From: Labia minor
Taxonomy: Eukaryota > Arthropoda > Insecta > Dermaptera > Spongiphoridae
Direction of reading: 5' to 3'
Assembly (NCBI GenBank): GCA_963082975.1
Contig: OY720347.1
Coordinates: forward strand, 45,955,155 to 46,019,154
Length of the DNA stretch: 64,000 nucleotides
Shown: positions 1-64,000 of the stretch, piece after piece
How the letters are laid out: each line of letters begins with the position of its first letter
Numbering within the stretch: position 1 is the stretch's first letter
Notes under the pieces: generated by a model
Told to the model about the DNA's origin: nothing
The model's database searches: none
The model's input: the letters and a program-made list of their open reading frames with translations, nothing else
Position numbers and translations under genes: made by a program

Positions 1-1
1 A

Positions 2-2722
2 GCATCTGCTGCTTGTTCAACTGGACTGCGCGTTACACCGGTTCGAAAGCCTTTATTTGGTTTAGGGAGTTTCTCCACGCCGCAAGTTTTTACCGTCGGC
101 GAGCTCGAAGCTCAAGTTTCTATCGATCAAGTGACAGTTCATGTAAACCTTTTAGTTGTTTCAGATCAAACTATTCCCGAAGACGTTTTGGTTGGATTGA
201 CTTGGCTGGACCAAGTAACAATGATGCGACGAGAAGGGGAGTTTACTTTTTGGCCCTCTGATGAACAACCACTGCTGTCTGAAACCCCGCGCACAACTGT
301 GCCAATACACGTCATGGAAATCATGCCTGATGGTTCAAATCACGTGCGAGTGGTGTCTGAGCCGCTTCCCAATGGAACCATTGTTACTCCCGTTGGTTCT
401 GGAGTGGGAATTCTCGTTACTCAACCTGATTTGACATGTTCACACTCTTGTCTTGTTGATGAAGCGCCTGTACCCGGTGATGTGATCACCAGGTGCCACA
501 CTATTGGCGAGATGGATACACCTCGAGGTAGGCCAATTCCATTTACTCTTGAAATCAATTCAGAAAATGTCATTACAGGACCGACAATTACCATCGATGA
601 GCGTAGGGCCCTCATCGAGGTTATTAACCGGCATCGAGAGGCATTTGCACTCGACACATCTGAATTAGGATGTACTAACCTCATCGAGATGAAGATAGAG
701 GAGGTGCCGTCGTCTAAACCTGTCGCCTGCAGGGCATATAAGGCGACACGTAAGGAAAGAGAAGAGATGAAAGAAATTGTTAACGACTGGCGAGAACAAG
801 GTTTGGTGACTGATACGCATTCGCCTTATGCCTCCCCAGCCCTTATCGTTAGAAAAAGTTCTGGTGAGCCCCGATTAGTCGTCGACTATAGACGACTTAA
901 TAAACAAACTATCCGGGAACCGTTTCCCATGCCTAATATTGATGAACAGTTTGAAATTCTTCATGGAGCCCGCTATTTTTCTCAATTAGATCTGGCACAA
1001 GGTTACATGCAAGTACCACTGTCAACCGAGGCTCGACCGAAAACGGCATTTGTCACCCCCGACGACACTGGCGAATTTACAAGGATGATGTTTGGTTTGG
1101 TCAACGCTCCATTCTATTTTACAAAGTTAATGAATATTGCTTTAGGTAAGTTGAAATCTCGTTTTATTCTAAGCTTCATGGATGATGCATTGATTCCATC
1201 CGCAAGCTGGGATGAAATGCTCACACGTTTGGACCAGGTTTTCTGCTTGTTACGCACGGCCAAACTCACGCTCAACCTGAAGAAGTGTAGATTTGGTTTT
1301 ACAGAGGTAACTTTTCTAGGTTTCCGAATATCGGACCAAGGTATCCGCCCTGGGCTCCGAAAGATCGAGGCTATCGACAAATTCCCGAGGCCGACGGATC
1401 TGCACGGGGTAAGACGGTATCTAGGACTCACTGGCTTCTTCAGACGGTTTGTACCTAAATATGCAATCATTGTTAAACCTTTAACTGATTTGTTGAAGAG
1501 CGGTGCATGCTTCCAGTGGGGCGAGAAGGAGGATGCATCGTTTCTATTGATTAAAACTCTACTTCAGAGTGATCCTATTCTAGTAATGTTCAACCCGGCC
1601 GCCGAGACCGAAGTGCATACTGATGCTAGCGCCAACGGATTAGCGGGCCTGTTGCTACAGAGAGACTCCAGCGAAGCCCGGTGGCGCCTTGTGTACGCAG
1701 TCAGTAGGAAAACGAGCGCAACGGAGCGCATATATCATTCAAGTAAGCTTGAATTACTTGCTATCGTGTGGGTTTTAGATCGCCTGCGCACGTTTCTTCA
1801 GGGCCTCCGGTTCACAGTTCGAACGGACTGTCAGGCGATCACCTTTTTACACCAGTATAAACATTCTGTTTCTCAGTTAGGGCGTTGGTTCATCCTTCTC
1901 CAGGATTTCGATTTTGAAGTCCAACACCGATCCGGGAGAATGATGAACCACATTGACGCACTCTCCCGAGCTCCGGTTGAGGATCGAGTGGGAACTTCTC
2001 CTGAGCTGATGCGTTTTATGGTGGCGATCAGCGAAGAGAAAATGTCTTTGTTCATGCAACACGCTGATCCAGAGTTGAAGGGAGTCATTCATCAACTCCA
2101 ACTCGACCCCGAAAACCCCCCCTCCGAGTGGAAACACTTTAGACTCGTTAATAACACTCTTCTCCGTGTACATGCCACACCGAAAGGTGAACGTTTTCTG
2201 TTTGTTGTTCCGAAATCGATGAGAAAAGCGTTAGTCGTCAAATATCACGATTTAGCCGGACACCCCGGCCTTGACCGATCAGTACATTCTTTCCTATGTT
2301 CCTTCTGGTTCCCTTCTTACCGACGGTATTTCCGTTTCCATATAAAATCCTGTTTCGAATGTCTTTATACCAAAAAGTTCACAGGCAAACAACCTGGACT
2401 CCTGCATCCGATTCCAGCGGGTCGTCGACCATACGAGGTGATACACATGGATCATCTCGGTCCGTTTCCGAAAACACCTCGAGGCTACGAGCACATATTA
2501 GTCGCGGTGGACAACCTCACCAAGTTTGTTCACACGTTTCCTGTCACGTCAACATGCGCCCGGCTGGTGATCCGGAGCCTCGAGCATCTGATTCTCGAGA
2601 GGGGACTCCCGGACCACCTCGTCACCGATCAGGGTACCGCTTTTACTTCAAAATCTTTCTCCGAGTTCTGCGTCCGACATGGGATCCGTCATCACCTCAA
2701 CTCGCCCCGAACCCGCACCTGA
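2..2722 (+). pseudogene. Ty3/gypsy pol polyprotein, partial (protease end, RT, RNase H, broken integrase)
   Basis: The frame is open to the left edge, so the true start lies outside the window. The first ~60 residues resemble the C-terminal part of a retroelement aspartic protease (ending in a D-L-x-G-L-T-W-L-D type segment). Reverse transcriptase follows, with the YxDD-box position reading FMDD (nt 1175-1186). RNase H follows, with its first catalytic Asp in a T-D-A-S motif (nt 1622-1624). Integrase has an H-x4-H / C-x2-C zinc-binding module (Cys codons 2351 and 2360) and catalytic Asp codons at 2450 and 2627, 58 residues apart as expected for DDE integrases. The frame stops about 31 codons after the second Asp, before the third acidic residue, so the integrase cannot be complete. 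The element replicates through an RNA intermediate and integrates cDNA. It is far GC-richer than its surroundings, which fits a fairly recent arrival. Family assignment is firm; the clade is not resolved. Confidence 0.93.
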
Positions 2723-2873
2723 TGGAGGAGAGACACCCTCTACCGACGAGAGCCACTGTCCGTGGCCACCACCCGTACGAGCGGAACGCTACAGACGGAA
2801 GCCTGCCTACCTCGCCGACTACATTGAGCCGTGTCGACGGGGACGTCGACATCGCAGGATGGCCGACTGTTAG
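2700..2873 (+). pseudogene. C-terminal tail of the same gypsy pol, out of frame
   Basis: In a different frame from the main pol ORF, the sequence reads as a proline-, arginine- and tyrosine-rich tail of the sort that ends gypsy integrases, with the segment RAERYRRKPAYLADYIEP. Its stop codon (TAG at 2871-2873) overlaps the first bases of the LTR. The stretch between the second catalytic Asp region and this tail is much shorter than in complete integrases. An internal deletion with a frame change is therefore the simplest reading. Confidence 0.6.
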
Positions 2874-3424
2874 CGGCACCACCAGCGCCTCTGGCAGTCG
2901 AGCGACGTACCGAGCGCTGGGTGGGGAAATGGACTGTCTCCTTTTTATATCTTTCCCGGCAAGCGGAACCACGCTGGGCGACGAGTCCTTCTTGCGTGCT
3001 GAACCTCCGTCTGAGACACACCTATCCGTTCCGTAACCGTTATCAACCGCTTTCCGACCCCGCTTAACCATTACCTGTTACTCTCACGAACCGACCCCGC
3101 TATTCAGATACCTGTATATTCTCCTGTTAACGACCCTGCTTGCTCCATTATTGAATCTTCTCCTGAAACCGACCTCCGCCTGTTAATTTATTACGATTTC
3201 GATACCTGATTTACTCCGACGCTCCGATATTCTGTTCTGATCATCATTCCATTTACTCAGTCTGTTTCATTCCCGATCATCCGTTCTGTTATCTGTACTC
3301 TTTATTGTATTTTCTACATTTCAATTCAATTATACTTGTTACTTTATATAAAATATATTCTGTTTATTCTTTACCCGCGCCATTCCTAGACACTTTCCTG
3401 AATCTCCCGACCCACGCGATCAAA
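2868..3424 (+). repeat. 3' LTR of the gypsy element
   Basis: Begins TGTTAGCGGC directly at the end of pol. The segment is GC-richer than what follows and changes abruptly to AT-rich DNA after ...CACGCGATCA near 3424. The start is well placed by the pol stop codon. The right end is inferred from the composition change and a terminal CA, because the partner 5' LTR is outside the window. No clear polypurine tract is seen before it. Confidence 0.6.
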
Positions 3425-4766
3425 TTATATCTTTGTTAATTTAATCGCTAAAATATATTTATATATAAAATTTATAAATTACCCCATAAAAGCTAAAGAT
3501 ATTCTAATGCTATTATTTAATTAGTAATTTAGATATTAAATGTTTGAATGCTTTAATTAATCGGATTGTAAATATTATTTAGGATTTGTATTATAAAAAT
3601 AAAAATAAAAATTTTAAATAATAAACTATTATATAGCATTTACAATTAATGGATGAAATAATCATTGTGGAAATGGAGTATAATTAAAATTTTATAATGA
3701 AATAAATTTCATTTATTACATTATATATATATATATATATATTAATATTAAAATTGATTTACTATTTAATGAAGTTAAATATAAATTTGTTTATTACTTA
3801 TTTTAAGAAATTGATATTTAAATTAACTGAGGTCGGATATTTTATTTCAAGAATCCTCAAGATCCAAATTTGCTCATTTAATCTTTAAAAGAATCGCAAA
3901 AATCGTAAATTGTGTAAAACAAGTTTGTGTTTTTTTTTAAAAAAAAGTTTTGTCATTTAAAATCTAATCAAAACCAACTAACTAATTAAAATATGGAGCA
4001 AAAATTGTATATGATTTTATGATTTGAGTAAAATTATTTAACAATAAACTTTTTACTAGGTTCATCTCTTTAAATATTTTAATATAGTTATTAATTTTAA
4101 TTAAATAATGAGGAGAACTTTAAATAAATTAATTAATGTTATAAGGCGATTTTTTTTAAATCATCATTAAATTCAACTCGAAGGAATATTTAATCAATTA
4201 CTGCTTAAACAGGAATTGTTTACACAACATATATTTTACAGCTCCAAAACATTGGTATTCAAACATTCTGATGTATGTACATTTGCAACCTTACACCGTT
4301 CGAGAATACTTGAATTGTCATTAAGTTTAGACATAATTTAATACATTTTGTTTATTAGAAGAAAAAATTTTAAATTCGAATAATCAAATTTTCATTTATA
4401 CGACAGCTTGAAAACAATTGATATTGAATAATACAACACGCTAAGTCAATAATAAAGTTTATAAATTAAATAATTCAATGAATTTCAAAATAAATGTGTC
4501 TTAAATTATAATTTACAATGTTAATAATGTATGCATAAGTATGTATTATACATACAACTGTGTTTAAGCGAAAATGTTATTCTGAATAATAATAAAAAAA
4601 AATATGGGAGATCTTCCTACTTGTACTGGACCGTTTATTTTCAAAGGGATATAAGTCCATTTTAAAAAAAAAATGAAATATATTATATAATTTATACTTA
4701 ATTGACTGTAAACTTTTTATTTATAATTAATTAATATTTACTATCATTAATATTTAATATCAGCCG
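3425..4766. other. AT-rich DNA, no gene seen
   Basis: Very AT-rich. It contains a (TA)n run at about 3722-3741 and homopolymer A/T tracts. No supported ORF or splice-site pair was found. Confidence 0.6.
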
Positions 4767-4945
4767 TTCAAGCTATTCATGTCTTTACGGACACACAATG
4801 GACAGACGGACAGATATCATGCTAAAAATACTTTTTTTTGTTAAGAAAATGCATGATTCGTGGAGATATGTAAAAATCTCCACATGTGAAATTTGGTGTG
4901 AAAACAATCCTTCCCTTCCAATGATCGGTCTGTATTAACACCAAT
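4767..4945 (-). repeat. Degenerate 5' part of a family-1 HINE-like element
   Basis: Carries, in reverse, the remnant microsatellite (GGACAGACGGACAG), the ATCATGCTAAAAATAC motif, the GTGGAGAT...ATCTCCAC hairpin and the CACACCAAATTTC block of the family-1 repeat. It ends in a decayed terminus (CCAATGATCGGTCTG). The 3' half is missing. Confidence 0.75.
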
Positions 4946-6880
4946 TTTTATTAAAAACAACTAATAATAATTTTCTATTTCATTAAAAAATTCATATATA
5001 TTTAAAAGTTAAATTTACCAAATATTTTTTGTGAAAATCATTAATTAATCCCTTAACTATTTTCTTTTCAACCAACTAATAGAAATAATAGTAAAATTCC
5101 AAACGTAATACTCCAATCGAATTTAAAGTACTAAATATACAGGGTGTTTTAAATTGTAATAGTTGAAAAGTTTTATTATATACACTCTATTATATATATA
5201 TAATGGCTCAGCTTTAAGAATTAATAGAAAATTAGCAACAGCCAATATTCAAGACTATGAAGCGCTACTCATTTTTCAATTATCATGCTTACCATGAAGA
5301 GTCAATTTCATGTCATGTAAATTGGATGAGAGTCATATGACCAAACACAAATTAAGGCGTTATGATTGTTATATCATAAACTTGGACAGTTGCTGTTGAT
5401 AATCTTTTTTTTTTCTTTTTGACATTCTTTTATTGTATAAATTATAATTATACAAATTTTAAAAACAATGTAATTTATAACAAAATAATGAAAATAAAAT
5501 TAAATAATTTATTTATATTAAATATTTCCAAATAATTTCCTGGTTTTACATGTTTTTGATTAATTTTAAATTTAAAAAACATATAAATTTTTATTTTGTA
5601 TAGGTTTGTAAATCGAATTAAATAAAAAAAAGTTTAGAACTTTCATTCCATGGAGAATAAAGCTTCAGCCTCTCATGATATATATCATATTGATTCAAAA
5701 TTAATAATTGACATTATATATGAGATACATAAACTCCCTAATTTAATCCATTAGTTTAGTTTTATTGCTTTAGAATTCAATATCCCTTTAATTCCAATAT
5801 GGTCCTGGAAGTCTATAATTTATTATCAATGGCAAAACGAAATGAAAAACATTTAACTTAAAAATAAAGAAATTACAATATAACACTAGTTTATTTCAAT
5901 TTCAATTATATCAATTTTATAATATAAATAAAACAAAAACTAGGTTAATAAATAAAAGAAAATACACTACATTTCAATCTACAGAGTATCATAGATTTAA
6001 AATGAAATAAAATTAAATTTTTTTTATATGTTAATAAATTGGAAATAAAAATAAACTTTAGGAAAACTTTAGTCTCAGAATTTTAAGACCGTTAACCCAT
6101 TCTCGTTTTAACTTTTTTTTTTTTGAAATATATTTATAAACCAACTGTAGTAACATAGCTATTATTTTTATAAATTTCTATAAAACTAAGGAATAATCGT
6201 TAAAAGATTTTGTTTTATTTTCAATTTCAATTTGAAAATTAAACTTGTACAATAAACTTTAAATAAAAATAAAGGTTTCTTATATTATAATAAAATCTAT
6301 AAAATTATTATGACAATTTTAGATTATAAATTATTAAAAATAAATTATTTAAAATTAAAAAATAAAAAATTTATTAATTAATTTTAAAATAGTTTTATAT
6401 ATTATAATGTAATTATATATATTAATTGTCATAATATTGTTTTTGTTTTGATTTTTTTTATGTACCAGTTATGGGGAAAATTTTTAAACCATTTTTTTGG
6501 TTCCCCTTACAAATCCCGAAATATAAATAATGTATTTTTATTAGTGGAACTTTTTTCAAACATACTTTCATATATTTATTTTAAATTTAATAATTTAATG
6601 GATGAATATAAACGTTATCATGAAAAAATTTAGATTTATCTGTATTTCCAACAAGACATTTTTTTGCAAGGAATCAAGTGGTATTATTTGATATAGACCT
6701 TTAGTCATTTTATTTCTCCTTAGAAAATTGATTGATGAACTTGTTCATTGTTTAAAAACAAAATCACAAGGGATAAACCATTCTTTTTTCACCAATCATA
6801 ATTTACTTCTCTGTAACAAACATGAATTAATCTCTGAGCACCCACTCTAGAATGGTTACATGTCAATAGTCATGTTATCA
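4946..6880. other. AT-rich DNA, no gene seen
   Basis: Short AT-biased open frames only (for example 6448-6633), without homology that I recognise. TACAGGGTGTTTTAAATTG at 5148-5167 looks like a single mariner-type terminal repeat, but no partner end was found. Confidence 0.5.
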
Positions 6881-6887
6881 CCGTTGG

Positions 6888-7690
6888 GATTCGAGTAGGT
6901 GTCCTTAGCCCTTTAATACACCTGTAAAGCCACTTTCTAACATCGTTCCGAGTATAATCAACGATTACCGCATCATTCATCTGAACTTGCTGCCAACGCT
7001 TATTATCAATCTCTGGGATAACATATCTATATATACCATCAACTTGTTTAGACTATACATCTTTAGAAATACTCTTCCGATTCGAAAAAATACACCAGAT
7101 TATCATTATTAAAGATGAATTCAGTTATTTTATCATTTATACCATCGTTAATTCTACCTCCTAGTTAAGTCCTCTTTTTCAATTCTCTCATTTATCACTT
7201 ATCCCTTACTTATTGTTCGATCCGAATAACTATTAACAACATACCTAATTGTTAAGCATAGAGAATTATCACTACATCATGTTTTTATTGAATCAAATAG
7301 ACCATTGAATTTTGTTCTTACAAGACCTATAAATATTCAACTAACATATTTTCAATAATTCATGTTCAGATAATCATCCCCTTCCACTGAAGAGCAATCC
7401 TATTATTAGTAAGAAGTTTAGACAACAAAAACAATATATAAATCAATAATCTCTAATAAATTAAATGGACGCACTTATTTGATCAGCAAAAATAAAAAAA
7501 AATCAATCCAAATATGAAAGAAATGAATAGAAATTAGAGATAAAATAAAATGCCTTCTTTTATAAAGCATTTTTAACGCATAATTGATGATGCTGTTATC
7601 ATGATTTATCGATGTATAAAAACTTTTGTAATCATAAGAGGATTGCCCATGTAGAAATTTGAAGAATTCCATATGAGTCATCAAAAATTT
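6888..7690 (-). pseudogene. Decayed coding relic of unknown origin
   Basis: On the minus strand, several adjacent stretches read as normal-composition protein but lie in different frames and are broken by stops. The best is nt 7040 down to 6888, about 50 residues containing KRWQQVQMNDAVIVDY and ending PTRIPTVIT plus a stop. Just upstream in another frame is a stretch containing ITEFIFNNDNLVYFFE, and at 7475-7684 an open frame beginning MTHMEFFKFLHGQSSYDYKS. Amino-acid usage (Trp, Gln, Asp, Val) is unlike random AT-rich translation. I do not recognise the family. It could be an old endogenous viral or transposon gene, or a dead host gene. Confidence 0.4.
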
Positions 7691-8013
7691 CGTCCGTTTT
7701 TTTTAAATACCATATGTTGTATACCCGTAAATTATTTTCAAATAAAATGATTTAATCCATTGTGAATAGAGGGGAATTTATGATTGTACATATTTTTATA
7801 CAATTAGTCTATAATGGAATATATTCAATATATTTTCTATGTTCCACTATGAGTATAATAAATAAGTTTATATTTCTAAATCAAATTATTATAAGACTAA
7901 TAGAAAACCCCTTAAAAAGTTAAGAAAATATCTTAATTAATTTTTTTTTTCTCTTTTATTGAATTTTTTAGCATTTTTTCTGAACTTGTTGAGGTTTTAA
8001 CACTTCAGAAGTC
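7691..8013. other. AT-rich DNA, nothing seen
   Basis: No coding or repeat signal recognised. Confidence 0.5.
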
Positions 8014-8072
8014 AGAATTAATTTACTTCAAACCGTCGGTCGGTTCTGCGCCCGGCCACGGGTCAACTTATT
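8014..8072 (+). repeat. Solo 3' end of a family-1 HINE-like element
   Basis: Contains the 3' subterminal inverted repeat CGTCGGTCGGT, then a hairpin CCCG-GCCA-CGGG and the tail GGTCAACTTATT. Everything upstream of the last ~58 bp of the element is absent. The hairpin differs from other copies by a paired change (T-A to C-G). Confidence 0.85.
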
Positions 8073-8820
8073 TTATTTAGATACTTTTTTCAATATTAAA
8101 TACTTATTGATAGATGATTTTTTTAGTATTTTATAATAATCTTTTTTTTATTTTTCACTTTTTTATTCTTATTTTAAGATTATCATTTGTAAAATGAAGT
8201 TGAAGAACTCTAGAGTGAAAGTTTTTATATTTAAAAGAACCATGAATTTAAATATCATTATATCTTAAAAATATCTTTTATATATATATATTTATAACTC
8301 AAAGACTACCCACTAAAGTACCCCTAAAAATAAAAATATATTTTTTTTAAGAAATGGTTTGATGGTGCTTTTTATGTTTCTACAGCAAAAACTAAAAATC
8401 TTACGGAAGTGAAATTTTATATTTAATTACGTATCACTCAGGTCACTCACTATAAATTTATACCTCTTGATTCATTGCAACAAAATCTTTACCATCTAAA
8501 AATTGAGATAATAATTATTTAATGAAAGTTTGATTATTTGAAATTCAAATAAATTTAAATATTTTTAGACAATTTCGTATCTTCATTAAAAGATTAAATT
8601 TAAAATTTATATTTGAAAGTAAAAACAAGTGACACTAATATATTAACATATATATATATGCTTAATAATGTTTATATATCTATTTATTATACACATTTAT
8701 TTTGTAATTTCTGATAACAAATCTACGATTAGGATCGATAATTTGAACATTAAAAACTTTTAGGAGATTTTTTTATAGTTGTAACGAATGTATATTTTTA
8801 TATATTATAATATTATAATA
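8073..8820. other. AT-rich DNA, nothing seen
   Basis: Low complexity with TATATA runs near 8280 and 8650. No gene recognised. Confidence 0.5.
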
Positions 8821-8838
8821 CATCTAAGGGATTCCCAC

Positions 8839-9210
8839 TGACCCTCGGTGCCGTTGACGACTTTGGCATTCTATTCTCATTCTCTTTTTAGCGTTCTTTA
8901 TGTAAAGACGCGTGTCCTAGTGTTTAAAGGCGTTCCTCCATTTTGGATGGATCTTTTGTAACCTTTTTTCTATAATTAATGTTCTCAAGTAATCCCATAT
9001 GTTTGAGGAGAACATTCTTTTATATTTATTCAATTAATCCCTGTAACTGGATAATAATTATATTATTTGTGACTCCCATGGTGGAGAATTTATATAATAT
9101 TCTCTTTAACTTCTTATAATTACACGTTTATTATTTATAATCGTGTTCAAATTGATTTAACTACTCCATATTGTCCTGTCTCTTCGATTTGCATTACCCT
9201 GTGTATAGCA
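8839..9210 (+). repeat. Candidate 5' LTR of a truncated LTR retroelement
   Basis: A GC-richer block that ends ...GTGTATAGCA exactly before a primer-binding-site match (9211-9221). LTRs end in CA and are followed by the PBS, as here. The left end is uncertain; TGACCC at 8839 is one possible start. No second LTR or coding region is seen. Confidence 0.4.
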
Positions 9211-9221
9211 TGGCGCCCAAC
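9211..9221 (+). other. Primer binding site complementary to tRNA-Lys 3' end
   Basis: TGGCGCCCAAC is the form used by retroviruses and by Drosophila gypsy, which prime with tRNA-Lys. An 11-base GC-rich match is very unlikely by chance in DNA this AT-rich. It places an LTR end at 9210. Confidence 0.55.
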
Positions 9222-9485
9222 TAACTTCATCCTCGCTGGACCATTGAAGGAAAGGCAGTTTGGACTCTTCAAGTGCTTGTAATATTTTCCCTTTTCAGGA
9301 AAATACCCACCAGCTTACCTGTGGAGAGCTAAACCCTTTTTCCGTTCCATAAAGTCCATTTTTCCCTCTCCCACTTCCCCTCCCCTCTCTTTTATCATAT
9401 TTTTCCTCCCTCTTCTCCCCCTCTTCCCCTCTACTTGTAAGGGGCCTACTGGCATCCCGAACGTGGACCCTCCCCTTACATAGTT
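9222..9485 (+). repeat. Leader-like remainder of the LTR element, with pyrimidine tract
   Basis: Sequence after the PBS stays GC-richer than its surroundings and includes a long C/T tract at about 9360-9432. It closes with an inverted repeat TGTAAGGGG (9436-9444) / CCCCTTACA (ending 9480). No gag is recognisable, so the element is truncated. Confidence 0.35.
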
Positions 9486-10305
9486 AATTAATCAATTTAT
9501 TTTAATCGTTAATTATGTTATTAATTTTAAATTTAGATTAAATGTAAAATATTCATTTTTCTAAAATCTTTTATGTTTAAAAAAAATCATATTCTTTTGA
9601 TTAGTTTAGGTTTATAACACTTATACAAATGATAAAACATATAATATTTCATCTTACTTTGTTTTTATTGTTGACAATTTATTTTTAATCGTGTTTTGAT
9701 TATTTATTTAAGGTAAAAACTGTGAGAATGTGTTTGGTTCTCAAGTGGAAATGACATTAGACTGATCGAGTTATTTGTTCGAGTAGAGTCTCAACATACG
9801 ACCGGTGTAATTCGTTTATCCAAGAAGAAACAAACATACTGCCGGTTGAATTTCAACAAGATAATTACAACCAGTGGCTAACTAGAATTTCGTTTGCCAT
9901 CGTTTATTTAACGAAACATTTAAATAATTCAATCTAATAAAGAAATAACGAACGAGTATAAAAAAAAATAAAAAACAAACTTATTCTCTTTCGCTCGATT
10001 TCTAATGGGTTAATTTTGTTTTAAATTTTTATTGTCCAAAATTTTTCTAAATAAACTAATGCTTTCTAAAATAATGAGAAAAGTCTTCCCTCTAGTATAC
10101 CCATTCATTATCGATTCATCCATCATTATTGATGTTTGAGCCTGACTGATAATTAGGACCACACCCTCGAAATTATAGTTTACTTAATATTAATGCAATT
10201 AGAAAAGAAAATAATAATGTAAATCAAGAAAATTAAAACAAAATAAAAGCAAATTTTATATTTTATTTTTATATTTAAAAAAAATATATATATTAACGAC
10301 ACACA
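9486..10305. other. AT-rich DNA, nothing certain
   Basis: A slightly more complex patch at 9720-9960 has no recognisable coding potential. Confidence 0.45.
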
Positions 10306-10420
10306 GGATGGTAGCTTAAAAGTTATAATCCTGGGCCGCCGAATTTGAGGGTTCGAGCGATGCCTAGATCAATTAGATTTAATATTAAATGTTTTTCCCC
10401 ACTCCTCTGGAACAAAAAAA
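10306..10420 (+). repeat. tRNA-like SINE head, candidate
   Basis: An A-box-like TGGTAGCTTAAAAG is followed about 35 bp later by the B-box-like GGGTTCGAGCG (10349-10359), as in tRNA-derived Pol III promoters. The flanks do not close into a tRNA acceptor stem, so this is more likely a SINE head than a tRNA gene. Confidence 0.35.
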
Positions 10421-11300
10421 ATGTTAAATAATTAATTTTAAATGACTGTGAAGGCTGGCTAAAATGTGAGTATAAATCTTAAAAATTAATAAAATTTATA
10501 AATATAGGGAGACCGGGGAGATTCTTGAAAAGGGGATCAATGTACATCCTGATTTTCCCGAACACTTTGCATTTTCGAGCTAAAATATTTTTTTTCATGT
10601 GGTCATTACGATGAAAATTTCAATAGTAAAAATGGCCGAGGTTATCTTAAAAACTTTCGAAGAAAATTCCAAAAAAATGATTTTTGCCCCCTTCCTGCTA
10701 TTTTTAAGGTTAGAATGTAAGCGATAATTAAAAAAGTATTATTTATTTATATTTTACATCTAGTTACAGTACTAGGTTGGTGATTATGCTAGAATTTAAT
10801 AGTGTTTTATTAAACGTAACGGATTTTTTAACGATAAACATCGCTTGGGGAGGCCCTGAACACGTGTCCTATGTCCCTTGTCGCTTTGCGTCTTTAGTGT
10901 ATTGGAAATTTTGTATTTTCAGCTATTACATATCTATATCATAATTTAGTTTTATGATCAAATTTTTGTATAATGGTCCAGAGAACAGATAAAATTGGGT
11001 AACCCTTTGGGAGTGAGAAGAAGTCATAAACAAGTCGTTAACAATACTCCAATGGAAATTTTTATTTTTGTATGAATTTGTTTGAATAAAATGAAGAATT
11101 CATATAGACGCACGTACGAAATATAATTACCCAGGTTCTCAAAGCAGTTATTCTTGGAGAAAAATTGGTCATACAAATCCAACCCTTCGAGGGGAGAAGA
11201 AAAGACCTCCCCTCTTTAAGAAATAAGGGGCGGACTTAGTTACGAACGAATGAAATGTTTTTCATTCTATTAAAGGTGAAACCTGGAGAAATAATTTTTT
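10421..11300. other. Mixed AT-rich and moderate-complexity DNA
   Basis: 10505-10720 begins GGGAGACCGGGGAGATTC and is more complex than its surroundings. No partner inverted repeat or ORF was found. Confidence 0.4.
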
Positions 11301-11927
11301 ACCGACCGACGATAGTAAGGGAGGTATTGTTTTCACACCAAATTTCACATGTGGAGATTTTTACATATCTCCACGAATCATGCATTTTCTTAACAGAAAA
11401 AAAGTATTTTTAGCATGATGTCTGTCCGTCCGTCCGTCTGTCCGTATAGATGTGTACAGCCTGAACGGCTCAACCGATTTTGATGAAATTTGGTATATTT
11501 ACTTAATTCATCAGTGGGATGAATTGATCAACTTTTGGTGCAAATCCGGAAACCGGAAGTGGTAGTATTAGCAATCGACGATAGGAAGGGAAGGGTTATT
11601 TTCACACCAAAGGAGATTTTTTTATATATCACCACAAATCATGCACTTTGTATTGGTTTTATCCTCGGGAAAATCATATTTATTAGTTTTTTCTTGATTT
11701 AAAATTATATGACGTCATCCAGCCATTCATGACGTCACAGCCTGGTCTTGCATATATATTATAAATAAAATAAAATTAAAAATGTTTATATTTATTATTT
11801 ATGTATCCATATCTGTTTTTTATTACATTAATAGATATATTAAAATTATTTGAAATTGTTTCTGTAGTTGGAAATTAATTTACTTCAAACCGTCGGTCGG
11901 TTCGGACCTGGCCACAGGTCAACTTAT
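11301..11927 (+). mobile_element. Family-1 HINE-like element, copy A
   Basis: A non-autonomous element, complete at both ends. It starts ACCGACCGACGATAG after a T run. An internal hairpin GTGGAGAT/ATCTCCAC is followed by a GTCY microsatellite (about 11424-11446) and then a second, diverged copy of the 5' module (about 11571-11660). Two TGACGTCA octamers lie at 11710-11738. Near the end is the inverse of the 5' end (CGTCGGTCGGT), then the hairpin GACCTGGCCACAGGTC and the tail AACTTATT. Flanking T on both sides fits T-T insertion. This plan (5' end inverted upstream of a 3' palindrome, GTCY microsatellite) is that of INE-1/DINE-1 and other Helentron-associated elements. Mobilisation would need a Rep/helicase encoded elsewhere. 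Confidence 0.85.
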
Positions 11928-12350
11928 TTTACCCCGGATTGGGTCGGCAGTCGTAGATGGAACTTCTCCACATAGAGCTTGAAGGGAACTGATTGTCTGT
12001 AGACTGCAGTAATTGACACTGACCATCTGAAGTTCAAACTAGTGTTACCTATGCAGTCTATAAAGTCTAAATTTTCTTTAAAATGTGTACCATATATCCA
12101 AAATCTCTCCAATCTTCACCTGGGTATTTCACTGTATGTCCAATGTCTCGCTCGGCTTAAAAATGGACGTCGGTGACAAACGGGTTTTCCTGGAGATCTT
12201 TAAAAAAAAATCTCAAATGAACCTCAATCTTCAGGTTATTTAATGACCCCTTGAGAAATGTTCTAGTGCTAATAGCAACTTAGAAAAAAATAAGAAACAA
12301 AAAGAGTGTCCAGAGTTTTCCACTCTCTTCTATATATATAACATTATTCA
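11928..12350. other. Moderate-complexity island, unassigned
   Basis: The first ~200 bp read open on the minus strand (11924-12112, 62 residues) with unusually balanced composition. The frame has no homology I recognise and begins right at a repeat boundary. It may be a host exon fragment or another repeat. Confidence 0.3.
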
Positions 12351-13975
12351 TTTTTTTACAAACGGTATTTATAAACAAAACTATAAAATTATGTATTAGA
12401 AATAAAATATATATTTTAAAATACAATTTATGCTAATAATTATAATAGAAAATGTTATATTGTTAGTTTCTTTTGGGTTTGTATAAATTAAAAAAAAAAT
12501 TATTTGTAGTAGATTATTTGATTTCAAAAGTAATATAAATAAATTCCTATTTAGATACCAGGATTATTAAATGCTCTCTTGCCTAAAGGTATCAAAACAG
12601 ATTTACTTTTGATTACGTTGCTAGAGGTAGGGGGTGGGTCATGAAATGAATCATGGATTCTAGAGCCGGGGGCATTGAAAGTCGATTTCTCAATGTAGAT
12701 GAAAATTAGATTCTCAGCTTTAAATACAAAACAAATTTTCTTCATAAATTACAATATTAAAACAGAAGTAATTTTGACTTCTGGGAGTAAATAACATATA
12801 CAACATGTTCATTGATTTTTCAAAACAAAAAATATAAACATCAGAATACGAACGAATACTGATAGGAAAAAAAAATAGCTATTTAATACGATTTTATATA
12901 TATATTCATATATATAAATCTTATTTTCATTACGTTTTAATATTGATTTGTTCCATGATAATTAAATATGTATATTTCTTTTATATAATAATTTCTAATT
13001 TAATAAAATAATAATTAATTAACAAATAAAGTTACAATCATTAATCATAATTATTATTAATTTAATTTCTACTTTAATATTCCATTATAAAATAATTATA
13101 ATATTCAAGAAATATCTAAAACTCGTTAACAAAATTTATTCTTAAATAAAAATACGTAAAAATTCCATTACATTTGTTAAAACTCATTTATTTAGACTCG
13201 GTATCATTTAAAAGTGGATTTTCTTTAAAATTTAAAATTCGAATTTTTGAGAAAATTAACTTTACCATCTGTTAGACAAAGAATGCTTATGGTTAGGTCA
13301 AATGGAGAAGTTTACCTTTGGATACATTATTGGCTTCCTATTATTTATTGAGTTTTAAACTTAAGTAACAAAGTAACTTATGTATCTTTAGTTACTAGTA
13401 TAAAATACTTATATTTATAAGAATTTATTCATTAATTTTTATTAAATATATAAGGTGAAGCCAAACCTAAGTATTCTTATTAGAATTAGTACTTTCATTT
13501 AATTATTTTTGTAAAACAAAGATTAAGTATTTCGATTAGGATTAATTTATACTATGCTTGGGAAAAATTAAGAGAACTGCAATACGGTTTTTACTATGAA
13601 ATTTCATAATACTACTCAAATTTTAAGTCCTATTTAAAGATACATAAACATATAGGAAAAGAAATTTAATTGAGAGAAAATATAAAATAATTAATTCATA
13701 ATATTAATAATAATTTTATAAGTAGGCAAAAGATATGTTTCAAAATATATAGTCATTAAACATTAAAGATTAATACCACTTAAAATATATAAAAAATATT
13801 TGTTCATATACTTGTAATTAATTTAACGATACTGGCAAAAAAATGATTTAAAAACTCAATTAACTCAATGAAACTCTTAATAAATAATATTTGGTTTAAT
13901 TTATTTATTAACTGAATAATTCCTTTAAACAATTTTAAATAAATTATATTTTTAAAGGTCTATATTTTAAGACGC
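12351..13975. other. AT-rich DNA, no gene supported
   Basis: A small complex patch at 12550-12740 has an open minus frame of 64 residues but no recognisable family. The rest is low-complexity AT sequence. Confidence 0.45.
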
Positions 13976-14265
13976 CACCAAGTCTGTGGCAACACAATGA
14001 GCTCTCATCCTCGTGGTTCCGGGTTCAAATTCCGGACCTGGCAAGTGAATTTCCCTCTACGTGGTGTTTATGGTATCGTGGTCAACCCAGCCTATGTAAT
14101 CAAAATTGGAAAGTTATTTGAAATAAAAAGCAATGACGTTGGATCAAGAAAATCAAGATGAAGGTTGAAAGGATACGTTGTGCTGATCACTAATTACCTC
14201 TACCCCGCTTAGGCAGACCCATCTTATTAGTTGCTTGTCTTTCATAGGATATCCAGACATATTTT
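13976..14265 (+). repeat. tRNA-derived SINE, candidate
   Basis: The head has an A-box-like TGGCAACACAATG (13986-13998) and a B box GGTTCAAATTC (14022-14032) within CCGGGTTCAAATTCCGG, which forms a TpsiC-type stem. About 230 bp of unrelated body follow, ending near a poly-T/A region. This is the layout of a Pol III-transcribed SINE. A full tRNA cloverleaf is not seen. Confidence 0.5.
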
Positions 14266-15464
14266 TTTTAAGATTTATATTTTATGAAATTGTAACTAAA
14301 TATATGAGCTACGAATCTTAAGGAATGGTTTCAAACATCACTAAATCTATGTACATATGTAAACATTTATTTATTAAAAAAAAATAAATTTATAAAAAAA
14401 ATAAAATTGACTAGATACCAACCAATCATTTTAGATTAGAGAAATTGATTTGGTGTTAACAATAATATCATAGTTTTTGGATTAATTTATATTGTGATAT
14501 AATATACTAATCTACAAGCAGCAAAATTATCAGCTAATCAGAAGTGGCATATTCAATAAAATTAATCATAACTAAATTAAACTAAAGAATTTAATAGGGA
14601 ATGAAATTTGTTATTTTTTTAAATATTAATCTAATAAATATTCCTCGAAGGATGTAAAATATATTTAAAATTTGTTTCAATATGTATTATATTATATTTA
14701 TGTTGAAACGCACCAGAGGAAATACAGTTCTGGCTCCCAATCAAATCATAATTGATTGAATCTTTATTCGTGTGTTCGAATGATGTTTGTCCAACAAATT
14801 AAATTGATATTTCATTTTTTTTTTTATTATAATGAAAATTATAAAACGAATAATTAACTTTACAGAACGTGCTTCTCTTTAACTTTCCATTTTCTTATAC
14901 AAAAAAATCATATTAAAATTTTCATTAAACAAAATTAATTCAAGTTCAGTTTATAAAGATAATATTTGATATTAATGGCTAAGCTATCAGTAATAAAATG
15001 TTATTTACATATGCTTGTGTTGGTTAGTTATCTTTATAGAAAGAGAACTTGAAAAAAATTCTTTCGTTTATTTTAGAAAGTAATTGTAAGTTGAAGTCTT
15101 GAAGTTCAAACATTGACAAAAAAAAAAAAATATTAAATTTGTCTGTCTAATTTTCTAATCGTTCATGATAAAGTAGAGCACAAACTCTATTGTCTTTTGG
15201 TGTTTTTTTTTTTAATATTTTTTTTGTAGTCTTTCTGATATTCACAAGGCAGAAAATCATTTTTTTTTCTTTTTTTTTAGTAAACCATTCATTCATCTTA
15301 ATATTCCAGACAAACGAATTCACTTTTGTATTTCTTTTCTTTCTCCTAAAGACAATAGATAAAGATGGCAATCCAAAATCCCTTGTTCTGGACAGAATTG
15401 AATTAGCACAAAGATGATTTCTTCTTTTATTTTATAAACAAACAATAATTCTTTTGATACTAAC
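14266..15464. other. AT-rich intron-like DNA
   Basis: Homopolymer-rich. The short ORFs at 15147-15417 on both strands are poly-T/A artefacts. Confidence 0.5.
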
Positions 15465-15583
15465 CTTCGAGCGTGCCTTGGAAGACGCGGGTAGCATCAT
15501 AGCTGATTTGACCTTTAGAAGTTTCGAATTCAGGGTTGTCTGCAAACACCTCCCGGTCAGGTAATAACGACATGCGAAACTCT
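15465..15583 (-). CDS. Internal exon of a host gene, ADAM10/Kuzbanian-like propeptide (candidate)
   Basis: On the minus strand a pyrimidine-rich tract ending TTTTTGTTACAG precedes a 119-nt open segment that ends GAAG followed by the donor GTTAGT. Inside are 39 full codons (1 nt carried in, 1 nt carried out), including FRMSLLPDREVF near the start and ISYDATRVFQGTLE at the end. The pattern F-R-M ... D ... F ... E-T-S ... Y-D-[AT] ... [IV]-[YF]-x-G-x-[IL] resembles the prodomain of ADAM10/Kuzbanian, a membrane metalloprotease that sheds Notch and other surface proteins. The assignment rests on memory of the family pattern and is not certain. Composition and wobble positions look like a real gene, unlike any neighbour. 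Flanking exons were not found. Phases rule out direct splicing to the candidate first exon at 34766 unless an alternative AG is used (AG occurs in tandem here). Confidence 0.6.
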
Positions 15584-15996
15584 CTGTAACAAAAAGAAAA
15601 TTATTAATTATTATTTACGAAATAAATAAATGATAATATAATCATAATATTTTTATTATGGATAGTTAATTAAAATAAATACACATATGCTAAAATAATT
15701 AAATACTTTGCTTTGTTAATTCAATTTTTTAAATCACTTGGAAAAATAATAAATATCCCAGGATTGGAATGTAATGAGTGTAAAATCCGTTTGAGTGCAT
15801 TAATGGCTTAAAAAGCTTTCACTTTTCAATGTCCATAAACATGAATTAGTTTATAATATCGAGTCAAATTGAAACAACAGCTTTTTGATTCGTAGTCTCT
15901 ATCAATTTTAAACTGAGAGGATAAATAAAATAATATAATTATTAATTAATTCCAACTAAAGTACATATTCGTCCTTCACCTATCCACAAACTACCC
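15584..15996. other. Intron-like AT-rich DNA
   Basis: Follows the exon acceptor on the minus strand. No other feature seen. Confidence 0.5.
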
Positions 15997-16004
15997 TTCT
16001 TCAC

Positions 16005-16429
16005 CAGGGCCGCCCTAACCACAGGGCTAATTGGGCTATAGCCCTAGGGCGCAATCCTTCTGGGGGTGGCATTTTTTATTGGTTTATATATTTTTTCTTA
16101 TTGTTAAATAGTAGTTTTATAGTAACCTCCAACCCGGAGTGACATCACTTCAAAGATTTGAATCATGCACATTCAAAATACATATCTATTTTTCTTATTC
16201 ATTATATCCGTATAAGCATTGAATAAATGATTTTAATAAGAATCCTAACAGCAGCGATAATTGTGCAGTTTGAAAATGTTGACATATAACATTTTCAACA
16301 CAAATGACACTGTTTCAAATTTTATTGAAAAGTGTCTTTATTTTACGTAAATTTATTAGAAAATTTTTTATGAAAAGGAGCGCAAAATTTTAGAACCCCA
16401 CGGGCGCCGAAAATCTTAGGACGACTCTG
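16005..16429. mobile_element. Non-autonomous hAT-type element with perfect 8-bp target duplication
   Basis: Ends CAGGGCCGCCCTAA and TTAGGACGACTCTG form imperfect terminal inverted repeats of hAT CAG...CTG type. Both sides carry TTCTTCAC (15997-16004 and 16430-16437), an exact 8-bp duplication as made by hAT transposases. The interior has no transposase, so mobilisation was in trans. Confidence 0.85.
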
Positions 16430-16631
16430 TTCTTCACATATCCTTTATTTATATTGTAACTATAGACCTAGGGATGAAGAAGTTTTATAACCTAAATAAA
16501 TTTTGATCCTCCTCAAAAAATAAATAATTAAAAATGAATTGTCACTTAATTAAGAGTTGAGTTAAGAAACAAGTTTTGAATCGATTATTTTTAAAAAGTT
16601 AAAATAATGTTTTTTTGAACTTTAATTTTTT

Positions 16632-16662
16632 ACCGACCGACGATAGTAAGGGAGGTATTGTT
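16632..16662 (+). repeat. Solo 5' tip of a family-1 HINE-like element
   Basis: Exact match to the first 31 bp of the family (ACCGACCGACGATAG through GGTATTGTT), after a T run. Similarity stops sharply there. Confidence 0.8.
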
Positions 16663-16951
16663 ATAATTAAAAAAAATCTTCGTTGTATGTTGGTGTATAT
16701 TTATTTATTTATTTTTTTAATAAAGATTCGTTAGAAGTTTAATCGTAACGCAAGAAAAAGATTTAACATATAAATCCTATTTTCTTGGTTCGATGGTTTT
16801 CCGCAAGGATACTAACATCACGAACGAAAACAACTATAAATTACAAGTAGTATTTCACCTTTCATTTTAATAAATATTTATTGTGACTCTTACGCGATTT
16901 TTTTTAAATTTTATTTTTCTTCTTAATATTGAAGGGATAATATAACATAAA
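16663..16951. other. AT-rich DNA
   Basis: Nothing recognised. Confidence 0.45.
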
Positions 16952-17597
16952 AATAAGTTGACCTGTGGCCAGGTCCGAACCGACCGACTGTTTGAAATAA
17001 ATTAATTTCCACCTACAGAAACAATTTCAAATAATTTTAATATATCTATTAATGTAATAAAAAACAGATATGGATACATAAATAATAAATAAAACATTTT
17101 TAATTTTATTTTATTTATAATATATATGCAAGACCAGGCTGTGATGTCATGAATGCCTGGATGACGTCATATAATTTTAAATCAAGAAAAAACTAATAAA
17201 TATGATTTTCCCGAGGATAAAACCAATACAAAGTGTATGATTCGTGGTAATATATAAAAAAATCTTCTTTGGTGTGAAAATAACCCTTTCCTTCCTATCG
17301 TCGATCGCTAATACTACCACTTCCGGTTTCCGGATTTGCACCAAAAGTTGATCAATTCATCCCACTGATGCATTAAGTAAATATACCAAATTTCATCAAA
17401 ATCGGTTGAGCCGTTCAGGCTGTACACATCTATACGGACGGACAGACGGACAGACGGACGGACAGACGGACGGACAGACATCATGCTAAAAATACTTTTT
17501 TCTGTTTAGAAAATGCATGATTCGTGGAGATATGTAAAAATCTCCACATGTGAAATTTGGTGTGAAAACAATACCTCCCTTACTATCGTCGGTCGGT
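16952..17597 (-). mobile_element. Family-1 HINE-like element, copy B
   Basis: Full-length, reverse orientation. It has the 3' hairpin at 16960-16975, a long GTCY-type microsatellite (about 17436-17478), both 5'-module copies, and the 5' terminus ending GTCGGTCGGT at 17597. One of the two TGACGTCA octamers is mutated to TGATGTCA. The 3' subterminal repeat reads CCGACCGACTG, one base off the consensus. Confidence 0.85.
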
Positions 17598-18912
17598 AAT
17601 TAGTAAAAGCAGAAAAAATATATTTTTTAATTATATTAATTATGATTAGCAAAATGTGTATATAAGAGAGAAAAGAATTAATAATAAAAATAATAATTCT
17701 AAAAGCTTTTAATTGTGAATTAGTTGTTAAAAAAAATAAATATTTTTTTATTGTTGAGACCTGGTTTACTAAAAACTGACATGAAGTTATCAACATAATT
17801 AAATATTTATGATTATAAAATATTAATATAATAATAATAAATTATATTTAGAATAGATCATAAAAAGAAAAATATATTTTCAACCGATGCTCGGAACAAT
17901 AAAAAACCGTTTAGAAGGAGAGTTTCTGCCATATTGTTTTTGAAATTATGAACTAAATAGAGTTATCTTCACAACAAAAATAAAACATAATAATATAAAG
18001 TAAAGTAAATAATAACAGTAATTTTGAATGGATAGAAACAAATTTCTCTTTATATATTCGATTATTATTAAATGACAATGATTATATATTATTCAAGTCA
18101 TGGGATATTAAAAATCTATGTAAATTTATTTGAATAATAGAATTTTTCTTTTATTTATTATAAAAATACTGAAAATAGCAATAGAACATTTCCATATTGC
18201 GGAATACCTCAAAGAAACATTCCAAGAATCTTTAAGAATTAAAATCAATGAATATGAATTAGAAATCAACATTATTATATATTCTACCTCTACACATGTG
18301 AATATCGTTAATATAGAAAGCAAATTGTTCATAATAGTTTTATCTTAATTGATTATATTTTTCATCTTACTTCTTTTTAATTTCTATTAGTCTAGTTTCT
18401 CTGTCAACTAATTTTGCTAGGGCTTAGTATTCAAATTAAAATCTCTTATCACAGGCTTCCTTTAATTTTCCTTCTAAAAGATAAGATATTCTAATAATAT
18501 AAAATAAACTCCTCATGTGTTCTATTCTCTCAAGTTTATTTTAGAAAATTAATTTAAATAATCATTTAATTAATCATAGCTTTATGCATTATTCACTAAA
18601 CGATATAATATAAATATAATTAAATATCTAGAAGATAAGCACATAATTTGAGTACTTTTTCGAAGAAGTCTAAATATTAAGAGAGTAAATGATAATAAAT
18701 ATACTAAAATTGCTTGGGTATTTATAAATTATTATATCATTATATCGACATTCAAAATAATAATAATTAATATTAAATTTTTACTGACAAACATATTAGA
18801 TGATTATATGGAGAAATATTTATTTGGATATGTATGCTACCTGTAGAATTCGTTTGGCAATGTGATTGTATAACTTCCAGGGGAAAATATACTTTATTGA
18901 ATAGATATAGAT
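17598..18912. other. AT-rich DNA, no gene seen
   Basis: Overlapping AT-biased ORFs on both strands near 18126-18348 are not convincing. Confidence 0.5.
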
Positions 18913-18933
18913 CAGTGATCCCCAATCATTTTT

Positions 18934-19896
18934 ACCGACCGACGATTCCTATAAATTATTATTATTATTATTATTATTAATTTGTTTAATAGAATAATAT
19001 ACGTTAAATATTTAAATCTATAAAAAATGAATCCAAATGAGAAAAGATTGAAATATGAGTGAATATAGGAGAAGAAAGCTTAAGATAGAAACTGTTGTTA
19101 CTTAAAAATGATCATTGGTATACGAAAAATATTGTTTTCAAAGAATTATTTGATTAATTGCTGCAAACCACGATAAAATAAATTTGCAACGGGTTTGCCT
19201 AATATATTAAATATTATTTAAATGAGAATATCTTTTCAATTCGAACAAATTCTAAATTTCTTAAAGAAGAAAGATACTAATATTTTTACCGACCAACGAT
19301 AGTAAGGGAGGTATTGTTTTCACACCAAATTTCACATGTGGAGATTTTTACATATCTCCACGAATCATACATTTTCTTAACAGAAAAAAGTATTTTTAAC
19401 ATTATGTCTGTCCGTCCGTCCGTATAGATGTGTACATCTTGAACGGCTCAACGGATTTTGATAAAATTTGGTATATTAACTTAATGTATCAGTATGATGA
19501 ATTGTTCAACTTTTGGTTGAAAACCGGAAGTGGTAGTATTACGGATCGACGATAGGAAGGGAAGGGTTATTTTCACACCAAATTACACATAGGATTTTTT
19601 ACATATCTCCACAAATCATGCACTTTGTATTGGTTTTATCCTCGGGAAAATCATCTTCATTAGGTTTTTCTTAATTTAAAATTATATGACGTCACCCAGC
19701 CCTTCATGACGTCACAGTCAGCTTCCACTTATATATTATAAATAAAATAAAATTAAAAATATTTATGTTATATCCATATCTGATTTTTATTGCATTAATA
19801 GATATATTAAAATTATTTGAAATTGTTTCTGTAGCTGGAAATTAATTTATTTCAAACCGTCGGTCGGTTCTGCGCCTGGCCACAGGTCAACTTATT
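18934..19896 (+). mobile_element. Composite element: HINE 5' tip + ~340 bp extra DNA + full family-1 HINE
   Basis: Starts with ACCGACCGACGAT (13 bp of the family-1 5' end), then ~340 bp that recur at 48795-49155, then a full family-1 element (19288-19896). The duplicated block ends exactly at the HINE 3' terminus in both places. That suggests a rolling-circle unit that began upstream and used the HINE 3' hairpin as terminator. Confidence 0.55.
19288..19896 (+). mobile_element. Family-1 HINE-like element, copy K
   Basis: The 5' end reads ACCGACCAACG (one change). It has a short GTCY microsatellite, a second 5'-type module from about 19542, both TGACGTCA octamers intact, the subterminal CGTCGGTCGGT, the hairpin CCTG-GCCA-CAGG and the tail AACTTATT followed by C. 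It belongs to the subfamily with GGTTCTG before the hairpin, with copies J and L and the solo end at 8014. Confidence 0.85.
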
Positions 19897-20603
19897 CAAC
19901 TTAGGACGTAGATGCTATGGAGGGCGTCATTAAAATTTTCAAAGCATATTTATAGATGAAAATTGGTAATAATATAAAAAATCTAATTTAAAAATATAGA
20001 AATAAATTAAATTTATCGCACATAACCACCCACATAACTAAATAATAATGATATAAAAGTTATTTAGTAGAAATCTCAAACATTGCATTCAATTCTATTC
20101 TATACTATTCTATTGGACACACCTAAAACGGTTTGAAGATTTCATAGGGCTCCCAGATGTAGGAATGGGGACCCAGGCTTTAGAGAATAATGATTTATTG
20201 TATGCTATTGACTTTCATAGCTATACTGAATATTTTTTATTTTATTGTTTCTTTTATTTATTTATTAATTTATTTGTTTTATTGGCTATAATTTAACCTA
20301 ACCCTATATTAGCCAATTTATTTATATATTTATTTTATTACATTAAATATTATATTTAAAATTTTTGTGAATTTGTTAAGGTTTGTAAACCCTCCTCCCT
20401 AAGTTGAATAGTTCTGCATTCTACGCCTCTTGATTTATTAACATATTCCAAATAAAGAACTTTCTCCTACATGAGAAATTCATGGTAAAACTGATTTCGA
20501 TTTTGAATGCGTTTTGGTTGAGCAAAGAGTGATCATTTGTGGAACCCCTGTCAATGTTTCAGGGAACCCTAGGGTTCGGAGAAATCCACGTTATAGACCT
20601 CTG

Positions 20604-21280
20604 CTATAGTGTCTACATAAAAAGCGATTTTAATAGAAGGGTTAGATTAAATAAATTAAATAAAGTAATTAACAAAGTTTAATAGGTTTTTCGATTGAAG
20701 TTAGTCAGACGAGAGTGTTGCCTGTACAATTTATTCCAATTGAAGAACTAAATCTTATGTAATTTTATGTGATCTTATATAATTTAAATGTATTATATTA
20801 TAATTTTTTTTAACTAGTTTTAATTATTAATTAATTTTTAAAATCATTTAATTTAATTTAAAAAAAATTACTTATATTAAAATATAAAATGTGGTTATAC
20901 TTTTCTGGTCCACCAAACTTAAGGATGTGAACTTGTAAAGTTCAATAATTTAATATAAAAATAATAATATTATAAATAATGTAGAAAGTTGAGCATAAAT
21001 TAACCATTTATGGTTAATAAAACTAAAATAAAAATGATAATTGTACTTTTGATATTTTAAAATAAGATTCTAAGTTAATTAAATTCAACATTATTTTTTT
21101 TATTATTCAATTAATAGTTTTAATGTTAAAATTAATTATTTTTTTATTTATGTGTGACCACACAAATTATTATAGTTTATTTTAGTAAGAAAACAAGCAA
21201 TTATAAACATAAAATAAAAAAATGACTTATTATGAATAAAAAATCGTGTTTTTTTTAAAAAAAAAAAAAACAACTTTTCT
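20604..21280. other. AT-rich DNA, no gene seen
   Basis: Nothing recognised beyond A/T tracts. Confidence 0.45.
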
Positions 21281-21545
21281 AATGCAGATTGAAAGATTTA
21301 TGAACGTGTTTCACCTGAGGACAAGGGCTAAGAGTTTTATTCATTCCAAAGAGGTTCTATTCCCGATGATTACTGATACGGAATATCAGTAAGGGCTTGA
21401 GTGGATTACCTGGCAAAGGAATCGAAATTTCACCATTTGCTTAGGCTAATAGAGCCGTCAAGATGAATGGAAAGTTTCTGAGGTACTTTATTTCCCATGG
21501 GGATGAAAGAGAGAACAAAAAAAGGGAGAAATACGCTGCTATTTT
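21281..21545. other. Complex, non-AT island, unassigned
   Basis: Begins after TTTTCTAATGCAG, an acceptor-like sequence on the plus strand. It is then open for 34 codons (IERFMNVFHLRTRAKSF...) before a stop. No family recognised. It could be an exon fragment, a regulatory element or an old repeat. Confidence 0.25.
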
Positions 21546-21789
21546 TTTATGTTACAAATCAAATCAATCACGAAAAGAAAAAGGAAATTGATAATGACGC
21601 AATATTTAGTATTTTAATAGACTTTACATCATTATTTTTAAAATAAATTGGTAAATACCTTCAAAGTAATTAATAATAATTGGAATTTATTAGTAAAAAA
21701 TAATAAGACATCTTTACAATTAAGTCAAATTTTACAAATTTTAATGCCAATAATGAAAAGTACCGGGACCCCGAGCCTCGGCTCGGTAA

Positions 21790-22060
21790 TTGAGTTAAAA
21801 AAAAATAATTCATTATTATTGGGTTTGGCTGGTAATATTAATACCTGAGACACCGAGCTCTTAAAAACCCTTTAAAAAATATTGATATACAATTCTTATT
21901 ATTATTTATTACAAATATTAAATGTTGCATCATCATCTGATTAAAATGAATTGAACTGGGGTCCTCAATAATAATACCTGGTTCACCGTGCCACCACTCG
22001 GTCAATAAAAAAAAATGATTCTTTATTATCGGGTTTGGCTGGTAATATTAATACCTGATT
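21790..22060 (+). repeat. Diverged direct repeat
   Basis: GGGTTTGGCTGGTAATATT with its flanking A run and ATACCTGA occurs at about 21800-21850 and again at about 22010-22060, with a partial third trace near 21975. The spacing is ~210 bp. Confidence 0.6.
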
Positions 22061-24069
22061 TACCGAAAGGAAAAAAAAACATTAAAATAATCAATATTTA
22101 CCTAACCTATTTATTAACTTCCCAAAAAAATCTAGATGATATATTCAAGATCAGAAAGTTTTTTTTTCTTTGTAATCTTGTATTTAATAATTTAATAAAC
22201 ATTTTTCAAACATAAATCTGTATTAAATTTAATTTATTTAAAAAATTATCATTCATTTTGTGACATAGATGTTTTTACTTGTTTGCCATGATTTTTTAAT
22301 TATTTAACTTTAACAAATAAAAAAAAAAAAAAAAAATTAAATGAAGAAAATCAATTTCTCAATTTTTTTTAGTTTAATTCCAATAAATGTACAATTAACT
22401 TGTACAGTTAGACATAAACCCCCTATATATGTTTTATATTTTAGATTAAAAATCAAATCTCTGATATTCCATGTCAAAAGTGACACGTGTCAAATGTTTT
22501 GTATTTTATTTTTTTATTTTTTTATTTTTTTTAATGAAATAAATTTATAATTGAAGAAATCAAACGATAATTTTTTAAAGTTATTTCAAGAGAACAAATT
22601 TAAAAAATACCAAATGGTCTTTTTTATGTTGAGATTAATGTAATAATGAATTTATCAAGATGACAAATTTGAATATTTGATACTTTCATTAATAATAATT
22701 CGGTATTAAGAAGTTGTTACTCCTAATATTTTTATACTATAACTTAGAAAGTGTCATTCGGTTGTTATTTGAATAAATAATTCATTAATAGTAAATTAAC
22801 AATTAAAACGCAAATATGTGTATGTGTGTGTTTCTTATCATTCTTTATTCTAAAATGATGATTTGTTTTATTTGATATCTTATTCGTCCATTTTATCTTA
22901 ATAAAATTGATCATATTTCTTCTTCAAAATGATAGATCAACCTCATACATTTATGATAGGGGAGAAATTACTGCAAAAATAAACAAAAATACTAAATACA
23001 AACAGAATCCCTCTCAACCGAAATAGTGCCTCTCCTTTTTCTCTCTTTCTTTCTCGTTCTCCTTCTTTTCAGTCTGCTGAACGAATAACGCGCAATAAAT
23101 AGAAGAGGAGCTTTCTTTGGAAGCCATTTGCTTGATTATGTTTGATAAGCCATTACGATCGAAGACAAGTTGGAAGGAGGAATGGGGGAGGAAAAAAACT
23201 TAGGAAGGAGTTGGGCGAGAACAGAGAGGGTTAAGTTCCGGCTTCAAGTAAAACGAAGAATGAGAACAATTCGGAAATACAATCGGAAAAAGGCAAAAGG
23301 GACTCAATGAGCAGATAGTTGTGCGAAAAAACAACTTCAATAAAAGATGACAAGAGAGAAATAAATTCTATTTTTCAAAATAAATAAATACTAATCATGA
23401 TTATCAATTTTTAAATTGTAAAATTTATTTATTTATAGATAATATTAATTAATTATTTTTACAAGAGAATATACTCATACCTCATTATAAAATTCATATT
23501 TCTAACTAAAAAATTATTTGAATTTAGAAAACTGATTGAATATAGAGGGCGGAGTTACGAAAGACATTTGAACAAATATAATAAATAAATTATTTAAAAG
23601 TTAAAACATTTTCATAAATATATGTAATTTATATTCGTTTATTGTACAGTTAGTTAAAATTCCAGTCATTATCTTCTGGGATTAAAATTTTTCTCATTTC
23701 TGAATGGAAGGCAATTGGAAATATCGACAATCCAATCCAAACCAACCCTTGGATTTCTCCTTCGATTAATGTTTAATCTTAACTAGCAAGGAGCGCTCTA
23801 AAATGGTAAACCATCTGGTCATTGGTGTTTGAACGTGACTTTTTGGGAAAATAAAAATTCTGTTTTAGCTATACCCTTCGTTTCACATACTCCAAGAGCA
23901 TCTAAATGGGAATTTTACTAATAAACCCAGATAGAAAGACATTCATTTATATATAACCATGATTAGAGTTTAACAGAACTGGCAATCTTATTTAATTTGA
24001 TTGAATAAAATATTCCTTAATTTTGTTCAATGATTCCTACAATCAAATTTAGTGGCTTACATTACTCTA
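22061..24069. other. AT-rich DNA with a purine-rich patch
   Basis: 22990-23340 is purine/pyrimidine-skewed and more complex but has no convincing ORF. The rest is AT-rich. Confidence 0.4.
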
Positions 24070-24450
24070 ACATGGGTTATATTTCAATATAATCACCCCC
24101 CACTTGCTCCATCTTTCTTGCAGCTTCCTAATTCTCTTGGCGAAGAATTCTTTCTATTTATCCCAAAACCATTTTCACCGCTTCCTTAACTTCCTCATTG
24201 TTAAAAAATCTTTTTTTTTGAGTGGTTCAAACAGGTAAAAATCAGATGGAGCGAGATCGGGACTGTAAGTAGGATAAGTGAAGACCTCCAAAACGGATTT
24301 TTGAAGCTTGTCACGGTCAGCTTAGAAAACTGCAAGAAAGATGGAAATACAAGTGCATAGCTGTGGGGGGTGATTATGTTGAAAAATAACCTGAATTTTG
24401 TAAAAATTAAATAAACCGTTTTTGAGCTATAGGCATTTGTCTCTTTACTT
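24070..24450 (-). pseudogene. Mariner-type transposase C-terminal relic
   Basis: On the minus strand nt 24270-24241 reads TYSPDLAPSD, the hallmark around the third catalytic Asp of mariner transposases. It is followed by FYLFEPLKK and, after frame breaks, EVKEAVKMVL and a C-terminal MEQVGGDYIE-like segment. At least two frameshifts or stops make it dead. Termini were not identified. Confidence 0.75.
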
Positions 24451-25842
24451 ATTGGATGACCCTCGAAGATGGGTATGTTATTATAGTAAATTATTATATT
24501 ATGGTAAATATTGATATTAATAATAGATAATATATTCAAGTATTTGTAAATTTTAAAATTGGCTAAATGGGTGGCATAAAATGAAAAACTAAAATAAAAT
24601 TTAATTTAAGAGAGTTTGAAACCAAAGTAATATTTTTGTTTTGTCAAATAAAAAAAGATAAAGAAATTAAACAAGTCTAAATGTTAATTTCAACAAACAT
24701 AATAAAATTATAAAATTAATTGAAAATGATTTATAACTAACATTTAATCAAATAAAATATTCATTGTTCATTCCAAATGAGTTATTAATTATACATACAT
24801 AAACAACCAATATTATTTTATAAAGAATTAAGAACACTTGAAAGCAATTTATAGTAACAGGATTAATAAATGTTAATATTCCAATAATAATAATAATAAA
24901 ATGAATATAAAATATTAAGATAAAAATAAATTATGAGATATTTTTATTGTTATCATAAAATATTTCAGAAATTTTACTGTAAGGTTTATCAGTTCGATTG
25001 TTGACAACCAGGACTTATTGTTGCTCAAGATGCCTTATTATAATATGCCCGAATTCACACACCAACACCGAATCATATTCAAGTTAATAGGAGCCCTTCA
25101 TATTTGGTCATCCAGTAACACGTGTTTTCAAATTCCAATTTAAATAAAAAAATACTTAAATATATTATTTTATATGTTTTGAATGCAAATAATATATTAT
25201 ATAGATAATAATAAAACGAGAGATTAAAATAATATTTAGTTTTTTCTTTTTTATAATTGTAAAATAGGGAAAGAAGGAAAGAAATGCTTATTATACTTAA
25301 TTTTAACTTTCCTACTCCAACTTCATAAAATTTTACGACTAAAAAATTAATTATTATTTTAATTCCTTTTTTTTATTATTAAATAAGTGTATTATTATAA
25401 AGAGATTATTATTATATATATAATAATATACCATATATATTATATTAGGATATTTATTTTTAGAATTTGGAGATTAAACTGATAAATACTAAATAACGAA
25501 TGCAGTATAGATTTATCGGATTTCGAAAATTGAACTTAGATTAAGAATAATTATTAATTAATTATATTAACTAATTATAATTATATTCATTATATTATAT
25601 TAATTAATTAATTTTTCTCAAGAATTACTAATTACTAATATTTTTTTAATGTTAAGAAGATTTTGAAAAAAACGCCAATATAAAAGATCTATGTTTATAT
25701 TTGCGAATAATTATGTTTAGCAATAGAAATATTTTTCTTATATTTATTAATATATATTATATACTTATATTAAATTTAAAATTGAGGTATAAATATCTAT
25801 TTTCAATTCTACATATGAAAAAAAAATTATATTATAAATAAA
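24451..25842. other. AT-rich DNA, no gene seen
   Basis: Contains TA- and AAT-type simple runs (24880-24900, 25410-25440). Nothing coding. Confidence 0.5.
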
Positions 25843-26387
25843 AATAAGTTGACCTGTGGCCAGGTCCGAACAGACCGACGGTTTGAAGTAAATTAATTTC
25901 CAGCTACAGAAACAATTTCAAATAATTTTAATATATCTATTAATGTAATAAAAAACAGATATGGATACATAAATAATAAATATAAACATTTTTAATTTTA
26001 TTTTATTTATAATATATATGCAAGACCAGGCTGTGACGTCACGAATGGCTAGATGACGTCATATAATTTTAAATCAAGAAAAAACTAATAAATATGATTT
26101 TCCCGAGGATAAAACCAATACAAAGTGCATGATTCGTGGTGATATATAAAAAAATCTCCTCGTGTGAAATTTGGTGTGAAAATAACCCTTCCCTTCCTAT
26201 CGTCGATCGCTAATACTACCATTTCCGGTTTCCGGATTAGCACCAAAAGTTGATCAATTCATCCCACTGATGCATTAAGTAAATATACCAAATTTCATCA
26301 AAATCAGTTCAGCCGTTCAGGCTGTACACATCTATACGGACGGACAGACGGACGTTCAGACATCATGCTAAAAATACTTTTTTCTGT

Positions 26388-26724
26388 TGTAAGAATAATA
26401 TTGGCGACTAATAATAAAAATAAAAATAGATACGGATTAAATATAAAATTATATTTAATTATTTACAATATATACAAGAACATAAGTGATAAAGAAACGC
26501 ATAAACAACATAAAAAATTACATAAGGGCTTAACATAAGTTTTATTATCATAAGGAGCGTATGCAATCTTAATCATAACATAACATGCATAACATCTAAA
26601 AATATAACGAGAGAGCTTCAACTCGAAAGTTCGAGAAGGTATCCCATCATTCCGTGCGCTTTCTCCCGCACGAATTCAAATGACATATTTTTAAATTTTA
26701 TATATTAACAAAAAAAAGCTTACA
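26388..26724 (-). repeat. 3' LTR (337 bp)
   Basis: Nearly identical to 28338-28674. Starts TGTAAGAATAATATTGG on the plus strand and ends GCTTACA. Confidence 0.95.
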
Positions 26725-26803
26725 ACTTCGGCCAATCTGACTTTTTGATCGTCCTCGATCAATTCTTCATATCCATTACAGAATCACATTTTGATTACAT
26801 AAA

Positions 26804-28273
26804 TTATACATAAGAATTAACACTATAGAGTTTAAACAAAATTAACAATATCCATTTGCATATATCCAAATCATAAGTCAATCTGAGATTGAATACTTTC
26901 TCGCCAAGGGTTTTTTCTTTTTTTTTTTTAAATTTAAATTTACCTAATTGATCAGCAATTAATGGCAAAGGAAACCGATCCTTTTCACATTGTTTTTTAA
27001 GTTCGCGATAATCAACGCATAATCTGATTTCACCTGATTTTTTTTTGACCAAAACAATTGGCGATGAATAAGCAGAATTACTTTCTTTAATTGTTCCCTT
27101 AGCGATTAAGTCGTCAATCTCGTCCTGCAGCTGTCTTAATTCATAGTAAGATACTCTCCTAGGCCTGAAATTAAAACATTTATGATTATTTATAGGCTTA
27201 ATGTCAACCTCTTGTTTATGCTGAGGTTCAGCAGGTTTTTCACAATTTAAATAAGTGTTTAAAACATTTTCTAATTCATTATTATCGTTTATATTTAACT
27301 GAGGAGACGTTTTCACTTCCTCACTATCTATCATCATAAGTGAATTAATTTCTTCATCTAATTTAGAATGTTTCACTGGAATGTTCACGTCGACAAAATC
27401 AGCAGGTACTACATTAATTTCTTCATCTAATTTAGAATGTTTCAGTGGAATGTTCACGTCGACAAAATCAGTAGGTACTACATTAATTTCTTCATCTAAT
27501 TTAGAATGTTTCACTGGAATGTTCACGTCGACGAAATCAGCAGGTACTACTTGAACTGGTGTTTCGATTACCAAAGTTGAAGATGACGATGCTGGCTGGT
27601 CGGGCTTTTTGTTATTTGGACAAGCAGAAACCTTATGTCCAAATTCTTCTATAAGATGTTCTTTAAGTTGGTTAAATGTCATAATGCCTTTGGTCGCTTG
27701 GATAAAGAGTTTTGCTAGCCCTGACAAGGACTTTTTGCCATAAATTAGTCTTTCCAAGTCGCTCCAGCCCATAAGTTGCGATATTTCTTCAAAATCACTT
27801 ATCCACGTTTTGATTTGATAAGAATTATCTCCAGAAAACGGTCGAATAGAATCTTGAAGGTCTCTAAAGCTCATGACCACTTTGGGTATTGATGATGAGT
27901 GAGTTGAATGATCTTCTTCAACTTCTTCATCAGTAGTATAATCCTCTTCCAATCTTTGCTCCATAAGGTTGTTTAAATCAGATAAACATGAGCAAAGTCT
28001 CTTGGCCAATTCATTTATATCACCGTCAGTACTAATATTAAGTAAGTGGCAACAGTTGCTTAGTTTTTCCTTAGAAAAATCATTAATAATTTGAGCGCAC
28101 TTACTTGTAAATTCTGTGGATTGGTCATCATAGCCAAATCCTTCGAATTTTAAAATTTTTCCTCTGTTTAACTTTTGTCCTTTTCCAAAAAGTAGTAAAA
28201 ACAGGTCAAAGGCAATTTCTGGTAATGCACTCTTGATAAGTTTTTTAACAAGTTCGGAGTCGCCTAATTTCAT
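26804..28273 (-). pseudogene. Gag fused to the N-terminal part of RT, truncated polyprotein
   Basis: 489 codons starting MKLGDSELVKKLIKSAL, 64 bp inside the 5' LTR. Residues ~1-150 are an uncharacterised Gag N-terminus with an acidic linker. About 150-225 resembles a retrotransposon gag core (motifs IKTWISDFEEISQLMGW and FNQLKEHLIEEFG). About 240-310 holds three tandem 23-residue repeats (PADFVDVNIPVKHSKLDEEI). About 375-455 is the start of reverse transcriptase, with the conserved RLCVDYRELKK and FPLPLI, and stops there. The catalytic YxDD, RNase H and integrase are gone, and the last ~35 residues are unrelated hydrophobic sequence read from across the deletion. A protease Asp-Thr/Ser-Gly site is not seen. 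The ORF is otherwise open, consistent with recent deletion. Confidence 0.85.
27344..27550 (-). repeat. Three tandem 69-bp repeats within gag
   Basis: Copies start at 27344, 27413 and 27482, with only a few base differences. They keep frame and encode 23 residues each. Confidence 0.95.
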
Positions 28274-28337
28274 ATTGAAAATTGCACGGGTTGATTAAAA
28301 TATTTTTTTTTTAATCAGTACCCCACACCTGATAAAT

Positions 28338-28674
28338 TGTAAGAAAAATATTGGCGACTAATAATAAAAATAAAAATAGATACGGATTAAATATAAAATT
28401 ATATTTAATTATTTACAATATATACAAGAACATAAGTGATAAAGAAACGCATAAACAACATAAAAAATTACATAAGGGCTTAACATAAGTTTTATTATCA
28501 TAAGGAGCGTATGCAATCTTAATCATAACATAACATGCATAACATCTAAAAATATAACGAGAGAGCTTCAACTCGAAAGTTCGAGAAGGTATCCCATCAT
28601 TCCGTGCGCTTTCTCCCGCACGAATTCAAATGACATATTTTTAAATTTTATATATTAACAAAAAAAAGCTTACA
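28338..28674 (-). repeat. 5' LTR (337 bp)
   Basis: Partner of 26388-26724. One A/T difference is seen, near its plus-strand left end. The adjacent interior sequence on the minus strand (ATTTATCAGGTGTGGGG) does not give an obvious PBS for a common tRNA. Confidence 0.95.
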
Positions 28675-28770
28675 CTGTTAAGAAAATGCATGATTCGTGG
28701 ATATATGTAAAAATCTCCACATGTGAAATTTGGTGTGAAAACAAAACCTCCCTTACTATCGTCGGTCGGT

Positions 28771-29916
28771 AATTATGGGATACGAATACTTACAGTATGA
28801 ATTAATGAATATGAATAAAATAAAATAAAAATTGGTTCTTGAGTTTTATTTTTTTAACTTATTATCATATTCTATCATCATATTCATTTGATTCAATTCC
28901 TTATCCAGTAATAGGATGGATTGATGTTAAACATTTAAATACTTAATAATACATTTTCGAAATATGTTTAATTTTATAAATTTCAAATTATCTAAGTTAG
29001 TTTTGATATTTATAAATGTCGATGATAACTTAAGGCGGTGTCTATTAGATATTTTCTCACTAGATTAGAGCTTATGTGAAAGGGAAGACGACCTACGGAG
29101 CAGAAATGATTTTCTGGATTGTTTCATACACTCTACCAGAGAATTGGAATTTGCATAGAGAAAGCCTAAGGAATCTATTTTAACGATAAATTCCATTGTC
29201 TATTAAGGAACAATCGATTAAGTGTTATTTTTAAATCTACATATTTACCATATTTTTATTCTAAGTATAATTATTTAACATTTATAAGCTCGTTAAATAC
29301 ACCCAATAACCTTTAATTATTATATATTATTTATTATTATTATGAATATTTTTATTTATGTATATAAAATTGTCATTAAAATCTCTAAAAGGCCTACTGA
29401 CATTCTTTTGCAAAAAAAATAACATAAAGAAGGTCCTAAATAAATGTATAAAATCAAATGACAGTTTTTTTAATTAAAAGCTAGGCGATTTAATTTCAGG
29501 ACAAACATGAAAAGAAAAAATGTTAAATTAGCGATTAATTGGCATATCATATTAGAAATAATTTGAAAATGCATACATATCTATGTACTTAATAAATTCT
29601 ATTCTATATCATTAACAAATGATAGATTGAATACAATGTATTTTTTTTTTTGTAAAAGACTCATTTTAATTTCAATATATTTATATTCAAATGATCTTTT
29701 ATTTTAAATAAAATGGGAGGGAAAAAAAATTCAAATGTGTGACACTCGATAAAAAAATCATTTATTTTAAATAGAAATAATTATAAAGGAAAGAAAAAAT
29801 CAATAGGGCGGAATTAGAAGATGATAGGGATTTGATGGATGTGCAGCAAGTGTTGGGGGCATAAAGAAGCTTTCGATTTCCGTTAGTGTAGCAATATTAT
29901 TTTAGAACTATTAAAG
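28771..29916. other. AT-rich DNA, no gene seen
   Basis: A more complex patch at 29030-29215 was not recognised. Confidence 0.45.
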
Positions 29917-30426
29917 TACTAGGGCAGGTCAATAAGTTCGTGACTTTTTGAATGAAACACAGGGTTTTAGGTAAAAAGTTATTTTATTTTTCATCGTAGT
30001 TTCCTTTGATCATTACACACTTTGACCAACGTTTCTCTAATTTTGTATCCTTTCCAAAAAATAAGATTTGTCGAGGACATCTTTGGTGCCGATTCACCCC
30101 GAGATACCCACTATTTTGACTGCTGTTTCGTCTCTGGTGTGTTGTTGAGGATCCTCGATTCATCCACGGTTACGAAACGGTTCAGTGATGTTTTTTTTTT
30201 TCAAAAAAAATTTGCTTAATGAGCACACATAATTCACTTTTTTCCATTTTCTTCTCAAATCACGAGGTAGTGTGGATTGGATTAATGGATGTCAAACAAA
30301 AAATAAAAGACCCAGTTGGTTCAAATTTGACAGCACCCACACTGGAGTCAGCTGATAGTTGCTACTCTCAGTGTTGCCATTTCATTTATGAGAAGGAAAA
30401 TTGAAAAAGTCGACCAGGCCTCATAT
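29917..30426 (-). mobile_element. Internally deleted mariner element with transposase relic
   Basis: Minus strand: near 30175-30158 the sequence reads NRFVTVDES, the first catalytic Asp region of mariner transposases. It continues into RILNNTPETKQQSK and GESAPK, then jumps to a C-terminal KRWSKCVMIKGNYDEK-type end near 29990-30060. The region with the second and third catalytic residues is deleted. Ends GGGCAGGTC...GACTTTTT and the reverse complement of AAAAAGTCGACCAGGCC are imperfect inverted repeats, flanked by TA. Confidence 0.75.
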
Positions 30427-30617
30427 AAAAATAATTTTAATAGAGTAGTTACATATTTGCATTTATTAATTAACAATAATTCCTTACTATTATACTTTTA
30501 GATTTAAAAAGACAAAATATAATAATTATTTTTACTTATTAAAATTAAAGTATATTATCACATGACCAGAACAGAGTGGAGCAGTAACTATATTTAGATC
30601 AATATGTTGTTAAACCA

Positions 30618-31246
30618 AAATAAGTTGACCTGTGGCCAGGTCCGAACCGACCGACGGTTTGAAATAAATTAATTTCCAGCTACAGAAACAATTTCAAATA
30701 ATTTTAATATATCTATTAATGTAAAAACAGATATGGATATAACATAAATATTTTTAATTTTATTTTATTTATAATATATAGCTGAAGTAGCCGGCTGTGA
30801 CGTCATGAAGGGCTGGGTGACGTCATATAATTTTAAATTAAGAAAAACATAATGAAGATGATTTTTCCCGAGGATAAAACCAATACATTCGTGGTAATAT
30901 GTAAAAAAATCTCCTTATGTGAAATTTGGTGCGAAAATAACACTTCCCTTCTTATCGTCGATCGCTAATACTACCACTTCCGGTTTCCGGATTTGCACTA
31001 AAAGTTGATCAATTCATCCCACTGATGCATTAAGTAAATATACCAAATTTCATCAAAATCCGTTAAGCCGTTCAGGCTGTACACATCTATACGGACGGAC
31101 AGACGGACGGACAGACGGACGGACAGACATCATGCTAAAAATACTTTTTTCTGTTAAGAAAATGCATGATTCGTGGAGATATGTAAAAATCTCCACATGT
31201 GAAATTTGGTGTGAAAACAATACCTCCCTTACTATCGTCGGTCGGT
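30618..31246 (-). mobile_element. Family-1 HINE-like element, copy G
   Basis: Complete at both ends. The 3' hairpin at 30627-30642 has a canonical stem. Both TGACGTCA octamers are intact (30797-30825). There is a long GTCY microsatellite (31093-31128), and it ends GTCGGTCGGT then a T run (in reverse). Confidence 0.88.
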
Positions 31247-32439
31247 AAAAATGTCAACATTAGAGACTGTTTAAAGGTAGTTTTTTGAGAGTAACATATC
31301 TGTTATAAATTTATTATTTATTTATTAATGAAAATGTTAAAATATTATTGTATAGTTGTACAAATTATCAAATAAAGTATTATTGGAGTTACGATAGAGA
31401 GTGGGAAGTAGTTTGTAACTATTGCTTATTGCGGATAATGTAAATATTTAAAAAAAATATGAACAAAAAGTTTTTGTTTATTAGTTCTTCAATAATTACT
31501 TTGTAAAATCTTCCACTTAAATATATATTTATTGAAACAACCTTCCCTTCCTTTGTGAATATAAACCCAAGTAATTTTATGTAATAATTATATAGTTCAT
31601 ATCATCAGCTGAATAAAAGTAGAGATTATAGTTCAGAAGAAGATATATACCCTATTATTGCAGAAGGGTTATTTTGAGAATTAGATTGCCTAATAATAAT
31701 TCTATAGTAATTGTAAAAATTAAACATTATTTATAGCACTGATCTTTTTTTGTATGCTTGTATTGTGACCAAATGGATCCCCTTATCTTATCTCCTTAAT
31801 TATGGATTCCAAATTGGGTTTCATCTTTCCCCCATTCAAACCATGACTTATCTCCATCTACATTTACTTAGTTTAATTCCTTTAATAATATCAACAAATA
31901 GATGACCATTAGTTATACTAAATCAACGAAAAGCAAGATATTATGGCAAAGACGCTTGAAGACAAGACAATTCGACAAATGAAATTTATATTACTGATTT
32001 AAAATTTTAGTTTAGAAACTATTTTCAAATGTTATAACTGAGTTTGGCATATCTCCGGCATTCCATGTTCTTGAAAGTTCCACGAATTTTGTTCTTCCTT
32101 TTCCTAATCCATAAAATTAATTATCTTCTGTTTTGTGATATGGAAAATATTGATATATTTTTATTAAAATATGATCTCAGAATGTCATCAAGACAACATA
32201 CGTGTAAGAATGCAGATAATAATATTAAAACCAAATGGTATCCTCGTTCTTTTCACCACGAAAGGAAAAGAAAAAAGGCACTTTTCTAAAAGATGAATTT
32301 TTCCATATTAAAAAAAACAACAACAACATGATTAAAAGTCCCAGTGTAACTATATATGAATATATAATTTAGGTAGTTCGCTGACAAAATAGAACTGAAT
32401 AAAAAATGTTTAATTCAAGAATATATATATATATATATA
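31247..32439. other. AT-rich DNA, no gene seen
   Basis: The short frame at 32044-32289 is not supported by composition or homology. Confidence 0.45.
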
Positions 32440-32705
32440 TAGTCTTGAGAAGAGAAATTTCCGACTTATAGGCGAAAGGCAACCCCTTCCCAAGTCAATG
32501 AAACCCCCAGCCTCGAGGGGTGGAATTTCGCAAACAACAATAAATCTTGTTTCTAACAGACGCATGTTTGTTTTATTACATCTTGTGCGTGCTTTTGCTT
32601 TTCGGTAACCAACTATATATATATATATATATTAATGATAGTTGTTCATTTATAGTTATATATATATATATTATATTAATGATAGTTGTTCATTTATAGT
32701 TAATC
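32440..32705. repeat. Complex patch followed by a tandem repeat
   Basis: 32445-32610 is GC-richer, with a polyadenylation-like CAATAAATCTTG. It is possibly a retroelement end, but unproven. Then ATTAATGATAGTTGTTCATT occurs twice (about 32631 and 32673) separated by a (TA)n tract. Confidence 0.4.
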
Positions 32706-32851
32706 AGAGAATTAATGTGAATTCGTTAAAGAAGTAAAAAAAAATACTAGAATAGAAAACGCTTAAAATTTTTTCCCAAATATATACTTATTTATTCAAT
32801 ATAAAATAAATATTTGAGAATAGGATTCTTCCCCGCATTTATTGGCCAAAG

Positions 32852-33386
32852 AAAGATGAGGTCACCGGGGAATGGCGGAGACTGCATAACGAGAAATTCC
32901 TCTCTGCATCTTCAGAAATAGTTAGGGTTATAAAAGGGAAAAAGCTGCGAAAGGCAGGGCACGTGGCAAGAATGGGAGAGGAAAAAGATATTGGTGGGGA
33001 GACCGATTGGAAAACGTCCGCTTGGAAAACCAAGGACGCGTAGGAAGGGACGCAAGAGAGATGGGACAAGGGCTCAGGATAGGGACACTTGAAGAAATGT
33101 GGTTGTTGCGGCCAAGAACTTTCGAGTATCTTTGAGCCACATAGATAGATAGATATAACATATACAATAATAATAATATATATAATTAATTTACTGAATA
33201 AATTAAAATATATTTTAAATAAGAACACAAAAAGAAATGAATGTTTTATGTAATATACTAATTGAAACGAAATGGATGAAAACCTTTTACTACTTTCAAC
33301 CACCAAATACTATGTACTACTCGGGGGTAGAGGGGCGGAGCCCCCTGCTAGGTGTGAAGAGCGCCGAAGGCACTGTGAGCGGCTAG
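32852..33386 (+). repeat. LINE-tail repeat, copy 1
   Basis: The first ~270 bp are the C-terminal end of a non-LTR retrotransposon ORF, read with frameshifts: WRRLHNEKFLSAS, VRVIKGKKLRKAGHVARMGE, then GRPIGKRPLGKPRTR and AQDRDT. These match the widespread arthropod LINE motif GHVARM...GKRPLGRPR. An (AGAT)n stretch follows, then AT-rich sequence and a GC-rich end with GGGGCGGAGCCCC and CGCCGAAGG...TGAGCGGCTAG. The second copy at 35547 has the same endpoints. Confidence 0.8.
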
Positions 33387-34573
33387 CATTTAAATAAAAA
33401 AATAATATATAATTGTCTGTGTATAAATAGAAATCCAATATACTTAAAAGTGATAATTGAAAAATTACCAATAAAACTCTTAAAATATTACCTAAATGTA
33501 TATTTAGCAATACATAATGGTATAACATTTAAGAATTACGAATTTTTCTATTTCTTATATTCAAATTTAAATTCAGCATAGAAATTCTATCTATCTGAAA
33601 TATTTTATAAATTAACTGATCAGATGTTTTTTTCTGTGTAATTATAAAAAAGATAACATGAAAATATATATATTAGTTCAATAGCTCTTGCTTGAAATCA
33701 AAATAAGAAAAACAAGTAAATATATTGGGAGTTGTCTCGAGATATATACAATAGAATATAGAATATGAGTAATATATAATATATATAACCTAACGCCTAC
33801 GCTGTTTAGCTAATAGAAGCTTTCAAGCTTTAAAATTATTTCCAAATTTATAATTAATTCATTCTAATAAAATATCTGCCTTTATAATCAGTGGTGTTTT
33901 TTTTAATGCAGATTAAAAATACTTTGAAACTGTTGTTAATCAATGTATCACATATTAATTTTTCGTTATTATAACTTTTAATGAAATAATAATATTTAGA
34001 TATATTTCAAAGACACATAATAAAATTCTTGTTTAATAAATGAAAGTATTAAAAACTGACCTTTTCTATTATCTATAATTAAAAGAGAATGTTAAAATGA
34101 TTTCTATTTAAATTTCAATTGATTTTTGATTTTGATAATCATGTAGAATTCTCAGAAAATAATTGATATTGAAAGAATAAATATTTATCAGAATTTATCA
34201 TTTTTTTAGATAAATTAAACAGTAAATTACAAGATAAAAAAAAAAAAAGAAAATAAATTAGCCCTGCAGTTTGGGCGTCTCTAGAATAAATGTCACTTCA
34301 AATTGAAAATAAACAAATTATATTTACTTAAATGAATAATAATATCCAAATATATATTAAAAAAATCAACTCATATTGAATAGAAAATATTAAATAATAG
34401 AATAATAAATAGAAATATATATATATATATATCGTATTATATTAAGTGACATGAGAATAATGAAATAGAAAAGAGATTAATTAGAAGAAAAGAAGATATA
34501 TACATTTTCAAATTCTAATAAAATGTGTAAATAATTTTAAATTAAATTTTGAGTGATGTGCAGATATATCACG

Positions 34574-34612
<39 letters not shown>

Positions 34613-34760
34613 GAAATAAAAAAGAAATATATTTTTCTATTAAAATAATTATTAAAAAAAAATCAGTAAATCATTTGAGACTTTATTACAATGATGGTAG
34701 AGGTGATGTTAATTGATCGCTTTATATTGGTGAATTATGATAATTTCAATAGAAAATACA
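33387..34760. other. AT-rich DNA with long (TA)n tract
   Basis: A pure TA repeat at about 34575-34609 is the main feature. No gene seen. Confidence 0.5.
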
Positions 34761-34765
34761 CTTAC

Positions 34766-34905
34766 GATTTTGATATAGTAGAGAGAGAAAGAGCGTCATC
34801 GCCCGCCTGGTTTGAGTTGGCACGCACACTCACACAACGAAATCGACTGACTGACTGACTGAGCGAGCGTTCAGTCGACTAGGAGCCCCTGGCATTTAGG
34901 CAACC
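34766..34905 (-). CDS. Candidate 5' exon (UTR plus start codon) of a minus-strand gene
   Basis: A GC-rich, CpG-containing island in AT-rich DNA. On the minus strand it carries four CAGT/TCAGTC initiator-like repeats (about 34844-34862), then an ATG at 34799-34797 opening 11 codons (MTLFLSLLYQN plus one base). These could start a signal peptide. The island ends exactly at a consensus donor GTAAGT (34765-34760). The position upstream of the exon at 15465 and the same strand make it a possible first exon of that gene. The link is inference; a separate gene or a non-coding promoter exon is equally open. Confidence 0.4.
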
Positions 34906-35546
34906 GGCAATTCAAGCCACCCAATTTAAACTTGAAATATTTAAATAGTATACTCTATTATTAATTATTAATCGTATTAATTCTGCATCTAATATTTCCA
35001 CAAAAATTTTTAATAACCATGCAAAAATTTTAAAATAAATTTATATATTTGAATTTTTTAATATAAGAAACGAATGGTTATCAATTTTAATGGAATTTAG
35101 AAAAAAATAAACAAATAAAAATTTTAAAAGAAACTATTGGAAAATAAAATATGAATTATAGTATAATATCAAGATAATATCAAGATGATAGATATATCAT
35201 ATATATTAGGTTTTTTTAGAATATTGTTTTGATATTTTCATAAATGGGTTTAAATAGAATTAATAAAAATAGAAAAGTAAAGAGCTATCAAAAGATGATA
35301 AAAAAAGAAAATTTAAACAAAATTTATACAAAATTTATTAAGGTACCTAAAGTCTATACCAGTCTATGCCAGTAGGTATAGATGATTATTAAGAATAAGT
35401 AAATTTGAAAATTTACTTTATTTAATAAGTTAATTAGTGTGTTTCATATTTTCTCTCTTTAAATGACAGTGGGGTAAAAAAGATCATCCACCCCCTTTTG
35501 TATTGAATAAGGTGTGTGATTCTATCTATCTCCGATCATAAGATTT
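34906..35546. other. AT-rich DNA, nothing seen
   Basis: TATTTAAATA-type sequence lies just beyond the island, but spacing does not make it a convincing TATA box. Confidence 0.4.
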
Positions 35547-36073
35547 AAAGATGAGGTCACCGGGGAATGGGAGAGACTGCATAACAAGAAATTGCATGGC
35601 CTCTCTGCATCTTCAGAAATAGTTAGGGTTATAAAAGGGAAAAAGCTGCGAAAGGCAGGGCACGTGGCTTGAATGGGAGAGGAAAAAGATATTGGTGGGG
35701 AGACCGATTGGAAAACGACCGCTTGGAAAATCAAGGACGCGTAGGAAAGGACGTAAGAGAGATGGGACAATGGCTCAGGATAGGTACACTTGGAGAAATG
35801 TGGTTGTTTGGCCAAGAACTTTCGACTATCTTTGAGCCACATAGATAGATAGATATAACATATATAATAATAATATATATAATTAATTTACTGATTAAAT
35901 TAAAATATATTTTAAATAAGAACACAAAAGAAATGTATGTAATATACTGATTGAAACAAAATGGATGAAAACCTTTTACTTCTTTCAACCAAATACTATG
36001 TACGACTCGGGGGTACAGGGGGCGGAGCCCCCGTCTAGATGTGAAGATCGCCGAAGGAGCTCTGAGCAGTTAG
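35547..36073 (+). repeat. LINE-tail repeat, copy 2
   Basis: Same content and same boundaries as 32852-33386. It begins AAAGATGAGGTCACCGGGG and ends CGCCGAAGGAGCTCTGAGC plus AGTTAG. Its GC-rich hairpin GGGGGCGGAGCCCCC is perfect. Reading frames are broken as in copy 1. Confidence 0.8.
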
Positions 36074-36351
36074 TTTTTAATATTTTTCTAAACGTATTTT
36101 TTGTTCTAGTAGTTGACCATCTGAAAATCTAAAGTTTTAGAGATTGACCATATTTTGATCCAGTAATTGACTATCAACCTAAAATGGGTTTAAAATAAAT
36201 AAATGGAATAAAATGCACCAAGGACTGGTTATATTAATTAATATTTTATATATATATATATATATATAACTTCTTATAATTTATTTTAATTATTCTTTAT
36301 GTTTACAGTTTATATTGGGAATTTGTTAACATTTCTTGTTTTGCTAATTGC
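36074..36351. other. AT-rich DNA
   Basis: (TA)n at about 36247-36268. Nothing else. Confidence 0.4.
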
Positions 36352-36600
36352 TCTAGGTGCCTACTACGCCAATTGTAATCAAGGATATCAGCTGTTTTAA
36401 CATTTCCATCATCGATGAAATCAAGGCTTCTTCAGTAAATTGTATGATTTTTTCGGGAAAGTTACCTCCCATATAAAAAAATACACCGTATTTGTTTATC
36501 TTTTTTGGACAAGCAAACCATTGAATTTTAGAGCCTTCTGATCATCATCACTGTCTTCAAGACAATTATTTTCATCTGTGTAATTATTTAAAATTGAAGT
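36352..36600 (-). pseudogene. Coding-like relic, family unknown
   Basis: The minus strand has a 63-codon open stretch (36540-36352) with protein-like composition, including NKYGVFFYMGGNFPEKIIQF and EEALISSMMEML, closed by TAG. An acidic stretch (NCLEDSDDDQ) precedes it in another frame, so a frameshift is likely. I do not recognise the family. A transposase or old gene fragment are both possible. Confidence 0.35.
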
Positions 36601-38860
36601 CACAATATTCAGAACTATTAACTCGTTCCTTACAAACTGTCTTTTCTCTCTTTATTTATTTTTTTTTTTCACACTATCCAACTTTTTCCTTCATTTTTGA
36701 CCACCCCAGTCAATTTCTAAAAAAATGTGATATTTGTTTCAGAAATGGTCCACCCTCTTGATAATTGTTAATGTTCACATTAATAAAATATTTCAAATTG
36801 ATTAATTTAATTTGTAGTATCAATGAATTGAACTTTTGGTTTGAAATTATTATTAAATAAAACATAATATATTAAAAATAAAGTGAAGCCTATCCTTAAC
36901 ATTTTGCATAAGAAACTAACCTTAAAATAACGTTTACCTCGTGTTATAAAAATGTTATATAAATGCAGCGATTGGTCTCTGTTTTATTGTCCGGAAGAGG
37001 CTTTTCTTAAAATTTATCGATATCTTAAGTTTAATTTGAAATTAAAAAGCTTATTTTGATGAAAAATCTATCAAATCGCCAATTACTGGCACAGTTGTCC
37101 ACCACTGGTACGTTTATCTTATATTTAATTGTATTAAAAGGGCATATATAAACGTGGGGTAGAAGACGCGCCTCCCCTCTAGAATTGTAAAAAACATGAC
37201 TAATTTAAATAATTGTAATACAACAAACAATTATATTTCTAATATAATATAACTGAAATAATTTCAATATTGTATAATAAAATTAAATGGATGACGAGAA
37301 ATTCTACAAATAAAAAAGATACCTGGATTTTGTTTTATTATTATTGAAAATTCTTCCCCCCAACTGAAAATAGAAAGTTTTTGTTCACCACTGAATAGTC
37401 ATAGTAAGTAAAGAGACTTTTAGAATTCAAATTAATAAAAAAAATTAGATCTTTCATAAATAAAAAATCTTTTATTAAAAACATTTAAGGCATATAGATA
37501 TATTTATATTTAAAAAAAAATGTTTTTTCATTTTATTTTGTTGTTCATTCATTTTTTTTCCTCTTTTTATTTAATAAAGATCTTGTAGTGTCTTGTAAGA
37601 GTTTTTTTTTTGATTAATTTTTATTAAAAGAGTAAGATATTTATATTTTCTTAATTTATACAAAGTTAAAAAAAACTGGGGTTATCATACTTTTTGTATT
37701 ATGTTTTCAAATAAAATTCTAAAGGTTCATTATATATTTTTTTTGTTTTTTATAATTGTATAAAATCTAAATAAAATATGTGAAATGTAGAAATTAAGAT
37801 AATTTCAAGTATTGATAAAAATGGACCCACAACTGTTCAAATAAATAATTAGATGTTAAAACAGAATAAAAAAAACCCGCAATGCAGAGAAATGAATAAA
37901 GCCATGGCTCCTTTCAACACATTCTATATACAAATTGAATATTATCCTGTGTCTATATGATGAAGGACCTCTAGACTTAGAAGTCGAATTAATTAATTTT
38001 AAGACCGGGTTTCCAAATATTTAATCCACAAACAAAAGTCAGGAGCCCATTTGATTAGAAATTTAATAAAGGTAAGGAAATAAGTATTGACTTTAATAAA
38101 GACACCAGAAAGATTTATATATATATAACTTCACTTTTTAATTTTATTATAAATTAAGATTTAAATATTATTTTCAAATTGGAATTGTATGTTTTGAGCA
38201 TAATAAAAATCTAATGATAACATTTTGAATGTTTTTTCTTTTTTTCATGAAATAAAATTTTTTCAATTTATTATATTTTTAAAATCAATACACAATTGAA
38301 AACTTTTACAAAAAACTAACCAAAAATTTCAATAAGTCAATAGAAATTTGTAAAATAAATAATGTACAGTGAAAATAATAAACAATATGAAAATATATGT
38401 TTAGTAATAATAATATTGATTCAAAAAGGTTATAACATATTTTGTTGTCTTTTTAATCCGAAAAGTTTATAACTAATTCAATTATGTTTTATTATTATTA
38501 TTAGTAGTAGTAGTTCAAGATAAGAATATACATTGAATCATAAAATTTCTAATATGTCAATTAGTTTAATTTCTATAGATAAATTGGAGTTTCATTTAGG
38601 TATAAGTTTTGGTAATTTTAATAAAAAGAAATGGCTTAGTTATATAACCCTCAAACTCTTCAATAATGTCCATATAAACAGAGATAATGGAACAAGTAAA
38701 GTGATATTTCGCTTATCTCATTTAATTCACATCATTAATAGTGCATTTGAAACTGAACATTTTTTACTATCCATATAATCAGTGTAACGCATTAGATTAA
38801 AGGAATTTTTCAATAACTACCATGGTATATTGTTGTATATTATTGTGTATGGTTTAGATC
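36601..38860. other. AT-rich DNA, no gene supported
   Basis: The open frame at 38533-38778 is AT-biased and not recognised. Confidence 0.45.
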
Positions 38861-39125
38861 GATGGAACAGAATGGGTTCAGGCAGAGGTCTGTGTGTCAA
38901 TAGTTGCCCGAATGGCACATTAGGGGTGTAGTAATTGCTAGGCTACTAATTGGATCCATCGTTCTTCAAGGGCTGACATGGCCGAGCTGATTTGCACCAA
39001 AATGCCATTCATTCATCAGATCAAGAGAGCCGTGTATGTCAAGGAGTGACATTTCAAATTCACCAAGGTGCCTAGGTAACCGAGAACATGTGAATTTCAA
39101 TCGATGATAGATTGGTTGATGACAG
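38861..39125. other. Complex, GC-richer island, unassigned
   Basis: About 260 bp of balanced composition without a long ORF, inverted repeats or known motif. It could be a conserved non-coding element or an old repeat. Confidence 0.25.
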
Positions 39126-39371
39126 ATATATTTAATCGTTCCAAATATAGAACATACACATTGAAATAGTCCATTAATGAAAGCTAGCAGAAATATAATA
39201 GATGAGTAAAATACTTATCATTTAATTTAATATTCAGGATGTTCAATACTGATGATCTGAAGCTTTGATTAATTTTTAGATGATTACGTTTTTGGGGAAA
39301 TCTGCACTATAAAAAGAATAAAAACTGAACGTTTTAATTTAAAATTATCCTAATGTTTTTTTATTATCCAA
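39126..39371. other. AT-rich DNA, nothing seen
   Basis: No coding or repeat signal recognised. Confidence 0.4.
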
Positions 39372-39395
39372 CTAGCTCTGCTCAGAGCGCCTTCG
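39372..39395 (-). repeat. Solo 3' tip of the LINE-tail repeat
   Basis: CTAGCTCTGCTCAGAGCGCC is the reverse complement of the CGCCGAAGG...GAGCAGCTAG terminus seen at 33386 and 36073. Only the last ~24 bp are present. Confidence 0.6.
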
Positions 39396-39796
39396 TTTAT
39401 ATCATTTGTCTAAAAAATCATATTTCAATTTTATATAACCAAGAAATCATTTTTGCACTTAAAATATAGTTGTAATTAATAATTGAAACAAAAGCAAAAA
39501 TAATATAATTTAGTCATTTTACTTGACGTTTTGAAAATATGTTTGTATTCATAAAACATTAAAAATAATATATTCTGTTTTTTAACCTTTCACTTTCAAA
39601 TATAAAAGAAGAAATATTCAAATACATAGAAAGAATAAATAAAAAGTAAGTTAAATATGATATAAATATTTTATTAAATTAATTAAAATGAGAACTTTTA
39701 GAATAAATTATTTAATTGAAATGATATTTGAATATTACAATTTAAAATAAAATATTATATTAATTCTTTATTTGGGAATTTTTATAATAATTAATA
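39396..39796. other. AT-rich DNA, nothing seen
   Basis: No coding or repeat signal recognised, apart from the hAT target duplication at its right edge. Confidence 0.4.
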
Positions 39797-40261
39797 CAGA
39801 GGTTCTTAAACTGTGGTCCGCGGACCCCTGGGGGTCCGCGAAGCCTTTACTAGGGGTCCGCAAAGCCATCGTACAGGTGCACGAGAAAATGATGAGTCAG
39901 TTAAAACTTTAATTAATATAAAAGAAGCGATGGCATGGCTTTGTGAGGAAACAGAGATCAAATACCCAAATTCAACGAAATGTGCAAGAAAACTATTGCT
40001 ACCGTTTCCATCTTCATATTTAGCTGAATTTTCTTTCTTCAATATTATAATTTCTAATAAAATGTGTTCTACTATATGCAAAAAAATCGTTATTCACCAA
40101 TCACTGTTAGAAATATCCATCATATATCCTTGTTCTTATGAGATCGTAAGCCAGAAATTAACTAATAAAATGACGTAAAGTACCTAAAGTTGGGATGGGG
40201 TCCGTCAAAAATTTTTTTTTCAAGTGGGGGTCCGCGGAGTACAAAGGTTTAAGAACCTCTG
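39797..40261 (+). mobile_element. Deleted hAT element with transposase remnant and perfect target duplication
   Basis: Terminal inverted repeats CAGAGGTTCTTAAACTGTGG and the inverse ending GGTTTAAGAACCTCTG, each next to GGGGTCCGCGG blocks. Exact 8-bp duplications AATTAATA lie at 39789-39796 and 40262-40269. The interior (about 39900-40090) reads MAWLCEETEIKYPN and LLLPFPSSYLAEFSFF, matching the C-terminal dimerisation region of hAT transposases related to ZBED5-type genes. The rest of the transposase is deleted, so it is non-autonomous. Confidence 0.9.
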
Positions 40262-40269
40262 AATTAATA

Positions 40270-40625
40270 TATACACATTGTGAAAATGATTCCTCTAGGG
40301 ACAGTGGGCCACGCCAGGCTCTTGAATGAACAACATGGAGAATTATATAAACTTTAAAAAATTAATTTTTGTGGTTATTGATTAGATATTAATAAAATTT
40401 ATAGCCTATGTCACTATAGAAGTATATAAGAATATTGTGATGTAAATTCATAGAAATCAGTTCAGCCAATTCTGAGTCTATAAAATAGTTATTTTCCGGA
40501 CAGACAACCACGAAAAATTCTAAAGTCACTTTTGGATTCTAGAGGTCATGAAACGCGAAGATATGGAAAAAATTTTAAATTCTGAGCAATGTGCAGACAA
40601 AAACCTTTTTATATATATATAGATT
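40270..40625 (+). repeat. Repeat fragment resembling an arthropod retroelement 3' region
   Basis: Contains AGAAATCAGTTCAGCCAATT, then CCGGACAGACAACC, and ends in a (TA)n. The 'cagttcagccgtt...acagacagaca' arrangement is common at LINE 3' ends in arthropods. Class not proven. Confidence 0.35.
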
Positions 40626-42463
40626 ATAGTCTATGATTACATCATTTGACTTGATTAATTAATCTATTAATCTAATTAAAATATGTTTCAAAGATATTCG
40701 ACATATCGTATTTTTTAAACACTTTTTCTAATGATAATCTGATGATTGGTTTATTCTAAGATATTTTATTCTATTTGTTTAATCTTAATGCAATCTTAAT
40801 AATCGCTGTAATACTAAAAAGTGAGTTGTTCTAGAAGAAGAGACGCCAAGGATGATAAATTGTCAAATCTGGTTCGCTGGCTCTTTATCAGGAAGAATCA
40901 AATGAGCGTCCTGAGGCAGTAAATCTTTACAACTGTCTGAAGTTGTGGTTGGACAAGTTTGAACTGAATTGTTTGAATACAAGACATCTATCTAAGCCTT
41001 CACTCTATCCCCTTGACTCTACCTTGCAAACCTTAGAACAATACCTATAAAACTCTTTCGTTTCAAAAATATTCAAATAAGGTTGTTTAGTTATAAATAA
41101 AATAGTAAATTAATTTATTAAAATGTTAGTATAAGAATATAGTATAAAAAAATATATATTTCTGTATATATAGACACACTAAACTTAAAATAAAATAAAT
41201 ATTTTTAAAATTCATTTTTAAAGTAAATAAAAAAAACAAATTAGAAAAAAAAAACAAAAAGAAATTCAAGATTTTAACAAATTGATTGAAATAAAATAAA
41301 ATAATAATTTTAATATTTCTTAATTAGGGAAAAATTCTAATTTTTCAGATAATTAATTTCATTTTTGATTTCATGATTGATTCATTCCCTCTCAATTCCT
41401 TCGGGATATGGATAAATATTTCAATGTGAAATCGATAATCAATCAATCCAGATTAAAAATTTATTTTCAGAAAGGAATTCATTCTATTAATTCATTGATT
41501 TTTTTTATTTAGTTCTACTATAAAATTCTTTCACATTTGTTTTATACAATATAATTTAAGAAGATCTATTGGGGAGTCTATTTGTCACTAGATATTACAA
41601 TAGAACTGAGCTTATGCATATTCAAAGAAAGGACAATAAGGCACGAATAAAGGTTGACCGATTTACTGGATTCAGTGCCAAATGTCTCTAATTCTCAAGA
41701 GGAAAATCCACAGAACAACTTCCTTTCCATTCATTTGTTCTGATTTAGAATACTAGTCTTGAACTATCGTAAACATTCCGTAAATTTAAACTGAACTATT
41801 TATTTCAAAAGTAAATTTTTATTTTTTTTTTCTTAAATATTTATAATGTAAATTTATAATAAAATAAATTCTATTATATATATAATTTTTCCTAAAGTTT
41901 TTTAATAGATATTCCAATGAAAGATTAATATTATTTTTCTTAGTGGAACAATTTAGTAGATAAGTTCAAACAAATAAAAATATGTATATTTATACAAAAG
42001 GTCACAGGTCGAAAGAAGATTTACATAAACCATTAAATAATAATATTTACGTATTTATATTTTAATTAAAATGATCTACAAAGGATTACAAAAAAGAAAA
42101 GAATTTTTTTTTTATTTTTTAATGGAAGATTTGTAGTTAAAATAAATATTGATTAATATATATCTTATCTTATTATACTTGCAAAAATTATATATATTTG
42201 TATTTTTGATATATTAAACCGCTCTAAGTTTTTTTTTTTTTTGGAAATTCATACTATATATAATTTTTATAAAGGAAAATCGATCAGTATTGGTTTCAGC
42301 CGCGGGAAAAATCATCTTTGTTAGTTTTTTCTTAATTTAAAATAGGAATTTTAATAATAAAAAAATTGGCACCAAGCAACGCAATACAGCGCTTCCTTAA
42401 ATACAAAATATTCAAATCAAATTACTATTACGGCTCGATGAACAGGTATATACTATATATTAA
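40626..42463. other. AT-rich DNA, no gene seen
   Basis: Moderately complex patches (40830-41050, 41570-41770) without ORFs. A short HINE-like scrap (GGGAAAAATCATC...TTTTTTCTTAATTTAAAAT) lies at 42305-42345. Confidence 0.4.
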
Positions 42464-42878
42464 GGTGACCAATCGAGCGCTACAGATCATTTCTTTTGGC
42501 TTGAATTGAAAAATATAGACGTGAACGATATGTGGTTTCAGCAAGATGGCGCTACTTGCCACACAGCGAACGACACAATGAACATTCTGCATGAACGGTT
42601 TGAGGGTAGGATTATCTCTCGCAGAGGTGACGTGAATTGGCCACCAAGATAGTGTGATTTGACTCCGCTAAACTTTTTCTTGTGGGGTTTTCTGAAGTCG
42701 CAGGTCTATATCAATAAGCCACAATCGACCGTTGCCCTAAAAGCCAACATAACGCAGGCCATCGCTCAGATACAGCCGGATCTATGCAGCAGAGTCATTA
42801 AAAATTGAACCTCTCGGATTCGTGCCACCATACGAAGCCGCGGCGGACATTTGGACGATGTCATATTCCCTCCATAAT
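42464..42878 (+). pseudogene. DD41D mariner-type transposase pseudogene (C-terminal half)
   Basis: The frame reads IDVNDMWFQQDGATCHTA, with the second catalytic Asp, continues to DVNWPPR, has an in-frame TAG (42650-42652) where Ser is expected, and then CDLTPLNFFLWGFLKSQVY. The third catalytic Asp (LTPLD in the relative at 44477) is Asn here. A second stop occurs near 42806, and GGHLDD is still visible at the end. It is therefore doubly inactive. It is clearly related to, but diverged from, the element at 44365-45678, so it is an older sister family rather than a copy. The N-terminal half is absent. Confidence 0.88.
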
Positions 42879-43752
42879 GGCATAAATGGGCCTTTCAAAT
42901 AAAAAATAAATTTCGATATCTTGTTTTATTCAATTTTATCATCGACCCGTCCTTGTTGAAAGACCCGTTATATACCAAATGGATTTTAAAAAATAGACAA
43001 AGAAATATGTACCTAGGTATTTATTTCAATTATTCATAAGTTTGGTATACAAAAATTATTTCAACATTTAGCCAAATGAACTTACCTACTTCTTTATCTA
43101 TATCTATATGGTATATACAAAATATTTAAGAAATAGGAAATTACATTTTTTTATTCAAGTTGTTTATGAAGTAGAAAATCGTTTAATTTGTTTTTAAAAA
43201 AATCTGATAAAAAATAAAATATACTCAAGTTAAATGTTATTTCCGGTTGTCCAATTTCAGAGAAAGAAACTTCTTATGAGAATACGTGTTTAATATAAAA
43301 TGAAATTGAAATTGAAAAATACTTCTTTAAATTCAATTTTTAGCTCTAAACTTATTTGTATATAACAAGTCACATATGTTTACTACCACAATTTCAACCG
43401 CATATGGCATACAGTTACATACAAGGAATGGCAAATTGAAGTATATTAGTTACCGTTATTATATTTAAGATCATTATTACGAAAATAACAAAAATAATAA
43501 AATATAATTTAAGTAAATTCAACATTTTATGACACAAAGAGACAAAAGCAAATTGTTCAGGTGGTTATAATATAATAAATAAAGATTATAAATATGATAA
43601 TTTTATTTTCTCAGAATTAATAATTAAGTATTAAGTTGACATTGTGGTATTATACTAAATTTAAGAAAATAATTTCTTTATATTTATACATTATATATTT
43701 TCTTTATAGAGAAATCGAACAAAATAGAACATATTATTTTCAGTTAAAAGAT
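42879..43752. other. AT-rich DNA; possible mariner 3' end
   Basis: TTGAAAGACCCGTTATA near 42957-42973 may be the old mariner terminus. The rest is featureless. Confidence 0.4.
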
Positions 43753-44290
43753 AATAAGCTGGAGTGTCTCCACTCGACTATCTCGAAATTTGAATTGGAT
43801 TAAATAACATACATATATTATATTTAAATTAAATTTAATTAATTATAAATTATAAATTAAAATTAATAAATAATATTTATTAAACCAGTGCGTGTTTGGC
43901 TCTTTGTTGATGACACCACGTCATGTGTTGGAGCGTGATTTGCAGTGTTAAAAAAATATTACTGGTACTTTCAGCGATTCAATCAAGCTGAAATTCTATA
44001 TATAGCAGTTTTATACAATTTTTAATCATGTGAAAAACTATCAAAAACTATAATATATATCTATTTTTACGGCCACTTTAGAGGAAAAAAAATGAAAACG
44101 TTGTAGGTAATGACTTTTCCGGTTGAGCTACATTTCTCAAAAGTTGATAAAAAACTACGAATTTTGAATAATGCCCATGTACCAAATTTCATGATTCTAG
44201 CTCAAACCGTTTTTGCGTAATCTTGTCTACATACTCACACAAACAAACAAACACACACACACACACACTCACATACATACATACATAAAC
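43753..44290 (-). mobile_element. Family-2 HINE-like element, copy 1 (5' truncated)
   Basis: Reverse orientation. The 3' end (rc) reads CGAGATAGTCGAGTGGAGAC, then the hairpin GAGTG-GAGA-CACTC and the tail CAGCTTATT. The body is shared with 52617-53215, including AAACGGTTTGAGCTAGAATC-type sequence. It ends in a CA-rich microsatellite (44231-44288) and lacks everything 5' of it. Confidence 0.8.
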
Positions 44291-44443
44291 ACAAATAGAT
44301 TATTATTCTATTTATTTATTAGATTTAAACATAGACACTAGGTAAACATTTTAATAAGTTAGACAAACTAAAATTGAACTTAGAACATGATTAAAATAAT
44401 TTGTAATTAAACACCCTGTGAATTCTCATGTTTATTGATATAG

Positions 44444-45391
44444 CGATTAATTGAAAAATTCCGAGAGACAGGATCCGTGGGAGACGCCAAACACACTGGT
44501 CGTCCAAAAACAAGCCGTTCAAATGTCAATATAGAGGCAGTGCGTGCGAGTGTCGGTGACAATCCAGGAACCTCAATTCGGCGTCGTGGACAAGAATTGC
44601 AAATTTCAAGAAGCTCTCTACAGCGTATACTCACTAAAGATCTGTGTCTCCATGCTTACAAAATTCAATTAACACAACTACTGAAGCCCAATGACCATGC
44701 ACAGCGAAGAGAGTTTGTTGAATGGATTACTGAGCAACAACAAATGAATGCTGATTTTTCGAGCAAACTCATCCTAAGCGACGAAGCACATTTTCACCTT
44801 GATGGCTTTGTTAATCGCCAAAATTGCCGCTTTTGGGGTTCTGAAAATCCACATGTGATTGTCGAAAAACAAATGCATCCACAACGTGTCACAGTTTGGT
44901 GTGCATTTTGGGCTGGAGGCATAATTGGACCATACTTTTTTGAAAATGAGGCTGGTCAAGCAGTGACTGTTACTTCTGCTCGATATCGCGACATGATAAC
45001 ACGGTTCTTTTTGCCGAAATTAGATGATATTGATGTGGCTAATATGTGGTTTCAACAAGACGGTGCCACATGCCATACAGCCCGTGAAACACTTCAATTA
45101 CTGCATGAGACATTTCCAGGTCGTGTACTCTCTCGTTTCGGTGATCAGAATTGGCCCCCTAGATCGTGTGATTTAACACCATTAGATTTCTTTTTATGGG
45201 GATATCTAAAATCACAGGTCTACGTCAATAAGCCCACAACTACGCGTGCATTAAAGGAGGAGATTCAACGTTGCATCAACGAAATTCAGCCACATTTATG
45301 CAGAACGGTCATGGAAAATTTCGACAAACGAGTGCGTATGTGTATGCAAAGCCGCGGAGGCCATTTGCCCGATGTGTTATTCCATAAATAA
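44444..45391 (+). CDS. Mariner-type (DD41D, rosa-like) transposase, N-terminally truncated
   Basis: Continuous frame from just after a TAG at 44441-44443 to TAA at 45389-45391. The only early start-like codon is GTG at 44477; numbering here is from it. Residues ~1-60 are the second half of the DNA-binding region, with a GRPK linker motif and a second helix-turn-helix (SISRSS-type). A DDE endonuclease domain follows. Catalytic residues are D102 (SDEAHFH), D195 (QQDGATCH) and D237 (CDLTPLD), with 41 residues between the second and third. That spacing defines the DD41D group of the IS630-Tc1-mariner superfamily. The catalytic triad and the rest of the domain are intact with no internal stop. The first helix-turn-helix (~40-60 residues) is missing, as is an ATG. 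The protein would cut and join DNA at terminal repeats if whole. As found it is probably not translated normally. Confidence 0.9.
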   Translation, partial: RLIEKFRETGSVGDAKHTGRPKTSRSNVNIEAVRASVGDNPGTSIRRRGQELQISRSSLQRILTKDLCLHAYKIQLTQLLKPNDHAQRREFVEWITEQQQMNADFSSKLILSDEAHFHLDGFVNRQNCRFWGSENPHVIVEKQMHPQRVTVWCAFWAGGIIGPYFFENEAGQAVTVTSARYRDMITRFFLPKLDDIDVANMWFQQDGATCHTARETLQLLHETFPGRVLSRFGDQNWPPRSCDLTPLDFFLWGYLKSQVYVNKPTTTRALKEEIQRCINEIQPHLCRTVMENFDKRVRMCMQSRGGHLPDVLFHK

Positions 45392-45497
45392 CCCTATCCT
45401 ATGTACTTTATGAATCATTAAAAAAATTACAATCAAAAGACTAAAAACTGTGTTTTCTATTTAATTCAAATCTTGCGTTAATTTTGGGACACCCTTT

Positions 45498-45605
45498 ATA
45501 AGCTTAATGCGCATTTCGGTTGTTACACCATTATCAAAAGCTTACCCGAAACCAATAGATGTAATTGATACTTTAATAACGGAAATGCGCATAAAGCTTA
45601 AATAT
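45498..45605. repeat. ~108-bp hairpin inside the mariner 3' region
   Basis: Arms ATAAGCTTAATGCGCATTTC (from 45498) and the inverse ending AAATGCGCATAAAGCTTAAA (45583-45602) pair over ~28 bp with a few mismatches. The loop is ~48 bp. It could be a tiny MITE inserted near the mariner end. Confidence 0.7.
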
Positions 45606-45678
45606 CAATAAACATGAGAGTTTACCGGGTGTTTAATTAAAAATTATTTTAATCATGTTCTAAGTTCAATTTTAGTTT

Positions 45679-46177
45679 ACATAAAATAAGAATAAAAATT
45701 TATTACAAATAATTGAAATAAATACCTAGGCCTATTTTTTTAATTCCATTTAATAGATTTGACATATATATATATATATATATATTAATCAATATTTATT
45801 AAAATCTTAAAAATTAAATGATCTTATTTATTGAAACCTATTTGAGTCGTTTTCATATAATATTAAAGTAAACCTCACTTTTCATTTACTTCTAAATAGT
45901 TCTATGGGGTTGGTGGCAGATATATATATGCATAGATCATTTTTTCTGATTCAATGAACATTGTAATTGTGTTAGTGAATAAATAAACAATTTAAAGTAC
46001 TTATAATTAATCAGGTATAACTCAAAGGTTTATTGATTAGAGTTTTGATTAAAAACAAAAACAAAATAAGATACAAACTAATTTTATACTAAAAAAGTGT
46101 ATTTCATATAAGTGTATAACTGATTAAAAAAAATTGTATATCTATAAATATTTGCCTATTTATATAAACCGAAATAG
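45679..46177. other. AT-rich DNA
   Basis: (TA)n at about 45764-45785. No gene. Confidence 0.45.
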
Positions 46178-46829
46178 AATAAGTTGACCTGGGGCCAGGT
46201 CCGAACCGACCGACGGTTTGAAATAAATTAATTTCAAGCTACAGAAACAATTTCAAATAATTTTAATATATCTATTAATGTAATAAAAAACAGATATGGA
46301 TAGAACATAAATATTTTTAATTTTATTTTATTTATAATATATAGCTGAAGTAGCCGGCTTTGCCCGAGGCTGTGAAGTCATGAAGGGCTGGGTGACGTCA
46401 TATAATTTTAAATTAAGAAAAACATAATGAAGATGATTTTTCCCGAGGATAAAACCAATACATTCGTGGTGATATGTAAAAAAATCTCATTATGTGAAAT
46501 TTGGTGCGAAAATAACCCTTCCCTTCTTATCGTCGATCGCTAATACTACCACTTCCGGTTTCCGGATTTGCACCAAAAGTTGACCAATTCATCCCACTGA
46601 TGCATTAAGTAAATATACCAAATTTCACCAAAATCCGTTAAGCCGTTCAGGCTGTACATATCTATACGGACGGACAGACGGACAGACGGACGGACAGACG
46701 GACGGACAGACATCATGCTAAAAATACTTTTTTCTGTTAAGAAAATGCATGATTCGTGGAGATATGTAAAAATCTCCACATGTGAAATTTGGTGTGAAAA
46801 CAATACCTCCCTTACTATCGTCGGTCGGT
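46178..46829 (-). mobile_element. Family-1 HINE-like element, copy H
   Basis: Complete. Its hairpin reads GACCTGGGGCCAGGTC, where a loop change extends the stem to seven pairs. One octamer is altered (TGAAGTCA) and one is intact. It has a long microsatellite and a canonical 5' end at 46829, and carries a small insertion (TTTGCCCGAGGC) near 46359. Confidence 0.88.
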
Positions 46830-47337
46830 AAAAATGAATAGAAATTACAAATTATAATAAATAAAAATGAAGAATTATTATAATAATAATAAAATTCTTA
46901 ATAAATATTAATGTATTATTCAAAAGACTGTAATAAAAGGTAAAAATAATTTATATACTTTTTTTTAAAAAGATTCATTATTACTTTAAAAGTCCAGGTA
47001 AACAAATGAAACAGTTAAAAAAAACAAATTCTAAAATTTTTTTCTTAAATTAAATATTTGATTAATTTTTATTTTTGTCAAAATATATTTTATTTTATTT
47101 TTAAATGTTTTAAAATTGTTATTTATATTAACAAAAATGCTTCTGTTTTTATATCAAGCAATCATTAAATCTTAAAGAGATAAATTGGGATGTTGACCCG
47201 AATATAAAATCACCTTCCATTAATTATCATACAGTTCTGTCTTTACTAAATATGTATATATATATACTATATATAATTTCTTTTTTTACATAAAATATTC
47301 TCATGCTTATATTATGTTTATTAAACAGTTTGTTTTT
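46830..47337. other. AT-rich spacer between two inverted HINE copies
   Basis: About 508 bp with no gene. The 5' ends of copies H and I face each other across it. Confidence 0.5.
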
Positions 47338-47969
47338 ACCGACCGACGATAGTAAGGGAGGTATTGTTTTCACACCAAATTTCATATGTGGAGATTTTTA
47401 CATATCTCCACGAATAATGCATTTTCTAAACAGAAAAAAGTATTTTTAGCATGATGTCTGTCCGTCCGTCCGTCCGTCCGTCCATATAGATGTGTACAGC
47501 CTGAACGGCTCAACCGATTTTGATGAAATTTGGTATATTTACTTAATGCATCAGTGGGATGAATTGATCAACTTTTGGTGCAATTCCGGAAACCGGAAGT
47601 GGTAGTATTAGCGATCGACGATAGGAAGGAAAGGGTTATTTTCACACCAAAGGAGATTTTTTTATATATCACCACGAATCATGCATTTTGTATTGGTTTT
47701 ATCCTCGAAAAAAATCATATTTATTAGTTTTTTCTTGATTTAAAATTATATGACGTCATCCAGCCATGCATGACGTCACAGCCTGGTCTTGCATATATAT
47801 TATAAATAAAATAAAATTAAAAATGTTTATATTTATTATTTATGTATCCATATCTGTTTTTTATTACATTAATAGATATATGAAAATTATTTGAAATTGT
47901 TTCTGTAGCTGGAAATTAATTTATTTCAAACAGTCGGTCGGCTCGGACCTGGCCACAGGTCAACTTATT
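47338..47969 (+). mobile_element. Family-1 HINE-like element, copy I
   Basis: Complete, plus orientation. It has a GTCY microsatellite at about 47456-47483, both octamers intact, the subterminal repeat CAGTCGGTCGG with one change, the canonical hairpin and the tail AACTTATT. Confidence 0.88.
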
Positions 47970-48279
47970 TAATATTTATTAATAATTCAATGTTTTTAAT
48001 ATTTAATTATAGGGAAACAGGCAAAATATAAAATAAAATGAGTTTTTCTTATTTAAAAAAGGATTGGTTATCCAAATGAAAAATTGTGTTATAAATAAAT
48101 CGTTTATTTATATTATATGTAGATGACTAATAACTATTTTATATTTATTTTAACTACGTATATTAAATACAAATTTTGTATATTAAAAACCATATAAAAT
48201 AAATATTGAAAGTTTTTTCTTATAAAAATTATTAATATAATATTTAATATTAAAATAATAATAAGTTAGATTATAAACA
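47970..48279. other. AT-rich DNA
   Basis: Nothing seen. Confidence 0.4.
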
Positions 48280-48383
48280 AATAATTTATATAACCTTATT
48301 ATATCTATCTCTGTCCAAACAGCCTTACCCTGAGCTACTTTCATCCAACTCCTATTCTCTCCCGATTTCTTCAAGTCTTTCAT
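48280..48383 (-). pseudogene. LINE ORF C-terminal relic, candidate
   Basis: Minus strand reads DLKKSGENRSWMKVAQGKAV followed by WTEIDI, similar to the final D-L-x-x-x-G...W...AQDR...W segment of arthropod LINE ORF2 proteins. It is very short and without a 3' tail. Confidence 0.4.
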
Positions 48384-48420
48384 ACTTTCATTGCATTATT
48401 AATTAATTATGTATAATCTA

Positions 48421-48590
48421 TAATAATAATTTCCATCGTATGTATGTGATATCTGTAACATGTGAAGTTAGTTACAAATTCAGTTTAAACTTAAATTGTA
48501 AACACTATTTGCGGCGGGTTCGTCTAGTCTTTAATAATAATTTCCGTCGTATGTATGTGGTATCTATAACATTACGAAGTTAGTTATAAA
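48421..48590 (+). repeat. Two-copy tandem repeat, 111-bp period
   Basis: TAATAATAATTTCCRTCGTA and the following ~58 bp occur at 48421-48480 and 48532-48589. The spacer (GTTTAAAC...GCGGCGGGTTCGTCTA) is related to a segment at 49025-49072. Confidence 0.7.
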
Positions 48591-48794
48591 TTGTGCAAAT
48601 TAATTTAATTTGTAACTAACTTCATTTTTTAAAAATTTTGTTTTGTTAAATTAAATATATAGTTTAAATAAATAAATAAATATATAATTTAAGTGTCAAA
48701 TACAAAAAATAAAAAAATTATTACGACGATTTGAATAAAGTTAATAATTTTATATTTAAATATTGTTGTTTTGTAAGTATTTGAAACAAAAAAT

Positions 48795-49732
48795 TTCCTA
48801 TAAATTATTATTATTATTATTATTAATTTGTTTAACAGAATAATATACGTTAAATATTTATATCTATAAAAAATGAATCCAAATGAGAAAAGATTGAAAT
48901 ATTAGTGAATATAGGAGAAGAAAGCTTAAGATAGAAACTGTTGTTACTTAAAAATGATCATTGGTATACGAAAAATATTGTTTTCAAAGAATTATTTGAT
49001 TAATTTCTGCAAACCCCGATAAAGTAAGTTTAAACTGAAATTGCAAACACCATTTGCAACGGGTTTGCCTAATATATTAAATATTATTTAATTGAGAATA
49101 TCTTTTAAATTCGAACAAATTCTAAATTTCTTAAAGAAGAAAGATACTAATATTTTTACCAACCAACGATAGTAAGGGAGGTATTGTTTTCACACCAAAT
49201 TTCACATGTGGAGATTTTTACATATCTCCACGAATCATACATTTTCTTAACAGAAAAAAGTATTTTTAGCATGATGTCTGTCCGCCCGTCCGTATAGATG
49301 TGTACAGCTTGAACGGCTCAACGGATTTTGATAAAATTTGGTATATTTACTTAATTCATCAGTATGATGAAACCGGAACTGGTAGTATTACCGATCGACG
49401 ATATGAAGGGAAGGGTTATTTTCATAGTAAATGAGGAGATTTTTTACATATCTCCACGAATCATGTACTTTGTATTGGTTTTATCCTCGAGAAAAATCAT
49501 CTTCATTAGTTTTTTCTTAATTTAAAATTATAAGATGTCAGCCAGCATTTCATGAATTCACAGCCAGCTTATATATTATAAATAAAATAAAATTAAAAAT
49601 ATTTATGTTATATCCATATCTGTTTTTTATTGCATTAATAGATATATTAAAATTATTTGAAATTGTTTCTGTTTACTTAATTTATTTCAAACCGACGGTT
49701 GGTTCTGTACCTGGCCACAGGTCAACTTATTT
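48795..49732 (+). mobile_element. Second copy of the composite HINE unit
   Basis: 48795-49155 is a close copy of 18946-19285, followed by family-1 copy L with the same ending. It lacks the 13-bp 5' tip and has ~24 extra bases near 49029, which resemble the upstream tandem repeat. Confidence 0.7.
49158..49732 (+). mobile_element. Family-1 HINE-like element, copy L
   Basis: The 5' end is ACCAACCAACG (two changes). It is shorter between microsatellite and second module than other copies. Both octamers have decayed (GATGTCA; TGAATTCA). The hairpin CCTG-GCCA-CAGG and tail AACTTATT are intact. It is the most eroded full copy. Confidence 0.85.
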
Positions 49733-50466
49733 AATTTTTTTATTGATTTTTTTTTAAATCATTTAGCATTTACACAATGTATCGCGTTGATTTCGTTATA
49801 GACTTTATAAAATTAAATTATTTCTACATCAAGAATTTAAAATCTTGTACAAACAATTCACCAATCTGTTTTGTACTGTTTTAGTATTGGAAGTATGCAA
49901 CTTCCTATATAAACAACATTAATCAATGTTGATAGGATATAACTTAGATAATTGTAATTTATATGATATTATTTATATATTCGTTTATTTATTTAGTTAG
50001 TAAAAATAAATAACCAGAAAGATGAGAGAGTATTCTTATGGATTTACAATTTTCTCTTTAAGTATGAATGAGATCCGTACCATAGATTTGAATTGAATTA
50101 AAGTTAGAATTTCTATAAGATAAGTAAGATCTCTAGATAAGTATTCAAAGTATTTCTAAAAAATTCGAATCTCTTCAGATTTCGCATAAGAGAAATTATA
50201 ATTATAATTATCACATGAAGTAAATTTTAATTTTATTATTAGTGCTATATTTTAATTTGAATAAATGATTTTTCAATGAAATATATAACTATCTAACCTT
50301 GTTCAATAATAAGTCCGTTTTCTGGTTTAATAAAAAAACTTTTACTATAGCATTATTTCAATACCTTATATTACGTCGTTATTATTTAATGACGTAAGCG
50401 AGAGAACAAATTTACGTTGTTATACTATGTTTACTTGTTTGTTTACTCTAATTTTATTAGAAGTTT
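49733..50466. other. AT-rich DNA, nothing seen
   Basis: No coding or repeat signal. Confidence 0.45.
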
Positions 50467-50690
50467 TTAATTTTTAGGAAGTAACCCCACACTTCTCCTA
50501 GTATCTCTATTCTGAGCCACAACCCTCCTCCCTACCCTACCGTCCCATCCTACATTATCCACCCACCGCGTCCTTGGTCTTATAAGCGGGCGTTTCCCGC
50601 TCGGTCTCCCCACCAATAAATTTTCCTCATTCATTCCTCTCCCATTCTGGCCACGTGTCCTGTCCATCGCAGCATTCTCGATTTTATAAT
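50467..50690 (-). pseudogene. LINE ORF C-terminal relic
   Basis: Minus strand, 66 codons: NEENLLVGRPSGKRPLIRPR, then TRWVDNVGWDGRVGR and VAQNRDTRRSVG, which match the arthropod LINE pattern GKRPLGRPRxRWxDN...AQDRDxWR. The ORF is cut at both ends. GC content is well above its surroundings. Confidence 0.75.
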
Positions 50691-51083
50691 TCTATTTTAG
50701 GAAGCATCAGGATCATAAATTACCAATTTCCGAAAATATCGATTAAAAAAAAGGTAATCAGTAATAATATATTACTTTTAGGAATAAAATAATCTTAGTG
50801 GTGGCTGAATATAGTCAATCAACTCTAAATCAACTTCTATCATAATGTTTGGTAGACTTTTAATATTTATATGATAATGAAGACGTTTCATAAAAAAAGA
50901 TAAAGAATGAAGAAAGAACAGTCCCAGGAGAACAATATCTTTAGAAGGAACATGGTGGAAAATATTCTCGAGCACCATTTGGATTATCGAAGATGACTCA
51001 TAAAGAATTCGAGTCATAAAATGTTTAACAAATATAACGCTATTTTTCCCCGCCCCTAAATGTACATAAAGAATTATAATATT
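50691..51083. other. AT-rich DNA
   Basis: The open minus frame 50778-51017 is not recognised. Confidence 0.4.
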
Positions 51084-51675
51084 AAATAAGTTGACCTGTG
51101 GCCAGGTACAGAACCAACCGACGGTTTGAAATAAATTAATTAAACAGAAACAATTTCAAATAATTTTAATATATCTATTAATGCAATAAAAAACAGATAT
51201 GGATATAACATAAATATTTTTAATTTTATTTTATTTATAATATATAAGTGTCATATAATTTTAAATTAAGAAAAAACTAATGAAGATGATTTTCCGATAA
51301 TAAAACCAATACAAAGTGCATGATTTGTGGAGATATGTAAAAAAATCTCCTCATGTGTAATTTGGTGTGAAAATAACCCTTCCCTTCCTATCGTTGATCC
51401 GTAATACTACCACTTCCGGTTTTCAGATATACACCAAAAGTTAAGAAATTCATCATTCTGATGCATTAAGTAAATACACCAAATTTCATCAAAAACCGTT
51501 GAGCCGTTCAAGCTGTACACATCCATTCGGACACACATCTATACGGACGGACAGACAGTCATGCTAAAAATACTTTTTTCTGTTAAGAAAATGCATGATT
51601 CGTGGAGATATGTAAAAATCTCCACATGTGAAATTTGGTGTGAAAACAATACCTCCCTTACTATCGTCGGTCGGT
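51084..51675 (-). mobile_element. Family-1 HINE-like element, copy J
   Basis: Complete ends. It belongs to the GGTTCTG subfamily. The octamer region is deleted (between about 51245 and 51255). It has a short microsatellite with an extra CGGACACACATC stretch. The 5' module and terminus are canonical. Confidence 0.85.
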
Positions 51676-52616
51676 AAAAAGAATTATATTTTCTAAGTTA
51701 GAAGTAAACTAACTTTAATATATTAAAAATAAGCAAATATATTTTAGTCAAAGTTTATCCAAATACATGGGCCAATAAAATTATATATATATATTATATA
51801 TATATATATACATATATTCAATAACCTTCAGAATAATAACGATGTAGTAGTGGGGTAAATTTTATTTTAAAAAAAGTCTATCATTCTAGAATGGACATAA
51901 AATGAGAACAAGTGGGATATTTGAGCAAGAAGGGAAGATGGAAAGAGGTCGATGATTAAGAGAGTATTTTAATATTCGCGAAGCGCTCCACTTGCGGAGG
52001 AAGACCTGCTGCCTGGGAGGTGCGGAAGTAGAGAACTGGAGCACTCTTATTGGCGATCGGCTTCGGACCAGCAAAGCCAACAGCACGTGACCCTCTTCAT
52101 AATTAACTTAAGAAGAATGGTCTTGGCTAAGTCTTGTACTTGATCGACAAATTAAATGATCCCTATTTCTTCATTATTTACACGAAAGAGAGGAAGTAGA
52201 ACATTTATTAAAGTTTCAAGAGGTTACCCGTAGTTTCTTTATCTAAAGTTGAAATACTCACCAAAAAGAGTAAAAAACAAATAATTCTTAAAATTATTTC
52301 TTATGAAAAGTTCTTTGAGGAAGAATCTAATCATTATAATATTTAAGATTTTTTTATATTATTCATATACCATTAAAAGGTTCAAATAATTTTCGTCAGA
52401 TTTTAATCAATTTATTATAAGTTTCATTTCTTTTAATTGAGATTATTTTCAATCGATATATATATTCATGATTGTCTGTTTACATGTATATATGTCCGGA
52501 AAATTGTAAAGTTATAAAAAGGAATGATTATTAATATTCAAATATAATTTCAATTAATTTAATTTAATCTATAAGTTCTCATATTTTAATTAATTTAAAA
52601 TACTATGATTATTTTT
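51676..52616. other. AT-rich DNA with one complex patch
   Basis: 51890-52100 has balanced composition. Plus-strand reading gives REALHLRRKTCCLGGAEVEN and then RLRTSKANST plus a stop, not recognised. (TA)n at 51781-51811. Confidence 0.35.
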
Positions 52617-53215
52617 ACTATCTCGTAAGAGATAGTATTGCGATCACGAAAATTTTCGATGTTGAGATTTTGATGTTTTTATACGTTTTAAAGGTTCCTG
52701 AATCATTTTCACTAAGGTTGAGAAAAATGTCTGTGTGTGTGTGTGTGTGTATGTATGTAACCAAGATTACGGAAAAACGGTTTGAGCTAGAATGATGAAA
52801 TTTGGTACATGAGCATTATTCAAAATTCGTAGTTTTCTCTCAACTTTTGAGAAATGTAGCTCATCTGGAAGAGGGTCATTACCTACAACGTTTTGATTTT
52901 TTTTCCTCTAAAGTGACCGTAAAAATAAAGATATATGTTTGATAATTTTTCACACTATTAATAATTTATAAAACTACTATATATAGAATTTCAGCTTGAT
53001 TGATTCGTTGAAATTACCAGAATTAATTTTTTAACACTGCAAATCTCACGCGCCAACACGTGACGTGGTGCCAACAACAAAAAGCCAAACATGTGCTGAT
53101 TTAATATTTATTATTTATAATTTATAATTAATTAAATTTAATTTAATTATAATATATTTTGTTATTTAATCCAATTCAAATTGCGAGATAGTCGAGTGGA
53201 GACACTCCAGCTAAT
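52617..53215 (+). mobile_element. Family-2 HINE-like element, copy 2 (full length)
   Basis: Starts ACTATCTCGTAAGAGATAGT (itself a hairpin) after a T run. A GT-rich microsatellite (GTCTGTGTGTGTG..., about 52728-52757) follows, then AAACGGTTTGAGCTAGAATG and ~400 bp of body. Near the end is the inverse of the 5' terminus (CGAGATAGT), then the hairpin GAGTG-GAGA-CACTC and the tail CAGCTAAT followed by T. Sequence is unrelated to family 1, but each structural part and the T-T flanks correspond. Confidence 0.8.
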
Positions 53216-53409
53216 TTTAAAATACTATTATTATATTTGAATCAATATCTAATAAAAAAATATTTTTTTTAGATTTTAAGTTAAAAACGTTATTAATTAA
53301 CTTAAATTAAAATGACTAAATTCTATTAGCTTTATATAGTTTTGTATTTATTTTAATTACTAAATTATTAATTATAATTTCCCAGTAAAAATAACTTAAA
53401 CAAATTTTA

Positions 53410-53443
53410 ACAATACCTTCCCTTCCTATCGTCGATCGATAAA
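53410..53443 (-). repeat. Solo 5' tip of a family-1-like element
   Basis: AACAATACCTTCCCTTCCTA then CGTCGATCGATAAAAA: a terminus intermediate between the 5' module and the internal module of family 1. It stops at the same GGTATTGTT point as the solo tip at 16632. Confidence 0.65.
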
Positions 53444-56318
53444 AATGAGTTGTTATAAATTTTTCTCTTTTAAAAATTGGGCAGATTTTTAAATTTATTA
53501 TAGATTATTATAAATTATATTCGTTAAAGTGTATTAATTACTACAAATTTGGAAAAAAATTTCAACTTTTATTCCAAATTTCCCTTGGGAAATGGTTTAT
53601 TTAAAAGTTAACACACAAATTAACCAAGTAGTCTATCAAATATTTTTTATATTATAATTATTATTAAAATGAATTTGTTGTAAAGTTTAATATTTTTTAT
53701 GATAATTTTATATCCTTAAGGCAATGGCTTACTGCCGAGAATGAAAAAAAACCTAATTATTTTTTGTTATTTTATTCAATTCTCATTACTATTTCAATTT
53801 AAGAAAAACTATCTTAATATAATTTCAAATGTTTAATAAATTATACATATGTATATCGTATGCTCAAATATTCCATTAACATTAAGATAGGTCCCAGTTT
53901 TCTCATGTTCTACTAATTTATAGATTACTTGCTAGTAAAACTCTTGCTGTTTGTGAGACCACATTTTAACATAAACAAAACCACCATCCTTTTTAAATTG
54001 TTTTAATTAAAATCAAATAAGGACAAGTAAGAACTATAACGCAGTCAATCCATTATTTCCCTAAGTTCATAAGCTTTTACATTCTCCATTTTTGATAAAA
54101 AAAATAAATACATTAAAGTTTTAAAACAAATAATGAGATATGAAACTAAATTAAATATTTTGATTCAGTGGCAAAAATATTGTTATTAAATTATTTAACT
54201 AATTAGCCTTTTCTAACACAATTTTTCAAAATTTTCCGTTCAATGCTGGTGGAAGATAGAGAAGAAGAGAAAGCAAAGGTGATGATTAAACGTTGAATTG
54301 CTAATTAGTGATATCAAAGTAATCTAAGGTTAATAATGTAATATGCAAAATATATTGAATAATGCAAATCCATTAAAGATAAAAGAGAATAATTTGAAAT
54401 TTAAAGAATTAGATATTAATAATATGAGAAATGAGTCGGAAGATGTTAGTAGTTTTTTCAAAGTGAAAAAAAAAATTAAAAAAAATATTAATCCATGAAT
54501 AAAGACTTAAAATTCTAGTTTTAGTTAAAGTCTTCATTTAATACATATTAAATATATAATTAATAAATAGGATACTTTTATATCTGTTTCATGACTACTG
54601 TATAGAAAAAACATCATGACGTCAACAAGAATGGCTACCAATTGTGCTACAAAAGCGTTAGGAAAACTTATTTATTCTTGGAAAAAATATAGGCTTTTTG
54701 TAAATTTTATTTTCACAAAAAAATCGTTTAATTTTGCCTTAGAAATTTTAAAATCAATCTCAGTTATTGAGAAAGTTTATTGTCTCGCCTTATCTAAGCA
54801 ATTTTTCATGCGGTTTTGTCTGCGAATACCGGTAGTAAACATAACAGTGTTTTCTCCTATACTATGTAGGTATTATGTATTATGACTTGTTAAAATTAAA
54901 AAATATGACTCGAAAGAAAAATTATATTAAGTATATAGTATATAGTATATATATTATTATCCATATATAGTATCCATACCACAAATAAATAATGAAAAAT
55001 AATATAAAATTTCAACATTAAATAATATATTTTTTAAAAAAAAATTTCAAATAGTTATTTCATACAAATAATAATTGTTAAAACTATGTATTATAAAATC
55101 GTTAATATATAAGTTAAACATGCAAATAAATAATATAATATGTAAATTTATTGGTTTAAATAAATTAATCAATAAGGCAAGCTTACTGTTAATATATATT
55201 TAATTACAAATAATTAAAGTTAGGAAAGGAAATCAATTCAAATTGCAAAAGTAAATAATTACATATATTATATTTTACTTATGGAAATACGTAGAAATAT
55301 GGTCTGAAATACTCGAAAATTAAGTAAATGGTTACAAACATAATATTGTTTGAATAAAGTGTCCAAAATCTAACCTAAATTTGAAGCATTTTTAAAAAAT
55401 ACATAATTAACTAATATTTTGAAATCTTACAATAAATAAATTCATTACCCTCAATGATATTTATTAATTTTTAAATAATTTATATTAGTATTTGATGATG
55501 TTGATTTTCTGGTGATTTTATCAGATTTTTAGCATCTGAATTAAATAAATAAATAAATAAATAAATAAAATCAATGTATATAAATGAATAGTACTTTCAA
55601 TTAATATGTAAAGAATAAATATATTTTGAAATTACATGGATTTATTATAAGTTTGTCCTTGAAAAACTTTATGAACATACCATATTATAATAGGAACTAA
55701 TCATGTGAAATGAGATGGAAATATTCATTTCACAACTTTGTCTATATTATGATGATAAAACATAAGGTATTTATTATCTGATTTTATATAAGGATAATTC
55801 ATATAAATATATGATTAATCTAAATATAATAAAAATATTATTGTAAATTAAATCAATATAAAAAAAAGGACAGAGTAAGGTCATTGAGATGAGAGGAAGG
55901 GAATTATGCTCTCTTATATATTAACATATACTAGATTTTTTGAACTAAACACTCGGAGATAAATCCATGCATCAACCTTGATGCATTGCGAATGAATCTG
56001 TGGTTTTATATGCTTGTTTCCTTTGCATATAACCTTGCTATTTTAAGAATAGATGCAGGATGCAATTTAATATATTTGTTAGAATAAAATGTCTTTAGAC
56101 GGCATTTAGAAAATTCAATTTTCAACAAAGAAATGATTAATTTACTACTCCTCCTTCTAATTAAAACGATAATAAAATCTTGATATAAATTAAATTAGTT
56201 GTTATTTACTGTAAATTTTGTCATCAAGGAATAATTATAGTAATATTAACTTGGGAATGAGTATATTACAGTATATTACAGAAATTTAATATATATAAAT
56301 CTAGAGTTGAAGGTTAAA
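53444..56318. other. AT-rich DNA, no gene supported
   Basis: The frame at 54616-54885 (89 codons) has no recognised homology. Tandem AAAT at about 55540-55568. Confidence 0.45.
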
Positions 56319-56525
56319 AACACACTATGAGCGGGGCGGGTATTTATACCCGTTGCCACTTATATGAGGGATATATATTAGTTATCGTTTAAAATAAGTA
56401 ATTTTAAGTGACACAAGGGAAAATATATATTATATAAGTGGCAAGGGGTATAAATACCCGCTCCGCTTATAAGTGGCAGTCCCCGCAACGGGTACAAATA
56501 CCCGCCCCGCTCATAGTGTGTTAAT
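56319..56525. mobile_element. piggyBac-like MITE
   Basis: Inverted termini ACACACTATGAGCGGGGCGG ... CCGCCCCGCTCATAGTGTGT of ~37 bp. TTAA lies at the right junction (56519-56522) and a TTAA a few bases outside the left end. Internal GGGTAT-TTATACCC palindromes are repeated, including TATAAATA. TTAA targeting suggests piggyBac. No transposase inside. Confidence 0.6.
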
Positions 56526-56629
56526 AGACTAAAACAACAGAAGATTGAAGTGTACTTTATATAAATTAATAATCAAATATTATATAATACTAATAATCAC
56601 AAATCAAAGACAAAGAGGGTATACAATAT

Positions 56630-56740
56630 AATGAAAGATGTGAGGGTTTTGAAAGAGATTAGGAATTGGATGGATATATAGCTCAAGATAGGGACGTTTG
56701 GAAAAATAAGATTGTGGTGGCCGAATTCCATATAGGGCCT
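56630..56740 (+). pseudogene. LINE ORF C-terminal relic
   Basis: DVRVLKEIRNWMDI, then after a one-base frame change AQDRDVWKNKIVVAEFHIGP and a stop: the end of an arthropod LINE ORF2 (AQDRDxW motif). Confidence 0.6.
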
Positions 56741-57425
56741 TAAATATAAATAGATATAAATTAAGAGATTATAAAAAATTCTTCAAAATGCTTCATAATA
56801 ATTTATTTGAAACTTAAAATAGAATTTATTTTTATTAATAAGATATAATGCAGTTACTAAAATCAAGAAAATTCTAATTTGGAGAATTGTAATTAATTTC
56901 TTTTCTATTATTTATATACAACAATTGAATACATTTTCATGTCTACGCAAAGGAAGTATTAATTAAAATTAATTAAGTATTTTCTTATTTATTTATTTTT
57001 TTATAAATTGAAAAAAATTAACATTTGAATAATATAAAAATTTATTAAGAAGAATTATTTTTTTTATTCATAAGGGATAACTGAATCGCTGTATTTGACA
57101 TGACTTTTGAAATGATCTAAATTATAAATTAAATTTTTAATTAATTTTAATATATTCTTATATTTTCTATTTTGTGCGTATTAAGTGTCACTCAAGCTTC
57201 TCATAGTTATTAAGATTTCAATTTGTTTATCATATTGAAGGGATAAATTTATTAAGAAAAAGACTACAGAGATCTTATAGTAGAAAAGTATTCTTAACCC
57301 ATGAACCACGATGTCGTAATCCAGTTTTAGACAACCTATATGAATTATTATATTATGTGCTAGAAATGATAAGATCTCTAGACGTTAAAAAATCAATTGG
57401 TATTCATCTTAAGTTTCGAGCACAG
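56741..57425. other. AT-rich DNA
   Basis: Nothing seen. Confidence 0.4.
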
Positions 57426-57572
57426 AAAACAATCTGTCGCCGAGGCGATCAGTTGTATTATGCAATTTTGCTAGATCCCTGCACATAGAATGTGAACTAT
57501 TGCCACCCACTTGGTATTGTCTCAAAGCTTGATCGCGGACCGTTATGACAGTTCACATTCTGTGTGCTCCAG
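57426..57572. other. Hairpin-forming island
   Basis: GCACATAGAATGTGAACT (from about 57480) and AGTTCACATTCTGTGTGC (ending about 57567) pair over 18 bp with one mismatch, across a ~50-nt loop. The island is GC-richer than its surroundings. Possible small-RNA precursor or MITE remnant; unproven. Confidence 0.45.
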
Positions 57573-59916
57573 ACTATTTTAAAAAAAATTAAAAAAATGT
57601 TTGTTATATTAATATAAAGATTTTAATAATTTTTTTAACACCTTTTAGCAATTTAAAGATAAGGTTTACTTAATTTTAAATAATCTCAGAGTCCTGAAGC
57701 TAATATTTATATAAATAAATAATTATAACTTACTTTTGCATTAATTGAATGATTTTTTTGATTCTTTTTTTCTAAATATTATGATGCCAATAATTTTATT
57801 TTATTTTTTTTTATTAAGTAAAATTACTAAAAGGGAATGTGAATAAAGTTATTCCTGTACAGTCATTATTAATTAAAGTATTTGTCAGCTGTCACTTTGG
57901 GGAGTTGCGTCCGCAACTTCATTAAACGATTATACAATTAAAGTACCCCTTTGTCTCCCAAAGCCTGTTTCAGGTCCTCGGTCGGAAAATTTTAATTAAC
58001 AACCAGCAAAGAGGGTGGCAGCATTTTGAAAAGAAAGGCATTGAAAAGGCGATTAATAAAAAGGAATAAAGAAAAAAAACAACATTGAAAGAATTTCAAA
58101 TGAGCGACATTTGTTTGTCGCAAGGAAATAATAATTTGTTTAAAGAAAGAAATGAAAATCAAGATGTTTATGGAGCATTAGATTCTAAAGAAAAAGAATT
58201 CCGGACAATGAAGAAAAGAGAATTTTTTAAAGAATTTGATACAAAATAAAATAAAAAATTAAATTCACTTTTTTTATAATTAAGATGTTTATTGTTGTTG
58301 TTTTTTTTTTAAATCGCTTTTTCAATATATAAAAGCAAACAATTGTTTTAGCTAAATTAATGCTTTTTTTAAATATATTTTCCTTTAAAAATCTGTATAA
58401 ATATAATAGAAAAATCTAGAATTAAAAGAAATCTTGCTATTGTGTGTATTATGAATTGCAGATATCAAATCTATCTTTACAATTGTGTCAGTTTTAAAAC
58501 AGAAATGAATAAAAGAAAATATCTTGAAATTAATTTTTAAAATTTTATCATTTTTATTTAAAAATATTAACATAAATAGTTAACTATTAAAATAAAATAA
58601 AAATAAAGATAAAAAAGAAGAGAGAAAATTTCTGGGAAGGAATTTTTTTTTAATAATTTTTAATTATAATTTAAACATAATATCTTTATTCTTTCTTATT
58701 TCTATTAAACTATTTTCTATTAATGAATTTAATAATCTACAATGGAGGATAAATAATGATAAATGTAATAATATATCATCCTGAATATGGCCTACTTTAA
58801 TTTGTTAAATCTATAATATTAATTAGAATTTATTTTAAATATAAATATATATATGAATATTTTATTAATTATTCAGCACAATATATATAAAAGGTATATC
58901 TTAAATTATACGAATACAAAATCATAAACCGTGTAGAGACTAAATGGTTAAAATATACAGGACAGGGAATGTGATTGTTATTTTGCAGTAGAAACAAACG
59001 CCTGGATTTTATGCAACCAAAGCACAACCTCATTTAAACTTCTCTTTGTAATTAATTCATATAGCATTTCAAAATAAAAATTTATGAACTCTTTTAAAGA
59101 AAAACAAAAAAATATGTATATTTGTTAATAAATAATAATATTATTAATAATAATAATTGCCTTTATTAAAAAAATACATAAAACAAAAAAAGCATAAAAA
59201 TTTATTAATTTAAGACTAGTTAAAGAAGTCAAAGAGTTAAACACTCGCTATACGACCAATCAAAAACTAAAATTATCAACAAAAAGTGACTTAAACCATT
59301 ATTTTCTAAACCAATTCTAAATAAAAAAATAATAAAGGATAAGTACCTTAATCTTATCAATTTAATATTTACATGATGTAGATGTAGGTAATGAAGATTT
59401 TTTAATAAAGAAAAAACATATATGGTTTTAAATGGAATTATTTTTTAAATTTCAACTTTTTGATTGTTTTTTAAAATGAGTATTTTCTTTTTGAAGGTGT
59501 ATTGATCTTTTTAAATACATTAAACTTATTTCAGAAGTACAGAAAGAAAAATTATATTTTTTTGAAAATTACATAAAAAAATAAAATTTATTATTAATGC
59601 TTACTTAGTAATTATAAAATATATATATTTATTTATTTTATTTGTAAATGCGATTATAGTTAAAAAATATTTTATTATCATGCACAAATAGAAGAACCTT
59701 CATCACAATTTATCTTTATACCTCCCTGATGAAAAGTATGTACTACGCAGATCTTCCTTTAATTTTATCATTAAAAACTTTAATGTTTCGATTATTTATT
59801 TATTAACTATAATAGGATCTAACACGTCTTTAAATGTATTTATATTTGTTGGTATTGTAATTCACTTAATTATATATCAATCCATTATTTATTTTTTATA
59901 AGTAAAATATTTTTTT

Positions 59917-59959
<43 letters not shown>

Positions 59960-61483
59960 GAGTATATATATATATTATTCAAAGACAATATTTGCATAAG
60001 TATTTTCTTCCCATTCCTTTTTCTACTTGTACAGATCCTTTGAATAATTTAGTTGAAAACTTTTTAAAAAAAATTAATGAAAATAATTACAAAGTGGTTA
60101 AAGAAGAAGATTTAGGCCGGTTGGATGACTATTTTTGAAGCTTGTAACTCAGTGGAATAATCCTTAAATACTGACCTTGAGGACAGATTATCAAACATAA
60201 ACAGTAAATTCATAAAAAATATAAAATAATATTTAATGTGGTTATTTATTAAATAAATATGTAATCTTGTTAAAATAGACTTACAATTAAGAATGATTCA
60301 ATAATTAAAAAAATATGTAGGTGTTAGAGAGGAGTCCTTATTTCATAGGTTCGATTATTTGAATTTTTAGGAATATATTGGATTATTCGTTTAAAAAACA
60401 AGATCAGTTTTTTTTTTATTCAAAATAGTTTTCCCACAAAAAAAATATGAATTATGGTATTATAGTAATAAACTTAAGGAGTAGTATAATTGAATGCAAA
60501 GTGCGCATGCATTAGTGAATATCGAGAAACGATGAATTGTCTTCCACAAAGGTTATTATAATTCATTTGAATGGCTGAACCGTGTAATACCCCATGATCA
60601 AATTGTATTATCTCCAAAACATAACCACAAAATTTTAGCATTCACAATAAAAATTTTCTAATGGGGAATAATTTAAAGTACTATTCAAAGGCAGTTTTAA
60701 GCTCAGGCTAATCTTAGATTAGGTTATTCGTATGCTATAATATTGAATATATCATTTTTACTATTATCTAATGCATATCCATAAATAATAATTTAATAAA
60801 GTCTAATTTATTACAAATAAACTTAAAGTGAGTATATTAATATAATGTGACTAGCACACTTAATTTAAATCACCATTCGATTAGTGGCCCACTATGAATC
60901 TAAACCTGACTCATCCAGTTGTTCTTAAATTAATTCATAAAAAATCAGTCTATTGGAGATAGCCCAAAATTATATATTTATTATATGTATATAGAAAAAT
61001 ATTTCCGGATTGTTTTCAAGAACTTTTGAGAGATTTCATTCTCAACTTTTTGGAGCTCTTTTTGAAGCTCTTTTCAAATGAATATATAGAATCTGGAAGT
61101 TAATCTGAGTAGGTAATGTATAGATTTACTCCGTTCTGAATCTAAGTCACACATACGTTACCCCCCCATTCAATCTAAAATACCAACAATGACTCGATAC
61201 AGCGGCTTCAGGAACAGCAGTGTGCCAGGGTAGGTATTAGTTCAGTGGATTCTTCCGAGCTTCAGAACACAGTAAGTCCAAAATCACCGACCCATTCAAA
61301 CCAAAATCTTAACATCAACTCTTAAGCAAACAGACCAAGACGCAGGGTTCCAACAAAAATTCCCTCATAAATAAACTCTCTTGAAAATGGCGCCAAAATG
61401 GAAGTCAAAATGTCGAGTCTCATATCTTACAATTAATCGTAAAAATAACCCAGAAATAATTTCTTATAACGTATATATATATA
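57573..61483. other. AT-rich DNA, no gene seen
   Basis: Long (TA)n at 59921-59974. A small perfect palindrome AGTTGCGTCCGCAACT lies near 57903. No recognised coding sequence. Confidence 0.5.
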
Positions 61484-61735
61484 CAGCGGCGTCGGGCCGG
61501 GTGGGCACGGGGGAAAGGGGCACGTTCCGCCCAAACATTGTGCAAAAAATAAATTTAAAAGTGATTAGTTTTGTAAATGAGAACCCAAAAGTAAAAAAAA
61601 TCTTTAAATTACGTATAAGTATAGTCTAAACGTTATGAATAAATAAATAATTTATTTTGTCAAATTTTTTTCCGGGGAAGACCCCCGGACCCCTCCCGCC
61701 TGCCCCCCAACATAACATAATATACTACGCCACTG
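61484..61735. mobile_element. Small hAT-type MITE
   Basis: Ends CAGCGGCGTCG and CTACGCCACTG, the common hAT CAGTGGCGTAG type. Flanking 8-mers TATATATA and TATACATA agree at all but one position. GC-rich subterminal blocks and AT-rich core. No transposase. Confidence 0.7.
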
Positions 61736-62726
61736 TATACATATATATATATGTCATTTTATGTGTATTTAAATAAATTTACATTGGTCACTACTATTTA
61801 TTAAGTTTAATCTCAAAAGTCATAAATGTTGCTACTCTACTTAAGTGTATTCAATTTTAAATAACCATGGAATGAAGAATCAAATTATTTAAATTAAAAT
61901 TTTTAGAAATTTTTAAACAAATATTGAATTTCAATTTATTTATATTAATATATTAATATTGAAGATTGTTTCAATATTATTTTAATTTCTAAATTATATT
62001 TGAAATATTCTTAGAATAAAAAAAAGAATGATTGCTTTTGATTATATTAAGTATAAAATTGTTGTTCCACTAGATGAATATTATATAAAGGAAGTTATTT
62101 TTATATTCTCAACGAGAAAAACACAATGTGAAGGTATCAAAACAAATATAAATTGTGAGAATAGCAAGAAATAATAAGCTGTGAACTAATCTAAATGGGA
62201 GTGTATATCAGATAATTGCTTTGCAAATTGCGACCTGTATTATAAGAAACTATGTAAACAGAGTGATATAAGATGGAATGTAAATGAAAGGCGGGCTTCC
62301 ATGTAAACTTGCTCGGTATGAACCACCCAAGATTAAATGTAGCCATCTGTCAATTTAATCCGAGCTTTGATGAGAGAAAAAAACAGACACACACCCCATC
62401 TTCTTGCCACTGAAATTTATGTTGTAAGCTTTCTTGCGAAAACAATATTAATGATCAACACCGATTGGGGTCGCTAAATTTAACAATACAATCAAGAAAA
62501 TAGGAGAGATAATGTACAAAAAAGTGGATCATAAACTGATTAAAAAATGTTTCCTTAAGTTATGATAATGATAACTAAATTAAATTTATTTCATTTTTTT
62601 TTCAATTTAATTTTTATTTAATGTATTAATAATAAAATATTTTTGATTAATGATTAATTTATTATAAGATATTTATTGATTAATTAATGATAAGGATAAT
62701 TTAAAAATTGTAGAAAAGAGATAGTA
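61736..62726. other. AT-rich DNA with a complex patch
   Basis: 62150-62480 is more complex but without recognised coding or repeat content. Confidence 0.4.
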
Positions 62727-63146
62727 TACGAGGGTGGGGTGAAAAGTTTCCGGCCTGACCAAGAAAAACGATGTTTTTAAATTTTTTGTTTTTTGCTATA
62801 TCAACACTGATACATTTCTCATAACGGTGTTCTAATTAATTAATTAAATTTGATTTAATTTAATTTAAGTCTCATCAACAGTTATGAATTGACGCAAAAA
62901 TTCGTTTGGATTACGCCTTGTCGGTATAAATGGTTTTTCGAAGCAGTTTTTGATCTAACGTAACGCGTCACCCATGTTGCACACAGCTTTCCATGTTCAA
63001 ATGGTTGTGCAAAATATTTCGCACACGTTCAGCTGACATCGTACAGGTCTCAGCTATCTTGAATGTTGAAAAATAAAGCAAAAAAAAAAAAATTAAAAAC
63101 ATCGTTTTTCTTGGTCAGGCCGGAAACTTTTCACCCCACCCTTGTA
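62727..63146 (-). mobile_element. Mariner (DD34D-type) MITE with transposase remnant
   Basis: Terminal inverted repeats of ~45 bp (TACGAGGGTGGGGTGAAAAG ... inverse at 63105-63146) flanked by TA. Minus-strand interior retains a helix-turn-helix-region relic (IAETCTMSAERVRNILHNHL, frame-broken) and, near 62912-62868, NPNEFLRQFITVDET with the first catalytic Asp. The rest of the transposase is deleted. Confidence 0.88.
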
Positions 63147-64000
63147 TAAACACATTGGCGCTGGTTGCCGATGTCAAGGCTTTCTAATGCATAACTGACG
63201 ACGAAAAGGGAGAGAGGGGTGGAGGGAATTAAGTCCCTGAAAAGGCGTGACGGAATTAAGGCCAAGACTTAAAAACAAAATAAATTTAATAAATCCGATT
63301 ATTTAGAATAATTAATTTTTAAAAGACAAAAAGGCTTTAAATATTTTATTTCTTATCATTTATATCATTTTCTATTCTATTAAAATATATAATAAATAAT
63401 GAAATCCAATAAGAGATAAAGATATTAATAAGCACAAATTTTTGTGTAGGAGTATTATTTTATAAAAAATTTAATTGTATTCTTTTTTTGTTTGCATATA
63501 ATATTTGTTATTCATAAAAAATTTGAATATGCTTTGTAAAAACAAAACCATATTAAATGTTTGAAGTTTAAATTGTATTTCAGATATTATTAAAAAAAAT
63601 ATGATGAAATTAAAATTCAATTTTCATTTATATTTAAACTTATAGGATTATATTTTTTTTATAATATATTTTTTTTTATTGTGCAATGAAAATATAAGCC
63701 CATTTTTAACAGAATTTATATATATTTATTCATATTTGATGCTATATTATATATAATATTTAATTGAAGAAAAAAGGTTTAGCCAAAGAAAAGATAATTA
63801 GAAAATTATTTTATTTTTAGTCGAAGTTTCATTGAAGGAAAGTATAGGAACTGATGGATAATTTCATATAATTTTATTGGTAAAATTATATAAAAATTAT
63901 ATTCCGCCCAGAAACACTTCTGTGAATTGACAACTTTGATAGAATTGCGATCAATTTTCGATGACCTAATGGTTGGTGCTGGTTTAATATATATTTATTA
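63147..64000. other. AT-rich DNA to window end
   Basis: Nothing supported. Confidence 0.5.

Follow-up and report, generated by a model that had tools for sequence, protein, structure and literature searches.

Nine repeat copies in a 64,000-nt stretch of the Labia minor genome (hereafter the window) very probably constitute a single family of Helentron-associated, INE-1-like elements (HINEs), that is, non-coding passengers of a Helentron/Helitron2-type rolling-circle transposon. The family is a real and young member of this known kind. An earlier note on the window had proposed this class, and our analysis supports it: the structural features tested were all found, with the exception of an inverted repeat at the 5' end.

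Copies in the window and their structural plan

A BLASTN search with copy c1 (11301-11928) as query recovered all nine copies at the places where they had been noted, and eight of the nine aligned end to end with c1 at 83-100% identity. The noted starts were correct to within 1 nt; 30618 and 51084 were moved to 30619 and 51085, as the preceding base is a flanking T. Both orientations are indeed frequent. The four plus-strand copies are c1 (628 nt, preceded by T6 and followed by TT), c3 (19288-19896, 609 nt), c7 (47338-47969, 632 nt) and c8 (49158-49731, 574 nt), the last having an upstream region (48795-49157) in common with c3. The five minus-strand copies are c2 (16952-17597, 646 nt, 5' flank AATT), c4 (25843-28770, 5' flank AATT), c5 (30619-31246, 628 nt), c6 (46178-46829, 652 nt) and c9 (51085-51675, 591 nt). 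Copy c4 is split by an LTR retroelement (26388-28674), while the eight uninterrupted copies are full and measure 574-652 nt.

Beyond these nine, the window contains at least six family fragments, which the earlier note had not listed, as well as weaker AT-rich matches. The fragments comprise a diverged 5' fragment (4762-4933, minus strand), a 57-nt 3' end (8016-8072, plus strand) whose hairpin stem carries a paired change from CCTG/CAGG to CCCG/CGGG, a 31-nt 5' end after T6 (16632-16662, plus strand), a 13-nt 5' end after T5 (18934-18946, plus strand) which starts a candidate chimera, an internal 57-nt fragment with 87.7% identity (42287-42343, plus strand) and a diverged 32-nt 5' end after T5 (53409-53440, minus strand).

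The common plan of 5' end, GTCY microsatellite, inverse repeat, 3' hairpin and fixed tail was confirmed: a T run is followed by ACCGACCGACG, a GTCY repeat, CGTCGGTCGGT, the hairpin and AACTTATT, after which the target resumes. The subterminal inverted repeats (subTIRs) ACCGACCGACG and CGTCGGTCGGT are 11 nt long, in keeping with the minimum of 11 bp for HINEs. The 5' repeat is exact in seven of the nine copies and the 3' repeat in four; both are exact in three copies, and the remaining six carry 1-4 changes across both repeats. The inverse repeat had been placed about 15 bp before the hairpin, which is correct for its start (14 nt) but not for its end (3 nt). The 3' palindrome (GACCTG GCCA CAGGTC), also typical of HINEs, lies 8 nt from the element end; it is exact in 5/9 copies and has at most one mismatch in 8/9, and AACTTATT is present in all nine. 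DNA folding of the hairpin yielded z values of -3.1 (c1), -1.3 (c3), -2.2 (c8) and -1.4 (fragment 8016-8072), and 91.1% of the stem cells are paired among 3' ends (15 distinct of 27). Covariation of the stem is weak, with one paired change and 29 of 500 shuffles equally good, which counts somewhat against the HINE reading. Folding of the 5' end revealed no clear inverted repeat beside the 5' subTIR (z -0.15). In addition, the family carries a second copy of its own 5' block internally.

No sign of coding capacity was found, as judged from copy length and frame extents. The frames of at least 80 aa, counted stop-to-stop, which overlap copies (17509-17841, 26254-26535, 46549-46851 and 50781-51155) each overrun the element end or enter the LTR insert. 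Seven window frames contained no Pfam family at a threshold of 1e-3; three frames, namely two of these seven and the Ty3-like pol, were also scanned at E ≤ 1.

Short, non-coding and abundant copies with 11-nt inverted repeats close to both ends would also be expected of MITEs, moved by a cut-and-paste transposase acting on terminal inverted repeats. However, the 3' repeat is not terminal, as 27 nt including the hairpin lie beyond it, and at the two empty and three nested sites described below only T-tract letters, if any, are duplicated; a MITE origin is therefore very unlikely.

Abundance, divergence and target site

The exact 31-nt 5' end of the HINE family occurs 21,217 times and the exact 16-nt hairpin 18,582 times in the 604-Mb genome (71-contig assembly), compared to 0 and 0 occurrences of the respective reversed patterns, which excludes chance. 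Among the matches listed, 48 of 100 exact 5' ends are followed on the same strand, at a distance of 576-652 nt, by an exact hairpin. Sixteen of 21 aligned full copies are within 4% of the consensus, the farthest diverging by 9.0%. The family is very abundant and probably recently active. A 23-nt family pattern gave no match in bacterial and archaeal genome contigs, and three matches of the 16-nt hairpin in viral contigs were judged to be chance in view of the pattern length.

The earlier note had also described T on both flanks. On the 5' side this was confirmed, with TT preceding all nine window copies and at least TTTTT seven of them; on the 3' side, AACTTATT is followed by T in only seven copies and by C in the other two, which means that not every copy is flanked by T on both sides. 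Genome-wide, TTTTT precedes 18,399 of the 21,217 exact 5' ends (86.7%). In a local sample of 30 5' ends, filtered for internal blocks (one, at C1a 120648, is probably internal), 24 follow at least five Ts, as compared to a background of about 9% calculated from runs of at least two Ts before an A. The 13.3% of exact 5' ends lacking TTTTT, together with the two of nine window copies preceded only by AATT, speak against the HINE reading.

A comparison of empty sites had been suggested to establish clean insertion. At two paralogous sites no duplication beyond T-tract letters was observed: the empty site C1a 105009-105304 and the copy at C1b 21447 have an equal T-tract letter count, and in a diverged pair, the empty site from C1b 3173 onward and the copy at C1a 9312, the T-rich tract at the join shows a three-letter difference. 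Likewise, three self-nested copies with both junctions preserved show no target duplication beyond T letters. Their tracts, 5+1 T (L024), 6+0 T (L026) and T5 with one substitution (L025), each match the length of the uninterrupted T6. Insertion into T-rich sites with no target duplication other than of T, as expected for HINEs, was thus found at two empty and three nested sites, where a duplication of 1-2 T is indistinguishable from none.

As 17 of the 30 sampled runs comprise exactly five Ts, TTTTT was also considered as a part of the element; this was rejected because uninterrupted sites already hold the Ts. The same observation bears on SINE-like retroposons, for which the T5 ahead of 86.7% of exact 5' ends would be a poly-A tail seen from the other strand. 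At the examined sites the target already contained the Ts, no TSD was found, the opposite end is a fixed hairpin with AACTTATT, and truncation is seen on either side among the fragments, all of which renders a retroposon origin highly improbable.

Self-nesting and candidate chimeras

HINE copies inserted into one another's T6 tract account for 464 exact junctions as compared to 12,909 exact unoccupied sites, which is a new observation of this study. This tract is antisense and located approximately 100 nt from the element 5' end; with caveats, its occupancy is roughly six- to thirteenfold above that of an average T run.

Two loci resemble the chimeras proposed for Fusarium Helitrons. One of them (18934-19896, plus strand) consists of the 13-nt HINE 5' end after T5, a part of a repeat named R, about 86 nt and the full copy c3. 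A simple 5' extension of the element at 18934 was considered and dropped, as a genome search showed the additional DNA to consist mostly of a piece of the dispersed repeat R (40 of 896 candidates scored, 12 copies read). Beside c8, R is uninterrupted at the point corresponding to the 5' end at 18934. At one position this 13-nt end reads G and both c3 and c8 read A; the 5' ends of these two copies are therefore unlikely to have been its source. One can tentatively speculate that the antisense T6 makes the family its own preferred landing pad and, combined with a stop at the first 3' end, gives rise to new elements in which 5' ends are stacked, 18934-19896 with its donor-upstream DNA being one of them.

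Rep-helicase genes and comparison with known systems

A profile search with PF14214 identified 104 Rep matches genome-wide. Six loci were read, L031 and others only in part, three of them from families with long frames and three picked as likely Helentron types. Four are of the Helentron type with an RGSPH motif and two of the canonical Helitron type; genes of the latter type in this genome show an RGLPH motif and 1652-aa open frames. Both family ends were found at none of these six loci, which is a point against the HINE reading. The Rep gene of locus L032 (895-7437, minus strand, 2181 aa) follows the Helentron plan of RGSPH, PIF1 (E 1.9e-31) and a C-terminal AP-type endonuclease, the latter by a weak Exo_endo_phos_2 match (E 3e-4) below the curated cut-off, and is a candidate enzyme source. 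A 3'-truncated HINE upstream of this gene was considered as the gene's own 5' end; it looks like an insertion, because the surrounding repeat unit also occurs without it.

The presence of canonical Helitron-type genes and the rolling-circle plan with a 3' hairpin might suggest an assignment of the copies to non-autonomous canonical Helitrons (Helitron1). These would have a 5'-TC and a CTRR 3' end, both absent here, and an A^T target instead of a T run, making this assignment extremely unlikely. For the HINE family, we propose that a Rep-helicase, possibly with endonuclease, encoded elsewhere in the genome would recognise the 5' end ACCGACC, peel off one strand and halt at the end formed by subTIR, hairpin and AACTTATT. 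The target would in most cases be cut behind TTTTT or a longer T run, and joining of the copy there would duplicate nothing except perhaps Ts; a chimera would begin at the outermost 5' end and stop at the first 3' end.

As a family, these elements are one more HINE. According to PMC4067079, HINEs of Metaseiulus occidentalis likewise have subTIRs, a 3' palindrome, a T-rich target with flanking Ts, no target modification and no coding capacity. Their subTIRs are palindromic and set back from the element ends, by about 2-4 nt on the 5' side and 38-60 nt on the 3' side, whereas those described here are non-palindromic, begin right after the T run and end 27 nt from the 3' end. Autonomous partners are reported there for two mite HINE subfamilies; none is linked here. 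Drosophila DINE-1/INE-1 shares the non-palindromic subTIR, microsatellite, 3' stem-loop, TT target and very high copy number as described in PMC4067079, but differs by its inverted repeat beside the 5' subTIR; the comparison is one of element plan. Such a repeat is a variable feature within the HINE group, being described for DINE-1 and Cg_HINE and not for mite HINEs. Cg_HINEs of the Pacific oyster, as portrayed in PMC7492417, similarly possess an 11-12 bp subTIR, GTCY-type microsatellites in the left flank, a 3' palindrome, oligo-T sites and no linked autonomous partner; they contain central satellite-like arrays where the present family has its second 5' block.

FoHelis, the Helitron2 elements of Fusarium oxysporum, likewise include copies in which several 5' ends share one 3' end. 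PMC5148889 attributes these to self-insertion and a later mobilisation that ran as far as the first 3' end, and quotes the Helitron2 target as lying between TTTT and T or C. That account gives one nested example and several multi-5'-end copies; in the present family a single T6 site accounts for 464 exact junctions of self-nesting. As exact ends of the family number over 20,000 and sampled copies diverge little, it provides a good natural data set for studying Helentron target choice and the origin of multi-ended elements, which was proposed from few examples in PMC5148889.

Structure and abundance of the HINE family

A BLASTN search of the window (C5:45955155-46019154 in an assembly of 604 Mb and 71 contigs; 27.5% G+C) with the stretch 11301-11928 as query recovered eight HINE copies end to end, together with a ninth that an LTR retroelement interrupts. 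With small corrections, this bears out the nine copies on one plan described in the earlier note, and its classification of the family as Helentron-associated was judged right. Beyond that account, we contribute a T5 target rule, counts over the whole genome, a check of the element ends at empty and nested sites, the site used for self-nesting and, within the window, one candidate chimera. The 5' part consists of a T run, ACCGACCGACG, the block GATAGTAAGGGAGGTATTGTTTTCACACC and a GTCY run of variable length. It is followed by a conserved stretch around GATTTTGATGAAATTTGGTAT, a second 5' block, diverged from the first (near position 268; its degenerate start is mostly AGCGATCGACG), and an AT-rich part; CGTCGGTCGGT, a hairpin and AACTTATT form the 3' part. 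Mean column identity across the eight uninterrupted copies was 86%, 20-nt flanks included.

The retroelement within the split copy c4 (25843..28770, minus strand) occupies 26388-28674 (minus strand) and looks like a recent insertion; it has two LTRs of 337 nt with one difference, a 4-nt duplication (ACAG) and a single 496-aa frame for which no Pfam family scored above cut-off. The window also contains a Ty3-like pol frame at 2-2719 (plus strand; 906 aa with RT, RNase H and integrase), cut by the left edge, and a Tc1/mariner-like transposase frame at 44444-45388 (plus strand; 315 aa), which matched Sleeping Beauty by phmmer (E 6e-8) and no Pfam family above its own cut-off in a scan at E<=1. 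These LTR and Tc1/mariner-like elements, and the size of the assembly, point to a eukaryotic genome.

Stem cells of the hairpin were paired in 91.1% of cases over 27 3' ends (15 distinct). One stem pair occurs in G-U form and one shows a two-sided change (CCTG/CAGG to CCCG/CGGG, at 8016-8072). Covariation was equally good in 29 of 500 shuffles, and support for the stem comes mainly from constant position and pairing, not from covariation.

Genome-wide, the exact 16-nt hairpin was found 9,322 times on one strand and 9,260 times on the other, and the exact 31-nt 5' end 10,616 and 10,601 times (reversed controls: 0 on either strand for both); by these counts the two orientations are balanced. Coverage was 9.35% in the window and 5.0% and 9.2% in a 160-kb and a 40-kb block of contig C1, figures which are not genome averages because these 200 kb were sampled for high HINE density. 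Divergence from the consensus was at most 3% in 14 of 21 aligned full copies (c4 excluded), 3.1-4.2% in three others and 6.7-9.0% in the remaining four. Of 100 exact 5' ends listed for one stretch of C1, 48 had an exact same-strand hairpin 576-652 nt downstream; for six it lay at 338-350 nt (a short form), for two at 284-285 nt and for 12 at 945-3914 nt. The other 32 had no exact same-strand hairpin within 4 kb, and many of these probably carry an altered one.

T runs as insertion target

At least five Ts preceded 24 of 30 local 5' ends, and exactly five preceded 17; internal blocks had been filtered out of this set, although one (block C1a, 120648) probably slipped in. As background, about 9% of runs of at least two Ts preceding an A reach five or more. 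Throughout the assembly, TTTTT stood directly before 18,399 of 21,217 exact 5' ends. The base after AACTTATT was T in 18, A in seven and C in two of 27 cases.

The T-flanked ends proposed in the earlier note were checked at two empty sites and three nested copies, and tract length was conserved, save for one three-letter difference. The empty site at C1a 105009-105304 matches the HINE at 21447 of block C1b, and the letter count of its T tract equals that of the joined flanks. The second, diverged pair (HINE at C1a 9312, empty site from C1b 3173) accounts for the difference, which lies in a T-rich tract: TTTTTATTT joined to TT versus eight Ts. Where a HINE had inserted into the antisense T6 of another (three cases), the tract retained its original length: exactly six Ts at L024 and L026, and five Ts plus one A at L025. 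At L032, a HINE is inserted between GTATTTTT and ATATTAAT, and an uninterrupted version of the same unit lies nearby. The Ts flanking the HINE are target, not cargo. One or two Ts may be duplicated upon insertion, a possibility that PMC4067079 likewise allows for HINEs.

The junction of a HINE inside another's antisense T6, AAATACTTTTT(N)ACCGACCGACGATAG, occurred 464 times (control 0) and the unoccupied site AAATACTTTTTTCTGTTAAGAAAATG 12,909 times, an occupancy of about 3.5%. The average run of at least five Ts is occupied at ~0.26% (21,217 ends per ~8.2 million runs, a number extrapolated from the density in 264 kb, 13.5 per kb). This excess, thirteenfold or about sixfold if only runs of at least six Ts count, is a lead rather than a rate, because the search patterns are not equally stringent, a nest may be duplicated as a whole and selection may remove insertions elsewhere. 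A second landing site lies in the second block, whose sense T tract (GGAGATTTTT) was occupied in L026 and L028.

Candidate chimeras and lone 5' ends

Locus L028 consists of an outer 5' end after T5, host element up to GGAGATTTTT, a full inner HINE and other DNA; the latter, of which 56 nt were read, abuts the inner AACTTATT. The host part carries extra tandem GTCY units before GGAGATTTTT. At L028 695-1438, the GTCY-bearing unit is found about four times in tandem within one copy. Such an order would arise if mobilisation began at the outer 5' end and ended at the first 3' end it met, a scheme put forward for Fusarium (PMC5148889). The arrangement of L028 is also compatible with the remainder of the host having later been deleted or displaced. 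In PMC4778049, the 3' hairpin of a reconstructed bat Helitron is reported to act as a terminator, though one open to bypass.

The candidate chimera in the window (18934-19896) follows TTTTT and comprises a 13-nt HINE 5' end, part of a dispersed repeat R, ~86 nt and the full copy c3 (19288..19896, plus strand). The 3' end of R resembles that of a canonical Helitron: it reads GCAAAC..GTTTGC, followed by CTAG in five of 12 copies read. The order of R, spacer and HINE is repeated at 48.7-49.7 kb with copy c8 (49158..49731, plus strand), where R extends further left. Similarity between both loci is bounded by the HINE 3' end and by the 13-nt 5' end. A genome search yielded 896 candidates; of the 40 matches scored, these two alone reached the HINE, and two further matches ended at 285 and 316 of 377. 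Thus, one copy of the locus apparently arose with HINE ends as its borders, carrying along DNA that lies upstream of the 5' end of its donor. As the 13-nt end at 18934 is not identical to the 5' ends of c3 and c8, both a template switch from another element and a stub in the donor are possible sources.

That HINE 5' ends can stand alone is shown by three stubs, 31-32 nt long, with no HINE sequence directly behind them (16632-16662, 53409-53440 and C1a 125314, locus L013). Each follows T5-T6 and terminates in TTGTT(T); possibly, they are aborted insertions.

Candidate Rep-helicases

A search of the assembly for PF14214 gave 104 matches in 126 candidates. One canonical Helitron family with 1652-aa open frames had an identical score at five places (C9:43365333, C9:45506044, C10:14925745, C1:82181971 and C5:81088381) and looks recently active. 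A row of broken Rep matches with similar scores, of which five lie ~9.8, 9.8, 5.7 and 5.7 kb apart, is found at C5:46739897-46792979 (minus strand).

Among six Rep loci examined, two (L029 and L030) have the RGLPH motif of canonical Helitrons and four (L031, L032, L033 and L034) have RGSPH, given as the Helentron signature in PMC4067079. None of the six displayed both ends of the HINE family within the stretches read. The Helentron-type Rep-helicase of L032 (895-7437, minus strand) is a stop-to-stop frame of 2181 aa with DUF6570, Rep and PIF1. Its endonuclease-like stretch matched Exo_endo_phos_2 weakly (E 3e-4) and its C-terminal Ulp1-like stretch matched Peptidase_C48 weakly (E 0.0033), both under the curated cut-offs; SENP8 chains matched the latter stretch with E 0.017 and 0.036. 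In place of such a Ulp1/SENP-like stretch, PMC4067079 mentions proteases of the OTU type.
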